From: Scenedesmus sp. ARA3
Taxonomy: Eukaryota; Chlorophyta; Chlorophyceae; Sphaeropleales; Scenedesmaceae
Assembly (NCBI GenBank): GCA_004335835.1
Contig: RWJK01000732.1
Location: 1-64,000 of the forward strand
Length of the DNA stretch: 64,000 nt
Direction of reading: 5' to 3'
Part shown: one piece after another, positions 1 to 64,000 of the stretch
How positions within the stretch are numbered: position 1 is the first letter of the stretch
Layout: every line of letters begins with the position of its first letter
Notes under the pieces: model-generated
Databases searched by the model: none
The model's input: only the letters and a program-made list of their open reading frames with translations
What the model was told of the DNA's origin: nothing
Made by a program: the position numbers and the translations under genes

Positions 1-3000
1 TGCTGCTGCTGCCCTGGGCCGGTTGCAGGGCGAGGCGCATGCCGCATGCTGCTGCCGTATGTCTGCTGCGGCTGCCCAGGTGCAAGGTGCTGCACAGCTG
101 CTGCGCCTGCTGCGGCTGCTGGCTGCTGTGGCAGGCTTGCAAACTCTGCATCTGAGTCGTCGCTGCTGTCAGACGAGTCGCTGTCAGAGCTGTCATCTGA
201 AGATGAGTCATCTGAAAGTAATGACTGCAGCTGATTCCCAACACGCCCTCTTGCTGCTGTTGCTGCTGCTGCAGGGCGTGGGGCTCTCGCCTTAGGCTGG
301 GGCTGGTGCTTCGGCTGCACTATCCAGGCAGGAAGCCGCCTCCTCACATGAGCAGCAGCCAGTTCAGCAGGATCAACAAGCACATTAAGGCTGCCTGCTG
401 CTGCTGCTGTATCTGCTGCTTCGGCCTCCGCCTCAGCCCGTTCCCTCTGGCGCTTCAAGCGGAGCTGCAGCAGCATCTCATGCTTGTCATAACCCCTGAG
501 CTGCTGCTGCTGCTGCTGCTGCCAGAGGTCGTCCAAGGTTTCAGCATGGTCAAACATGCCAGGCTGGAGGCCTGACAGGTGCTGACCTGACATCTGACCT
601 GGCATCTGACCTGGCAGCTGACCTGGCAGCTGACCTGGCATATGACCTGGCAGCAGCAGTGACTGGTGCAGGTAGGGCAGCAGGGCCTCGGGGCCGAGGT
701 GTGTTACATTTGTAACATGTGTGCCAACTGTGACGTTGGTGCGGGGGCCTCGCTTTTTGCCTGGCTGCCGCTTGCGGGGTGGTGGCTGGGGCTTGTTGGC
801 ACGCAGCATGGCCAGGACCTGAGACAGCAGCAGTGCAGCAGCAGCAGCAGCAGGTTGAAAGTGAAACATGAGCATCATCAGATGGTTCCAAGGATTGTTG
901 ATGCACCATGGTTCACGCATGGGGCAGTGAATAGTGCATGGTGCATGCTTGTTCAACTGCACAGTGATCTGGCAGATCATGTTAAGGGAAGTTACACAAG
1001 TTCGAGAAATTATACCGTCTCGGCTCGATGGCATCCAACACAAGTTGACAGCATGGCAGCGATGGGAATTGTCCACCTGCTACCATTCACACAGCATGCA
1101 CATCAGCCGCCTTCCAGCACAATCTATGCAGCACAAGGTGTCAATCTGGCTGCCATCCTTGTGCTGTCTTCACAACAACAAGCTATCAATCAAGCCCTGC
1201 TTGCTCACCTGCTTGCGGTGCCGCCTTGCAGCTGCTGCTGCTGCCATTCTCGCTGCACGGTCAGGCAGCAGCCCTGCGCCCCCAAACAGCCCCTGCTGCC
1301 CTCCTGCACCTACTGCCCCCTCTGCACCCGAGCCCACCACCCCAGCCTGCAGCGCAGCAGGGTTCTCTTCAGGGTTTGTGCAGTTTGCCTGCAGGGTGCC
1401 ATCAGGTGCAAACTGCAGCACTCCCTGCAGGTTTGTCAGGTCAACTATGCCTGGAATGCTGTCTGGCAGCAGCAAAAGCTCGCCGCCTGTTGCAAACTGC
1501 TGCCCGAATACGCTGCCTTGTGATGCGAGGTGATCTCCCACCCCTGGCTGCAGGATCAAAGGCACTGCAGCAGCACCTACCCCATCTTGTGCTGTGGTGC
1601 TGCCCCCTTGCAGGAACTCTGGCTGCTGCAGGGTGAGGTGGGCCTCACCAGGTGCCGAGAGAGGCACTGCTGTTGCAGGCTGGAACAGACCCTGCTGCTG
1701 CTGCATGTCTGGCTGCTGTTGTGTGGAGCCCCAGCCGCCTGTGGCAGATGGCAGCCAGCCCTGGACACTGGGTGCTGGCTCAAGCTGGGGGCCCTGCTGG
1801 CTCTCTCCACCACCTGCTGCTGCTGCTGCTGCTGCTGCCGCTGCTGCTGGCTGTTCATCCATAACAGGTCCCAGTGCCCTGCTGCCTGCCTCAGGGCCTG
1901 CAGCAGAGCCCAAAGGAGGCCAATTTGTAAAGTCACTGCTGCTGGTCCTGAAAGGGCCTGCACCAGCCAGCAGCGCAGCCAGACTCGGGCTAAACCCTCC
2001 TCCTGTACCCTGACTGCCGAGGCTCTCAAGCCGTGCTAGGGCTAGGGCTTTGGGCGTGCTGAACCGCTGCTGCCGCTGTTGCTGGGTGCGAGGACTTTGC
2101 ATGCCTTGCATGATACCGCCGCTGCTGCCACTGCCGCTGCCAGCGGCCCTCTCTAACCTGCCAGCAGCAGCAGCAGCAGCCGCTATACTGCTGCCAGATC
2201 TACGCAGCGTACTGCTGCCGCTGCCTGCCCCCGTGTCTGCTTCCCTGCCTCCACCATTACTCAGCATACACATGAGTGAGCAGCTGCCACTGCCTAGGCC
2301 ACTCAGCAAGCTATCCTGCCGGTCTGCTGCTGCTGCCGCTGCGGCTGCTGCTGCTGCATCAGCAGACAGCCCAGAGGAAGTCAGGGGGTTGGAGAAGCTG
2401 CCACTGCCTTGCTTCATATACTCGCTGTACAGCTCCATGAGGGCATCGCTGCTGTTGCTGCCGGCACGCTTGTCTGATGTCAGTAGGGGCAGCAAGTCGT
2501 CCAGGGTCAGGGGAGTGCTGGGCACAGACCGAAGCGTAGCAGCAGCAGCAGCAGCAGCAGCAGCGGCGGCTGTTGGAGCTGCGTTGGTGCTGGCGGGGGT
2601 AGCAGCACCAGGTGCAGCCATGGCCGGGTGTGTGGCTGGCTTGGAGGGGAGCTTGAGGTGCAGCGGTGCTGATGGTGCTGCTGCTGCTGCTGCTGCCAGA
2701 GTGGCAACGGAGGTTGGCTGGCTCGGGGAGTCTTCAGTGGTAGGTGCTGCCGTTGTTGGTGCCAGATTTGCTTGGGCATCAGGCAGGGGGTTGGATGTGC
2801 GGTTCAGGGGAGCTGGAGGTGATGGTGGGCCGGTGCTGGGGGCCGGGGGGTCTTGGGGGGCAAGGGGCTGGGAAGGCCCTGAGGGCAGGGCAGTCCCTGC
2901 AGGGATAGCAACCCGGCATGTTTCTCAGATGACGCAGAGCGGGTTGGTGCATGGTATGCGTATGCATGTCATAGGAAGGATTGACATGCTATGTGCGGTT

Positions 3001-3377
3001 CAGGGGAGCTTGAGTTGGTGGGGGGAGAAGTGCTGGGAGCTGGGGGGGGGTCTTGTTTGGCAAGGGGCTGTGAAGGTCCTGAGGGCAGGGCAGTCCCTGC
3101 AGGGAACAGCCAGCCAACATGTTTGCTAGATAAGGCAGACAGACTTGGTACACGGTATGCGTATGCATCTCATAAGCAGTATTGACATGCTATGCTTGTG
3201 AACAAGTATGTAGCAAACTCATTATGTTATCATCAGGAAACATCCCGCTGTACTGCAAGCCTACCATGCACAGCAGCTCCTTACCCACTGTGCCGCGCCC
3301 GTCACTTATGACTTGTGCTGGTTGAGCTGCTGCCTTGGCAGCGTCATCTAAACCTTGAGCGGGAGGTGCTGTGGTGG

Positions 3378-3428
<51 letters not shown>

Positions 3429-3584
3429 CAGGGGTGAGTGTAGTGCGCTGGAGACGCAAGCCTACGCCCCTGGCACATGTGTACTCCTAGCAGTAGAAGC
3501 AAACGAGTGAGTAGCCGGTGTAATCTTACCTCTTAAGGTTGAGGCAGCAGTAGCAGCTTCTGCTTGAGCTGCTAGCCCTTCCAT
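1..3584 (-). CDS. Ala/Gln-rich nuclear protein, no family recognised; 3' end cut by window edge
   Basis: Four exons on the minus strand: 3584-3530, 3368-3285, 2896-1209 and 818 to beyond position 1. All junctions have GT/AG ends and phases agree (1, 1, 0), giving about 880 residues in the window. Exon 1 starts MEGLAAQAEAATAAST; a later in-frame ATG at 2621 with a good context (CGGCCATGG) is a possible internal start. The long third exon has Pro-rich, poly-Ala and Ser/Gly segments and a conserved-looking block, TPLTLDDLLPLL. The end of exon 3 and start of exon 4 join RRHRKQ to a very basic stretch with RKRQPGKKRGPR, a likely nuclear localisation signal. Exon 4 continues with PGQ-type repeats, a charged helix (LQLRLKRQRERAEAEA) and a dense Asp/Ser tract, and is still open at the edge. 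The basic plus acidic low-complexity make-up suggests a chromatin or transcription role, but no known domain is visible. Exon 3's first bases and acceptor are duplicated upstream. Confidence 0.72.
585..655 (-). repeat. 12-bp coding minisatellite (PGQ-L/M repeats)
   Basis: Five to six tandem 12-bp units of the form TGACCTGGCAKC on the + strand. Read on the minus strand in the gene's frame they give Pro-Gly-Gln-Met/Leu tetrapeptides. The period is a multiple of three, so copy-number change would not break the frame. Confidence 0.85.
2786..3190 (-). repeat. Tandem duplication of exon 3 head and acceptor (echo)
   Basis: About 200 bp is present twice, near 2786-2990 and 2990-3190, both ending near a GACATGCTATG block. 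Each copy carries CCCTGCAG followed by GGACTGCCCTGCCCTCAG on the minus strand. Only the copy at 2896 opens into the long coding exon. The copy at 3096 is an upstream acceptor plus broken exon head. Confidence 0.85.
3370..3425 (-). repeat. (CAG)14 tract at an intron end
   Basis: A CAG run on the + strand (about 3384-3425), CTG-sense in the minus-strand transcript, ends a few bases before the acceptor TTGCCACCACAG of exon 2. It stands where a polypyrimidine tract would be expected. Confidence 0.75.
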
Positions 3585-5055
3585 TCTGCTGCCTGACTGG
3601 CCTGCCAGGCTGGCAGTGCAGTAGCTGCTGTTGACACCGACTATTGCGTCAACGAACACGCAGTACGCGCACCAAATACACTAAAGCGCAATCGGTCATC
3701 ACGTATTAGGCACACTGCGGAGTATGTTTCAGTTGCTTGCGGGTCGATCACGCACGTTCGAGCGCTTGTACTGCTAGCGCTGTGCTGGGAGAGTGAGCAA
3801 TCAGCCTGTGCAATGCCTCAGCTGTAAGACAGCCCTTGTCAAGTATAGATGAAGTGGCCTGGCGATTGTGCGTTTGTTCGGCCAGTCGTGGCAGTTGTTT
3901 GACTGTTCTGAGGCACTTGCCCAGACGCACTATCAAGCAGTCAGGAGAGCAAGCCGCATGTCGTCTTGCATTATTTTACAGCAATAATGCACAAAAGAGT
4001 TGCCTATTATAGCATATGAATCGTTCGACACGTCCGACATAAGCACTACTAACCGCCTCGAGGCTGTACGAACTGCGCAGTCACGCCTTCACCCAACAGC
4101 AGTCGAACGCTTCAGCATCATGACGAAACAAACGCAAGTATAAAGAACTGCAGGCACCACACACATCGCACGAAAAACCATCGATTACATGATCAGGTGT
4201 CAGACCATTATCCAAGAAGGATCGACACACCACTGCAAACTCCCTGTGCACCTTCTACAGGCTGCCCAACCACAAACCCTGCTGCTGCTGGGCAGCATGA
4301 TCGCCATTCACCTCGTGTAGCAACTACAACATACAACGATGGTCATTGACCATCCCAGTTTCAGCAGCACACACTAACAACCACTGTCTTTGTATCATGT
4401 GCCACTAGCAGTCGCGTGCATGCTGAACATGTTGTGCATGCTGTGCACGAGCACCAGCACGCACCCAAATCATCGCACACGCACACCAAGAACTGAGTTT
4501 CACCTCAATAGGCGCAAGCAACCTGTTGCATTTTCTCTAGCGTCAACAGGGGTAACCATGGCCGCCACAACGGTTATGGTGGGCAGGGAAAGACGACAGT
4601 ACATTGACACCAGGCCAACTGATCCAACCAATGCCAGTCTAAGCATGCATGCATGCATGCCCTTTCCAGTCAGAATACAAAAAGACGCAGCCAATAAAAC
4701 CGGTGGCCAACAGCAATATACAGATCCCCTGCCATCTGCAGCTGCTGCCAGCTTGCGCTGACTGCAGCCATGCCAAGCAGTCCACAGCACTGTGACAACG
4801 ACCATGAAGCGAGCATTGCGGCACACAAGTCGATGGATTGCAGCCAGCCTGCACGTTGTGCCACCTAACACATTGCATCTCCTGTCCGGTCCTTGCTGTC
4901 GACAATCATGAGCACCCATATCGCACACCGCCAATAATGCTGCAGCCAGACTGGAAATGATCTTGAAGATCATCCATCTTCAGTTAACCCCAATCACAAA
5001 AAACAAACAAGAAACAAAAAGAGCGAGGGAGCCACATGCACACCAGACACCAATG
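3585..5055. other. Intergenic: promoter of the left-edge gene and 3' region of the RING gene
   Basis: No convincing exon is seen on either strand. Base composition is more balanced than in the flanking genes and the triplet repeats are nearly absent. The left-edge gene starts at 3584 on the minus strand, so the sequence just above it should contain its promoter. The part below 5055 should hold the RING gene's 3' UTR. Open frames of up to about 157 codons near 4500-4973 have Cys/Trp-rich, non-protein-like composition. Confidence 0.6.
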
Positions 5056-7454
5056 CTAGCTCTTGCTGCCGGCCAGCTCCTGCTGCAGCGCCGCCGCAGC
5101 AGCCGCGCCGCTGCTGCTGCCGCCGCCCACCACCCCCTGACTGCCCACGCTGCTGCTGGGAGTCATGCCATTCCCTTTCGTGCCCTTCCTCTGTATCTTG
5201 ATGTGCAGCAGCGACTCAATCTCCTCACGGCAAATTGGGCACTTGTTGGTCTGCGTCTTAAGCGCGCTCGCGCAGGGCTGGCACATGCACATGTGCCGGC
5301 ACGGCAGCACGGTTGTATCCCTCTCCGCAGACATGCAGATAACGCATTCCCGCCCTTCCACGTCTTCGGCCACGTTCGAACCGTTTAAACGGTTTGAATC
5401 CATGCCGTAGATCTCCTGCAGCTCGTAGCTGACGCCGCCCACCCAGATCTTCTGTTTTGATATCTGCAGCCGCCAGTGGCCCTCGTCATCCTTGCGCAGC
5501 TTGGCATACGTCGTCTGCGCCTGCACCCACGCCGGCAGTGAACCGCCCACCTCCATCTGCAACGAGCACCAGCACCGGCAGCACAAGCAAAAATGCAGTT
5601 AAACGGAGGGGCCCACGGCGGCAGCAGGCGGCCAAACATCAGCTGCACACAGATGGCATGCAGGTCAGAAGCGAGAATACCCTCCGCTCTCGTCATCCCT
5701 GCGCAGCTTGGCATACGTCTTCTGCAACTGCACCCACGCCGGCAGCGAGCCACCCACCTCCATCTGCATACACATACACAACAGGCGCAAAAGCACACAC
5801 GATGAAGCAGATACGCAGGTAAGAGCACTTTCAACTCCATCCACCAGCAGCAGAGCAACACGCAGCCGCATCGCCCTGTCATCTGCCACGTCTCTCTCGC
5901 TTCTCGCTGCTGCAAAACACACTCCGGCCATGTACACAAAACAAGCACAACAGCCTGCCGCGATACTACCACACCTGCGCCGGCTGGCGCCGCTCTGCTG
6001 CCGCCGCCGCCGTGCGCAACTCCAGCCGCACCACCCCAGCTGTTGTACAGCTGTTGTACAACGCCCCCTGCTCCATACTGCACTAGTCACTACTGCCACT
6101 ATGTTCCACCCACCTGCGGCAGCTGCCGGCCCTCGGCCACCGCCTGCTCTGTTAGCACCTCCAGCCGCACCACCAGCGGGTAGCTGTCACCAGCTGAACC
6201 ACAACACCCCTGCCACGTCCCAAAACCATACCACCAACTTCTGAAGGCAGCCCACCTGCAGCAGCTGGCGGCCCTCTGCAACCGCCGGCTCTGCCAGTAC
6301 CTACAGCCGCACCACCCCCGCTGATCAACAGCACCTCGGCCATCAAACCAAAACGACATCATGGCCCTAACAAACATCACTACTGCCACTATGTTCCACC
6401 CACCTGCGGCAGCTGGCGGCCCTCAGCCACAGCCTGCTCTGTCAGCTTGCTCTGTCACCAGGTAAAATCACATCAATCCCTGCCACGTCTCCAAGTCTCA
6501 CCACCGGACTCAGATAACAACCCACATGCGGCAGCTGGCGCCCCTCAGCATCCACTTGCTCTGTCAGCGCCTCCAGCCGCACCATCCTGGCTGAACCCAA
6601 ACACCCGGCCATGCATCAGCAACCTTAGAGCCCAAACACACGACTCTACAGCCCAAACAGCCCGAACAACCCACCTGCGGCAGCTGGCGGCCCTCGGCAA
6701 CAGCCTGCTCCGTCAGCGCCTCCAGCCGCACCACCAGCGGGTAGCTGTCACCAGCAGCCAAGCTCAGCAGCTCGGGATCATGCTGCCGCAGGCTGATGCC
6801 GTGCTGCTGCAGCAGCAAGGCGTCGCCTGGCGGTGGGAACTGGTGATCCATCTGCAGGCAGCGTAGTGCAGGCCAGGTTAGGGTTTGAGCAATGCAGCTT
6901 GTTTGGTGTGGCGAGACTAACGACACAGTCTGGTGGCGCACATGGGTCCCGTGTAAGTAGTTGCAGCAAAGGCGTAAGGCACAGCGAGTCACAGCGTGCG
7001 CTGCACACAGTGCTCCTAACACATATACAGCACAACGTTGCTGTCACACTGCTGCTTGCTGCTGCTGCTGCTGCTGCTGCAGCCGCCATTCGAATGAACG
7101 AGCAGCGCAGGCTCACCCCTTTGGGGTAGTACGCTGCCGGCCGCACGCCCGGCGCTGCTGCCACAATCTTGCAGCCCTGCCGAGGGTCCTCTGTAGCCAG
7201 CAGGAATGTAGTCACCCTGCAGGGCGCTGATGCATCAAACGCAAAGCGCAGTGCAAACTTGGTGTTGCTGCTGCTGCTGCTGCTGTTGCTGCTGCTGTCC
7301 TGCAAGGGCTCCAGCCGCAGCGTCTTCTTTTTGAGGTTGACCTGGTTCTTGATGGTTTGTGTTTGGTGGTACTCGTGCGTGGGGGCTGGCCGCTGCCCGT
7401 ACTGCCCTGGTACTGCTGGAGAGGCCTGCACGCCTGGCGGCATGGGCCCTCCCT

Positions 7455-7485
<31 letters not shown>

Positions 7486-8266
7486 GAGGAGGAGGTGAAG
7501 AAGAGGAAGACAGAGACATAGCAAGATGGTGGGATGGCAGGCATGCCGGAGTTATGCTGACTTGGAGTGCAAGATGGCAGCGGCCCACCTGCTGCTGGCA
7601 CTGCACGCATGTCATGCGTATGCATGCATGTTGCTTGCTGTGCTTACTGCACTGAGAGGCAACAGCTGGCTGGGACCACAACTGCTCAGCAGCGCTGCTG
7701 TTGCTCTGTGCAGCTGTGAGCTCAACCATACCCTGTGCTGGCTCCTGGCACATTGCTCAGCTTCTGGCAATGCCCTTTGACGTTGCCCTGCTGCTGCATG
7801 GAAGCTCACTGGAACCCGGCAACAACATGCACCATATCATCAACTGCTAAGCTTGCTACCCTTTTGATGCTGGCCAGCCGTGCCGGTTGCTGCTGGTGGG
7901 ACCAAGGCTAGTATCAAAATCAACGGAAGTGCTGGCTAGTGCCTGCACCTTATAAGCAATGAACTGCTGGTGCTCACATAAGGTGGTGCCTGGTAGTACC
8001 CTCCAAACAGCTGTTGCCCGTTCGTGTAGCCACCGAAGTTTGGGGTGGGATACTGCACACATAGAACAAACGTGCTAAACAGTGCTGCTGGTTGCCTCTG
8101 CGCGACACCAGCAAGCCAAACGCGCCAAGGTTACCTGCTGAGGGCCTTGCTGGATGTTGGGCTGAGCGTACGCAAAAGGTCCCGCAGCACCCTGTTGCTG
8201 AGCGTTTAGCTGCTGTTGCTGTTGTTCGTCAGTTCTGTGCCGGTGTCTGCTGCTGGATGACCCCAT
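5056..8266 (-). CDS. RING-type E3 ubiquitin ligase, LOG2/LUL (mahogunin-like) family
   Basis: Five exons (8266-8135, 8052-7978, 7452-7117, 6851-6675, 5556-5056), all phase 0, give 406 residues. The N-terminus MGSSSSR is a classic N-myristoylation signal, as in plant LOG2/LUL ligases, so a membrane location is likely. A Gln/Tyr-rich linker leads to the family's DAR2-type region (TIKNQVNLKKKTLRLEP ... FALRFAFDA ... YYPKG) at about residues 95-180. It is followed by YPLVVRLEAL and by IWVGGVSYELQEIYGMD. The C3HC4 RING is at about residues 311-349 (CVICMS ... VLPCRHMCMCQPC ... CPICRE) with all eight metal ligands present. Plant members ubiquitinate membrane-associated targets such as amino-acid exporters; the substrate here is unknown. 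An Ala/Gly/Ser tail of about 45 residues follows the RING. Intron 4 (1.1 kb) is filled with echoes of exons 4 and 5. Confidence 0.95.
5684..5763 (-). repeat. Echo of RING-gene exon 5 head with acceptor
   Basis: On the minus strand TATGCAG is followed by ATGGAGGTGGGTGGCTCGCT, then by a diverged copy of the VQAQTTYAKLRKDDE segment. The copy breaks off after about 80 bp. It lies upstream of the true exon 5 (5556). Confidence 0.85.
6114..6592 (-). repeat. Four echoes of RING-gene exon 4 tail with donor
   Basis: Copies of the sequence coding EALTEQAVAEGRQLPQ plus the GTGGG donor occur at about 6525-6592, 6404-6446, 6256-6310 and 6114-6192, all downstream of the true exon 4 end (6675). The 6114 copy keeps an open frame for the whole SYPLVV...RQLPQ segment. 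The blocks at 6087-6118 and 6377-6408 also share about 30 bp of intron sequence (CACTACTGCCACTATGTTCC), showing that intron and exon edge were copied together. Confidence 0.88.
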
Positions 8267-10140
8267 GCTGCCTGCCCTTCCTGTCTACGCCAGGTCCCAA
8301 AAGGCGCCCGTTGCTCGATATGCTTATGTTTTCTCGTCTTTTACATAAGTAGTGGCAGAAACCGGCAACGCAAGGAGTGGAGCTGGCCTTCTCGCTCACT
8401 AGTGGCAACAGAAGGCAGCAGAAGGGAACTTAAACAGCTCAGTGCTTGCTGCCCAAATGAACTCACGAACGGAGTGGCAACGTTCACCTCATGAAAATAC
8501 GACTTCGACAGCACGATAGTAACAATGAGCAGTGGGACACTGCAGTACCCTGCACCCTGGGCACAGGTGGTACCTGCCCCACACCTCCAATAATGACATG
8601 CCAGCAACTCCTGCTTCTCTGCACACAGCAAGGTGAAGACCTAGACGTTTGTAATGGTCCACGTTACATGCCAGCCAACAAAGCATTCCACTGCTAGCAG
8701 GTACACTGCAGTACAACTGACAGAGCACTGCCGGATCAACAGCGGTTGATCATCAACCTTCCACCTGCTGTCTCCAACACAACCGTGAAATTGATGACTC
8801 ACAGTACAGGATGGATGCGCAAACATGTATGTGTAAGTAACAAATGCAGCCCGGTGTGTACCTAGCTAGAAGCCTTAGCACAGGTCAAACTCACAGCAGG
8901 CACTGGCAAGGCACGTGTTACAAAAGCATCAAACGTTCCCTGCACCCAGTGGCAGGCTGTCAGTTGCAACTGTCATAGCACAACCACCATGCAGAGAATG
9001 CCTGAAGCATGATCCTGCACATGCGGTGCATATGCAGCACTGCCAAGTCATCAGCAAGCACGTGAAGAGGCCAACCGCACAACACACCTCCAATGACAGA
9101 CAACAGTGCTGAGCAATGGGCCTGGCCTGCAGGTCCCAGCAGCACCTACGAGCAGCCAGCCTTTTTCAACAAAAACACAGACAGAACAACACCCACGCAC
9201 CCTGCTCACTACTCCCACACCATGCCCTGCTTCTCGGCAAGGCCGCATATGCATCACCCTACTTTACAAGCATACATCAAGCATCAGCTGCAAAATCCCA
9301 GACTCAGAAGCTTTGTCAGTTCCAGGCCAGCATGCGCAGCTCCCTTGCACCAACCTCGCACAACATGCAATGCTTGAGCGCGTGCCTCTTGCATACCAAG
9401 CTACACCGGACACACCCAGGCGCCTAGAACCCTATGCCCCACGCTGCCAGGTCAAGCCTATATGCATCCAGCTTTTGATACACGCTGGCATTAAGCAGAG
9501 AGGAGCCAGCAGCCATGAACAGCACCATCCACGGCAGGAACAGGCAGCACCAGCCGGCAAAGCAGGCAGCAGAGCGGCGCGTGTCTGCAGGATGCAACAC
9601 ACAGCAGGGCAGCAGCGTCAGGTGTTACTTGTAAAGATGGACAGTCTAACTTGAAAAAGCAAATCTGCGCACCTTCAAGCAGTGCTTGTCCAGGAGACCC
9701 CCCGCCCAAGGTCCCCCAGTGCTCCTAGTGGACTTGTGTTCATGTGCTGCATGCATCTTAAATGTTTTTGTTACTGACACTGCTCACAAGCTGCACTTCA
9801 GCATTGCTCCTCAGCTGCGGCTAACCGCCTGCTGCTGCTGCTGCTGCTGCTCCTGCATGCAGCAACACCCGTGCTCACATGCTTTCACAACAGCGTCACC
9901 ATGCCTGAAGTCCGGCCAGAACATCCACACGTTGACTGCCCACAGCCATGGAAGGAACAGCCAGCCTGCATAAAACAGTGTGGGCAGAAACATTTAACCA
10001 AGTCAGTACTGTTGCGTGTGGCAGACACAGCTGCAAGACAGCATTGGCTCTGCTGCTGCTGCCGGGCGAGCAACACTTATCTCGCTTTGATAGTGTACGA
10101 GCGTTGTCCCTTTCTAAAGGCTCCCCATCCACGGTCTCTA
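8267..10140. other. Intergenic: RING-gene promoter side and CLP1-distal sequence
   Basis: Apart from a doubtful gene listed separately, no exon chain could be built here. The sequence has few triplet repeats except a short CTG run at 9831-9850. A roughly 75-bp stretch at 9632-9705 recurs at 39541-39612. Confidence 0.5.
9632..9705. repeat. Dispersed repeat, copy 1
   Basis: GTAAAGATGGACAGTCTA, then a gap-tolerant match through CACCTTCAAGC and GACCAGGAG/GTCCAGGAG, is shared with 39541-39612 on the same strand at roughly 80% identity by eye. It lies outside any recognised exon. No terminal repeats or coding capacity are visible. Confidence 0.65.
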
Positions 10141-10144
10141 CTAT

Positions 10145-10760
10145 TAATCCGTCCATGTTGGCAAGTGCTTAGGCTGAAGTGCAGGCTGCTGCAGCACCAG
10201 CTGGTACGGGGCAGTAGTGCTGTTGATGCTTGTCAGCAGCAGCTGCTGTTGAACAAGCCAGCTGCCCTGCAGCGCTGCCGCCAGCTGCACAAAGTCACAC
10301 CATCACCGTTTCGGCTGCAACACGATTGAACCTGGTGGTTTGTATCGCCTGAAAGAGCAACGAGAGTGCACCACGGGGATGTCTTTTGCCCAGCCCTTTT
10401 TCGTTAGTCAAAGGAAGCGAACTGCAACGGAATAGTATCGATTACAGTCTCATACCCCATGACCAGCTCGATATGTCCGTCATGCACAAGCCACAGCCCT
10501 GCAACGACATTAGGGTTCAGGATTGGCTTCCATGCCTGGGCTGCTCAAGTTGAGCACCTCTGGCACCAAGGCAGGCCACAGCATGCGCTGCAACTGCACG
10601 AAGCGTATGTCACTGACAACCACAGCTGTCACCGCCATCTGCTGATGTTGTACATGCAACCCATTCTTCATGAGGTGATCACTGATCTGCTGGTCTGGCA
10701 GCGCTCCAATGTAAACAGACACGGCTCTGCTCCACAGTATGGCAAGCGATGTGCCAGCAT
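10145..10760 (-). CDS. Possible small multi-exon gene of unknown function
   Basis: The minus strand holds protein-like open stretches with plausible splice sites. One codes SVYIGALPDQQISDHLMKNG and continues to about 10510. A second, 10474-10433, follows GTTGCAG and codes LWLVHDGHIELVMG before GTATGAG. A third, about 10350-10311, follows CTCTTTCAG. A last follows TTTGTGCAG at about 10286 and can read to TAA near 10145 (LAAALQGSWLVQQQLLLTS). The amino-acid composition is less Cys/Trp-rich than noise frames here. However, the start, the phase of the last junctions and the family are all unresolved, so this may be a decayed gene or chance. Confidence 0.3.
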
Positions 10761-10976
10761 CATAAAGAACAACAGCACGCAGAAATCAGCATTCAAGATG
10801 GCACAACACCACTCATCTCCTGCACGCAACTGGCAGTCACTGCCAGAGGAACGGTTCCTCTGCCGACTGCAGCTGCTGCTGCAGCGGCTGCCACATGACT
10901 GGCACCGTCGCCGCAACTGCCAAAGCTATGTCACATTGCAGCCCACAACCTTGCAAGGATTGGCTGCTGTATGAGT

Positions 10977-11420
10977 TGACTACTACTGTATGAAGGTCTT
11001 TATGCTGCCTGTCAGCAGCTAGCTGCCAGGCATCTTCTGCAGGCCACATCCTCCGCTCCTACGCTGCTGCCACTGCTGCAGCGGCTGCTCACATGACATG
11101 TGACAGTGCCGCAACTGCTGAAGCTGTAACACATTGCAGCCCAGAACCTTGGTTACTGTCACAGCAAAGCCCAGCTCCTTGACTACTACTGTATGAAGGT
11201 CTGATGGTGCCTGTTAGCAGGTAGCTGCCAGGCATCTTCTGCAGGCCACATCCTACGCTGCTGCCTCTGCTGCTGCAGCAGCTGCCCATACGACATGTGA
11301 CAGTGCCGCAACTGCTGAAGCTGTAACACATGGCAGCCACGCTTCTTGCCTACTACTGTATGAAGGTCTTGATGCTGCCTGTCAGCAGGTAGCTGCCAGG
11401 CACCTCCTGCAGGCCAGCCA
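10977..11420 (-). repeat. Three echoes of the CLP1 stop-codon region
   Basis: Units starting near 10980, 11181 and 11341 copy the last coding part of CLP1 ([12 protein letters not shown]), its TAG and flanking 3' sequence. The true one is at 11522-11590. Spacing is about 200, 160 and 180 bp. Each unit also carries the flanking CTGCTGCAGCAGCTGC block. All lie downstream of the true stop, matching the direction of tail echoes inside introns. Confidence 0.88.
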
Positions 11421-11524
11421 CATCGTCCGCTGCTGCCTCTGCTGCTGCAGCAGCTGCTCAATGATGACGCAACAGTGCAGTAACTGCTGAATGCGTGCCA
11501 CACAGCGGCCCAGCTCCCTGGCTA

Positions 11525-12589
11525 CTACTGTATGAAGGTCTTGATGGTGCCTGTCAGCAGGTAGCTGCCAGGCATGGCAGCAGACGTGGGCATGAGGCAG
11601 GTGACCTTGTTGCTGGTCACGTCCACGCCGTTGATCCACACAAAGCCAGCCACGTTGCTGGGCAGCAGCTGGTCAGGCACCTGAGCAGCAGCAGCAGCAG
11701 CAGTAGCAGCAGCAGCAGCAGGGGCAGATGTTGCAGCAGATGCTGGCCAGACGCCAAGCAAGTACGTGGCTAGGCAGCTCCCGCTACGCACCACATAAGC
11801 TGCAAGGCAGGCTAGCGAGGGGTGCAGCATACGCACGGCACTGCCTCCTGCGTGTTTGAACTGCCCACCGCCACGTCACATTACTATCCCATGCTTGCCG
11901 CCGACTCTCACATTGGCATCACCACGGCCCCAAACCAAGATGAACAACCTGTAAACAAAGTCAAACACGGTCAAGCCACAGCCGCCGCCCACCTGTGCGT
12001 GTGACACTGCCAGCAGCGACTGCTCCAGCTCCGGTGACACCACCACGGGCGTCACCTTCAGCGGGTTGGCGGCACGCGCCTGGCCCAGCGGCAGCGCAGA
12101 GCTAGGCGGCCGCGGGCCCGTGCCTGCTTGACATGCAGGAGATACAACATAGCATGATGGAAGGCTCAGTGAGACACCCTGAGCAGATTGCCGGCACGCG
12201 CCTGGCCCAGCGGCAGCGCGGAGCTAGGCGGCCGCAGGCCCGTGCCTGCAGCACGCACGGCACAGCACACGTGTGAACGGCAGCTGGCCAACTGTTCGCC
12301 CCTCTGGCGAGGAGTAACACTCTTGAGATGCCAGCAAGAGGGACAGGCAAAGGGACACCGACGCAGATTTGACACATCAACGCCCTCACCTGAGCGGAAC
12401 ACGCGCATGTTGGTGGCGTCCAGGTCAACAGAGGCCGGCTGCAGCCCGCCGTCAGGCCCGTAAAAGTACTCCTTGATGCGCGCCGCGCGCGCCTGCTGCC
12501 GCGCGCTGCTGCTGCGCTGCGCGACGCCGCCCGACTTGTACAGCTTCACGACTGACACAGTCTTACCCATGGCCCCCACCTCACTCTGC

Positions 12590-12625
<36 letters not shown>

Positions 12626-15600
12626 GCAACAGCAGTGTTGCAGCCATTGGGTTGCGCTTCAGTCAGGTGACAGATCAACGAAGTTGGTGACGCAGCTGCA
12701 CTGCTGCGGATCTGGGCGCTGCTGTACACGTAGCTTGATGAGTGGCTACAGTAGAAACTGCAGGGGGCTGCAAAAGGTGGCACAGAGGAATGACCTGTGC
12801 TGAGCAGACACTGACATTGTGCAGCATGCATGCCAGGGCTGTGTTGCAGCTTATGCTGCAGCTGTTTGCCAAGCTGCTCCTTGAGCAAGCTACATATGAA
12901 GATATATTAGACTCACCCAGACCAGAACAGATTATTCAAGTCATGCTATACAACTCGAATGTGTACGCAGCGCACTCACTTTGAGTTGGTTGGTGAGCTG
13001 TGTGAAGAGCCTGTCCTGCTCCATCACCAGCACCACATCAGCCTGCAGTAGCAGCAGCATCAGCAGCAGCAGCAGCAGCAGCAGAAACAGCAAGTTGTTG
13101 CAACATCAACCAATGTAACACTGTCCTGCTCCACCACCAGCACCACGTCAGCCTGCGGGCATCAGCGATGAGCATCAGCAACTTGAACACAACGTGGCCC
13201 AAAAGCTGCAGGGACCGGCTCCGCAGCAGCTCAGAAGCCCACTCCGTCAACATACACAAAACAGCAGCACAACAGTACAGCAGTACAACGGTACAGCACT
13301 ACAACAGCAGCATGGACTGGCAGTACTTTGAGTGACTTGATGGCGTGCAGCAGCAGCTCATGCCGAGCCCGACAACGTACCCCATGGTGCTGACCACCAT
13401 GCCTGGGTGATAAGGAAAAGTCATAACCTTGGAATACCATCCATTGTAACACTCTGCCTTCATCATGCCTTGCTTTTCCAGCACGATCCCAACAACTTGA
13501 GAACAAAGCACGCTGCAGGCACCCACACCAGTACAGCAGGCCAGTTACGATCCAAATCTTGTGGACATACTCACATCTGTTGTAGCCGCACCTTGAGTGA
13601 CTTGATGGCGTGCAGCAGCAGCTCGTAGCCCAGGCCATCCACGTAGCCCATGGTGTTGACCACCTTGCCTGATCGATAAGAACAGCAAACCTTGGAACAA
13701 CCACCTATTTAACAGTCTGCCCTCATCATGCCTTGCTTCTTCAGCAAAGGTCCCAGCAACTTACAAGCTCGCGGCAGGCACAACAGCAATACAGCAGATC
13801 AGGTTGTTGGATCCTGATTACGGTAACACGACTGGTTTGCTGTCTCACCTTGAGTGACTTGATGGCGTGCAGCAGCAGCTCGTAGCCCAGGCCATCCACG
13901 TAGCCCATGGTGTTGACCACCATGCCTGCAGCAGCCACCTCAGGAGAACTGGACGCCCTGCTGTCAAGCACGCTGCACAGCTTGTCCACCAGGTACTGCG
14001 GCAGCAGCAGCAGCAGCAGCAGCAGCTCTACGAGACAACAGGCGTTGGGAGTGACATAAGATAACTGAGGGAAGCAGCAGCGAGCTGGAGGCCCTGCTGT
14101 CAAGAACGCTGCACAGCTTGTCCACCAGGTACTGCGGCAGCAGCACCAGCACCAGCAGCAGCAGCAGCAATCTGGTATGCTGGAGAAAAGTGTGTACAGC
14201 TTGCAGGCACGCACCTCAATGAGACTACAGGGGCTGGGAGTGACATAAGATAACTGAGGCAAGCACCAGCAAAGTGCCAGGCATCAATAACGTAAAATTG
14301 CCGGCCCTGCTGTTGTATGCACATGAAACGTCACCCAGTTGTTTGTCTGACATATATGTGTCAGCCAGACTGAGTGCGACGCAATGATTCCTAGTAAGAC
14401 AGCACTTCTTGATGTCAAGATGCGCACCCTGTACAGCTCCTCCTGCTTGTCTGGTGAGGTGTGGCCGAAGAAGTAAACCAGCGGCGCCTGCAGCACAAAA
14501 AGAAAAAATAAAATGATAAATTGTCAATGTTACACAGCAGCAGCAAAAACACCAACGTGGCTTTGCCACAGTTGTTGAAAGATCCCATGGAAGCTGCCAT
14601 GCAGCCTCCCTGCCATAGATTCGGTTGAGACTCGCTTGTAGCATCACAGCGCATACACACATAGCGCCCTGCCCAGATGCAGGCAGACGAAGCTGTGCCG
14701 TTGCTGCATGTGCCTCAGCAACATAACAAGCGTGCACCTGCCTGTGTGGGGTAGCCTTCCTCTATTGTAATGGGGGCCTCCACAGGTGTGGCAGCAAGGC
14801 ACCCGGGCACTGTTATGCTGCCTTGTCCTGCAGGGCAAGCAGCGGCAGGCAGCAGCAGACATGTTTGCGGCTGAGGTTCCTTCCGATGTTGCGCATCGTG
14901 TGCCACGTGCAACTTGGGTGCAAGTGTCTGAGGACTGGGCAACTTGCAATTGAGAAAAACAAAATGGCGAAGCAAACACAGCAACGCACCTATGTCTAGG
15001 TCCACGTATGTGGGTTGGTGCTGTGCTCTTACTGCCCACTTGAGCAGCATGCGGTACATGCTGCTCTTGCCGCTATCCGTGGGCCCTGCCACCACCACGC
15101 GGGGGCCCTGGCTGCCACAAGATACGCATGCACACATTTAAATTTTATGCGACATTTCAGCCAGCAACAGCATGCTCTGCAGCTCTTCAGCAAGCATCAA
15201 CCAACTGTGAAAAACTGTTTGACGGTTCAAATGCTCACCTATATCTAGGTCCACGTATGTGGGTTGGTGCTGTGCTCGTACTGCCCAGTTGAGCAGCATG
15301 CGGCACATACTGCCGCTGTCTGCTGGCCCAGCCACCACCACGCAAAGCCCCTGGCCGCCACAAGATACACATGTGCACATCTAATTCCATGCGGCATTTC
15401 AGCCAGCAACAGCATGCTCTGCAGCTCTTCAGCAAGCATAAACCAACTGTGAACAACTTTTTGACGATTCAAATGCTGACCTATGTCTAGGTCCACGTAT
15501 GTGGGTTGGTGCTGCGCTCGTACTGCCCAGTTGAGCAGCATGCGGCACATGCTGCTCTTGCCGCTGTCAGTGGGGCCAGCCACAAACAAACAAGCCCAGC

Positions 15601-15945
15601 ACGACGCATGCTCTTCAGGCCCCCAGCAAGCATTAGCTGATTCAACATCATGGCCTATTCATCTACGCAACAGGCCGTTGATTGAGCCCACCAGTGCCCT
15701 AAGGCATGTGCCGCATGAACAAACAACCTACCTATGTCTAGGTCCACGTATGTCGGCTGGTGCTGTGCTCGTACTGCCCAGTTGAGCAGCATGCGGCACA
15801 TGCTGCTCTTGCCGCTGTCAGTGGGGCCAGCCACCACCACGCGGGGGCCCTGGCCGCCACTCGCTTGCGCCTCCTGGCGCAGGTTGTGCAGCACTTGGTG
15901 GCAGTTGATGTAGGAGACGTTTGGGGTGTCCTCTGCCACGTAGCT

Positions 15946-15996
<51 letters not shown>

Positions 15997-16775
15997 GCAG
16001 GAGGTGAGAGGTTGTGCAGCACTTGGTGGCAGTTGATGTAGGACACGTTTGGGGTGTCCTCTGCCACATAGCTGCAGCAGCAGCAGCAGCAGCAGCAGCA
16101 GTTGCGGAACGTGCCGCGGCAGAGGCGTCAACCGCCCAAAATAATGAGCATGCAGGGTAGCGCGCATTGATAGAGGCTGTGCTGTCAATCATCGTCAATC
16201 ATGCAAGCTGCGACACGATGGCTCACCAGGAGCTACAGCTTGCAGAACCATCTGGGCAACCAGTTGCGCAGACGGATGTCACCGGCATATACTTCAGGTC
16301 ACCTGCTGCTTCTGTGTTTGCCGCTACACAGAAACACTTCTTGCTGGATGCATTGATGTCTGACTATCTAGCCGCTGCCGCTGCCGCTGCTGCTGATTCT
16401 GCTGCTGCCTAAAAGAGCTGGATGTCCCACGTACTTGCTGCAAACACAGTGACACATTCACATGCGCCCTGGCTCGTCAGCAACAGCCAAGCCTAGAGTG
16501 CCAAACTGTCAAGAGGGTGATGGCACTACGCCAAGCGCCCCGTGCCAACTGACAAGGCTCTATCATTTGCGAAACCCAACATTGGCGTTGCCGCAAACCA
16601 CAAACCCCAGCGTTTTGCCACTCACACAAAGTCTGGCTCTCCCTCAATGGCCAGCTTGCAGCCGTGCCAGGTGAACACTGCCAGCGCATTGCCGCGCAGG
16701 CTCACTTTGCTGCCCAGCTGCAGCTCAGCACCAAAGATCTCCGCAGAGCCCTCCAGCAGCTGCAAGCAGCAACAG

Positions 16776-16807
<32 letters not shown>

Positions 16808-17453
16808 ATGAGAAAAAGGGTGGTCACGCAAGCAATCAGACTGTTGCAGGCTCTTGCCGGCGCTTGCCGTTGTTGTTGATGCCCAGCAATTGCAATGCAG
16901 CTCCTGCCAGCCGGCATGCATGTGACAGGTGCTGCCCTGCACTGCGTTGCTGCTGCTGCTGATTTCATGCTCCAGTCAGCTTTCCTGCAAGCTAAGCTGC
17001 ATACGTAAGCTTGTCCTGCAAGCGGAATCGTGGTTCCATGCACAATGACGAGGGAGTTGCTCGTGCTTGCATGCTGCTGAGCTGTCGCACACTTACTGTC
17101 ACAAACACATCCTTGTCCTTGTTTGCCTCCAGCCGAAGCTCTTGCAGCTGCAAAACATGGGTGCATGTGCGTTGATGCACAGAGCGGCAGCAGCAGCAGC
17201 ACTGCTGTTAAGGCGCTGAATGGTTGCAGCTGCTGGAAGCCAGAACTACAGCTGCTGCCACGCCCTTCCAATGCTGATTGTTGCGTCATCGCAGAAGAGT
17301 TTACTTCATGCAAGTATCATGGCTGGACCTGTATGTAGCTGACAATTGCAGGGGCGCAAGTCAGCCAGCCTCACAGGCAACAAGTGACAGAGCAAACAGG
17401 CACTGGAGGAGAGGCCAGCTGCTGCTAACCTGTTTCAAGCTATACTCTGTCAT
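11525..17453 (-). CDS. CLP1: Polynucleotide 5'-hydroxyl kinase / pre-mRNA cleavage factor CLP1
   Basis: Eleven exons join in phase to 419 residues, close to the family's 425-445. Minus-strand coordinates: 17453-17430, 17147-17097, 16759-16626, 15943-15732, 14827-14742, 14487-14428, 13995-13849, 13042-12980, 12585-12390, 12123-11993 and 11680-11525. The N-terminal beta domain has [13 protein letters not shown] and [15 protein letters not shown]. The kinase core has the Walker A motif GPTDSGKSS, then [29 protein letters not shown] and [20 protein letters not shown]. The C-terminal domain has [29 protein letters not shown] and [17 protein letters not shown]1 acts in cleavage factor II of mRNA 3' processing and, in some lineages, in tRNA splicing. 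Exon 1 codes only eight residues. Intron 5 appears to use a GC donor (14741). Seven exon edges are echoed in adjacent introns. It is divergent from the malate dehydrogenase gene. Confidence 0.97.
12190..12255 (-). repeat. Echo of CLP1 exon 10 head with acceptor
   Basis: CGTGCTGCAG is followed by GCACGGGCCTGCGGCCGCCT on the minus strand, matching the true exon 10 start at 12123. The frame stays open for about 25 codons and then stops after LLRVSH. It lies between exons 9 and 10, upstream of the true exon 10. Confidence 0.85.
13110..13680 (-). repeat. Echoes of CLP1 exon 7 tail (two) and exon 8 head
   Basis: Copies of the exon 7 end ([22 protein letters not shown] plus a donor-like site) lie at about 13587-13668 and 13318-13410. 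The first keeps the frame; the second is frameshifted. A head echo of exon 8 (GCTGACGTGGTGCTGGTG, after CCCGCAG) lies at about 13113-13157. Tail copies are downstream of exon 7 and the head copy is upstream of exon 8. Confidence 0.85.
14080..14137 (-). repeat. Echo of CLP1 exon 7 head with acceptor
   Basis: GCTGCCGCAG is followed by TACCTGGTGGACAAGCTGTG on the minus strand, then the copy diverges (SVLDSRASS). It sits about 140 bp upstream of the true exon 7 acceptor at 13995, with a (CTG)n block in front of both. Confidence 0.87.
14990..15590 (-). repeat. Three echoes of the CLP1 Walker A exon tail
   Basis: Copies of the exon 4 end ([16 protein letters not shown] ... PTYVDLDIG plus donor) lie at 15481-15590, 15239-15360 and 14990-15117, spaced about 245 bp apart and from the true end at 15732. 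The 14990 copy is intact over about 43 residues including GPTDSGKSS. The 15239 copy has lost part of the P-loop. Donor-like GT follows each copy (GTCAGC, GTGAGC, GTGCGT). The about 130 bp of intron between copies (for example GCTCTGCAGCTCTTCAGC) is duplicated too. Confidence 0.92.
15944..16075 (-). repeat. (CAG)n tract and echo of CLP1 exon 4 head
   Basis: A CAG run at about 15945-15991 directly precedes the true exon 4 acceptor. A second acceptor plus exon head at 16025-16072 repeats CTGCAG and the codons for [20 protein letters not shown], then runs out. Its own CAG run follows at 16074-16100. The pair looks like a duplication with endpoints in the triplet tract. Confidence 0.9.
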
Positions 17454-18008
17454 GCTGCCAGCGCAGTGGTTCAAGCACCACTAGGAGTTCATGCACTGTC
17501 ACAGTCTGCCTAGCTGGAGATGTTGGGTTGCTGCTGCAGCCCTGTTGGCAGTGCTGGCTCTGCCGCAGCGCTGATCCAGTGCACAGCAGTGAAGGCTACC
17601 ACTGCGGCATCATTCAGATGATGTCGTGTCACAATCTAAGCTGATAACACCTCACACGTGGACGAAGACCATATGAAGCAGCAACAGCAGCAGAGCAGCA
17701 GCAGTTCACACACCCTAGGTAGTGGTGAACAGATGGCAGGGTTTGAGAGTAGGTATCCAAAGCATCACTTGAGAGGTGATCTAATGATTCTTTGGATTAC
17801 CAGTGCACTTTGCTGATCACGAATTTACGCCGCGCCATGTCATAAAAGTAACTGTCAGTAAGGGTGTGAGAAAGCCCGTATGAAGTGCAGCCTTGTGCTC
17901 TGATCACCACGCTAACGCCTTTCCTGACTTCAACTGCTCACTGTGACAGTTTAGACGGAGCGCAGTGTCAGCGCTGGAATATTTTCGGTTGCGAAAAGCC
18001 CCAGCACG
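17454..18008. promoter_or_regulatory. Divergent promoter region CLP1 / malate dehydrogenase
   Basis: The 555 bp between the two start codons contain no exon. An AT-rich GGAATATTTTCGG lies about 35 bp upstream of the malate dehydrogenase ATG and may lie in the core promoter or 5' UTR. Both genes begin with very short first exons (24 and 16 coding nt). Confidence 0.55.
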
Positions 18009-19045
18009 ATGCAGCTCAGCGCAGGTAAGACCTTATCACGTTACAGCAGTCTTTTACAAATGAATTTGAAGCAGATCTGACGTTCGCGGCTGCATGCACA
18101 GGTCAGACAACCCGGGCAAGCGCCTTTACCGGCCAGCGCGTAGGTGTCCATGCAGTGGCACGCCCAGGCGCTGCAAAGGCGCGCAGGACTATGCCAGTTG
18201 TGGAGGCTAAGCGCGTAGCAGTGCTGGGAGCAGCTGGTGGCATCGGGCAGCCCCTGTCACTGCTGCTCAAGATGAACAAGTGCGTCACGGAGCTGGCGCT
18301 GTTTGATGTGGCTCCCCTCGTTAAGGGCGTTGCAGCAGACCTCAGCCACTGCAACACTCCCGTGCAGGTGGGTGCAGCGACTTCGCTTGAGCTGGCAGCG
18401 GCAGCGGTTGTCAGCAGTTTGCTTGATCAAACGTGACCCGACAGCAAGGGTTTGTTAGCACGGATGGCATGAGTCGTAAAGGGCCAGTGAATGGACGTGT
18501 GATATACGGGAAAGTGCATTGTGCAGCGCAGTGGGGTGAGCAGCAGCTGGGTGTGTGCATGCTGTGGTGCAGCAGGTCATCGCCCGCAGTGCAGGTGCCA
18601 CTTGAACTGTTTGTCTACTACTAGTGCACTGCTGTAGTCTGCAAATGCCCTCTCTGTTCTACAGTGCACACTGCTATCTATAACCACACATGTGGTTGCA
18701 AGGTAAGCTGCTTGTCGACAGTGCAGCACAGTTGCAGTACACTGAGCAGTTTCGTTGTTCGCCTGCATGCTGCTTACGGTGCCCTCACATCAAACGACTG
18801 CATTGCTTCTGCAACTCCACATGCAGCCGTCAGCAGCAGTGCAAACGCCATCGCTTGGCTACAGGCTTGCACTCAGCAGCAGCCTGCTGAGCGTGTCTGG
18901 ACACCTCCTGCGGACTCTGTTGCTTTGGCTGTTGCCATTCACAACTTCCAAACAGGTGTCAGCGCTCATAGGTGACGCTGCACTTAAGGCATGCCTCAAG
19001 GGCTGCTGCTGTTGCGTCAGTGCTTTATTTCAGTTCAGTGGAACA

Positions 19046-19097
<52 letters not shown>

Positions 19098-22000
19098 AAT
19101 CACAACAGGTGTCAGCACACATGGGTGACGCTGAGCTGGAGGCATGCCTCAAGGGCTGCGAGCTGTTTGTCACTCCTGCTGCAAAAACACTAGTGATAAT
19201 GAAGCCAAAACCCTGCACCCACCCTCTTCTCACTCCTGCGGCCGGGATGCTGCTGCTGCTGCTGCTGCTGCTGCTGTCTTTGATGCACAGGTGTCAGCAC
19301 ACGTGGGTGATGCCGAGCTGGAGGCGTGCCTCAAGGGCTGCGAGCTGGTTGTCATTCCTGCTGGAGTGCCGCGCAAGCCAGGCATGACTCGTGATGACCT
19401 GTTCAACATCAACGCAGGCATTGTCATGAACCTGGTCACCGCCTGCGCAAAGTACTGCCCCAATGTGAGTGAGCACTCAGGTTTCAGGGGGTTTACGAAG
19501 GATCCAGTTGTAGTAGCAGCAGCTGAATGACCTGTTTTATATGTACGCGGGCATCGTGATGCACCTGGTCACCGCTTGTGTGTAGCACTGCCCCAACGTG
19601 AGTGTTTTTTGTTCTGCATAGAAATTGGGTGGTTGGTGACTGTCTCAAATCAACGCCGTTTTCTTGGTGAAATTGATCACTGCGTGTCCAAAGTACTGCC
19701 ACAACGTGACAGGTTCTGGACTAGGGTTATCAGGTACCAGCTGGGTGGGGCGCCTTGAACAGCAGAGGTCAGCAGTGGACGCCTGGTGGTGCAGAAGTTC
19801 TGTGTGCACAGCAGACCTATTTTCACACAGCAGCACAATTGGGAGCAGCAGAGGCATGGAGCAGCTGCGAGCAAGGGCCTTCTCAAACGTGTTGCCGCTG
19901 CTGCTGGTGGTGGTGGTGGTGCTGCTGCTGTTGTCGCAATGCAGGCCATCCTGGAGATTATCTCCCACCCCGTGAACAGCTGTACAACAGCACGGCGCCT
20001 ACCATCATGATGGGTTTTGATAACTCCACAAGCAAACACACACCAACACCTGCTGCTGCTGCTGCTTCAATCGCTGTATTACAGGCCATCCTGGAGATCA
20101 TCTGCAACCCCGTGAACAGCACGGTGCCCATCGCCAGCGAGGTGCTCAAGGCGGCTGGCTGCTACGACCCACGCAAGCTGCTGGGAGTGACCACGCTCGA
20201 TGTCGTGCGCGCCAACACCTTCGTGGCGCAGGTGAGGTTGGAGGTTTGCTATGCATGGCGCCATCTATCCACCATTGTGTGTTTCGCACGGCGCTGCAGC
20301 TGCGGCATGAGCTGTCACGTGTGTGGTGCGCAGGGCCGGATAGCTGGCTGTGAGGTGGTGATATACATGCAGGCTTTGGTATGATATATTTGAGTTGGCA
20401 AGCTGCTGGGGGTGACCACGCTGGACATGCTTGCCGACACCTTTGTGGTGCAGGTGAGGCCACTTGGGGCATGTTCCACGTGTGTGTTTCGTATGGCTCT
20501 GCTGCTATCTGTGCAGCTGGAGGTTTTGCTGTCATGTTCCTTGCGCCTGGCTGCGGTTTTGCAGTTGGTTACCTGTGCATGTTTCTGGTTAAAGCACAGA
20601 TGTGCAGTCAGGGCTGCAGGTGTCAGTGCCTATGTGCTGTTCCGCTTCACACGACTGGTGGGCTCATAACCTGTTGAAGGCAACTGGTTGCCAGCCCACC
20701 GTGTGCAAGAGACCAGGACAAGCACTGCACCACCTGCCTTGCTGTAACATGCATGGTTGCTGCATGCTTTCAACTCTTTGACATAGCTGTTAGTACTTGT
20801 CTCCACACATGTCCTTTTTTACTGCTCCATTGCGCACGGCTGGTGGCTCCTCTTGACCTGCTGATAAGCAGCAGGTTGCAAGGCCACCAGCGGTTTGCAT
20901 GGGAACAGTGTGTGCACTGCACAACTTGCCTGCCTTGCTGCGATGCTTGCATGGTAGCTGTTGGTTTTGGTGTGTTGACAGCGCCTGCTGATGCCAGTGT
21001 AAATGTGCTGCTCCGCTGCACACCGCCGGCGGGACCATACTTGATCAGCGCATCAGGTTGCAATCCCACCCGCGCTGTGCACAGGATCAGTGCACGCGCT
21101 GCACTGATAGCTCTGCTGCAATGTGTGCATGGTTGCGCCAGTGCTGTGGTGCTGCTCTACTGCATACGGCCGGCGAGCTCATAACCTGTTGGATAGCAAC
21201 TGGTTATCAGCCCATCGGCGCTGTGCATTTGAACAGGACGTGCACTCCACCACTAGCTTTGCTCCGCATGCATGCAACTAGTGCACAAGACAACACGTGG
21301 CCTGCCAGTTGCTGCTGCAAGAGCGTGCCCTATGCCGATGCACATGAGTTATGGGCTCATAACCTGTGGAAGGTTGTGAAGGCCATACCTCGTGTGCTTG
21401 AGCATAGCACCATGCACAGCCTGCGCATGGCTGCGTTGTTGTTCAAACTGCTGTATCTTCTGGGTTTCTGCATCGAGTGCTGTCATGGCATATGGAGGCC
21501 TTGTGGCGCATGCAGCGTGCCTGATAGTTGCTGCTGCAAGTATGTGTTCCTCATAAATGTCCATGTCTAATGGTCTCATAACCTGTGTCAGGTTCCGAGG
21601 CCATCAGGTGTGAGCTGTTATGAACAACACATACTTGTTTGTAAGCCACTTTCAAATGCAAAATGCTCAACCACACGACAGTGCTTGTGCTTGCTTGTAG
21701 TTTGGGCTTATTGCTACTTTTGCGGGGTTGCTGCATTCAAGCGCAGTCAGCATGTGACATGTTGGTGGCGTAACCAGACAAGCTTTCATGGCTTAGTTGT
21801 GCTACAGCAACAGGTGTGTTGGCCTGCTTGTATGCTGATGTATAGTGTGCATGCTACTGCTGCTGCCGCCGTGCTGTCGGTGTGTTGATCCCACGCTGCT
21901 GCTGCTGCTGCTGTGCTGACATGTGCTTGTTGCTGCTGCTGCAGGCCAAGGACCGCGACCCGAAGGAGGTGGATGTGCCATTGCTGCTGCTGCTCTTGCC

Positions 22001-22202
22001 AAACTGCGCATGCTGCTGCCGCTGCCATTCTGTGCAGGCCAAGGACCACGACATGAAGGAGGTGGATGTGCCATTGCTGCTGCTGCTGTATTGACTTGTG
22101 CATGCTGCTGCTGCTGCTGCTGCCATTCTGTGCAGGCCAAGGGCCTTGGACCTGAAGGAGGCGGATGTGCCATTGCCGCTGCTGCCCTTCGCCGAACTGC
22201 GC

Positions 22203-22234
<32 letters not shown>

Positions 22235-24533
22235 TCCATTCCGTGCAGGCCAAGGACTGCAACCTGAAGGCGGTGAATGCGCTGTTGCTGCTGCTGCTGC
22301 TGCTGTACTGACTTGGGCATGCTGCTGCTGCTGCCATTCTGTGCAGGCCAAGGGCCTTGACCCGAAGGAGGTGGATGTGCCATTGCTGCTGCTGCTGCTG
22401 CTGCTGTGCTGACGTGCGCATGCTGCTGCTGCTGCTGCTGCTGCAGGCCAAGGGCCTTGACCTGAAGGAGGTGGATGTGCCGGTCATTGGCGGCCACGCA
22501 GGCATCACCATTCTGCCGCTGCTGTCACAGGTGAGGCATGGTGTTTGTGTCTGTGTAGTCAGCAGTCAAACTTAGTCAAACTTGGTTGAACATAGGGTCA
22601 GTCACAGCTCAGGGAGGCACAGCCTGCAGCCGGTGCATCACGATCCTGCCGCTGCTGTCACAGGTGAGACACGGTTGCAACAGCGCCTATGATCAGCAGT
22701 CGAAAGCAGTACACAGCAGTGCGGTCCCCAGCTCAGCAAGGCACAGGCTGCAGCCAGTGCATCACCCTGCTGCCGCTGCTGTCACAGGTGAGGCAGGGTG
22801 GTCGGCGGTGTGCATTGGCAGTCACACGCAGCAATGAACCTAGTGCAGTATGCAGCAGGTATGATGCAGCAAACTGTGTGCTCTGATCATGCCATGTCAG
22901 GCCCTCCATGCACTGGGTCTGCGGCAGCAGCTGAAACACACATGTATTTAATCACTTGCATCAAACATACCATCATGCTCCTGCAGACGGTGCCGTCAGT
23001 CACCTTCAGCGACGCGGAGCGCAAGGCGCTCACCAGCCGCATCACACACACTATACTATGGTGTTGATGGCATCAACAAACCCTGCTCCGGTTGTTGCTG
23101 CTGCTGCTGCTGCTGCTGCAGACTGGGCCATCAGTCACCTTCAGCGACGCGGAGCGCAAGGCGCTCACCAGCCGCATCACACACTTTATTTCAAACACAA
23201 TCCTGATGCTGTGCTGCTGCTGCTGCTGCTGCAGACTGTGCCATCAGTCACCTTTAGTGATGCGGAGCGCAAGGCCCTCACCAGCCGCACCAACACACCA
23301 TAACTTAACAAACCCTGCTGCTGCTGCAGACGGTGCCGTCAGTCACCTTCAGTGATGTGGAGCGCAAGGCCCTCACCAACCGCAACACACACTTGATTTA
23401 AACACAATCCTGCTGCTGTGCTGCTGCTGCTGCTGCTGCAGACTGTGCCGTCAGTCACCTGCAGCAATGCGGAGCGCAAGGCGCTCACCAGCCGCACCAA
23501 CACACCATAACTTAACAAACCCTGCTGCTGTTGCTGCTGCTGCAGACTGTGCCGTCAGTCACCTTCAGTGACGCGGAGCGCAAGGCGCTCACCAGCCGCA
23601 TCCAGGACGCAGGCACAGAAGTGGTGGAGGCCAAGGCGGGAGCAGGCAGCGCCACGCTCAGCATGGCCTATGCTGCTGCCCGCATGGCAGAGTCCACGCT
23701 GCTGGGCATGCAGGTGGGTGGTCCTGGTTGACGCAGCGTTGCTTGCAGGGCTGTCTGTGTCGCATCATACTGGCAGGTGTTTGTGCTGGGGTTGTTCTCC
23801 TTGTGCGGCCCCTGGCTATTGAGTTCTGATGCATTTGGTGGTGGTGGTGGTGGTGGCGGTTGAGGCCAGGGCAGGGGCAGGCAGCGCCATACCTCAGCAT
23901 GGCTTATGGTGCTGGCCGCATGGCAGAGTCCACACTGCTGGGCATGCAGGTGGGTGCGGCTGAAGCAAGGCTGTCTGTCATGTTGTACACACAAATGCCC
24001 CGCTGGTGTGAACGGGTCTCTTGAGCGGCAGCCTGTCTGTCCACCCTGCTGGGCATGCAGTGGAGCTTAGCAAGGGAGTCTGTGTTGTTGTACATGCAGA
24101 GGCGCTGTTGTGGTGGGTGGGTGTCATCAGCTTGTCTGTGCTGGGTGCTGCTGCAGCAGCTGGTGTCGGTCTCTTTGCGCAGCGGCGCTCACCTAAGACC
24201 TTCAGGTGTTCGTCGCACCGCAACAGCGGTATCTCTGCATGCTTCGTAACAACTTCGGACTAACGTTGTCTCCTGTTGCTGCTGCTGCTGCTGCTGGGCA
24301 TGCAGGGCGAGCCCAACATGTTTGAGTGCGCCTTCGTGCAGTCGGATGTCGTCCCCGGCTCTCCCTTCTTCGCATCCCGGGTGCAGCTGGGCCCAGAGGG
24401 AGTGGCTAAGGTGAATGGGCTGGGCCAGCTCAACGAGTTTGAGAAGGCAGCAATGGAGGCGATGCTGCCGGAGCTGAAGGCTCAAATCGAAAAGGGCATT
24501 GCATTTGCCAAGAACCCTCCCAAGAAGGAGTAG
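18009..24533 (+). CDS. NAD-dependent malate dehydrogenase, organelle-targeted
   Basis: Seven exons join in phase to 360 residues: 18009-18024, 18102-18367, 19291-19464, 20085-20231, 22447-22530, 23546-23713 and 24306-24533. The first about 45 residues are Arg/Ala/Ser-rich without acids, a plastid or mitochondrial transit peptide. The Rossmann motif [13 protein letters not shown] is followed by LALFDVAP, whose Asp favours NAD over NADP; the redox-cysteine extensions of NADP-MDH are absent. Catalytic and substrate segments are [42 protein letters not shown] and [36 protein letters not shown] and [14 protein letters not shown] follow. It interconverts malate and oxaloacetate and would serve the malate shuttle or the TCA/glyoxylate cycle. 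The C-terminus ends NPPKKE, with no peroxisomal PTS1. Exons 3 to 6 are surrounded by about 18 echoes, and intron 4 alone is 2.2 kb. Confidence 0.98.
18956..19185 (+). repeat. Two echoes of MDH exon 3 head, with (CTG)17
   Basis: After AACAG at 18956 and AACAACAG at 19109 the sequence repeats GTGTCAGC..., coding [19 protein letters not shown] in diverged form. The true exon starts at 19291. A pure CTG run at about 19047-19097 precedes the second echo and a shorter one precedes the true exon. Confidence 0.9.
19524..19982 (+). repeat. Echoes of MDH exon 3 tail (two) and exon 4 head (one)
   Basis: Tail copies end at 19597 (CACTGCCCCAAC then GTGAGT, with an internal TAG) and 19705 (TACTGCCACAAC then GTGACA). 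A head copy of exon 4 starts at 19945 after CAATGCAG (GCCATCCTGGAGATTATC). The order along the intron is tail copies first and head copy last. Confidence 0.88.
20399..20453 (+). repeat. Echo of MDH exon 4 tail with donor
   Basis: AAGCTGCTGGGGGTGACCAC through TTTGTGGTGCAG then GTGAGG copies the end of exon 4 (true end 20231). The frame is kept ([17 protein letters not shown]) with Val-Arg-Ala-Asn changed. Confidence 0.9.
20640..21610 (+). repeat. Degenerate array of about 170-200 bp units in MDH intron 4
   Basis: A CTCATAACCTGT core recurs near 20666, 21178, 21356 and 21574. Related, more decayed blocks with GCAACTGGTT/GCAGGTTGCA and GTGCACTGCAC-like parts lie near 20870 and 21050. The units show no exon similarity, so this is intron sequence duplicated on its own or older echoes that have lost the exon part. 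Confidence 0.6.
21945..22446 (+). repeat. Five tandem echoes of MDH exon 5 head
   Basis: Copies start at 21945, 22038, 22136, 22249 and 22347; the true exon is at 22447. Spacing is 93-113 bp. Each has GTGCAG or CTGCAG, then GCCAAGG... and codons resembling [12 protein letters not shown], then dissolves into a (CTG)n run that leads to the next acceptor. Divergence between copies is 5-20% by eye, so they are not assembly duplicates. Confidence 0.95.
22600..22790 (+). repeat. Two echoes of MDH exon 5 tail with donor
   Basis: CCGCTGCTGTCACAG followed by GTGAG recurs ending at 22663 and 22787, downstream of the true exon 5 end at 22530. Both keep codons for ITILPLLSQ in altered form and the flanking AGGCACAGGCTGCAGCC block. 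Confidence 0.9.
22987..23545 (+). repeat. Five tandem echoes of MDH exon 6 head
   Basis: Copies start at 22987, 23122, 23235, 23330 and 23442; the true exon is at 23546. Spacing is 95-135 bp. Each begins after CTGCAG with ACNGTGCCRTCAGTCACC, codes [18 protein letters not shown], then ends in ACACA...CCTGCTGCTG. Several are unbroken in frame over that segment. Confidence 0.95.
23860..24062 (+). repeat. Two echoes of MDH exon 6 tail
   Basis: A copy ending at 23949 (GAGTCCACACTGCTGGGCATGCAG then GTGGGT) preserves the donor. A shorter one ending at 24060 (CTGCTGGGCATGCAG then TGG) has lost it. The true exon end is 23713. Confidence 0.88.
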
Positions 24534-25992
24534 GTGGATTGAAATGGTAGCACCACTGCTGCAGCTGCACTGCTCGTCTGTTTGTATGGCAGATGCGTGC
24601 GCAGTGCCTGTTGTGGTAGAGGGTGTGTCGTTGGACAGGGCCGTGCAGTGTGGTTGCTGCTGCTGCTGTTGCTGCTGCTGGAGCAGCAGCGCAGTTGGCG
24701 GCGTGGTTTCAGGCGCCTGTGCATCATTTCTTCACCAATTACGTGCTGCAGAGTGCGGCGTGCGCTTGCCTCTGCTGCCTGTGTGTCTGTGAGTTGGTGT
24801 TTTGAGCAGTTGTGGTCGGGGGTTCATGCCAAATTGCGCAGATTGTGACGCCCTGTGGTGGACGTATTGTGTGCATGGCGGTGTCATGCTCCAGAGGTGG
24901 TTGATCATGTTACAACCACAGTTTCAGTGGGCACGTGAAGCATCTCTACATACGTTTGTGTTGATTGGTGGTAGGCGAGTGACTGAGCTCAGCTGTGATG
25001 CTGATGTTGTGCCTGTTCAGCTAGCAGCAGCGCTTTTCCGGTACTCGGGTCTGCAGGTGCGATGGTGCGCCTGACATGAGGCAGTCATTGGACAGGTGCT
25101 AGCTGCTGGCACATTCTGTCTGCATGCTAGCTTTGCAGGGCAGTTACAGCACAGCAGTTACAGCACAGCGAGTTGCAAGGTGCATGCTGACACAATGCCG
25201 GCAGGTGGTTGCACAGGAGTGCAACTTGCTGTGCTTTTAGCATCTCTTGGTGCATGCCTACACGCATCTTGTTGGTCAGCTTGGCTGCAGCTTGCAAGCA
25301 TCAGTTGGCAGCTGAAGGCGCTGCATACATCAGGTGTTGTGATGGTGCTGCACTGTTGCTACCAGCAGTTGACAATTGTCTTGCAAGCTGTCTAAACACC
25401 GGCACCATTTGCCTAAGAGCGGCGCTGTGGACGGCAGAAAAGCAGCTGCATGCCATGCCAATTGCGCATGGCAACCCCAGCCGCTTTCGAACCTGCGGTG
25501 TTGTGGTGTCTGAGCACTGGCCGCGCTCTGCTGGATTTGGTCGCCTTGTTGTGTGCTATGGTGCAGCTGCTGGTTGTCATGGTAAACTTTACTCTCCTCA
25601 AAAAATAGCTTCTTTTCGTAGAGCCTTGCCCCCTCCTGAGTTGCACCAAGCACAGTGCTACAGTGACCCTAGCTGGGTCTGCCAGCCTGTTGAGCCGCCC
25701 AACTGCTGAACAGCTTTCAGCCAGTGCAAGCTTTGCAGCATGACTTCATTGAGTCGTCCAACAGCGGCTCTAGAGCCAAGATCTTGCCTTTCAACTTGAC
25801 GGCGTAATCATAGTCATGACGGGCCAACATTACAGTGTCTCGCGGTGCACCACACAACGCCTGTGTCCTCAGCACACAAGCTGCAAAATCGCCGTCACTG
25901 CGTGTCCAGGAGCTTTGCCACCACGGCCCCCGCCTCACAGCCTATCACACGGTGCAAACCACAAATGTGTGTGCTGTATGAAATCAGAGGCC
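24534..25992. other. Convergent 3' regions of MDH and the TXNDC17-like gene
   Basis: No exon is recognisable. The stretch 25900-25935 on the minus strand repeats the end of the TXNDC17-like protein (VVAKLLDTQ then TGA), an echo of its stop-codon region downstream of the true stop. The remainder should hold both 3' UTRs. Confidence 0.6.
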
Positions 25993-27468
25993 TCAACACT
26001 TCGTATCAAGCAGGAACTTTGCCACCAAAGCCACTGCCTCAGCAGGCGAGCCCGCCTTCTCCAATGCCACTCCCAGCTTGGCGGTAGGCCCCTCAGCTCC
26101 CCAGCGCATCAAGTCAGGCACACCACCGAGCTTGATAGCAGGGTCGTTCCTGCAAGCATTTGCATCATAGTTGAGTCAATGTTGGCAGCCAGGCGAACTT
26201 CTTTTTGGTGCATGGTGTAGCCTGCACCACTCAGCTTGATGGTGGGGTCGTGCCTGCGAGCGCTGTTGCACAGCAAGTGTCAAGTATCGAGGTGAATAAT
26301 GCCGAAGCTGTTACAGTTGGCGGCCAGGCGAGTGCTGCCTGATGCATTGAAAAAATGCGGCGCTGCTGATGGTGCAGTGAAGCATGAACACTGGGCTGTG
26401 TGGGTGCCCTGCTCAGACCCATGCGGCAGTGCTGCTGGCTTGCCACTGCCGATTTTCGCACTGCTGGGGTGCTGGCTAGCTGGCTGGCTGTGCATGAGTT
26501 GCAAGTTGCTGAACAGTGCGCTGCTGCCTTTCCTTCCGGGAAAATCTCGCAGCCGCTGGCACGGCACGCTGCTGCAAGCAAACTGTCACGTGTGGCATCA
26601 CTGCATTGCCCAACCCTGCTTGCTGCTCACCTCAGTGGGTGCTGCGGGTCCTTCCACACCTCCCGCTGCCCCACCAGCACCTCCAGCAGCTTCGCCATGT
26701 CATCTATCTAGATACTACCCTGGCAGAAATATGCCTGCTCACCTCAGTGGGTGCTGTGGATCCTTCCACACCTCCCGCTGCCCCACCAGCACCTCCAGCA
26801 GCGATGCACCTTGGTCAGCACACACACGCTTGACAGCAGGCCCGCAGCGCACGCAGTCGGGGCACCAAGAGACACCTGTGGCTGGGCTGTTGTCTGCGAG
26901 GAACACTACATAGTGCGGGCCCGGCAGCTGCAGCAGCCTGCAGGGTGACAAGTGTGGCAGAAGTGACAAGTTTGACAAGTGGGGCCACAACGGCACGCCT
27001 GTGGCTGGGCTGTTGTCTGCGAGGAACACTACATAGTGCGGCCCTGGCAGCTGCAGCAGCCTGCAGAGTGATGCAGCAGGTGTGGCAAGTGTGATGCGTG
27101 TGACAAGTGTGACAGCAACAAGAGAACATGCCAATTGCGGTGGTAATTTAAATGGCATGGACAAATACTAGTGGGGCGAGCTGCTGGTTTGCTGCTGATT
27201 GCTGGCTGGATGCCAGATTTGTGCATGCACCCCTGACGCTTGATCTTGCAGCAGTTGCACATACCAGCACGTGGCGTTGACTTTGCACTGATGCATGGAA
27301 CATCAGGTCGGATTAGTGTCTGGCTGTGTATGCTGTGCCTGCATAGCGGCAGGTGACCTTCTGATGCTGCAGGCTGGCTAACTTTGCTGCTGCAGCAAAC
27401 TGCGCAGCTCACTTGTCTACGCCCTGCTTCAGGTCTGTATAGCTGCAGCTGAGAGACGCTTCTGCCAT
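25993..27468 (-). CDS. Thioredoxin domain protein, TXNDC17/TRP14-like (DUF953)
   Basis: Three exons (27468-27413, 26937-26743, 26149-25993) join in phase to 135 residues, the length of plant homologues. After a start MAEASLSCSYTDLKQGVD comes the core HYVVFLADNSPATGVSWCPDCVRCGPAV. Its WCPDC active site, with both redox cysteines, is the hallmark of the family. REVWKDPQHPLRNDPAIKL and LGGVPDLMRW follow, with the cis-Pro loop at GVP. Such proteins reduce small disulfides and nitrosothiols in the cytosol using thioredoxin reductase; no targeting signal is seen. It is divergent from BOLA2. Edges of exons 2 and 3 have echoes. Confidence 0.93.
26232..27060 (-). repeat. Echoes of TXNDC17-like exon 2 head, exon 2 tail and exon 3 head
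   Basis: The exon 2 head copy starts at 27060 (CTGCAG, then codons LLQLPGPHYVVFLADNSPATG, nearly identical). The exon 2 tail copy ends at 26631 with GAG then GTGAGC (LLEVLVGQREVWKDPQHP). An exon 3 head copy (GCACGACCCCACCATCAAGC after CTCGCAG) lies at about 26232-26260. Directions follow the rule seen in the other genes. Confidence 0.88.
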
Positions 27469-27946
27469 CTTTCGGTTGACGACTTGCACGGCCAAGTTGC
27501 GCTTCAGTGGCCTGCATGAATTGCAGGATGATGCATCAGTACCCTGGTCACCAAGTGATGCAACTGCCGGGGGCATTCATAGCTCTGCATGCTGCTGCTG
27601 CACAGCCAAACCTCGGGAGAGGTGGTCGTGTCTGACAGAAACGAGTGAGATTTCTGGTCTGCGTTGCTGGGACGCGGATCATGCAGGCTTTGGGAGGCGA
27701 GTAGCGAGGCAGTACACAAAGGGTGCAGCTGAGCCCTAGCGGTGCTGATGCAGGTGATCGTTCAGCAGGCCGAACAGGTGTTTGGTATAGGTAGCTGTTT
27801 GTATTATACATGGTCATCTGGACTTGACTGTGAACAAGCGCGCACATAACACGTTCCGAGCCCTGAACTCCTTCTGCTTCTGCTGTGCTGACGTGTGCTT
27901 GAATCACGGAAGGCATAAGTTTTTAGCATTTGAAAGTAAATAAGTC
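27469..27946. promoter_or_regulatory. Divergent promoter region TXNDC17-like / BOLA2
   Basis: 478 bp separate the two ATGs. No exon lies within. AT-rich TGTATTATACATGG sits near 27797 and TTTTTAGCATTTGAAAGTAAA just before the BOLA2 start. No defined operator is recognisable. Confidence 0.5.
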
Positions 27947-29017
27947 ATGGTGACCGCCAGTGACGTGGAAGTCAAGCTGAAGGAGAAGCTTGATGCAGCA
28001 GACGTGGTGGGTGCACACCTGGCCTGTGATGTCTGGTTTGCGGCAGGATTGAGTGGTTCTGTGGGCGTGCAACTTTTTAACGGTGCTTAATGGTAGTAGT
28101 GAGAGGTGACTGCTGTATCAGCCCTGATGCCATGTCGGCTGTCACCATTGCTGCCGCTTGCACTGCCACCTCCGCCACTGCTGCTGCCGCAACTTGCAGA
28201 CAGTGATTGATACCTCAGGAGGGTAAGCAGCAGCAGTTTTAATGAACCTGATGTCCCACAACTGTGGTTGCCCTCAACGCACACCAGCATGACGACTGCT
28301 CAGCCTGGACATTTCTGCCAGCACTTTCTTGTCAGGCTGACACCCAAGCGACATCAGACACGCATCTCACCACCACAACAGCACACCACTGGCAATGATT
28401 GCATGGAGATGACCAGCAGCAGACAAGCATTGTGCACTCAACCTGCAGCCAGCTTCAAATAACTTTTGTAATGTGTTATTCCTGCAGGTGTGGTGCCAGC
28501 TTTGATGTGGCAGTGGTCTCTGATGCATTCAATGGCAAGATGCTCATCGCACGACACAGACTGGTAAGACTGCAATCGACACTTGCTGGCTGCTGGCTGC
28601 TGTTGCTGCTAGTGTTGCCAGCAATGCACGTGCTGCCTCTACTGCTGTGCCAACTGGTCTTCAGTGTCTTACGCTGCAAGCAGAGCTTCTGATTGCAGAA
28701 CTCAGACATCATGCAAGGCGTGGGTCATTCACGCCACCCAACACAGCAGCAAAGACGCCCGTATCAACGCCACTGTTGCATGCTGCTGCTGTCGTCCATA
28801 TGATCAAACCTCGTGCATGCAATTCATGCAACTCAAACTCAACAGACCGCTGCTCCTCCTGCCGCTTGCTACCGGCGTGTTGTAGGTGCATGATGCGCTA
28901 GCAGAGCTGATGCCAGACATCCATGCACTATCAATCAAGCGCTGCTGGACCAAGGCGCAGCAAGCAGCAGCAACACAGCAGGCCGCACCGGCAGCAGCAG
29001 CAGCAGGCACCAGCTAG
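27947..29017 (+). CDS. BOLA2: BolA-like protein, BOLA2 type
   Basis: Four exons (27947-28006, 28200-28222, 28488-28563, 28886-29017) join in phase to 96 residues, the usual size. The start MVTASDVEVKLKEKLDA, the loop VIDTSGGCGASFDVAVVS with the iron-sulfur-related Cys, MLIARHRLVHDAL with the conserved His, and PDIHALSIKRCWTKAQQ are diagnostic. The second exon codes only seven residues plus two bases. BOLA2 partners monothiol glutaredoxins (GRX3/GRXS17 type) in cytosolic and nuclear [2Fe-2S] trafficking. No transit peptide is present, which argues against BOLA1 or BOLA4. The Ala/Gln C-terminal tail is lineage-specific. Downstream neighbours are convergent on the minus strand. Confidence 0.95.
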
Positions 29018-30269
29018 CTACCAGTTGAAACTTCTAGTAATGCCGGGCTGCGTGCGCCACACTATATGGATATTAGGTCTGGCCCTAGGTGGCAATACCA
29101 TTGTGACGGGGTCACAGAAGAGGTTGCACGTAGGTAGGAGCGTAGCGTGGCGCAGCCCCCAGGTGCAGCAAGCAGTGTGAACTTCACACGGTTGAAGCGT
29201 CAGCCCTGGCCTCGAGTCATGTGCCTGGTGTGCGCCTGTCTGGCGGAATGCACAAATTCCAACGCACAGCAGCTGCTGCGGCAGCAGGAAGTGTCTACTG
29301 TCACTTTGACAGCCATGCTGCGACAGGGTGGCGGGACAGCAGCGCAGCAGGCAATGCCTCATGCTGCTGCCAGTTGCAGTCTGTCTCTGGACGCTCTGTG
29401 TGTTTGAGGGTGTACCTGCTCTCAGGCCTGCCTTCAGCAGGCTGGCAGCGATACATGGTACAGCAGTCGATGCTTTGGTTTTTCTCTCGTCTAGTATCAC
29501 AGAGTGAATCACTGATGAATTTGAGTTGATGGCTGATGGATTAGGTGGTTGCCTATTGACCCTGTCATTGGCTCGAAAACGGGCGGGAACCCAGCCCGTA
29601 CGGGCTTACGCCTGCGTGTACCACACGAATCCTGTGTGCTGGGTTGGGCCCACTTGTTGCTGCCACAGAACCCTTCCAAGTTCGGGATACCGGGTATGAT
29701 GCAACAATACTGTGTTACACGAGACGCATACCATGCATACACAACGCATATCATGGTGATTATGGTGTCATGACAGCAGCAGAAACATGGCCAAAATCAA
29801 ATTCAAACAATTGGCTCAACTGGTGACGTGATGATGGCTGCTGATTGTTGTTGCACTGGTGCTGCGGCACTACCAATGCAATGCCAAAGGCCGAGTCAGA
29901 GGCTGCTTCCAGCGCATTAGCAGGCTGCACTCTGGCAAGCACCTTGCTTCGTGACCCGTGACCTTGACTGCATACATGTGTGCACTTGTACACGTGACGC
30001 ACAACACACCGCCAACAAATCCGGCACGTCGTCCACATGGCTGGCCAATCACAAGATCACTGAGCAGGTAGAGCAACTTGCTTGTTTGAAACAACGGGAT
30101 ACCAGAGCTCAAAAGACAGTGCAAACCTCCAGATGAACTTGTAACCAATCACAGCTGTCCCGTGATGCTAGCGCAGCTCCCACTGCTGCCGCTGCTGCAA
30201 CTTGAAGCAGCTAGGGCCGGGTCCACCCATCACCCCTCAGCAACTGGGCCGCATTGCTGACCACCACCC
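29018..30269. other. Convergent intergenic region
   Basis: Lies between the BOLA2 stop and the 3' end of the minus-strand LRR gene. A short perfect palindrome, AGCCCGTACGGGCT, is at about 29595-29608 within AACGGGCGGGAACCC...GCCTGCG. No tRNA fold or exon could be supported. Confidence 0.55.
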
Positions 30270-31967
30270 TTAGCAACTGCGCCGTACTGCTGCCCAGAAC
30301 TCCTTCACATGCTCGTCTGTCACCTGCTCACAGTCATCCACCCGCAAGTTCTGCAGGCGAGACAGCCCAGTCAGCAGCATCAAGCCGTCACGCGTCAGCC
30401 CAGCACTACCTGCAAGACCTAGCTCTGTGAGCAGTGTCAGCTGACCAATCGCTGCTAAGCACACCATGTCGCCCAGCTCACACCACCCCAGGTCAAGGTG
30501 CTGCAGCTGCTTCAAGCTGCAGGCCAGCAATGTTGCAGTCGTATCATCCACTGCGGCGCCCTGCCCTGCCAGCACGAGCCGCGTCAGGGCGGTGAGGGTT
30601 GACAGCGCCCGAGCGTCGCCAGGTACTATTGAGTTTGGCGCGATGACGAGGTGTTGAAGGTTCTTCAGGCCCGCTAGCTTGAGGCACACTGCCACTGGCC
30701 GCGCATAGCGATAGTACCCGCTGTCGGATGCCAATGCGTTGATTTGCAGCTTGGTCAGCTGCGTGCATGGCGCAACCGCATCCAAAATAGCTGCCACGCG
30801 GCTCGTCCGCGGCGCGGCATGGGTGATACCTACGTATGCAAACATCAGCTCGCGCAGCTGCGGCAGCTGCGCCCAGACAGCACCACCTACCGCTGCGTCA
30901 TAAGGCAGGTGGTACTGCATGGTCAGGTGCTGCAGGCTTGGCAGCTGGGCCAGCTGCAGCAGCGGCTGCTGCTCTGTGAAGCCTACCACCAGGCTTAGGC
31001 GCTGCAGCTGCAGCGGCAGCACCGCCGACACGATGACCGCGGCGTCAACTGCCAGCAAGTGCAGCTGCTGCAGCTGCGATGGCAGCACTGATCCCACCGG
31101 CAGGTGCTGCCCAATTGTCAGCTGCTGCAGCTGCCGTAGGTTGGACAGGTGGAGAACTGGCAGGCTGTCATCGGTCTGCAGATCAAGGTGCTGCAGCGGC
31201 AGCGGCTGCAGCAGCAGCTGCTGCAACTCGTTCTCATCGCCCCACCACAGCCCAGACAGCCGCAGAGATGTCAGCCGGCTGAGCTGCGCCAGTCCTGCGA
31301 GGAATCCTTTCATCGGCTGCCGCTGCCACCTTTGTAAGCGCAGCTGCTGCAGGCTGCTCAGCCTCACAAGCACCGCCGACAGAGCGGCAGCATCTACCGC
31401 GCCACAGCATGTCATGCTCAGCTCCAGGTGTGTGAGGCTGTGTGCTGGCAGTGCAGCCAGCATGCCTAAGTCGCCTGGCTCTCCTAGGCACCTGCTGCTG
31501 AAGCTGGCCAGACGCAGGCCCTGCTGCTGCTGCTGCTGCTGCTGCTGCTTCTGCTGGCGCTTGGGGGTGCAAGTCCCTGCTGCAACTGCTGCCGTTGCTG
31601 TGTTGGCTGGAGGCAAGGCTGCTAGCTGCAAGGCCTGCCGCAGCAGCTGGAATGCCGTCCTGTAGTGCACCTCTGCCTGCAACCCGTGAATGCCTGTTTT
31701 CTGATCCGGCATTCTGCTGGAAGTGATGCTGATGCTCCTGACCAGGCCAGCATGCTGCTGCAGCCAGTCGCAGAAGCTGCCTAGCTGCAGCAGGCTGCTG
31801 TGCAGGTGCAGCTTGATGTCTGTGTTGCAGGCGCTGCACTGCCGCACTGCCTCCCTCCATGCCTTGCAGGCACGCGCTGCTGCACAAAGCACCCTGGGGT
31901 TGCTGCTGGCTGCTGGATGCTCTAGAGAGATGGCCAGAGCTAAAGATGCGCCAGATGGTTGGTGACT
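30270..31967 (-). CDS. F-box-like / leucine-rich-repeat protein (paralogue 1)
   Basis: One long exon opens after a TAG at 31970-31968 and runs about 565 codons to the stop at 30270. An upstream exon carrying the ATG is likely but not found; the first in-frame ATG is residue MPDQ near 31715. The N-terminus EHPAASSNPRVLCAAARACKAWREAVRQC resembles the second half of an F-box. A Gln run (about nine) follows. LRRs of 22-26 residues such as LTHLELSM, LQQLRLQRW, LTSLRLSGLWW, LTELGLAGSAGL and LQNLRVDDCEQV run to the C-terminus. Such proteins usually pick substrates for SCF ligases; the target is unknown. Paralogues lie at 56991 and 63389. The sequence CTATATAG just above the open frame could be a TATA element instead of an intron end. 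Confidence 0.8.
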   Translation of the reverse strand, partial: SHQPSGASLALAISLEHPAASSNPRVLCAAARACKAWREAVRQCSACNTDIKLHLHSSLLQLGSFCDWLQQHAGLVRSISITSSRMPDQKTGIHGLQAEVHYRTAFQLLRQALQLAALPPANTATAAVAAGTCTPKRQQKQQQQQQQQQGLRLASFSSRCLGEPGDLGMLAALPAHSLTHLELSMTCCGAVDAAALSAVLVRLSSLQQLRLQRWQRQPMKGFLAGLAQLSRLTSLRLSGLWWGDENELQQLLLQPLPLQHLDLQTDDSLPVLHLSNLRQLQQLTIGQHLPVGSVLPSQLQQLHLLAVDAAVIVSAVLPLQLQRLSLVVGFTEQQPLLQLAQLPSLQHLTMQYHLPYDAAVGGAVWAQLPQLRELMFAYVGITHAAPRTSRVAAILDAVAPCTQLTKLQINALASDSGYYRYARPVAVCLKLAGLKNLQHLVIAPNSIVPGDARALSTLTALTRLVLAGQGAAVDDTTATLLACSLKQLQHLDLGWCELGDMVCLAAIGQLTLLTELGLAGSAGLTRDGLMLLTGLSRLQNLRVDDCEQVTDEHVKEFWAAVRRSC

Positions 31968-32944
31968 CTATATAGAAAGCAGACCAGCATTGTAGCAACA
32001 GCGGCAGCACAGCAGTAAGGCGTTGGCCAAAGCAGTAGCAGCGCCAGCAGTGCACTCCCCGTGCAGTTGTTCCCACAGCAGCAGGCTAAAGAGTGAGCGG
32101 TTTTGGACAGTTATATTAGATGTCAATGCCAATTTGCACTGGCATCATTTCCTAGTGTGATCCCACGCCACGCAGCTCACCTGCATGTTGCCGTGCGGCA
32201 CAGGCGTGAAACCTTGTGATAACAGCAGAAGCTGGGGAGTCCATACGATACGATTTCGGTGGCAGTTGCTGTGAAGTCCTGTTTTCGGCACGCCTACCAA
32301 GCACACCGGAGTTGGTATCTGAAAAGTCTCAAAAAGGGTTTCGTCTGTTTAATCGCGCGCACAACTCCTGACAACGTCGAATGTTGCATATCAAGCTTAC
32401 AATTGCACACGTATTTTTAAGTTGCCTGATGCGTAGCTGAAGCGGTGGACAGACGCTACGAATGGCTACTTACTGTGCAGCAGCCTCATCAGCTCTTGCA
32501 ATCAACCATAGATGCTGCTGAGTCAGAACTTGCCTTCAAGGCACACGGCGTGTTCACTGTATCAGCAGTATATGGCACACCATCACCACACTGAACAGCA
32601 ACAACCCCACCAGCAACAAAAGAGCAGCACAACCTTGGACTCAGTCTGAACAGGCGGTGTAACACGCACAAGCTGGACAGTGAAGCTGTTCGAACATAGC
32701 ACACGTGTCTATCACCGTGACGGCGCAGGATACCTGACATATCAACCAATGCAGCGAACATCCTACAGCTTCCTGCAGGCCGTTTTATTGCTGTTATGGC
32801 TGCGTTACTGCTTTTGTCACCCTCAACACACGTTATGTGCATGCATTGTATGCAGCAGCGCTGACTATTCCAAGGAGATTAAGGGACGCATCCACATCAA
32901 ACTTGCAAATCAGCAGCACCATAGCAGTGTAGCGCATTTTAGAC
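31968..32944. other. Intergenic between LRR paralogue 1 and SCD2-like gene
   Basis: Should contain the LRR gene's 5' region and the SCD2-like gene's 3' UTR (both minus strand). Only short, non-protein-like frames are present and triplet repeats are sparse. Confidence 0.5.
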
Positions 32945-35900
32945 TCAGCTTGTGCGCAGGCCAGCAGCCTTGGAGGCTTTCGACACTGGTACACCACCGC
33001 CAGACCCCGACCCTGGAAATGACAGCGCTGGCAGCGACATGAGGCCAAAGTTTATCTGGATGCTCTGCTTGGCTGCGCACAGGCTGTCACTCCCGCTGCT
33101 GCCAGTCACCTCGACAGCAGCAACAGGCAGCAGGGAGGGTGACAGATGCAGCTCATCTGTCAGCCCAGCTGAGTGCTGGGCAGGATCCCATGTGTATGCA
33201 GCGTCCATTCCTGCTGCTGCTTCATCATTTGCACCTGCAGCAGCTGCTGCTGCTGCCGCTGAACCTGGCTCTGCCCGCAGTGCTGCTGCAGCGGCTGCTA
33301 TGGAAAGTGGCGTGTTGTCTGCAGCGTTTGAAGGCCCACCCCTGAGTGGCAGCGCCAGTGGCTTGCTGCTGTGCCGCTTCTGCCACATCTGCTGCTCTAT
33401 GCTCAGCACACGCAGCTCCTGCGAGGCAAGCACATTTGCAAATCACACTGCAGCATCACTGCACCATATGTATACTCTTCCTTAGTGACCGTGCTGTATG
33501 CTCCACAGCATTGAAGGTGCTTTATTTTGCATATCCTTGGTCCTCAGAACCCACGAGCCATACAATTTCGTCCTTCTCCCGTACAGCAGCAACAGCACAT
33601 GCTAAGCTCTCCAGGCATCGCTTGCAGCCATGCAAGTTTGGCCAGCATGCGCTGCCACTTAAGGATTAGTTGCGGCGAGACCCACATCCACTGGCGACAC
33701 AGCAGACTATCAAACACGCTACTAGCCCACTCCAGCTGCTGGCCACTGCTGCTTGCCCAGACCACAAATCACATGCAGATCACCCCCTGGAAGCCCTGCC
33801 GCACATCATGGAGGTCACTGAGGCACATCCTGGCAGTACAACACAGATACACATAACAGTCCTCTTCACAAAACAAGCCCAGGCCCCCTGCTCCCACCTG
33901 GAAGCCCTGCCGCACATCCTGGAAGTCCCTGAGGCACGGCTGCCTGTCCATCCTGGCGCGCCACTGCTCTGCACGGCTTACAGACACCTGCACCAGGAAA
34001 CAGCACAGACTCAGGCTTTACCAGCAGGCTTCACCGGCAGGCTGTGTCAGCTCAGGATGGAGCTCCTCAGGCGCTGCCCGTAGTGCCTGGTCATACTCCC
34101 GCTCCTGGAAACACCATTAGGACGATGCCAACGCACAAGCTCTCTACTTGAAGCGAGCGGATGCACAGGAGCAACAGCATGGAATGAGCATGATGATCAC
34201 ACAAGACACTCCTGCTGTTGAATAGAAAGTCCTCAGCGGCTTGCAAACATTGCTTTTCAATCAATTTCAAAAGGTGCTTGCCTGCGGCTCCAGGCCCATC
34301 AGCGCTGCGCTGCCCCACAGGTAGGCCAGGTAGGCAGCCTGCAGCGCCAGCTCACCAGCCTCCTCAGGAGACAGCAGCGCAGCCAGCAGCGGCAGCCCAC
34401 AGCCCTCCTGCAGCAGTTGGCACACCAGGCGCGGCAGGACTACAACTGTCACCTTTGTTGCCACTTGCAAAGTGAACACACGGTGCAGAGGGTTGCAGTC
34501 GTTGTGCAGGGTTTTCACGTGTTCAACAGATGTCCCTCTGCTAACTGGCACTGCAAAGCCGTGATCAAGCACTGCAACCGTGGGGCTGTAGTTTCAGGTG
34601 ATGCCGTCCTTGAACAGCAGGTGCTGCTGTACACATGCAAGCCAGCACATTCAGCAGGATGCAGGTATGCAGTCAAACAGCTCCAAATACATACATAGTC
34701 ACCTGCGCGGCTGGTGGCAGCTGCAGTGTGGTGCGCCGTGCAGCTGCCTGCTGCGACAGCGCTGCCATCACTGCTGCCTCCACTCCTAGCTCCTGCAGCT
34801 GCCTGGCACCCCGCTCGATGCCCACCAGATCAGCAGCAGTGGGGTGCGGGCTGCAGCGCATAAAGCAGCAGATGCCGATGTCATGTGCAGTAATGTGCTA
34901 TATATACCACAGCAGCTTCCGGCTGGCTTGTGCAGGAGGTACCACCATGTTATGATTGGCAGAAGCAGCCACTCAGCAAGCAGTGTGAAGGGGGTGGCAT
35001 TGCTGACTGGCCCACCTGGTGGGAAATGTGCCTGTCCCTGCAGCTTTTGACTGCCAGACAGGGCAAGCCGCACTGCTGCTGCTGCTGCTGGCATGCCCAT
35101 ACAAAGCTTGTTCCTGCAGGATGCAGCGCAAGCACAACACCAATCACAGCAGTTCAAATCAGCCCAAGCGCCATCCGAAAGACGCGTGTCTGCTGCACAA
35201 CGCTGCAACAGATTAGCCAAGCAATTTGCAGAGGTGTGAGCACAGCCCTGCCCTGTGCGCAGCAGATACCGCAGTGCCAAGTCGCACCTTGCGCTGCTGT
35301 AGCAGGGCGCAGACGTGCTGTGCTGACTGTACAATTGCGCTGGTGGGTGGTGCGAGAGCCCTCCAGTAGGCAGCTTTGCTGGCAGCAACCTCTGCATACA
35401 GCCCAAACTGGTGTGCCAGCTCCTGCACAAATTAAATTTAAAATATTCAAAATATTCTGTTTCAGCATGCTGTGCGTCAGATGCTTTTGCTGGCGGCTGC
35501 ATGTGTGCAGAGTGATGCTGTATGGACTGGCTGACAAGCGGCAGCACCTGCTCCAGCATCACCTGTCATACGTTCAGAAACAATTATTGCAATGCTGCCG
35601 ATGTTGCTACCATAGCAGCAGTAGGGTTAACATGGTGCCAGAACCCACATGTAACTATCCTTCATCATAGCACGAGTAGGGGCACCATGCTGCACCACCC
35701 CCGCGTGCAATGCTCGAGCTGCTGGATGCAGTCAAGCCTATCCACTTGCTGGCATCAGCCATGGCCATGCCGCCTCACCCAGTAGTGTGCCAGCCATGCA
35801 CACTGCAGCGCTGCCGCCTCGACCTCCTCAGGCTGCAGCAGCACCGCCTGCAAGGCAGCTGACTCTGCAGGGCAGGCAATGCAACAACAGCGGCTTTGAA

Positions 35901-37716
35901 GATTGAGCAGAAAAAGCAAAACTTGCAGGAAACCGGGAGCATGTGTGCTGGCACCAAGTGGCCTGTGCAACTGCTGGTGCAGGTTGGACGCTGCTGTGCT
36001 TGTCCTTTCTTAGAATTTACGTTGCACAACATCAAGGTGGCCACATAGCCGCTAGCACAGGTGCAACACAAGCATCACATTCTTTACAGGAAAACTCTAC
36101 TGCCGTGATCTGCAAAAGAAACAATGTACAGTATGCGGAGCACACCTGCCAAACACTGCGCGCGGGTGCAGGGTGCATCTGCTTCCTGCAAGGCATCCCT
36201 GGGGCTGCTGAGCTCATCCTGCTGCTGGCCTGAAGATGAGCGAGACTGCAGCAGCTGCCTGCAGGACATGGAGAAATAGACTGTATCATTCAAGCAGTGT
36301 CATTCCCAGCCCAGTCCATGCACTGTCACACCCGCGGCAGGTGTGCTGTGTCACTGCAGCTTGCAGAACCATAGCTCGTATGAGTGGCTGCGTGCCCTCC
36401 ATTCGCGACACGGTGGCTGGACAAGCTGATCTGCAGCTGCACATACATAGCATGCAGCGCTGTGTCACGATGCACAGCTGCAGCCTGCAAGCTCTGCCCT
36501 CGCACCTGTGCTGCTGCCCCAGCTGCCCCTCTGCCAGCTGCAGGCGTGCAGCCAGCTCAGCGTGCTGCCCTCGCAGCAGCTCCAGCTCAGCCCTCAGCAG
36601 CGCTGCCTCCTTGGTGGGGCCCGTGCGTTGCTGCAGCAGCAGGGTTTGCCGCAGCAGGGTTTGCGGCAGCAGGCTTTTGTTGTTGTTGTTGTTGTGGGGC
36701 CACAACAGCTGGAGGGGTGTAAAGAGGGGAGGGCATGGCAGGCAACGAGCGCAACCCTGCTGCTGGTGTGACAGCAGCAACAGCTGCTGCTGCACTGCAG
36801 TGTGACAGCAGCAACAGCTGCTGCTGCACTGCAACGGCTGTGTAGCCGCAGCTGGCTGGCAGCTTCCAAAGCTGCCGTTGACCAAGGCGCCGCTTGCCTT
36901 TTGCAGGCTTCTGCGTCTGCAGCCCCAGCTGTAGGATGCTGTGTTTGTGCTGCTGTGCGCGCTGTTATTGTTGTTGCTGCCGCAGTTGGCCATCAAACTG
37001 TTGCGCTCACCTGCAGGTCTGACTTGATGCTGAATGACCTGAAGTTGCTTGACAGCTCCCCGCTGAGAGCTCTGCTGCTGCTGTTGGCGCCGTCATGCTC
37101 AAGCGCCGCCTGCAGGCATCGCGGAAACACGCTTACCATATGCACTGAATGAACAGCGCGCATGTTTTGCGTGTGCATTACTGCAACGCATACTGTGCTG
37201 TTCCTGATGACATGATGAGGTGGGCCCTCAGTTGCTTTGTATCCAACCATGGTGGGGCCTTTGAGCGCAGTTTTCGGCATCTGCTGGGGGTGGCATACCT
37301 TGCAGGAATCGCCTGGCTTGCGGCCGGTTGCTGCCTGCATGGTTTCCTTGAGCAGGCCTATGGCAGCATAAGACGGCCCTGCAAGCATAAGGTGGCACAC
37401 TATGTAGGATGCTGTCAAAGGTATCCTGACATGAGTACCACAGAACAGGAAGGCAACACACTCGCTGCCACAGCCGCAGCGCGATGATCACCTGACTTGC
37501 TCGCTTTGCTGCGCCCAGCGCTTCTGCCACCGCCAGATTCAGGCTCGGAGGCATCACTCATGCTTTCTCCTGCTGTAGATGCAGAAGGGCTGTATCCCAA
37601 TCTCTGCAAACTTGAATTAGGCGCAGGACAGCAGCCCCAGCCAGCAAGTTGACTCAAAGTTTCAGAGCCCAGCCAGCCTGTGCTGCCTATATTGTTGCAC
37701 AGGTTACTGATTGCAT
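32945..37716 (-). CDS. SCD2-like coiled-coil protein (membrane trafficking), structure partly resolved
   Basis: Supported exons (minus): 37716-37708 (MQS), 37603-37492, 37378-37299, 37109-37011, about 36631-36506, about 36236-36137, about 35868-35774, about 35428-35291, 34850-34703, 34407-34282, 34104 to about 34030, 33987-33898 and 33418-32945. The middle is helical (EAALLRAELELLRGQHAEL). The C-terminal half matches plant STOMATAL CYTOKINESIS DEFECTIVE 2: EVEAAALQCAWLAHYW, FGLYAEVAASKAAYWRALAP, GIERGARQLQELGVEAAVMAAL, EEAGELALQAAYLAYLW, DFQDVRQGFQELRVLSIEQQMW. Plant SCD2 works with SCD1 in clathrin-linked trafficking and cytokinesis. Gaps remain between exons near 36900, 35200 and 34030 where phases did not close. 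The exon ending at 34282 has a GC donor. An Ala/Ser tail follows the last conserved block. Confidence 0.75.
33780..33836 (-). repeat. Echo of an SCD2-like exon tail
   Basis: On the minus strand TGCCTCAGTGACCTCCATGA... GTGCGGCAGGGCTTCCAG copies the end of the exon finishing at 33898 (CLRDFQDVRQGFQ). It is about 115 bp downstream of the original. The following bases are GGGGTGATC, so the donor is shifted or lost. Confidence 0.8.
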
Positions 37717-38102
37717 GGTTGAAGTGGCCTGCAACTATCTGGGTTGGGAAGCGATGCTGAGAAAAGTGCGGAACTCCTTGCCCTAGTGGTGAGTTGACAT
37801 GGCATGCCGAACCCGCAGGACTGGTACCTTGGCAATTTATAGCGCATCAAATTCATCAGAACGCTGCCTTCAACCACCACCGCCACGGTAACACCTGCCG
37901 GGTAAAAAAGTAACTGTGTGGTGTGCTGAGCATACTGAGGAATCTTACCTTCTACCCTGCAGGTCGGCCCGACATACCTCCTTATCACATCGATTTTGCA
38001 ACGTTGGGCGCAGGATTCCTGTCAACAGCTTGGTCGCAACGGCCATCAGCACTGCACGTGCTCGATCCCGTTCCAACCAACGCTCATTGTCGTCTCTCCA
38101 CG
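37717..38102. promoter_or_regulatory. Divergent promoter region SCD2-like / gamma-glutamyl hydrolase
   Basis: 386 bp separate the proposed starts. On the minus strand GCTATAAATTGCC (about 37831-37843) is a good TATA candidate about 120 bp before the SCD2-like ATG. In-frame codons continue upstream of the hydrolase ATG to 37923, but the secretion signal begins at 38103, which favours that start. Confidence 0.55.
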
Positions 38103-41100
38103 ATGGTAAAAGCGCTTCTAAGCTTGCTGGTAGCGTGCATGCTGCTGGCAGGCGTTGTGGCCAGGCCAACCCCACCTAGCAGCGAAGAGGAGAAGCAAGT
38201 GCAAAGCGTGGTGGCCAAGGCGAAGCAGGCTGGCTACAAGAACACAGAGCCATTGATTGGTATTCTTACGCAGCCATGCAGCGACTGCCCGGGCAGGTAC
38301 GTACGCGGATACAGGCTGCCAGGCTGTAACCACGTGAAAAGTAGCTGCTCACGGTACCCGGCGAGCTGACGGCGTTCCATGGCACGTATCGCAGGTCCTA
38401 CATCGGTGCTAGCTATGTGAAGTGGGTGGAGTCTGCTGGAGGTCGTGTGGTGCCCATCAGGTGAGCAGCCAGCTGCAGCAGAAGGGTAGTTGCAAGCTGC
38501 TTGGCAGTACACAGGAAGCGCTGACTGCTGAATGCCGTTGCTGCAGGTTCTACGCATCAGACAAGGAGCTGTACAGGCTGTTCAAGTCTGTGAATGGTCT
38601 GGTGTTGCCGGTGAGTCAGCATTCAGGATGGCCGTGAGCAGCAACAGCAGCAGCACACGCAGTCGTGCACAACCTTGCTGCACCAGATCAGCTGCATGTT
38701 GCAGTCATACGTCTCCTGCAGGAGCAGTGCATGTTATGCTATCGTGCTATAGCTGTCCTTAGGATAGCTGATCAACATGATACCTTGGAGGCACTACAGG
38801 AGATTACTCTGTTCACCAGATCAAACAGCGGGTTTCACACAAACATCTGCTGCACCTGCCGCAATGCCTGTTGCCCTGCGCTGCTGCTGTCCCTTGAACG
38901 CTTGCACCCTGCAGGGCGGCCTCACCTGGTTGTGGCTGGATGCCCCCTACGTCATCACAGCGCGCAAGCTGTTCAATTGGGCCATCCAGGAGAATGACAA
39001 GGGCAACCCTTTCCCTGTGAGTGCCAGGCAGCAGCAGCAGCAGCACAGCCGCACTAGATAGTATGCGCAACAGCCCACAGGCCCTCTCATTGGTTGCTGC
39101 TTGGCTGCCAGCGTCACCAAGTGCCTGCTGCACACCAGGGTTAATAAACACGTAAACAATTGCTTCCTTCCTAAACCTATCGCGCCCCTCTCTTATTTTC
39201 TTCGCTACACGCATACCGATCCACGGCACCTGCCTGGGCTTCCAGCTGCTGCACATCCTGGCCTCTGATCTGCCTCTGACCAAGTCCATTGTATCCCTCT
39301 GCCTCTCTCTGCTCAAAACATTGCCATGCACAGATCCACGGCACCTGCCTGGGCTTTCAGCTGCTGCACATCCTGGCCTCCAACGTGTCCCGCAATGACC
39401 TGCTGGTCGAAACAGACAGCGTGAGCCACCCCAGCACGCTCATCTGGCCGGCTGACGGCGCGGAGCAGCGCAGCCGCATGTTTGGCAGCCTGCCGGTGAG
39501 AAGCAGCAGCTCGTGCCATTGATCTGGTGTCTGGGTGCATGTAAAGATGGACAGTCTAGCATGAAAAATGCAAAGCTGTGCACCTTCAAGCATAGCTGGA
39601 CCAGGAGTTTGGCATGTGTAGAGCTGGGCAAGAGTGCTTGCGTTGCTTGCAAAGGTTGTAGCGCAGCCGCATGTTTGGCAGCTTTGGCAGTGAACGGCGT
39701 CCTGCAACCAGCCGCGTGTTTGGCAACCTGCCGGTGAGCTGGACGCTCAACACAACAGAAGCTGCAGCAAGGTGCTGTGGATATGTTTGGAGAGTCTGGC
39801 GCCAATTTGCAAGCCATGCTTGCAGATCCCTCACCTGTCGCAGGCCAACCTGCACGCCAAGCTCGCACAACCCATCTGGGCCACTTTTACACTCTGCCTT
39901 GAGTTTCACGAGTTTCTCTGGTACTGAAACCCGCTGTGTTTGTGCCCTGTTTCTGTGATGCAGGCTGACCTGCACGCCAAGCTTGCGGATCCCACCCAGA
40001 ACATCGTACTGCCTTGTCCTCTGTTCAGGTCATAACCATTGCTAAATCCTGCCAGCAATAGCACTGAATCCCTGAATCTGCTCCATTTCCCTGCCACAGG
40101 CTGACCTGCACGCCAAGCTTGCGGACCCTACCCAGAACATCGCGCTGCAGAACCACGAGTACGGCATGCCTCCTGCCTTCTACCAGCGCTGGCCTGTGCT
40201 GGGCCAATGGTACAGCATCCTGTCCACCAGCAAGGACAGGAACGGCCTGGAGTACATCAGCACAATGGAGGGCAAGAAGTACCCCTTCACAGGTGAGAGG
40301 TCGGGTTTGTTGATGTCAGGGTAAGCAAGGCTGCTTTTACAGACTTGACCAGGTGCAACTGCTTGCAGCCAGCAAAGTTCACAAGAAGGGCTACAAGCAG
40401 GCTCATTGGCAAGCGTGCATGCACCATGAGTGCGTTCGCACACTCTCTTCGTCGCATGGCGTGTTGTGCCTGTCACAATCAGCAGTTGGTGCCTGCAATG
40501 CACCGTATGTTCTTTTTGCACCTCTTTGCAGCTAGTACCTGTCGTTCTCAGGCTTATGCCGAGAGTCCTCCCACGCACTTGTTCCTGACTTCACTCATGT
40601 TGTTCTGTTTCATGTTGTGCGGCGCACAGGTGTGCAGTGGCACCCCGAGAAGCCCACCAGTGAGTTTGTCATCCTGGTGCTGTTTGCTGAATTGAACGCT
40701 TTGATCCACGTGCTGTTTCTATTTATGCCCCGCAGGCGTGCAGTGGCACCCCGAGAAGCCCACCAGTGAGTTTGGCATGCCAGAGATCCCCCACACGCTG
40801 GACGGCGTGCGCGTGGGGCAGCATGTGGCCAACTACTTTATCGACACAGCACGCTACAGCAGCCACAGGCCTGAGAGTAACGAGGAGGAGCTGGCCATGC
40901 TCATCTACAGCACGCCTCCGGTGTTCAGCGCACGCTTCGAGGTGAGCGCTTGACAGGCTGGCTGTTATATGCGAGTTTGCTGGCATGTTTGAAGCAAGCA
41001 CAATGCTGAGGAGGATGGTTACAAACGTGCAGACCTCTGCTCTTGGGTTCTTCGAGTGGATTATAGCAGTCTGTTTGGAGAAGGTGAAGGTTCGGACATG

Positions 41101-42077
41101 TGCTTGGTACCTAGCAGAGTGACAGCAGCCACAGGCCAGAGAGTAATGAGGAGGAGCTGGTCATGCTCATCTACAGCACACCGCCTGTCTTCAGCGCGCG
41201 CTTCGAGGTGAGAGCAGGGCTATAATAATTGGCTGCTACTTGCGGCTTTCCTGGCGGGATTTAAGCAAGCATGGTGCAGAGGACTTTCACTATCAGCTTG
41301 CAGTCCTCCACACTTGGGTTGACAGGGAATGCCTACAACACGGGTGCTTGACACATAGCTGTGAACCAGCCAGCAGGCGGCACCGTCTGGCGGGCGTGAG
41401 GTGCAGCCGTGTGTGTTATGATCTGTGTGCTGCCAGCTGCCAGCCCGCAGCAGTGCGCTGCTGCTGCTCCTACCCTGCAGACTCACACATGTGCTTGCTG
41501 CTGCTGCTGCTGCTGCTGCTTTCAGACCATGGCCGAGGACAACTATGATGGACCCTACATGACCTACTACTTTGACAAGGTGCGTGCAGCATGTCGTGGC
41601 GTGCATGGCTTGTTGCTGCATGCTTACTAGCTTGTTGCTGCATGCTTACTAGCTTGTTGCTGCATGCTTACTAGCTTGTTGCTGTAAGAAACGGCTGCCA
41701 CATGGCTTGCAGTGGCTGGCAGTGTATTCGGTCAGCGATAGGTGTCGAGTATGCAATCAATGTGCTGATGTCTTGTTTGCCGTGCTGCTGCCCCTGCAGA
41801 AGACTCACCCTCCCAGTGGCCCCGATGTTGCTGCTGGACAAACCATCATAGGTATCAAGTATGCAATCAATGTGCTGATGTCTTGTTTGCCGTGCTGCTG
41901 CCCCTGCAGAAGACGCACCCTCCCAGTGGCCCCGATGATGATGAGCACGAGGGTGGCGGTGACCCTGACAGGCTCAGCAGCAGCAGCAGCAGCAGCAGCG
42001 CAGCAGCACACAGGCTGCAGCGCTCGGACCTCCCCAGCAGCAGCAAGCGCCGCAGCCAACAGGTGGTGGAGGCATGA
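38103..42077 (+). CDS. GGH: Gamma-glutamyl hydrolase (folate hydrolase), secretory/vacuolar
   Basis: Nine exons join in phase to 402 residues: 38103-38296, 38395-38460, 38547-38610, 38915-39016, 39334-39495, 40100-40292, 40736-40941, 41526-41579 and 41910-42077. A signal peptide (MVKALLSLLVACMLLAGVVA) is followed by PLIGILTQPC and SYIGASYVKWVESAGGRVVP. The class-I glutamine-amidotransferase-like core has the nucleophile Cys in IHGTCLGFQLLHILAS and the catalytic His in GVQWHPEKP. The enzyme trims the gamma-polyglutamate tail of folates in the vacuole or outside the cell. The C-terminal about 55 residues (DDDEHEGGG, a Ser run, KRRSQQ) exceed the usual family length and look disordered. Exons 5, 6, 7 and 9 have echoes. 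Confidence 0.97.
39219..40010 (+). repeat. Echoes around GGH exons 5 and 6
   Basis: A head copy of exon 5 at 39219-39305 (ATCCACGGCACCTGCCTGGG) includes the active-site Cys codon, but the AG acceptor is changed to CG. Tail copies of exon 5 are at about 39657-39697 and 39712-39733, the latter with its GTGAGC donor. Head copies of exon 6 start at 39844 and 39964 after GCAG (GCTGACCTGCACGCCAAGCT). Confidence 0.9.
39541..39612. repeat. Dispersed repeat, copy 2
   Basis: Same-strand partner of 9632-9705 (GTAAAGATGGACAGTCTAGC ... CACCTTCAAGC ... GACCAGGAG). It sits in intron 5 of the hydrolase gene. Confidence 0.65.
40630..40670 (+). repeat. Echo of GGH exon 7 head with acceptor
   Basis: GCGCACAG is followed by GTGTGCAGTGGCACCCCGAG, almost identical to the true exon 7 start at 40736, 106 bp downstream. 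The copy keeps codons for VQWHPEKPTSEF, including the catalytic His. Confidence 0.9.
41116..41207 (+). repeat. Echo of GGH exon 7 tail with donor
   Basis: AGTGACAGCAGCCACAGGCC through CGCGCTTCGAG then GTGAGA copies the last about 85 bp of exon 7 (true end 40941). The frame for SHRPESNEEELVMLIYSTPP is intact. Confidence 0.92.
41608..41690 (+). repeat. 22-bp minisatellite in GGH intron 8
   Basis: GCTTGTTGCTGCATGCTTACTA is repeated three and a half times without mismatch between 41608 and about 41690. Confidence 0.9.
41741..41940 (+). repeat. 110-bp tandem duplication including GGH exon 9 head
   Basis: The block from GTATGCAATCAATGTGCTGA through CCCCTGCAG and the first codons of exon 9 (KTHPPSGPD) occurs at about 41749-41830 and 41859-41940. 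The second is the true exon (41910). Exon head, acceptor and about 60 bp of intron were copied as one unit. Confidence 0.93.
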
Positions 42078-45000
42078 AACATGAACATATACATATTCAT
42101 TGCTGTGACAAGCACGCGTGGTTCAGGCGTGTGAGCATCAGACTGCAAGTGTGCAAAGTAGCGGGAGAGCTTGTTCACATTTGTTATCTGATCCGGAACC
42201 CTTCAGCTGTGCTGTGTGCAGCTGTGCTGGTAGTTCGTGTTGCGCATCATGCACCGTCATGGTGCATTGGAAGAGCGCCCGTGGGCAGCGGCCTCAGCGG
42301 GTGGCAACTGTGTAAGAGTTGCAGCTGAAGGGTGCTGTTTGCGCAGCTGCCGTGGCTGTGGTGTTGAGAAGTACGGGCCACAGGTGTCGGTTACACAGCA
42401 CTGCAATGGTGAGCTGACTTTGTTGCCATTCTATGACGACCATGTGATTTGAGTGTATAAGAACGAATTTACACATCCTCTGAGTCCTCACGGACCGCCG
42501 TGGATGGGAAACTGCGAAACTGAGTGTGCTGTGGCACCTTGTTATGCATGTTGTGCGCACAGCTGAGCTGTAACATGATCAAATCACGAGATGAAGGATG
42601 TGATGTTCATCTGTCGAATCCTTTCAACTAGGGATGCCATCCATTGACGGTCAAGCCAAGGCAAGCTCTGGTCTGATCATGACAGCCGCTAAGTCATCAG
42701 GTTACACCCCAACTGTCCCACCCCACCATATCCATGCTTAACAACCCGCCATACCTCGAAGTGCAAACCCCCAGAACCCCAGCCACGACAGCTGCCTGGA
42801 ACAAGTACTTGATGGAAACAATGGGTGCGCAGGAGAGGCACAAATCGGCAATGACAAAGGAAGGAAATGATCCAGCAATCTGCCCAGCATGACAGACACA
42901 AGCAACGCCTCCTGTACACCTCCCCATAGGGCTAGCTAGCAAACTCCAGCATTGCACCATGCAGCAGCAAACACCAGCTGCTGAAACATCAGCCCACAAA
43001 CGGTTCGAAGCAATGCAAGACAGGCACCTAGACGCTGGCAGGAGCAATCCTGCACACCGGCAGCAGCCACTGCAGTACGCCTGCGTGCTGGCTGCTCTCG
43101 TTTGACTGCCAACCACCTGACACACACACAACAGCCACGGCACGCAGAGCACAGGCGGCAATGCATGCAGCTCTGCACCCCACTTCGGCAGTCAAAACGC
43201 ATACAGGCAATGTGCAGCGCAAGCCAAGCGAGTGAGTATGAATGCGCCAGGCTGTGGCACGCTAAGCGAAAGAAGTGCCACAGCAGCAGCAGTAGAAGCA
43301 GCAGCAGCAAGTGCTCTGCACGAAGCACAGTACCACCAACTCAATGGCAGCAAGCTCGTGCCACGGCAGCTGTATACAGCTACACAACAGGCTCGCAGCA
43401 GAGCAGCAGTGCTGTTGCGCAAGCCTCACTAAGCCACTGGACTCGATTCTCGCAGCGGTTCCTGGGGTTGGTTGCTGGAGCCACAATCATCTGCCGTCTG
43501 GTGCTGTGTAGTGGATTCGCAGCCGTGCAGGTATGGCTCTAAGGCAAGCAGCTGATACCAGAGGCCGCACTCCAGGGCATACATGCACATCCACACCGTT
43601 TGCCTTGTCTCCGTACTGCTTGCACAGACACACAGATGCACAGATACAGACAGCACCCGCGGTGGCAACAGCTCTTCCCGTCAGGACAACAGCATGAAGC
43701 CAGTGCACGCCATGTCAAACACATGCTTCCAAGGTTTGTGTGAAGCTGCCGTGCAGTGCTGCTGCGCCATTCACTTGCAAGATGACAAAAGCGCGGCGCA
43801 TCAAATGCTTAGCAGCCGCAAAACAGAGCTGCCAGCCCTCCTCAACCACAGACTGCTCCAGGATCTGTAAAGTGCTTTCAAAGAGAAATAACGTAACAAT
43901 AACGCCTATGACATTGCCATGCACACCTGAAATTGGTGGTGTGACACGCAGCCTGCCTCCCCAAAATCGCCATACACCCACCCCCTAGCAAGAACCACCA
44001 CCACCATCATCCCCTAGCAATTGTGCAGGCAGGACCTTGAGCACGTGCCTGCCCCCACCCCGCTATGCAATGCACAAGAAGCGCGCATGAAACTAGAACG
44101 GTTAGAATCCTGATGCCAGCTAGACACAAAACTCAAACTCCAAAAAGGCCCAAGCGCAGCTGCCGTCCTGGAGCTCTGTTGTGCCATGCACCCTCAACCC
44201 TGTGCACACAACGCCGCAACACACAACACTGCACTCGCGTGCACATACATACATACCAAGGTGAGCCGTGGCACCTCCAACTGCAAGCTATGTGCAGCGC
44301 TACACCCTCCTATACCAGGCTTTGAACAGCAGCCACATGCGAGGTGCAAGGACAGGCCCGCTGCAACGACCACCACATACATCAAAAAGCGACGCAATAA
44401 TGCAGCTATGTAATGCTTTTGACCACACAGTGCTTCACCATGCTTCACCATGCACACCATGCAAGGCTGCAAGCTAGCTGTGCCCGTTGCAGCGCATTGT
44501 GCATCTGTGCGTAAGATGTGTCTTGCGAAGCGAACCTGCTGAGCATCATGTAGCTGGCATTGCTGTGTGTGTATGTGCGAAGCATCTGCTGCTGTATCCT
44601 GTAGCTCAACATACACGCAGCCGCCGTAACACATGTTGCTGCGCAGCTATGTACGCCAGGCCACGCAGAGCACAGCACAGCCCTGCTGCTGGATCTTGCC
44701 ATCCCTCAATGCGTCCTCAGGCTGCCTCAAGGATCCTATCAAACAGCCACACGGCGGCTGGCACTTGTGCAGCACACCGCCTGGGACATCTGACACACAG
44801 CGCCTAGAGATAAAGATAACTCCTGTCAGCGCAAACAACGCGTTAGGCAGTGCTGTGTGCAGTCAAGTGAGCCGCCCAGATCCTGCGCAGAGCCCAGTGG
44901 AGTGATCCGGCTGCTGGCAATTGCACAACAAAGATGCAGCCGAAAAGCACTGTAGCCACCGTGCTGTGCGCGTGCCTTGCCTCACAATGCAGGCGGTGCT

Positions 45001-45302
45001 GTCAAACAAGTCCTTGCCTCTTCCTAACGCGCGTTAAAGAGCTGTCGTATTGCCAACAACCCGGGCACATGGCAGCAGCAAGCTTTGCCTAGCCGCAGCT
45101 CTGGCCTAGACACAGCGCCATCCGCGCAGACAGTCGCGCAAAAAGCCAGCCTACACTGAATGCAGCGCTGCTGCACAGCCTGGCATGTCTAGTCTTTAAG
45201 AAGCACACTGTCTTCGTATCCCACGACATCATGAGAGTGCAGTTTCACCGGTCATCAAAATGCTGGAAAGGGTGGGACCAGCCACCACGAGCATCAATCG
45301 AA
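42078..45302. other. Long convergent intergenic region
   Basis: 3.2 kb between the stops of the plus-strand hydrolase and the minus-strand CID gene. Open frames on both strands up to about 155 codons are Cys/Ala-rich and overlap one another without splice logic. Triplet runs are few. It should include both 3' UTRs; a non-coding transcript cannot be excluded. Confidence 0.5.
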
Positions 45303-48300
45303 TCAAGCAGCCACCAGCTCTGGCTGCACCTCAGCAACAGCAGCTGGTGCTGCAGCAGGCACTCCCTCAGCAGATGCCGGAACTGCTGCCTCTGCAGGTG
45401 CTGCTGCTGCAGCTGCGTCATCTGCAGCAGCAGTAGCAGCAGAGGCAGCTGCAGCTGCTGCTGGTGCATCCTCACCGGCTGCTACCTTATGGCTGTCTGG
45501 TGCTGCAGCAGCAGCAGCAGCAGCAGCAGCAGGCTGCTCTGCTGCTGGCTCGCTGCTAGCTGCCACATCCGCTGCAGCTGCTGCCGCTGCTGCTGCTGCT
45601 GCACCTTCGGCTGGCTGCTCGGCGCTGGCACCCTCCGCTGCTGCTGCTGCAGCTGCTGGCGCAGTGCCGTTCTCCTGTGCCAGCCCAGCATCACCTGCCG
45701 CTGCTGCTGCCGCTGCATCAGCCGCCTTGCCGCCCTCCTGCGCCGCCGCCGCCACTGCATTCGCCGCTGCCGTACCCACTGCACCCGCCTGCCTGTTTGC
45801 ACTACCTGGCCGCTGCTGCCTGCCGCCGCGTGCCTCCTTATCTTCCTTTTCGCCCCGCACTGGGGTCTTTGAAGGTGACACGCGCAGCGGCAGCGAGCCC
45901 AGTAGGGCCCCGCTGCAGTTGAGGGCTGCCATGGCTGCCTCTGCCTGAATGAACTCAATGAAGGCGATGCGCGTGGAGTGCGCCAGGTCACCCAGCAGCC
46001 GGATCTTGTTGACTTTGCCTGCAGGGCAGTTCAAATCACAGACACAGGGTGGTGTGTTGAGTGTAGGCACAGGACGATTGACATGGCAGAATGCAGCAGG
46101 GGCACATGCATGCACGCGAGCGAGGCCACCCAGCAGCCGGATGTTGTTGGCCTTGCCTGTGGATTGCAGTGACATTTGCGATTGTGTTGACACAGGCAGC
46201 ACACAAAGGCGGTTCAACAAGACAGCAGCAATACAGCAGCAATACAGCAATACAGCAGCAACACAGAAGACGCATGTATGCTTGCAGCGCGTGCTGTGCT
46301 ATGCTGATTGACTCAACACGAGGAGTCATGTGTTGACTGGCTGCTCCTTCTGCTGCAATGCTCAACATATGAACGGTGGTGAATAGCTGTCAGTGACGAA
46401 TTCAAATGCAAGTATCCTGCACCCTGCAGCGCAGCACTCACCGCACAGCTGCTCGAAAAAGTTGCGCACATCCTCCCGCTCCACCTTCTTGTCAATGTTG
46501 GCCACGTACACCGTCCTGCAACATGCAACATGCAACAAACACACACAATGCATGGCTCAGCATCAGCTCCACGACTGCTAACAACTCCAGGCAGCCACGG
46601 TGCCCAACAGTACGGAGATGAAGCGCACATGCAGTCACATGCAGGTACAGCAGCCACCACGTCATGCTGACAAAAAAGCGGCTCGCCGTACATCTCGCCA
46701 AACGATGTGTCATGCGACTTGCCGCATACACCATGCCAGGTTAGCAAAGTGACGCAAGCAGCCGCGCCTGCCGCACCGCTCTAGCTCCTCATGGGTCCCG
46801 CCACCACCTCAGAAACCATAGCCGACACAATTTGCCGGCCAACCTGTGATACAGCCCGCCAGATACGGCCTGCCAGGCCAAACCACTGCACGCACCTGCT
46901 GCAGCGCTCCAGCTCCTCGTGACTGCGCCGCACGAGCTCCTTGTTGACCGGCACAATGGCCGTCTTGCAGTACTAGCCAGATACTACTTGCAAGATACAA
47001 CCTAGAGGGGCCAACCCGCCGCACCTGCAGCAGCGCTCCAGCTCCTCGTGCGGTATCAGCTCCTTGTTGCCCACAGCGCGGTATCAGCTCCTTGTTGCCG
47101 ACACGATGGCCGTCTTGCAGTACTAGCCAGATACTACTTGCAGAATACAACCTAATGGGGCCAATCCGCCGCACCTGCTGCAGCGCTCCAGCTCCTCATG
47201 GCTGCGCGGCATGAGCTCCTTGTTGACTGGCACGATGGCCGTCTTGCTGGGCAGCACGCGCAGCTGGCTGGTGCCCAGCGTGCAGCCGGTCTTGTTCAGC
47301 GCCTGGCGCAGGCACGCAGCACAGGCAGCAGCGGACAACCAGGCAGACAACACATGAGACAGCAGGCAACGGAGTACTGCAGCTGGCTATTAGCAGGAAC
47401 GGCAGTAGGCTTCAAGGGCAAGTTGCAGCATGCGGACGCTGTGTGACACCTTGCAGAGTTTCCTGCAAGCATGAACTTTCTGACCAGAGAGCGGCCAGTG
47501 TGTGACAGGCGAGTTGTCGCAACCAGGCACTCAACTGCAAGCACAGCAGCTTCCTGCAAGCAGAGCTGCGTCCTGCAAGCATACCACCACCCTGCCATGC
47601 CAGCCGGCACCACACACGCACGTATCGTCCATCCGCAGGGCTTTAAGTCAGCACAGCAGCAGCAGCAGCAGCAGCTCACCTCCTGTGCTCCCGCCTCCTC
47701 CAGGAACTCGATGAAGGCGAAGCGCATCGCGCTGTTGGGGTCGCCGCAGATGCGGCAGTCCATCACAGTGCCGCAGTCAGCAAAGAACGTCGCCAGCGAC
47801 TCCTCAGTCACCTGCAGCAGCCGCATGCATGCGCAAGCACACGGCATGTATCCGTAAGCGCCGGCCGTTGCTACAGCGGTATTGTCAGGGACACAGTGCC
47901 TACTTCAAGCAGCAGGGCAAGCGTGCTCTTACAGGGTGCTGCCTGCGCAGCTGCACACATAATACCGTCCAGAACCCATAGGCAGCATGGCTGTTTGCAG
48001 CTGCAAGTTTACAGCTGCCACCGAGGCTGCTTGCAGGATAGCTCATTATGCTCGCATCACAGGGTTTGTGATCCACATCTACCGGCAACCCATCAGCTTG
48101 CAGGATTAGTGTATTCAAGCAACTTGTTGCCAGCGACCCAGGCAGTGCTGCTGGATTTGGCGGTGACTCTCACTGCAAAATACAACAGCGCCGCCTGGGT
48201 CGCTGGCAACAAATTGCTTGTTACACTCGCAGGATTGGCTTACACGCACCTGCTTGTCAGCTCAGGCCTGACACGTGCTTGCAGGAAAGCGCCACGTGCT

Positions 48301-49042
48301 TGCAGGAACTGTCGCATCCCCTACCCACCTGCTGGTCGATGTAGCTGATGTACACAGTGCGCTTCACATTATCTTCCAGGCCCCGCTGCACCTTCTTGCG
48401 GCGCTGCTGCTGGCCCGGGCCCTGTTGGCCCTGCTGCGCTGGGCCCTGGCGGTTGTCCTGCAAGGGACCCCCTCGGCCAGGGCCCCTGCCACGGCCACCA
48501 TCTCGTGGGCCCATGCCCCCACCCTGATGGTGGTTGCCTGGGCCCCCAGCTGGGTGCCCGTAGGGCCCGTTGCCATTCAGCATCTGGTGCGGATGGCCAG
48601 CCATGCCCTGCGGCGCCATGTGCTGCTGGTGCATGGCCGGCTGCTGCTGCCCGCGCAAGCCAGGTGCTGGAGGAGCATAGCCGTAGCCGTATGCGCCTGG
48701 AGGAGGCCCCCGCTGCTGCGGTCCGCCATAGTACTGTCCTTGGCCAGGGGCGCCCATCATCTGCTGCTGTGGGTTGAGCATGAGGTTGCTCTCGATGCCC
48801 TGGGCCAGGTGTGCCACGCTCTCCTGCTCACCTCCCTGCCATCCATCTGCTGGGGGCAGCCCAGCAGCGTGGTATGCAGGAACGGGAGCAGCAGGCAGCC
48901 CGTAAGGCACATAGGGCATCGCTACTGCCGCGGGCATCCCGCGCATGCCGTAGGCTGGAGCATTGTAATCCGGGACAAATGGACCACTCATGTAGCCCTG
49001 CTGCTGCTGATTGCCGCTGCTGCCTTGTTGGAATTGAGCCAT
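45303..49042 (-). CDS. CID-type RNA-binding protein with two RRMs (PABP-interacting family)
   Basis: Five exons (49042-48329, 47811-47680, 47302-47175, 46515-46442, 46018-45303) join in phase to 587 residues. The first about 215 residues are Gly/Pro/Gln/Tyr-rich (GPFVPDYNAPAYGM, RGRGPGRGGP). RRM1 starts KRTVYISYIDQQVTEESLA and has CRICGDPNSAMRFAFIEF and LPSKTAIVPVN. RRM2 starts RTVYVANIDKKVEREDV and has KIRLLGDLAHSTRIAFIEF and LPLRVSPSKTPVR. These are the signatures of plant CID8-CID13. Those proteins bind poly(A)-binding protein through a PAM2 motif; here only a doubtful relic, SNLMLNPQQ, is visible. A C-terminal Ala/Pro/Glu-rich tail of about 190 residues is an addition to the family. Exon 3's tail and exon 5's head have echoes. 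Confidence 0.94.
46115..47120 (-). repeat. Echoes of CID exon 3 tail (two) and exon 5 head
   Basis: Tail copies ending at 47025 and 46896 repeat codons for KTAIVPVNKEL...SHEELERCSR and the GTGC donor, plus the flanking CTAGCCAGATACTACTTGCA intron block. Both are downstream of the true end at 47175. The exon 5 head copy begins at 46156 after CCACAG (KANNIRLLG-like). Confidence 0.88.
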
Positions 49043-50838
49043 GCTCGAGCAGCTGCTCTTTATTACTGACACGGCAGCGACGTGGTGTGCAGTAGCCAAT
49101 AAAGGCTGCAGGTAAAGACGTCCGTGAGATCAGTATCGCGTGCAAAGCACAGCAAGGCCCCTGACGGGCAAGAGCACTGCAGTGTTCTCAGCTGTGCAAG
49201 CGAACGCCAGATGTCGATCAATAGTTTGATCTGCAGAATCCAAGACACGCAATTGTCGTGACTAGGCGCGGCACACCAGCTGTAAGCAATGCCGAGTGTT
49301 CTGAGTGCGGGGTAACACATCCAGGGCTGTCAGCACCTTGGAACGTTACTGCAAAACAGTTTATCAAGGATGTAGCTTTTTTCATCTGCTTACAGGGGTG
49401 TCCACCAGCAATTTGTCTGCATCGGGCCAACGGAATCCAGAGCGACCTGCACGGCGCGCTGTACACGCTGAATACAACCAAACCATCTGCAAGCAAGCCA
49501 TGTTTTTAACCTGAGGTCATGAGGCTGTAGCTGCCGGCAGCACTCAGAGCTGGGGTAATTCCCGCGAGAGTTGCCGGGATGCTACCAAGCAGCCCTGATA
49601 GACCTGCTAAAACATAAAGCAATATTGTTTAGCTGAAATACAGGCTTCAAAAGGCGTTTGCAGCTGTGTTGTTGAAAGGCCATGCACAGTGAACTGCAGA
49701 GAGAGGATCCAGCTGCGAGGAACGCGACGGTGAGGCCTCCTAAGCAGTCACACCGGCTAAACCTCAATTATCGATCAATTCGTCGATGCAAAGCGTCCAG
49801 GCAGTCGACAGCAAAGCAGTCTAGCAAGTGCAGCAAGTGGCCGCAGGCCTGCTACGCAGCGGCTCTCAAAGTGCACGGCAAGATGTTTACCTCAGCGCAA
49901 ACACATGTACAGCAACTTCAGCAGCCGCTGAGCAGCGTGAGCACGCTGCAAGCCTGAACAGCACCCACATGCTGTTGGTCTGCGTCATCATGCAGCCACA
50001 GTGCTGGTGATGATGCGGTACACTACTGTCTCTTGTGGCGTGCTTCTTGACAGCAGGATGCTGCTTGTACCAGCTGCTTCCCCACGCAACCAACTCAACC
50101 CAACTGGCCTTGGCACCGCCAGCTTCACTCAGCAACCAGCTAGCACCATACGTGTAGTGACAAGCTGCCTGTGGCGGGGCCCCCCGCACCACTAGCATCA
50201 GGTTGAGGCTGCGCAGCAGCGCCAAGGCGGATTGCAACTGCAAGCCCTCATACACTGCACAATACACTGCACAACACCTGCTGCACAGTGAACCTCCACC
50301 ATCAGCTCAAAAAAAACCATCAGCTCACTGCCCAGCAGAGGCGGTGGCGGTAACGAGCACGCCTGTAGCAGAGTGGCGACCGTGGCAACTGCTATACCAT
50401 AACACTGCAGCACAAGACCACAAGCAGATAGTGGCCTGGTTATAGTGCTGCAATGATGGTCCATGCTACGCACTTCAAGTTAAGGTTTGCATGCACAGAA
50501 GCGCAAGCCATGTACATGTGCACAGCTGTGCATGACCAGCGGCCTTGGGATCCTGGCTTTGTCTAGCATTCGCCATTGTACATGCATGCCAGGTGCAGCA
50601 AGCAATAAACATTTAGCACTGTTTGACATGGTCGCAGGCACACAGAGTGACTGTGCAGCTGCCCACCCATACCTGTGCTCAAGCAGACTCCTCGCAGTAC
50701 AGCAGCAGCAGCAGCTGCTGCTGCTGCTGCTGCTGTTTGTGGTGGTAGCGCTGATGTTAGTGATGATGGCTGCAATCCTCGGCTGTGTGGTTAGCCAGGC
50801 GTGGTGCGCTAGCGCAAGCGCTTGCTGCCATTTTGCGG
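49043..50838. other. Intergenic: CID-gene promoter and 3' region of next minus gene
   Basis: No exon chain found. A CAG/CTG inverted pair at 50700-50735 (AGCAGCAGCAGCAGCTGCTGCTGCTG) could fold into a long hairpin in either strand. Confidence 0.5.
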
Positions 50839-51541
50839 TCAAGGCGTGCCAGCCACATCACGCATGAGCAGCCAGGTGCAGTACCATGCAGCTGCATCCA
50901 GCACCTCAGCCGTCGTCCCTGTGACAGCAAAGCAGCGAGCCTCTGTTGTACTGCCGCTGACAGCAGCAGCAGCAGCAGCAGCAGCAGAACTGGTACAAGG
51001 CAGCTGCAGCAGCCATGTCCTAGGCTGCCTCATATGCCTACCTGCTGCTGCTGCTGCTGCGGCTGCTGCTGCTGCTGCACCTGACAGTGCCTCAAGAACG
51101 CTAGCTACCTGCTGCTGCTTCTCTGCTGCTCCTGCTCCTGCTGTTGCTGCTGTGCTGCGCTGCGGCGCCGCAGTGGCTGCAGTCACAGCAACAGCAACGC
51201 TGTCAGCTGCTGCTGCTGCCTCATGTGTCCAAGCTGGGAAGGCAGCAGGGTCCAGCAGCTGACCTCCAGCATCAAGATCCATGCTGCTGCTGCTGCTGTC
51301 GCCGCTGCTGCTGCTATGTGCATGGCGTCGCTTCCTCTTGTGGCGATGTTTGCTGCTGTGCCGTCTGCGTTTGTGTGCCTTTCGTGCGCTTGCTGAGTCA
51401 TCACTGCCCTCATCAGAACTGCCACTACTGCTGTGCTTGCGGCGTTTCCTGCCCTTCTGCTCATGCTTGCTGCGTTTCCTCTTCTTGCTGCTACGCTGTT
51501 TCTGCTGCTCCTTGTGGCGGCCGTCTGTGGGAGCAGCAGCT

Positions 51542-51577
<36 letters not shown>

Positions 51578-52271
51578 CCTCGCCTAAGAGGCAGCTTTGA
51601 AGGCTGCTCAGGCCTAGCCTCACCGCCAGGTTCAGCAGCTGCTCCTTGCGGCTGCTGCTGCGGCTGCTGCTGCTGCTGTGCCAAATCAAAACTGCAGCCG
51701 AATGCTTTCACCACCTGGTTGGCTGCTTGAGGCCCATCAGCAGCAGCCAGCAGCAGCTGCAGCCGCAGCAGCCAGCCCAGCAGCAGCAGCTGCAGGTGCT
51801 GACGTGGCCAGTCTGCTGCTGAAGCTGATACTGCATCAGCCAGCTGCTTCAAGCCTGCTGCTTCTGCTGTGCCTTGCTTAGCTCCTCTAGCTCCTGCATC
51901 CTCTCCTGCTGCTGCTGCTGCTGCTGTTGGCTGCCCAAACAGCTGCTGTGCAGCCGCCACCAGCTGCAGCAGCTGCTCTGCCTCATCCTCCTGCTGCAGC
52001 AGAGACAGCAGCTGCTGCCTGCGGCACGTGAGTGCATTCACCAGCAGCAGCTGCTCCAATGACCATTGCTGTGTGCTGGGGCTCAGCACTAGCTCAGCAA
52101 GGTGCTGCACACAAGGCAGCTGACTGGCAGCTGCAGCAGCTGATGAGCCTGCTGCTGTTGTTATTTCAGCCGAGCCATTGAAGGCAGCTTGCTGGTCTAG
52201 CCATTGCCACACATTGCCCAGCTGCTGCTGCTGGCGCTGCCTGCCCTGCAAGCTGCTGTTCTGTGATACCC

Positions 52272-52305
<34 letters not shown>

Positions 52306-53703
52306 GTGTTGTGCCACTATGCGTGCAAAGGCCAGCAGCTGCTGCTGCGGCAGCAGCGGCAGCAGCCTGTTGCAGAGCAGCGTCCAGTCAGCGTCTGCCA
52401 AGAAGCTGCGCACCAGCTGCCTCAGGGCCGCATGGCGGGGTGAGCGGGGCTCATGCAGCAGGCGGTGCAGCTCCTGCAGGGCAAGAACAAAAGGAAGCGC
52501 TTGAAGGAAGGCACAAGAAGCAAGGGAGGACCAGCCTCAGGGCAGCATGGCTGGAGGAGTGGGGCTCGTGCAGCAGGCGGTGCAGCTCCTGCAACACAAG
52601 GGTCGGAGGAGTATTACTGGTTAGAGGACTTACAGTTGACCCTGTGTAAGGAGTGGGGCTCGTGCAGCAGGCCGTGCAACACAGCAACAAACAGAAGCGC
52701 TTGAAGGAAGGCACAAGAAGCAGGGGAGGCATGTGAGCAGGCATCTCCTCTGCACAGCCACCACACGCACATGCAGCAGCCTGCAAGCACCCTACCTGCA
52801 GCACGAGCTCGTGCTCCAGCGCCATCCACCGCCCGCCCCCGCCGCAGCCATCAGGCATCACTGTTCGGCTACAACACACCTGCAGCACTGCAACTGCCAA
52901 ACGCACCTGCAGCACTCCAACCGCCAAACGCACCTGCACCACTAGCTCCGGCTCCAACGCCAGCCAATTCCCGCTGTTGCAGCAGCCGCCAGCAAACACA
53001 CACAACACTGTACAGCAATGAACCACAAGCAGCACTGCGCAGCAACCCAGCGCACCTGCACCACCAGCTCCGGCTCCAGCGCCAGCCACTCCCCCGCTGC
53101 AGCAGCAGCGCTCCAAATACGCAGCACCCCACAGCCACTGCGCACAAGTACAGCACGGCACAACAACCGAACGCACCTGCACCACTAGCTCCGGCTCCGA
53201 ATGCAGCCACGCCCTGCTGCTGCAGCAGCACCCCGAATACGCAGCACCCCACAGCCACTGCGCACAAGTGCAGCACGGCACAACCACTAGACGCACCTGC
53301 ACCACTAGCTCCGGCTCCAACGCCAGCCACTCCCCATTGCTGCAGCAGCGCGCCAGCTCCTCGCTTGCCCAAAATAATGCTCTACAACTGCGCTGGACTG
53401 TAATGCACCACGCACCTGCACCACTAGCTCCGGTTCCAGCTGCAGCCACTCCCCGGTGCTGCAGCAGCGGCCGAGCTCCTCACTGGCCCAGAAGCCGGGG
53501 CAGTGCCGTGCCAGTGCCAGCAGCGTGCGGTCAACGTCCAGCTCAGCAAAGTAGTGCGGCCGTGCGGCAACAGCGACAGGGGCCTGCGGGTACAGCAGCA
53601 GCAGCAGCAGCAGCAGCAACAGCGCCAGCAGCGTGCGGTCAACATCCAGCTCAGCAAAGTAGTGCGGCCGTGCAGCAATTGCCACAGGCGCCTGCGGGTA
53701 TAG

Positions 53704-53734
<31 letters not shown>

Positions 53735-53907
53735 GCCAGCAGCGTGCGGTCAACATCCAGCTCCGCAAAGTAGTGCGGCCGTGCAGCAACCGCAACCGGG
53801 GCCTGCGGGCACAGGTCCATCACAGCAGCAGCATCGAGGTGCGGTCAACGTCCAGCTCAGCAAAGTAGTGCGGCCGTGCGGCAACTGCCACAGGCGCCTG
53901 CGGGTGT

Positions 53908-54004
<97 letters not shown>

Positions 54005-55329
54005 CCAGCAGCGTGCGGTCAACGTCCAGCTCAGCAAAGTAGTGCGGCCGTGCGGCAACTGCCACAGGCGCCTGTGGGTATAGCAGCAGCAGTGGCAGCA
54101 GCAGCAGCAGCGCCAGCAGCGTGCGGTCAACTCCAGCTCAGTAATATAGTGCGGCCGCGCAGCAACAGCGACAGGCGCCTGCGGGTGCAACAACAGCAGC
54201 AGCAGTGTGTGAGCGGTCAGCAGGCCTGCGCACACAACTACAACCAAACTGCCTTGCATGCAAGCACAAATCCATACTTATGTCACACTTTGTTGCAGGA
54301 CATGCCAAGACATGTGCACAACACTTGCTATGTATCACTCGCAACCCCTGCCACCCACCTGATCGTGCTTGCCTGCCCACACCAGCAGCTGCCACACCTC
54401 ACTGCGGTTTGTCAGCGCGTAATTGGCCAGCGCCCTAGCTCCATGCTTGAAGTGCTGAATGCCAGCCAGCGAGAACTGCCCAAACCATGCAGCAGTTGTT
54501 GCAGGGGAGCCTGTGAGGCAGCTGCAGAGGAACTTTGGGTCTTGTGACAGCAGCGCAGCGACGGCCGCGGGCTGTGCGCTGCACAGCAGCTGCAGCAGCT
54601 GCAGCACTGCTGGCTTGCAGGAAGCTACTGGGCTGGGCCCCTGCTGCTGCTGCTGCTGCTGGGGTGAGCGCCTGCTCCTGCTGCTGCCTGATACCCGCTC
54701 CTGTGCGTCATCTCTGCGATGGACGCTGCTTCCTGCATATCTCATGTTGTTATTTGCACAAATGTAACTGTTATCCAGGTCGTCTTGATGACGGAAATTA
54801 ATGCCTGGCAGGCTGCAAGGGTCGAAGCATGTGATGCGCAGTGATGGTGGGGTGTGCTGCTGCTGCTGTTCAGCGATTGTGCTGGTGAGCCATGCCTTGG
54901 CTTCTCCACGGTTGTTGGGGTCATCCTGCAGTAAAAGCGTGCATAAAGCGTTCTGTCAGGATTTACCACAGCAACGCAGCAGCAGCTACCATGCAGCTAG
55001 CAGGACAGCTGCATGACAGCTGCAAACTGCAACATGACTGCATACTCTGTATTGTGATCTGAACATCTGTGCGACCACTGCTGTAATCCTTCCGTAAGCA
55101 GTAAGCCTGTACAGTTGGTGTTGTATCAAAGGCAGCAGAAGAGTGCCAATGTTACCCTGCACGCTTCACATGCTGCTCTGTGGCGCAGGCGCAGCTGCTG
55201 CTGTATAAATGCTGGGCAGAGGCGAGCAAGGGCGATGAAATAGAACCTCACAAGCAAGGTGCGACCGACGGCAGTTTGTGCTGCTGCCAGAGCGTCTTTG
55301 ATTTGTTGCACAGTCAGCTGCTGGTCCAT
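50839..55329 (-). CDS. Nuclear Lys/Arg/Ser-rich protein with helical N-terminal domain, family not recognised
   Basis: Four exons (55329-55252, 54925-54359, 53583-53416, 52473-50839) join in phase 0 to about 815 residues; a further small intron inside exon 4's poly-Ala part is possible. It starts MDQQLTVQQIKDALAAAQTA. An acidic/Ser/Gln linker leads to a helical, probably globular region of about 300 residues: PAVLQLLQLLCSAQPAAVAA, GIQHFKHGARALANYALTNR, RPHYFAELDVDRTLLALARH, ELHRLLHEPRSPRHAALRQL, WTLLCNRLLPLLPQQQLLAF. Exon 4 then has Gln and Ala runs and an SR/KR-like segment (KKRKRSKHEQKGRKRRKH, RHKRKRRHAHSSSSGDSSSS) that should direct it to the nucleus. A role in nuclear assembly or RNA metabolism is only a guess. 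Intron 3 and the exon 3 edges carry the densest echo ladder in the window. It is divergent from a small plus-strand gene. Confidence 0.8.
52558..52690 (-). repeat. Two echoes of exon 4 head of the nuclear protein gene
   Basis: A copy starting at 52588 (TTGCAG then GAGCTGCACCGCCTGCTGCA) and a more decayed one at about 52645-52680 lie upstream of the true exon 4 start at 52473. Flanking GGGGCTCGTGCAGCAGG and AAGAAGC...GGGAGG intron parts are copied with them. Confidence 0.85.
52797..53362 (-). repeat. Ladder of exon 3 tail echoes in the nuclear protein gene
   Basis: Copies of the sequence coding GEWLALEPELVVQ plus GTGCG end at 53297, 53177, 53056, 52934 and, in decayed form, 52797. Spacing is about 120 bp; the true end is 53416. 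Intron parts between them (GTACAGCACGGCACAACCA and GCAGCACCCCACAGCCACTG) repeat as well. Confidence 0.93.
53625..54178 (-). repeat. Ladder of exon 3 head echoes in the nuclear protein gene
   Basis: Copies start at 53691, 53802, 53897, 54071 and 54178; the true exon is at 53583. Each has an AG acceptor, then codons for APVAVAARPHYFAELDVDRT and a Leu/CTG run leading to the next copy. Most keep the frame; the 54178 copy has a 1-nt loss after ITELEL. Confidence 0.94.
53908..54003 (-). repeat. Uninterrupted (CAG)32 tract
   Basis: Ninety-six bases of perfect AGC/CAG repeat on the + strand, transcribed as CUG in the minus-strand gene, lie between two exon 3 head echoes. It is the longest pure triplet run in the window. 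Confidence 0.95.
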
Positions 55330-55658
55330 AGCTGCTGCCTCAGCCACTCAACCGTGCTTTCTTCACCACACATACACAAGCAAACATTTCAAAACGCATC
55401 CAACAAAATTTCAGCGTGGCCGTCAGGTTGTTTCTCATGGATTGCGCGCGGTTGGGCATGGTCGAAAAACCCTGTTGAGATTTAAACTAACACTCCTTCC
55501 AAGAGTTGCACGCAATGTGTGCTTGCCGGGGCCTGACTTGAAACGCACCTGTGTTGTTGGATAATATTCAGCGTTTCTGGTCGTTCCTGACGTTCAAGGG
55601 TGAAGGGGGCGAAGCCAGCAGCGGAATACACGGACATCGTTCTGCTGCATGAGGCAGG
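55330..55658. promoter_or_regulatory. Divergent promoter region
   Basis: 329 bp separate the minus-strand nuclear protein start from the plus-strand small gene start. No exon or clear TATA element is visible. Confidence 0.45.
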
Positions 55659-56731
55659 ATGGCCGCAGTGCAGGCTGCAGCATCAAGGACTCTTGAGCAC
55701 GTAGACACCGATTATAGAGCAGCGCAGGAGCAGTTGCTATGCGCTGGTGAAGACAGAGACCTCAAGTTGGCAGCGATGCAGCTGCTGCTGGCGCTTCAAA
55801 AAGAAAGAGTGCTGCTGATGAGGAAAGGTGCGGCTGGGGGGCACACAGCAGCCAGGTGTTGTCTTCTTGGTGCTGATGGACAGCCTGTTGCAGGCAGACA
55901 CCACCCACACTGTGGGTGCTGTGACAGCTGCATGCACATCTGCACTATGCCAGAACAGGCCTGCAAGGATGATACAGCGACAGCAATATTGGTGCATATG
56001 AAACCTGGTGCAACAGCAGCGCTCTGCCATGTTGCATGCACAGTATGCCTGTAAGGCAGTTTCACAAGGCACGAGCAAGCTGAGCAGGTCCAACTTAAGA
56101 TGGTGCCAGGACCCACATGCAACTATCCTTTTTCTCATCAGAAGCAGCTGTGCAACGCCTTCTCGCAGGCTGTGTGTGCAGTACTTGCCGGTGTGCGTGG
56201 GTGCATCAGCCGTCATGTTTATGCAAGGCAAGCGTGCCTTATTCACAGCAAGCATGGACGATACCCAAGAGCACCGCATGCACCTGCACCTGCAACGTGC
56301 TTGCAACTACTTTCATGCCGGTGCATTGCACTGATACTGTTTTCTGCTGCCCCGCTGTGCAGGGGAGCCGCAGTCTTTGCGGGACGTGGCTGAGCGGCTT
56401 TGGCAGTGGGGTGATCACATGGTGAGTCGGCGTGGGTAGGCCGTTAGGAAGTTGACACAGCGCCAGGCATGCTGTGTGCAGGATACGTACTATGAGCGGG
56501 TTGACTTAATATCAAGCTTCTTTTTTATCGCGCCTAGCGCCCTGCGAGCTGAGGTTGTGGCTTAATTGTCGCTCATTGTTGGCGCTCATTGAAGTATGTG
56601 TGTGTCAGTGCTACCAAGCTAAGTAGCGACCATGTGTGCGTCCCGCCTGCCCTGCCTCACAGAGTGAGCGGTCTGTGCACACCCAGCTGGCACCCGAGAC
56701 GGGCGCAGGCACTGCCAAAAAGGTGTCATAA
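55659..56731 (+). CDS. Small helical protein of unknown function
   Basis: Three exons (55659-55827, 56363-56421, 56663-56731) with GT/AG ends and matching phases give 98 residues. The sequence starts MAAVQAAASRTLEHVDTDYR and is charged and helical (LKLAAMQLLLALQKERVLLM), followed by SLRDVAERLWQWGDHMSE. It ends AGTAKKVS. There is no signal peptide, membrane segment or known motif. Its size and coiled character would suit a complex subunit. The last exon could be replaced by a longer downstream alternative. Confidence 0.6.
56099..56140. repeat. Dispersed short repeat
   Basis: ATGGTGCCAGGACCCACATG followed by CAACTATCCTT closely matches 35632-35668 (ATGGTGCCAGAACCCACATG, TAACTATCCTT) on the same strand. 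Neither copy lies in a recognised exon. Confidence 0.6.
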
Positions 56732-56754
56732 CGCAGTTCAAATCGGGCCACCTG

Positions 56755-56990
56755 TGCGCCTGTTTGCAGCACGGCAACATGCAGGTGAGCTGGATGGCCC
56801 GGGTCCACACTACACGATGGTGCCAGCGCACTAGCAATGGCACCATGGTTTGCTGAATGTCTTCTGCTCCCTGCGCCTGCCGTCGCTGGGCGTAACTGTA
56901 CGGGGGCTGCACTACTGCTACTGCCTTCTGCTCCTCACTGCTGTTGCTGCTGCTGCTGCTGCTGCATGGATCCGCCTGCTTGCCATACAG
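56755..56990 (+). repeat. 5' flank shared by LRR paralogues 2 and 3
   Basis: CAGCACGGCAACATGCAGGT, GAGCTGGATG, GGTGCCAGCGCA and the downstream TTTGCTG...CTGCC...TGCTTGCCA blocks recur in the same order at about 63170-63388. The duplication that produced the two genes therefore included promoter-side sequence. Confidence 0.8.
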
Positions 56991-58700
56991 TCGCAACAAT
57001 CGCCTGGCGCATTCTTCGCCCTGGTTACTGCACTTGATCATTCAGCAGCCAGCAGCAATCCCCAGGTGCTGTATGCAGCAGCGCGTGCCTGCAAGGCCTG
57101 GAGCGCGGCAGTGCGGCAGTGCAGCGCCTGCAACACAGAGGCCGAGCTCGAACTGCACAGCAGCCTGCTGCAGCTGGGCAGCTTCACAGACTGGCTGCAG
57201 CAGCGTGCTGGCCTGGTCAGAAGCATTGCCATCACATCGACCGACTTGCCCTGCGGAACCGGTACCATTCACGGGCTGCAGGAAGAGGCGCACTACATGA
57301 CAGTGTTCCGGTTGCTGCGACAGGTCCTGCAGCTCTGCCAGGCCTGCCTGCAGCCACAGCATACCCAGCAGCAGCAGCGGCAGCACTCGCAGCAAACCTG
57401 CAGGGACCCCAGCAGCTGCAGCAGCAGCAGGGCTCGCGGCTGGCGAGCTTCAGCAGCGACTGTCTGGGCGATCCGGGCGTGTTGAGCCTGCTAGCTGCGC
57501 TGCCTGCGCACAGCCTCACACACCTGGACCTGTCCATGTGTGACGGTTCTGAGGCCGATTCCCTAGATGCTGCTGCTGTGGCAGCAGTGCTTGGGAGGCT
57601 CAGCAACCTGCAGCGGCTGGAGCTGAGCAAGCCAGAGGGGATGCCCATGAAAGGCAGCTGCATCACAGCCATCGGCCAGCTCACCAAGCTGACGTACCTT
57701 TGGCTAGATAGTGAGGACTGGCTGGGGCCTAATGAACAGCTGCAGCAGATGCTGGCGCACCCGCCGCCGCTGCGGCACTTGTTTCTACAGCCTCACGAGA
57801 GCCTGCCAGTGCTCCACCTGTCAAGCATGACACACATGGAGGAGCTGACCATCAAGTATGACTTACCAGCGGGGTCAGCGCTGCCAACACGGCTGAGGGA
57901 GCTGCACTTGGAGGTATACTACAGCGCAGACATCATGTCTGCAGTGCTGCCGCTGCAGCAGCTGCAGCGGCTGACCCTGTTCCAGGGATTTTGCAGAGCA
58001 GCAGCCGCTGCTGCAGGTAGCGCAGCTGCCCAGCCTGCAGCAGCTGTCGCTGCATTACTGGAATGCCAAGGACGCAGCAGGGAGTGCTACTGCCTGGGCA
58101 CAAGTGCCGCAGCTGTGTGCGCTGACAGTTCTCCTACACGAGGAGCTCCCCCTTCTGAGCACCATGGCAGCCATTTTGGATGCACTTGCAGCATGCACGC
58201 AGCTGACTACGCTGCGCCTTGAGGCAGCAGCAGCGCTGCCCAGTGAGGACTATTGCAGGGAATTGCAGCCAGTGGCAGCATGCAGTAAGCTGGCAGGTTT
58301 AAAACACCTCCGGGACCTTCACATCGAGCATGGCTCGAAGCTGGTACCTGTCGACGTCCGGGCAGTGACAGCGCTCACCGGCCTGACACGGCTCGTGCTG
58401 GCTCACTTGGATTCGGCAGTGGATGATGTGGCTGCTACTGCGCTGGCATGCAGCTTGAAGCAGCTGCAGTACCTTGACTTGGCGTGGTGTGAGCTTCGGC
58501 AGACGGTGTGCTTAGCAGCAATCGGACAGCTGAGGCAGCTGACTGAGCTGGACCTTTCTGGTGTCGCTGGGGTGACGCCGCAGGGCCTGCTGCTGCTGAC
58601 CGGGCTGTCACGCCTGCAGCAGCTGAGGCTGGATATGTGTGCAGGAGTGGAGGACGAGCATGTTCAGGAGTTTTGGGCAGCAGTGCAGCCAAAGTGTTGA
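56991..58700 (+). pseudogene. F-box-like / LRR protein (paralogue 2), two frameshifts
   Basis: From an acceptor at 56990 (CATACAG) the reading codes NPQVLYAAARACKAWSAAVR and LLQLGSFTDWLQQRAGLVRS, as in the paralogues. At about 57332 one base is missing relative to paralogue 3 (CAGCTCTGCC against CAGCTCTGCCC in shifted register) and the frame moves, continuing as SRLASFSSDCLGDPGVLS and LRRs such as LTHLDLSM and LQRLELSKPEG. At 57989-57992 a TTTT run holds one extra T and the frame moves back to AEQQPLLQVAQLPSL ... LTELDLSGVAGVTPQGLLLL, ending at 58700. Both halves otherwise look well conserved. It may be a young pseudogene or contain sequencing errors. Confidence 0.72.
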
Positions 58701-59693
58701 CAGGTCATCGGCAGCAGTGCGATGCATATGCTGCTGAGGAGTGCACCATGCGCCATTGTTGGCGGCAATGAGGCCTGGTGGCTGCTGCAGCAGCCGCTTG
58801 ACAGGAGTTGTAGCAATACCAAGGCGTGAAGCCTTGTGCTGAGGTAGTGGTGTCGGCTGTCTCCTCATCTGGGCCCTGAGCTCTTGTGCCTTGATTTGAT
58901 ATGTCTGCCTGATGAGCCTGATATCAACCCCTTCAGCGAGGCAAGCTGCGAATTCTGTGATGTTGTGGCTCGCAGTGGGCCATTGAGCAGTGGCAATTCG
59001 GCAATGGCATTGATCAAGCATTGGCATTGGTTGCTGTTGTGGTTGCTGATACTGCAGTCCATTCAGCCAGCCCTGTCCATGTTGCTTGCATTGGCTCTCT
59101 CTTTCATGGCGGCGTATATCCTCAGCTGCGGCTGCTACAGCTTGTGTGGCAGCACATTAGTCCAGCAGTGCAGTGAAGCTGCGCAGCTTGCCTTGACCTG
59201 GTGTGTCTTGGCAGGGTGTTGGGATCTGCCTTCTGCAGCCTTGTGCTCCGCAAGCGTGTTTGAGGCAGTGGCTTCCTGGCTGTTTTTGGTGGCCGTCCTG
59301 GCTGTTTCTGGTTGCTAAACACAGGTGGCGCATCATGCACAAAGTTTGCGACTGCCAGTAGCAGTTGCCTTGAAGTGCAATGTTAACGCAGCAGATCTTT
59401 ACAGACTCATTGGCTATGCTATGTCACATAGTGTTCCGTACGTTAACGTTCTCAACCTGATCTCCTCGTCAGTTGCTACCTTGGAGTATGAAGATAGGTC
59501 GAGCTCAATATCAACAAAGCTTGTGAACACCATCAATACGGCGGGCGTGTTACCACATGCGGCAATCAGACTGTCACAATTTGCTGCATGGAGGTCCTGA
59601 GCTCCATCGGTTTGAACGCAACGCACACAATCCCGAGAAACCAATCGCATAGACACGTCAGCACACCACCTGCAGCACCGCAGCCTACTGTCC

Positions 59694-59739
<46 letters not shown>

Positions 59740-60646
59740 CAGCCGCAGAAGCTATTACAGTGCACAGCTGCCCAGTAGTAAATTTAGTGCCACATGCGCT
59801 GTCGGCTGGCGCCGCTGCTGCTCCCTTGCTCTTCACATTTCTGTGGAGATCCTCTTAGATTTAGGTGTTCATGTAACCACCTGGACCTGAATGTCCTAGA
59901 CTGCGCAGCCATGGGGCGCCGCTGTGTGGTAGCTACACCAGAACGAACAGTGTGCTGCCAGCACGTGCTTTGTACACACGCAATGCAGGAGCCTCCTCCC
60001 AACGGTTGGGAAACCTCACCACCGTCCCAAACAGAGTTGCTGCAGATCACAACCAACAACACCAGAGCAATGCACAGTGTGCACACTGTGCGCTGCTGTT
60101 GGAGTCGGCACAGTGCTGCTGCAGCACTCCAACCAGAGCTGCCCTTGCAGACCCGCAGCTGCAGCAAAGCTACTTGAAGCAGTCTGCCTGCCCCGGCCTA
60201 ACTTGAAGCAGTCAGTTAACACGGCTGCGGACTGCCGGGCCACAACGAAGCTACTTGGTACAACCAGCCCCGCCTTGCCATGTTGCTAACACACAGCCAT
60301 CTCACAGTATGTGATCTCTATGTATACAGTGACATACACTGTGTTTATTTGAGATGAACGACTCGTCACAGCCTGATGTCCCTTGCCCACCCAACCAAAA
60401 CAACAGCCACAAATCACGGTTTTCAGTGCCAGCAAACACGTGTACCCTGCATATGCACACTGTGCATGCAGCCAGCCCACACAGCGATGCATCCCCAACC
60501 ACAATGCTGCACCACAGCTTCAAAAAGGGCACTGCAGCCAGTGCCAGCACCCACAAGTTCAGCCTCAGTCAAGTGCCCCTCACCCCGTGCAGGGTGTTGT
60601 CACCCACATGAATGCTGTTCAGTGCCACACAGCCCTTCAGCAGCAA
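58701..60646. other. Intergenic with an orphan open frame and a (CTG)14 run
   Basis: A plus-strand frame at about 59325-59600 follows TAAACACAG and codes the protein-like NAADLYRLIGYAMSHSVPYV to a TGA. Its local GC content is lower than in neighbouring genes. A (CTG)14 run is at 59695-59736. Upstream, 58884-59318 could encode a hydrophobic segment. No complete gene could be built. Confidence 0.4.
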
Positions 60647-62892
60647 TTACCGCACCCGGCACCTGGACATATCGGGCAGCTGCTGCAGGCTGCTGCAGCC
60701 CTCGCACTTCAATGTCTCCAGAGTGGGTGGCAGCTCTGGCAACTGCTGCAGCTTACCGCACTTGCTGCAGTCCAACAGTCGCAGGTTGAGCGGTAGCTCT
60801 GGCAGCTGCTGCAGGCTGCTGCAGCCGCCACAATTCAAATCCAGAGCCAGAGTGTGTGGAAGCTCTGGCAGCTGCTGCAGCTCGCTGCAATCCGAACAGT
60901 TCAACATGTGCAGAGTTGATGGCAGCTCTGGCAGCAGCTGAAGTGTTCTGCAGTCACTGACATGCAGGTACTCAAGCGTAGGTGGCAGCTGCGCAGGCAG
61001 CTGCTCCAGCTCGCACTCTCCACAATCCAGGTACGTGAGGCCGGCAGGCAGCTGCACTGGCAGCTGCAGGTGCCAGCAGGACCCTACAAGCAGCTGCCTG
61101 CAGCCGGGCAGCGTTGGCAGCTGCTGGATGGGTGTGCAGCTGCAGTCCAGCTCCTCCAGGCATGGGAAGGAGCCAGGCAGCTCGCTGATGGCTGTGTGGC
61201 TGATGACCAGCTGCTTCAAGGTCTCTGTGGGCAGCCTGGGCAGCCTGGTGATCTGAAAGAGAACTCTTGATGTAAATCCCTCACCTGCCAGTAGCCTCTC
61301 CAGGCTGTCTGGCATATCTGGCAGTTCGCGTAGGCCGCAGCAGCCACTGCACTGAAGCTCAGTGATATGCGTGTGCAGTAGCTGAGGCAGCTGCTGCAGT
61401 GACGTGCAATCCACGCAGTCCAGATGAGCAAGTGACGCTGGCAGCTGCGGCAGCTGCTCTAGTGAGGAGCAATCTGAGCAGTCCAAATGAACAAGTGACG
61501 CTGGCAGCTGCGGCAGCTGCTCCAAAGAGTTGCAGCTTGAGCAGTCCAGGTAGGCCAGTGATGCTGGCAGCTCTGGCAGCTGCAAAGCAAGCAGCAGTCA
61601 AAGTGAAGCACAGCAGGCAGACAGGCAGGCGCGTAAGATGGCGGTGAATGCCTGGCAATAACCAAGCACGCTGGTAGAGGGTGCCACGCTGTTATCCGTG
61701 CTAGCAGCACACAGCTGTTCATCCATTGCAGCTAGCACACCAGCGAGCACGTTGGCAATGACGCACACCTGCCAGCAGGCCAGCTGCAGCTGTCAGCACA
61801 CGACTCGCAAACTGCCGTCAACAACCAGCTAGTTTTGAGTGCAGTGCACCTGACCGCCTGCCCAAATCACGGCAATCGGCTGTGTACGGCACACTATGTA
61901 TAAGCACAGGCCAGCAGCAGCTGCCGCTCACCTCTGTCAGTGCTGTGCAATCGCCGGTGACCAGGCGCTTGAGGCCTGCAGGCAGCGCCGGCAGCTGCTG
62001 CATCTTGCGGCAGTAACTTGCATCCAGCTCAACTAAGCTTGGCGGCAGCTGTGGGAAACTCTCGAGCAGCGCGCAGCCGATGCAGCCGAGCTCTGACACA
62101 GCTGTGGTGCTGAGGCTGCTGGGCAGCACCTCCAGCGCACAGCAGCCTTCACAATGCAGCTGGAGCAGCGTAGGGGGGAGCGCTGGCAGTGCACGCAGCT
62201 GACTGCAGCCTCCCACATGCAGCTGCTGCAGCTGTGGTGGCAATGGCGGCAGCTCTGTGATGTGCTTGCTCTGGATGTGCAGGGAGGTCAAATTCCTGCA
62301 AGGCAGTGGTGGTGCAGCAACCAATGATATGCGCAATGAAACAGCAGGTTTGTGACAAGCTGAAATTCCAGCTTGATTCTGTGGCGGTGGTGATTTGCAC
62401 ACGTCGCCCTGTAGGTGGCAACACGCTGGGCGTGTCTGCTGCGGTACACGTGTTGATTGCTTCCTGTGTATGCTGCCATGTGCCCTTCCCGCCACACGCG
62501 GCAAGGCAAGAACTCATTGATGTCTCCTCACTCAAAAAACACAAAGAGCTGCTGTCACCGCAGCTGATTGCTTGGCCTGTTGCTGCTCCTGTTGCTGCTG
62601 CTCCTGCTGTTGCTGTTGCTCACCTGCCGACTTCCATGACGTCCTGCAGCACCTGCCCCGGCACATCAACGCTCATCGTGAGCTTGAGTTTCTTCATGGT
62701 CACCATATTCTTCTGCAGCCAGGAAGTAGCAGAGCCCGACCCGTCCAGCTTGAAGTTGATGCTGTGGTCCTGCCAGGACACCTCCAGGATCTCCTCGTCG
62801 TGCAGCTCAGAGCAAGTGCACCTCAGCATGCAGACATCCTTTGGTTGCAGCCAAGGGATGCAGCGCTTCATGATCTGCGGCAGCTCGTCCAT
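60647..62892 (-). CDS. F-box protein with C-terminal LRRs (LP-x-LP type)
   Basis: Three exons (62892-62624, 62295-61932, 61579-60647) join in phase to 521 residues. The N-terminus MDELPQIMKRCIPWLQPKDV then MLRCTCSELHDEEI is F-box-like. From about residue 90, short repeats of 20-23 residues with the pattern LPxLPxxLxxLxCxxC (LPPLPPQLQQLHVGGCSQL, LPQLPPSLVELDASYC, LPQLPASLVHLDCSDCSSL) continue to the C-terminus. These are Cys-rich and unlike the LRRs of the 30270/56991/63389 paralogues. Such F-box/LRR proteins serve as SCF substrate receptors; the target is unknown. No echoes were seen around its introns, in contrast to most other multi-exon genes here. It is divergent from LRR paralogue 3. Confidence 0.88.
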
Positions 62893-63169
62893 GCTGTGAT
62901 TGGCAGGGGTGCAAACGCCGTGAGATTAATGCTTTGCACGTCCTGCAGTAGCATTAGGAAGTACCACGCATTTGCAGTTCGGTTGATCTTGCTGTCTGAC
63001 AGCACGGCAGTTCGCAACTGGGACTTGTCAGATTCCAGAACCCTTACCCTTGAATTTGAACGCCTGAAGGCTGCGAGTACAGCCTCTGCTATAGACAGAT
63101 GTTTATTCAGTGGCAGCTGCAGCTGACTTTAGAAACACCTGACCGATGGTGGCATCGCAACCTCGGCAT

Positions 63170-63388
63170 CTACAGCACGGCAACATGCAGGTGAGCTGGA
63201 TGACTTGGGTCTACAGTAGTTGACGGTGCCAGCGCAATAACACGAGCACCATTATTTGCTGCTCATGATGAGTCTGCTGCTGGCCTGAAAAATTGCCCGG
63301 GGACTGCCCTGCTGCTACTGCTACTGCTCGTTCCCTTACTGCTGTGGCTGCTCCTGTTGCTGGGCTCTGTTGCCTGCTTGCCACACAG
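63170..63388 (+). repeat. 5' flank shared with LRR paralogue 2
   Basis: Partner of 56755-56990; begins in CAGCACGGCAACATGCAGGT and ends near the TTGCCACACAG acceptor. Confidence 0.8.
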
Positions 63389-64000
63389 GATCAACGATCA
63401 TCTTGCGCACCCTTCGCCCTGATCCTTGCACTGGAGCATCCATCATCCAGCAGCAACCCCCAGGTGCTGTGTGCAGCAGCGCGTGCCTCCAAGGCGTGGA
63501 GGGAGGCAGTGCGGCAGTGCAGCGCCTGCAACGCAGACGTTGTTTTTGACCTGCACAGCAGCCTCCTGCAGCTTGGCAGCTTTACAGACTGGCTTCAGCA
63601 GCATGCTGGCCTGGTCAGGAACATCACCATCACTGCAAGCTACATGCCGTACGGTACCACTTCAATTCACGGGCTGCAGGAAGAGGCACACTACAGGACA
63701 GCATGCCGGCTGCTGCAGCAGGCCTTGCAGGTAACAGCTCTGCCCTTAGATATCACAAACCCAGCAGCACTGGCAGTGGCGACTGAGGCACCCCAGCAGC
63801 AGCAGCAGCACAAGCGCGACCTGCGTTTGGCCAGCTTAAACTGCTGGCGCCTTGAGAACCCAGGCGTTCTGGGTGTGCTGGCTGTGCTGCCACCGCACAC
63901 CCTCACTCACCTGGCACTAAGGCTGCCACCCACTGGCGTGGTAAATATTGCTGCACTATCGGCAGCGCTGGAGAGGCTCAGTAGCCTGCAGCAACTCCAC
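63389..64000 (+). CDS. F-box-like / LRR protein (paralogue 3), cut by window edge
   Basis: After an acceptor at 63388 the frame is open to the edge. It codes FALILALEHPSSSSNPQVL, AAARASKAWREAVRQCSACN, LLQLGSFTDWLQQHAGLVRN and GLQEEAHYRTACRLLQQALQ. A Gln run (QQQQQ) leads to RLASLNCWRLENPGVLGVL and the first LRRs (LTHLALRLPPTG, LERLSSLQQLH). The layout equals paralogues 1 and 2, and this copy lacks the frameshift found at 57332. The exon holding the start codon should lie upstream in the duplicated flank. Confidence 0.82.

Follow-up and report, generated by a model that had tools for sequence, protein, structure and literature searches.

Internal gene duplication reportedly makes introns through cryptic splice sites, a route said to have been described by Gao and Lynch. 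The creation of introns by internal gene duplication is likewise credited to Hellsten et al. in a report on a potato gene that cites them (PMC4974935). In that potato gene the duplicated segment crosses an intron/exon boundary, the exon of the upstream copy partly becomes intronic, and the new junction takes over the splice signals of its parent. The course proposed for Scenedesmus sp. ARA3 shares these features; in this alga, introns carry partial copies (echoes) of adjoining exon edges, both in the window (the whole analysed stretch of 64,000 nucleotides) and beyond it. The potato case concerns a single locus, where the two copies are almost identical and an additional intron arose, whereas in the alga echoes occur at 54 of 128 junctions, often as several copies, and existing introns are longer; no extra intron occurs in the spliced models, where the copies sit inside single introns. 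Introns of the kind treated by Gao and Lynch and by Hellsten et al. also involve intragenic tandem duplication interacting with splicing, but they start inside exons, and the seven algal genes yielded no exon-to-exon pair. The suggestion in the preliminary description that the phenomenon is undescribed is too strong, since junction-crossing tandem duplication has been published for this one potato gene. For the systematic pattern of exon-edge copies, no description turned up in searches of an open-licence library.

Distribution and polarity of exon-edge copies

The spliced models comprise the RING, CLP1 and gamma-glutamyl hydrolase (GGH) genes of the 64-kb window, together with four chaperonin (CCT) genes from other parts of the genome, with 64 introns and 128 junctions; the genome belongs to Tetradesmus obliquus or a closely related strain. 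Together with the partly modelled MDH, four of the nine genes first reported to carry echoes were covered, leaving out the left-edge, TXNDC17-like, SCD2-like, CID and nuclear-protein genes. Self-comparison of the window gave 76 direct and 1 inverted local repeats (<5 kb), and under a stricter complexity filter the window repeats group into 35 arrays, 25 of which fall in RING, CLP1, GGH and MDH. The repeat pairs inside the seven genes are tandem (132 direct, 1 inverted), and the distance to the nearest copy is 90-382 bp (median 129.5). The echoes in introns are real: 98 copies are carried by those 54 junctions, with copied exon fragments of 15-129 bp lying ~100 bp from the exon, in arrays of up to seven units. 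Copies and spacers occupy 42.6% of the intron sequence of the seven genes.

These models contain 102 exon-to-non-exon repeat pairs: in 52 the intron immediately upstream matches an exon 5' end, in 46 the intron immediately downstream matches an exon 3' end, and in 4 the intron immediately downstream matches an exon segment that ends before reaching the junction. Wrong-side pairs, pairs in non-adjacent introns and exon-to-exon pairs were all absent from this comparison. The polarity rule proposed earlier holds without exception, as all 98 pairs touching an exon end comply, each in the adjacent intron. This repeat-pair comparison is the polarity test; direction was already a criterion in choosing the set of 98 copies. 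Beyond the window, 76 kinesin-domain anchors (those of 130 hits that lie within the 20 loci examined) yielded 6 pairs, and all 6 agree with the polarity. The polarity exists because a copy can remain coding only if it is joined to the exon body; the rule follows from tandem geometry and purifying selection, and so the splice site is not indicated as its cause. None of the 102 pairs covers both exon ends; whole-exon duplication, as in mutually exclusive tandem exons, was thus not encountered, and the copies cannot replace the exon.

The RING-type E3 ligase gene lies on the minus strand at 5059-8266 (spliced alignment to T. obliquus P0125; Pfam zf-C3HC4_3, E 6.8e-17), with five exons at 8135-8266, 7978-8052, 7117-7452, 6675-6851 and 5059-5556. 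Exon 4, with its true donor at 6675, has a donor-side array at 5972-6755 in which five exon-edge copies (5975-6035, 6114-6194, 6256-6316, 6404-6446 and 6526-6584) lie downstream of that donor. Exon 5, with its true acceptor at 5556, has an acceptor-side echo at 5479-5768 (90% identity over 83 bp), its copy at 5686-5763 being upstream of that acceptor. CLP1, also on the minus strand (11528-17453; 11 exons; spliced alignment to T. obliquus P0121), carries echoes at several exons. Its P-loop exon 4 (15732-15943) is accompanied by a donor-side array at 14982-15860 (copies 15481-15583, 15239-15361 and 14990-15118) and by an acceptor-side echo at 15881-16101 (copy 16009-16071; 98% identity over 93 bp, 63 bp of them exonic and the remainder CTG-rich intron). 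Exon 7 (true donor 13849) has a donor-side array at 13325-13928 (copies 13592-13671 and 13327-13405) and an acceptor-side array at 13946-14270 (copy 14082-14131), while acceptor-side echoes of exons 8 and 10 occur at 13011-13180 (copy 13121-13152) and 12053-12249 (copy 12175-12245). On the plus strand, GGH (38139-42074; 9 exons; spliced alignment to T. obliquus P0129) has seven copies at six junctions within 39215-41943, namely 39219-39265, 39709-39733, 39844-39866, 39964-40012, 40630-40672, 41122-41207 and 41800-41833.

The splice junction as the copied unit proved too narrow a definition. At 10867-11575, on the minus strand, the stop-codon end of CLP1 and its 3' flank are copied in three overlapping repeat pairs, without a splice donor. 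The coding part, stop included, has 5/151 differences and the flank 99/706 (the Fisher test was run on 98/700), but the three pairs overlap, and about half of this contrast is already expected of a neutral copy. The MDH gene, a malate dehydrogenase match on the plus strand at 19306-23701, is a fragment with truncated outer ends and four modelled exons by spliced alignment (19306-19464, 20085-20231, 22447-22530 and 23546-23701). Of the ten arrays in the MDH region (18951-24094), eight overlap a modelled exon by coordinates and two, at 20634-21263 and 21300-21604, do not. Another array, at 60672-61584, lies by coordinates inside an LRR reading frame. Splice sites are not essential to echo formation.

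In six genes the first three junctions carry no echo (0/18, vs 50/90); these missing 5'-end echoes would help to locate where such duplications arise or are tolerated. At the 20 kinesin loci, repeats number none in 10, 1-3 in 7 and 7-15 in 3. Kinesin motor domains are commonly near the gene 5' end, and their position coincides with the 5' zone where echoes are absent. Median intron length is 304, 453.5 and 763 bp for 0, 1 and 2 echo-bearing ends (n=27, 20 and 17); as to the proposed intron lengthening, it can be seen that longer introns go with echoes in the seven genes.

Each of the 53 repeat clusters of the seven genes reaches an exon. If units of 100-250 bp fell at random in echo-free introns, 50-86% of them would reach a junction, and chance was rejected as the source of the junction bias (P 3.4e-4 at 0.86). 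The excess may stem not from a bias at birth but from intron-only duplicates ceasing to be recognisable sooner. Expression level as the sole cause was also rejected: the CCT5 and CCT1 loci are repeat-rich, yet CCT6 (L033) is without any repeat pair and so does not fit expression alone. Mobile filler or telomere-like insertion was dismissed as well, as CCCTAAA (7) and TTTAGGG (10) occur in introns and are absent from exons of the seven genes, but in too small a number.

Divergence of copies, splice motifs and introns

The exon parts of the 98 copies diverge by 8.3% on average, within the 5-20% first described. Retention of splice motifs was largely borne out, with GT in 44/46 donor copies and AG in 43/52 acceptor copies. 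Retention of the reading frame was less complete: 12 frameshifting and 2 in-frame indels occur among the 98 copies, so that constraint on the copies is weak or recent. The claim that 40-150 bp of intron is copied holds for a minority (22/98 reach identity 0.75); in most, copied intron is not recognisable. Over the 40 nt of intron past the splice motif, mean identity is 0.659 vs 0.580 shuffled, and no correlation between copy identity and intron identity was found (Spearman 0.12, P 0.23), a result that other histories can also give. Copied intron is retained at GGH exon 9 (62 bp intron and 34 bp exon, 94.8% identity), and CCT2 exon 9 is another case with junction-adjacent intron in the copied unit. 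Several near-identical copies stop within 3-6 nt of the splice site beside unlike intron, and some copies that are 96-100% identical in the exon part adjoin unlike intron. Plain tandem duplication alone is insufficient for copies that end in this way. Among neighbouring spacer pairs, 16/44 have an identity of 0.85 or more (mean after shuffling 0.73), with peaks of 0.98-1.00 in CCT2 exon 9 and CCT5 exon 11.

Codon-position bias and the origin of the copies

The best account, to which a probability of about 0.6 is given, is junction-crossing tandem duplication, followed by growth through unequal exchange, with the copies probably still exchanging sequence with the exon. Small local tandem duplications would keep arising in the gene bodies of this alga. 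A duplication across the edge of a coding segment would place part of the exon a second time in the intron or 3' flank, and survival would require use of the copy still joined to the remainder of the exon, giving the polarity. Arrays would enlarge by unequal exchange between exon-derived repeats; this is inferred because some neighbouring spacers are near-identical, while the outer flank is often unlike. Less surely, intronic copies may keep swapping sequence with the exon, by conversion or by deletion through recombination between repeats. A harmful change in a copy would then endanger the gene and be removed, leaving copies exon-like while spacers diverge; junction arrays would thus make up most of what can still be seen. 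Now and then, splicing may include a copy as a micro-exon. The part of the preliminary description that survives is repeated tandem duplication with the exon-contiguous copy retained, which fits polarity, adjacency and array structure. As a correction to that description, the copied intron part is usually unrecognisable while the exon part is recognisable. It is possible, though doubtful, that exon edges form small local multi-copy families in which intronic copies trade sequence with the exon so frequently that selection acts against harmful changes in them, policing intronic exon text via recombination, not expression.

Exon-copy differences at codon positions 1, 2 and 3 number 87, 90 and 291 (4.7, 4.9 and 16.0%), giving a third-position excess ratio of 3.31 (2.68-4.13) over 54 arrays, which other histories can also give. 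Synonymous differences make up 285/468 vs 27% expected. The ratio is 4.4 in both classes with at least 90% identity, and at non-four-fold third positions 80 differences are synonymous vs 11 nonsynonymous. This third-position density is higher than neutral decay of a simple duplication would be expected to leave. CpG mutability was rejected as the source of the bias, since composition accounts for a factor of only ~1.03 by our arithmetic, although CpG sites are hypermutable (at positions 1-2 of echo branches, 0.10 of CpG cytosines differ vs 0.04). Exchange among echoes alone was rejected too, as single-echo arrays have nearly the same ratio (3.15 vs 3.37).

Simple neutral decay, in which a one-time junction-crossing duplicate mutates freely without further exchange with the exon, accounts for the copies, their polarity and their adjacency. 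It is consistent with the unavoided frameshifts (12/14 indels), with the losses of splice motifs (2/46 GT and 9/52 AG), which bracket the ~9% calculated by us from the first- and second-position rate, and with the ratio of 1.94 in copies below 85% identity (7/98). On echo branches alone the ratio is lower, 2.55 (1.94-3.44), and could be near the value for neutral decay with an older exon history. However, neutral decay predicts an excess of at most ~1.8 (our estimate from context rates), well below the 3.31 over all arrays and the 4.4 of both high-identity classes. The synonymous surplus at non-four-fold third positions also speaks against it, and divergence in the intron parts greatly exceeds what the first and second positions of the copies permit. 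This explanation is already disfavoured and is considered unlikely.

Somewhat less likely still is copying between diverged haplotypes, in which unequal exchange would link the exon edge of one haplotype to the intron and exon of the other and leave allele-like differences. Synonymous bias, conserved splice motifs and diverged introns would be jointly covered, but arrays of up to seven units need more than two sources, and the copies of 96-100% exon identity beside unlike intron do not fit. Other T. obliquus proteins differ little from the models by eye, which suggests modest allelic divergence. In two whole-genome DNA searches, with CLP1 and CCT5 (best 40 of 351 and best 40 of 108 candidates), partial exon copies lay on the query's own contig, in line with the local duplication favoured above, and no second full-length copy of either region was found among the best 40 candidates each. 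Other matches among these candidates were a few short stretches, mainly a CTG tract, for CLP1, and unclassified matches, including one in another CCT gene, for CCT5.

Direct selection on the copies as functional alternative exons is improbable. The codon-phase bias would agree with it, and the "store of alternative exons" foreseen at the outset finds two echo-like examples in database proteins, judged from sequence. VLESGSVVP appears doubled in the long form of the T. obliquus protein OEZ86_010546, and this doubling would result from a putative 27-nt in-frame micro-exon after AG in the CCT1 copy that lies 539 bp beyond the true donor on its downstream side; a 15-residue repeat is apparent in T. 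obliquus UniRef A0A383W8E2. Against this, many copies are without a second splice site at the inner end (by eye, uncounted), AG is present in 1 of the four CCT1 exon 10 copies inspected, and frameshifts are common. Assembly artefact, with alternative haplotype fragments joined in tandem, is very improbable, although unit size is close to short-read length and haplotype divergence would look exon-like, as echo-like segments occur at two of the same junctions in other T. obliquus protein entries, one of them on a 4.4 Mb contig, and arrays are as long as seven units.

Comparison with known systems

Intronic minisatellites are head-to-tail arrays in introns, and the algal arrays are like them in orientation, with periods of ~90-280 bp; they differ in that the clusters include the exon edge (53/53 in the seven modelled genes). 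If the pattern is genome-wide, exon-edge duplication would be a concrete source of intron lengthening; the mean intron of T. obliquus is given as 462 bp, vs 230-302 bp in four other green algae, in the figures drawn from PMC5966456. Gene prediction would be confused by such copies, and two database proteins already carry echo-like segments. Tandemly duplicated and mutually exclusive exons (PMC9013439) are likewise intragenic tandem exon copies with splice sites, but there whole exons are duplicated, in contrast to the 0/102 algal pairs that cover both ends. The algal copies would also allow a test of the extent to which non-coding copies close to a gene are held similar to it by recombination. 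A parallel is found in pseudogene-gene conversion (PMC3924837), where a non-coding copy can similarly harm the gene or stay like it through exchange; whole duplicated genes are involved there, whereas in the alga the partners are exon fragments of 15-129 bp lying ~100 bp from their exon.

Polarity and adjacency of the exon-edge copies

The genome examined here comprises 87.27 Mb in 1,567 contigs, the window being contig C512. The window's proteins are near-identical to Tetradesmus obliquus database entries, and therefore the genome is that of T. obliquus or a close strain. Seven genes were modelled against proteins of T. obliquus or related species with a small custom spliced aligner: RING, CLP1 and GGH in the window, and the chaperonin genes CCT1, CCT2, CCT5 and CCT7 on other contigs. 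These models contain 64 introns and 128 junctions with zero in-frame stops, those of CCT1, CCT2 and CCT7 being incomplete at one or both ends. For MDH, a partial model was built from a plant structure sequence.

After exclusion of low-complexity repeats by a complexity filter, 76 direct and 1 inverted local repeats were found in the window, and 194 direct and 2 inverted in 284 kb (the window plus 22 loci). Exon/non-exon repeat pairs in the seven genes numbered 102, of which 52 joined an exon 5' end to the upstream intron, 46 an exon 3' end to the downstream intron, and 4 an exon segment ending before the junction to the downstream intron. No wrong-side, other-intron or exon-to-exon pairs occurred among the repeat pairs of the seven genes. 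Of the repeat pairs in 20 kinesin loci, 6 touch at least one of the 76 domain anchors; all 6 keep the same polarity. The polarity claimed in the preliminary description is borne out in these genes and loci. Local repeat pairs are absent from CCT6 (L033) and from 10 of the 20 kinesin loci (L009-L028), unlike CCT5 and CCT1.

After tandem duplication of a segment that spans an exon edge there are two edges, of which one alone remains connected to the exon body and is usable without breaking the protein; therefore, the spare edge lies on the outer side. The polarity rule is a test of tandem adjacency, and this test is passed. Polarity gives no evidence that duplication is driven by splice sites, as illustrated by the CLP1 array at 10867-11575, where the stop-codon end and 3' flank are copied in tandem with no donor involved.

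When the CLP1 and CCT5 regions were searched against the whole genome, with simple repeats skipped and scoring restricted to the best 40 candidates (out of 351 for CLP1 and 108 for CCT5), partial copies of their exons were recovered on their own contigs. The remaining CLP1 matches lay in a few short stretches, chiefly a CTG tract; CCT5 also had further matches, one of them in another CCT gene.

Direct repeats at 60672-61584 lie within a leucine-rich-repeat reading frame and do not form an exon-edge array. LRR-like genes at 30286-32206, 56757-58684 and 63173-63996 are diverged copies in opposite orientations (~71-74% identical).

Anatomy and distribution of the arrays

When the junction base was required to align and each side was taken in its expected direction, 98 copies were found at 54 of the 128 junctions. 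Their exonic part spans 15-129 bp (median 54). The distance to the nearest copy is 90-382 bp (median 129.5), with a spacer to the true junction of 51-171 nt on the acceptor side and 61-328 nt on the donor side. Spacer identity is at least 0.85 in 16 of 44 neighbouring pairs; such near-identical spacers, e.g. at CCT2 exon 9 and CCT5 exon 11, appear to show recent array growth by whole units. Copies and spacers constitute 42.6% of intron sequence in the seven genes, and echo-bearing introns are longer than the others.

Of the 25 junctions up to 1,000 bp from the start codon, none carries an echo. Since echoes themselves stretch distances, junction rank is the fairer test. In the six modelled genes whose start lies inside the model, 0 of 18 first-three junctions carry echoes versus 50 of 90 others (Fisher P 3.4e-6; 0/50,000 permutations).

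Other intron features were also recorded in the seven genes. CTG tracts crowd near acceptors: 217 CTGCTGCTG sites were counted, 184 of them in the 3' half of the intron, and the median distance to the acceptor is 42 nt. Telomere-like CCCTAAA occurs 7 times in introns, always in the 3' half, and TTTAGGG 10 times, 8 in the 5' half; neither occurs in exons.

Exon-likeness and possible use of the copies

Exon and copy differ at 4.7% of first, 4.9% of second and 16.0% of third codon positions, a third-position ratio of 3.31, and the window genes alone are concordant (15, 30 and 76 differences). Intron flanks of the copies fall to near-background similarity shortly past the splice motif. Judged by these patterns, the copies seem more exon-like than they should be, although 12 frameshifts and the weaker bias of differences assigned to the copies (ratio 2.55) weigh against this. 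Continued exchange between copy and exon is the favoured account, as an inference.

Database proteins bear on possible use of the copies. In T. obliquus, the long form of OEZ86_010546 has VLESGSVVP doubled exactly at the CCT1 exon 10 array; in the present genome, the copy 539 bp downstream could supply the same in-frame micro-exon of 27 nt. AG precedes this copy and is absent before the other three copies compared. At the CCT5 exon 11 array, a 15-residue repeat in UniRef A0A383W8E2 is similar to copies in this genome.

Comparison with known duplications

No report of a systematic exon-edge-copy pattern was found in the open-licence library to which the search was limited. Published work treats intron lengths (PMC5966456), conversion with pseudogenes (PMC3924837) and the likely diploidy of a relative (PMC7955037). 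As to duplication itself, PMC9013439 concerns whole exons, and PMC4974935 describes a single duplication across an intron-exon boundary in potato.
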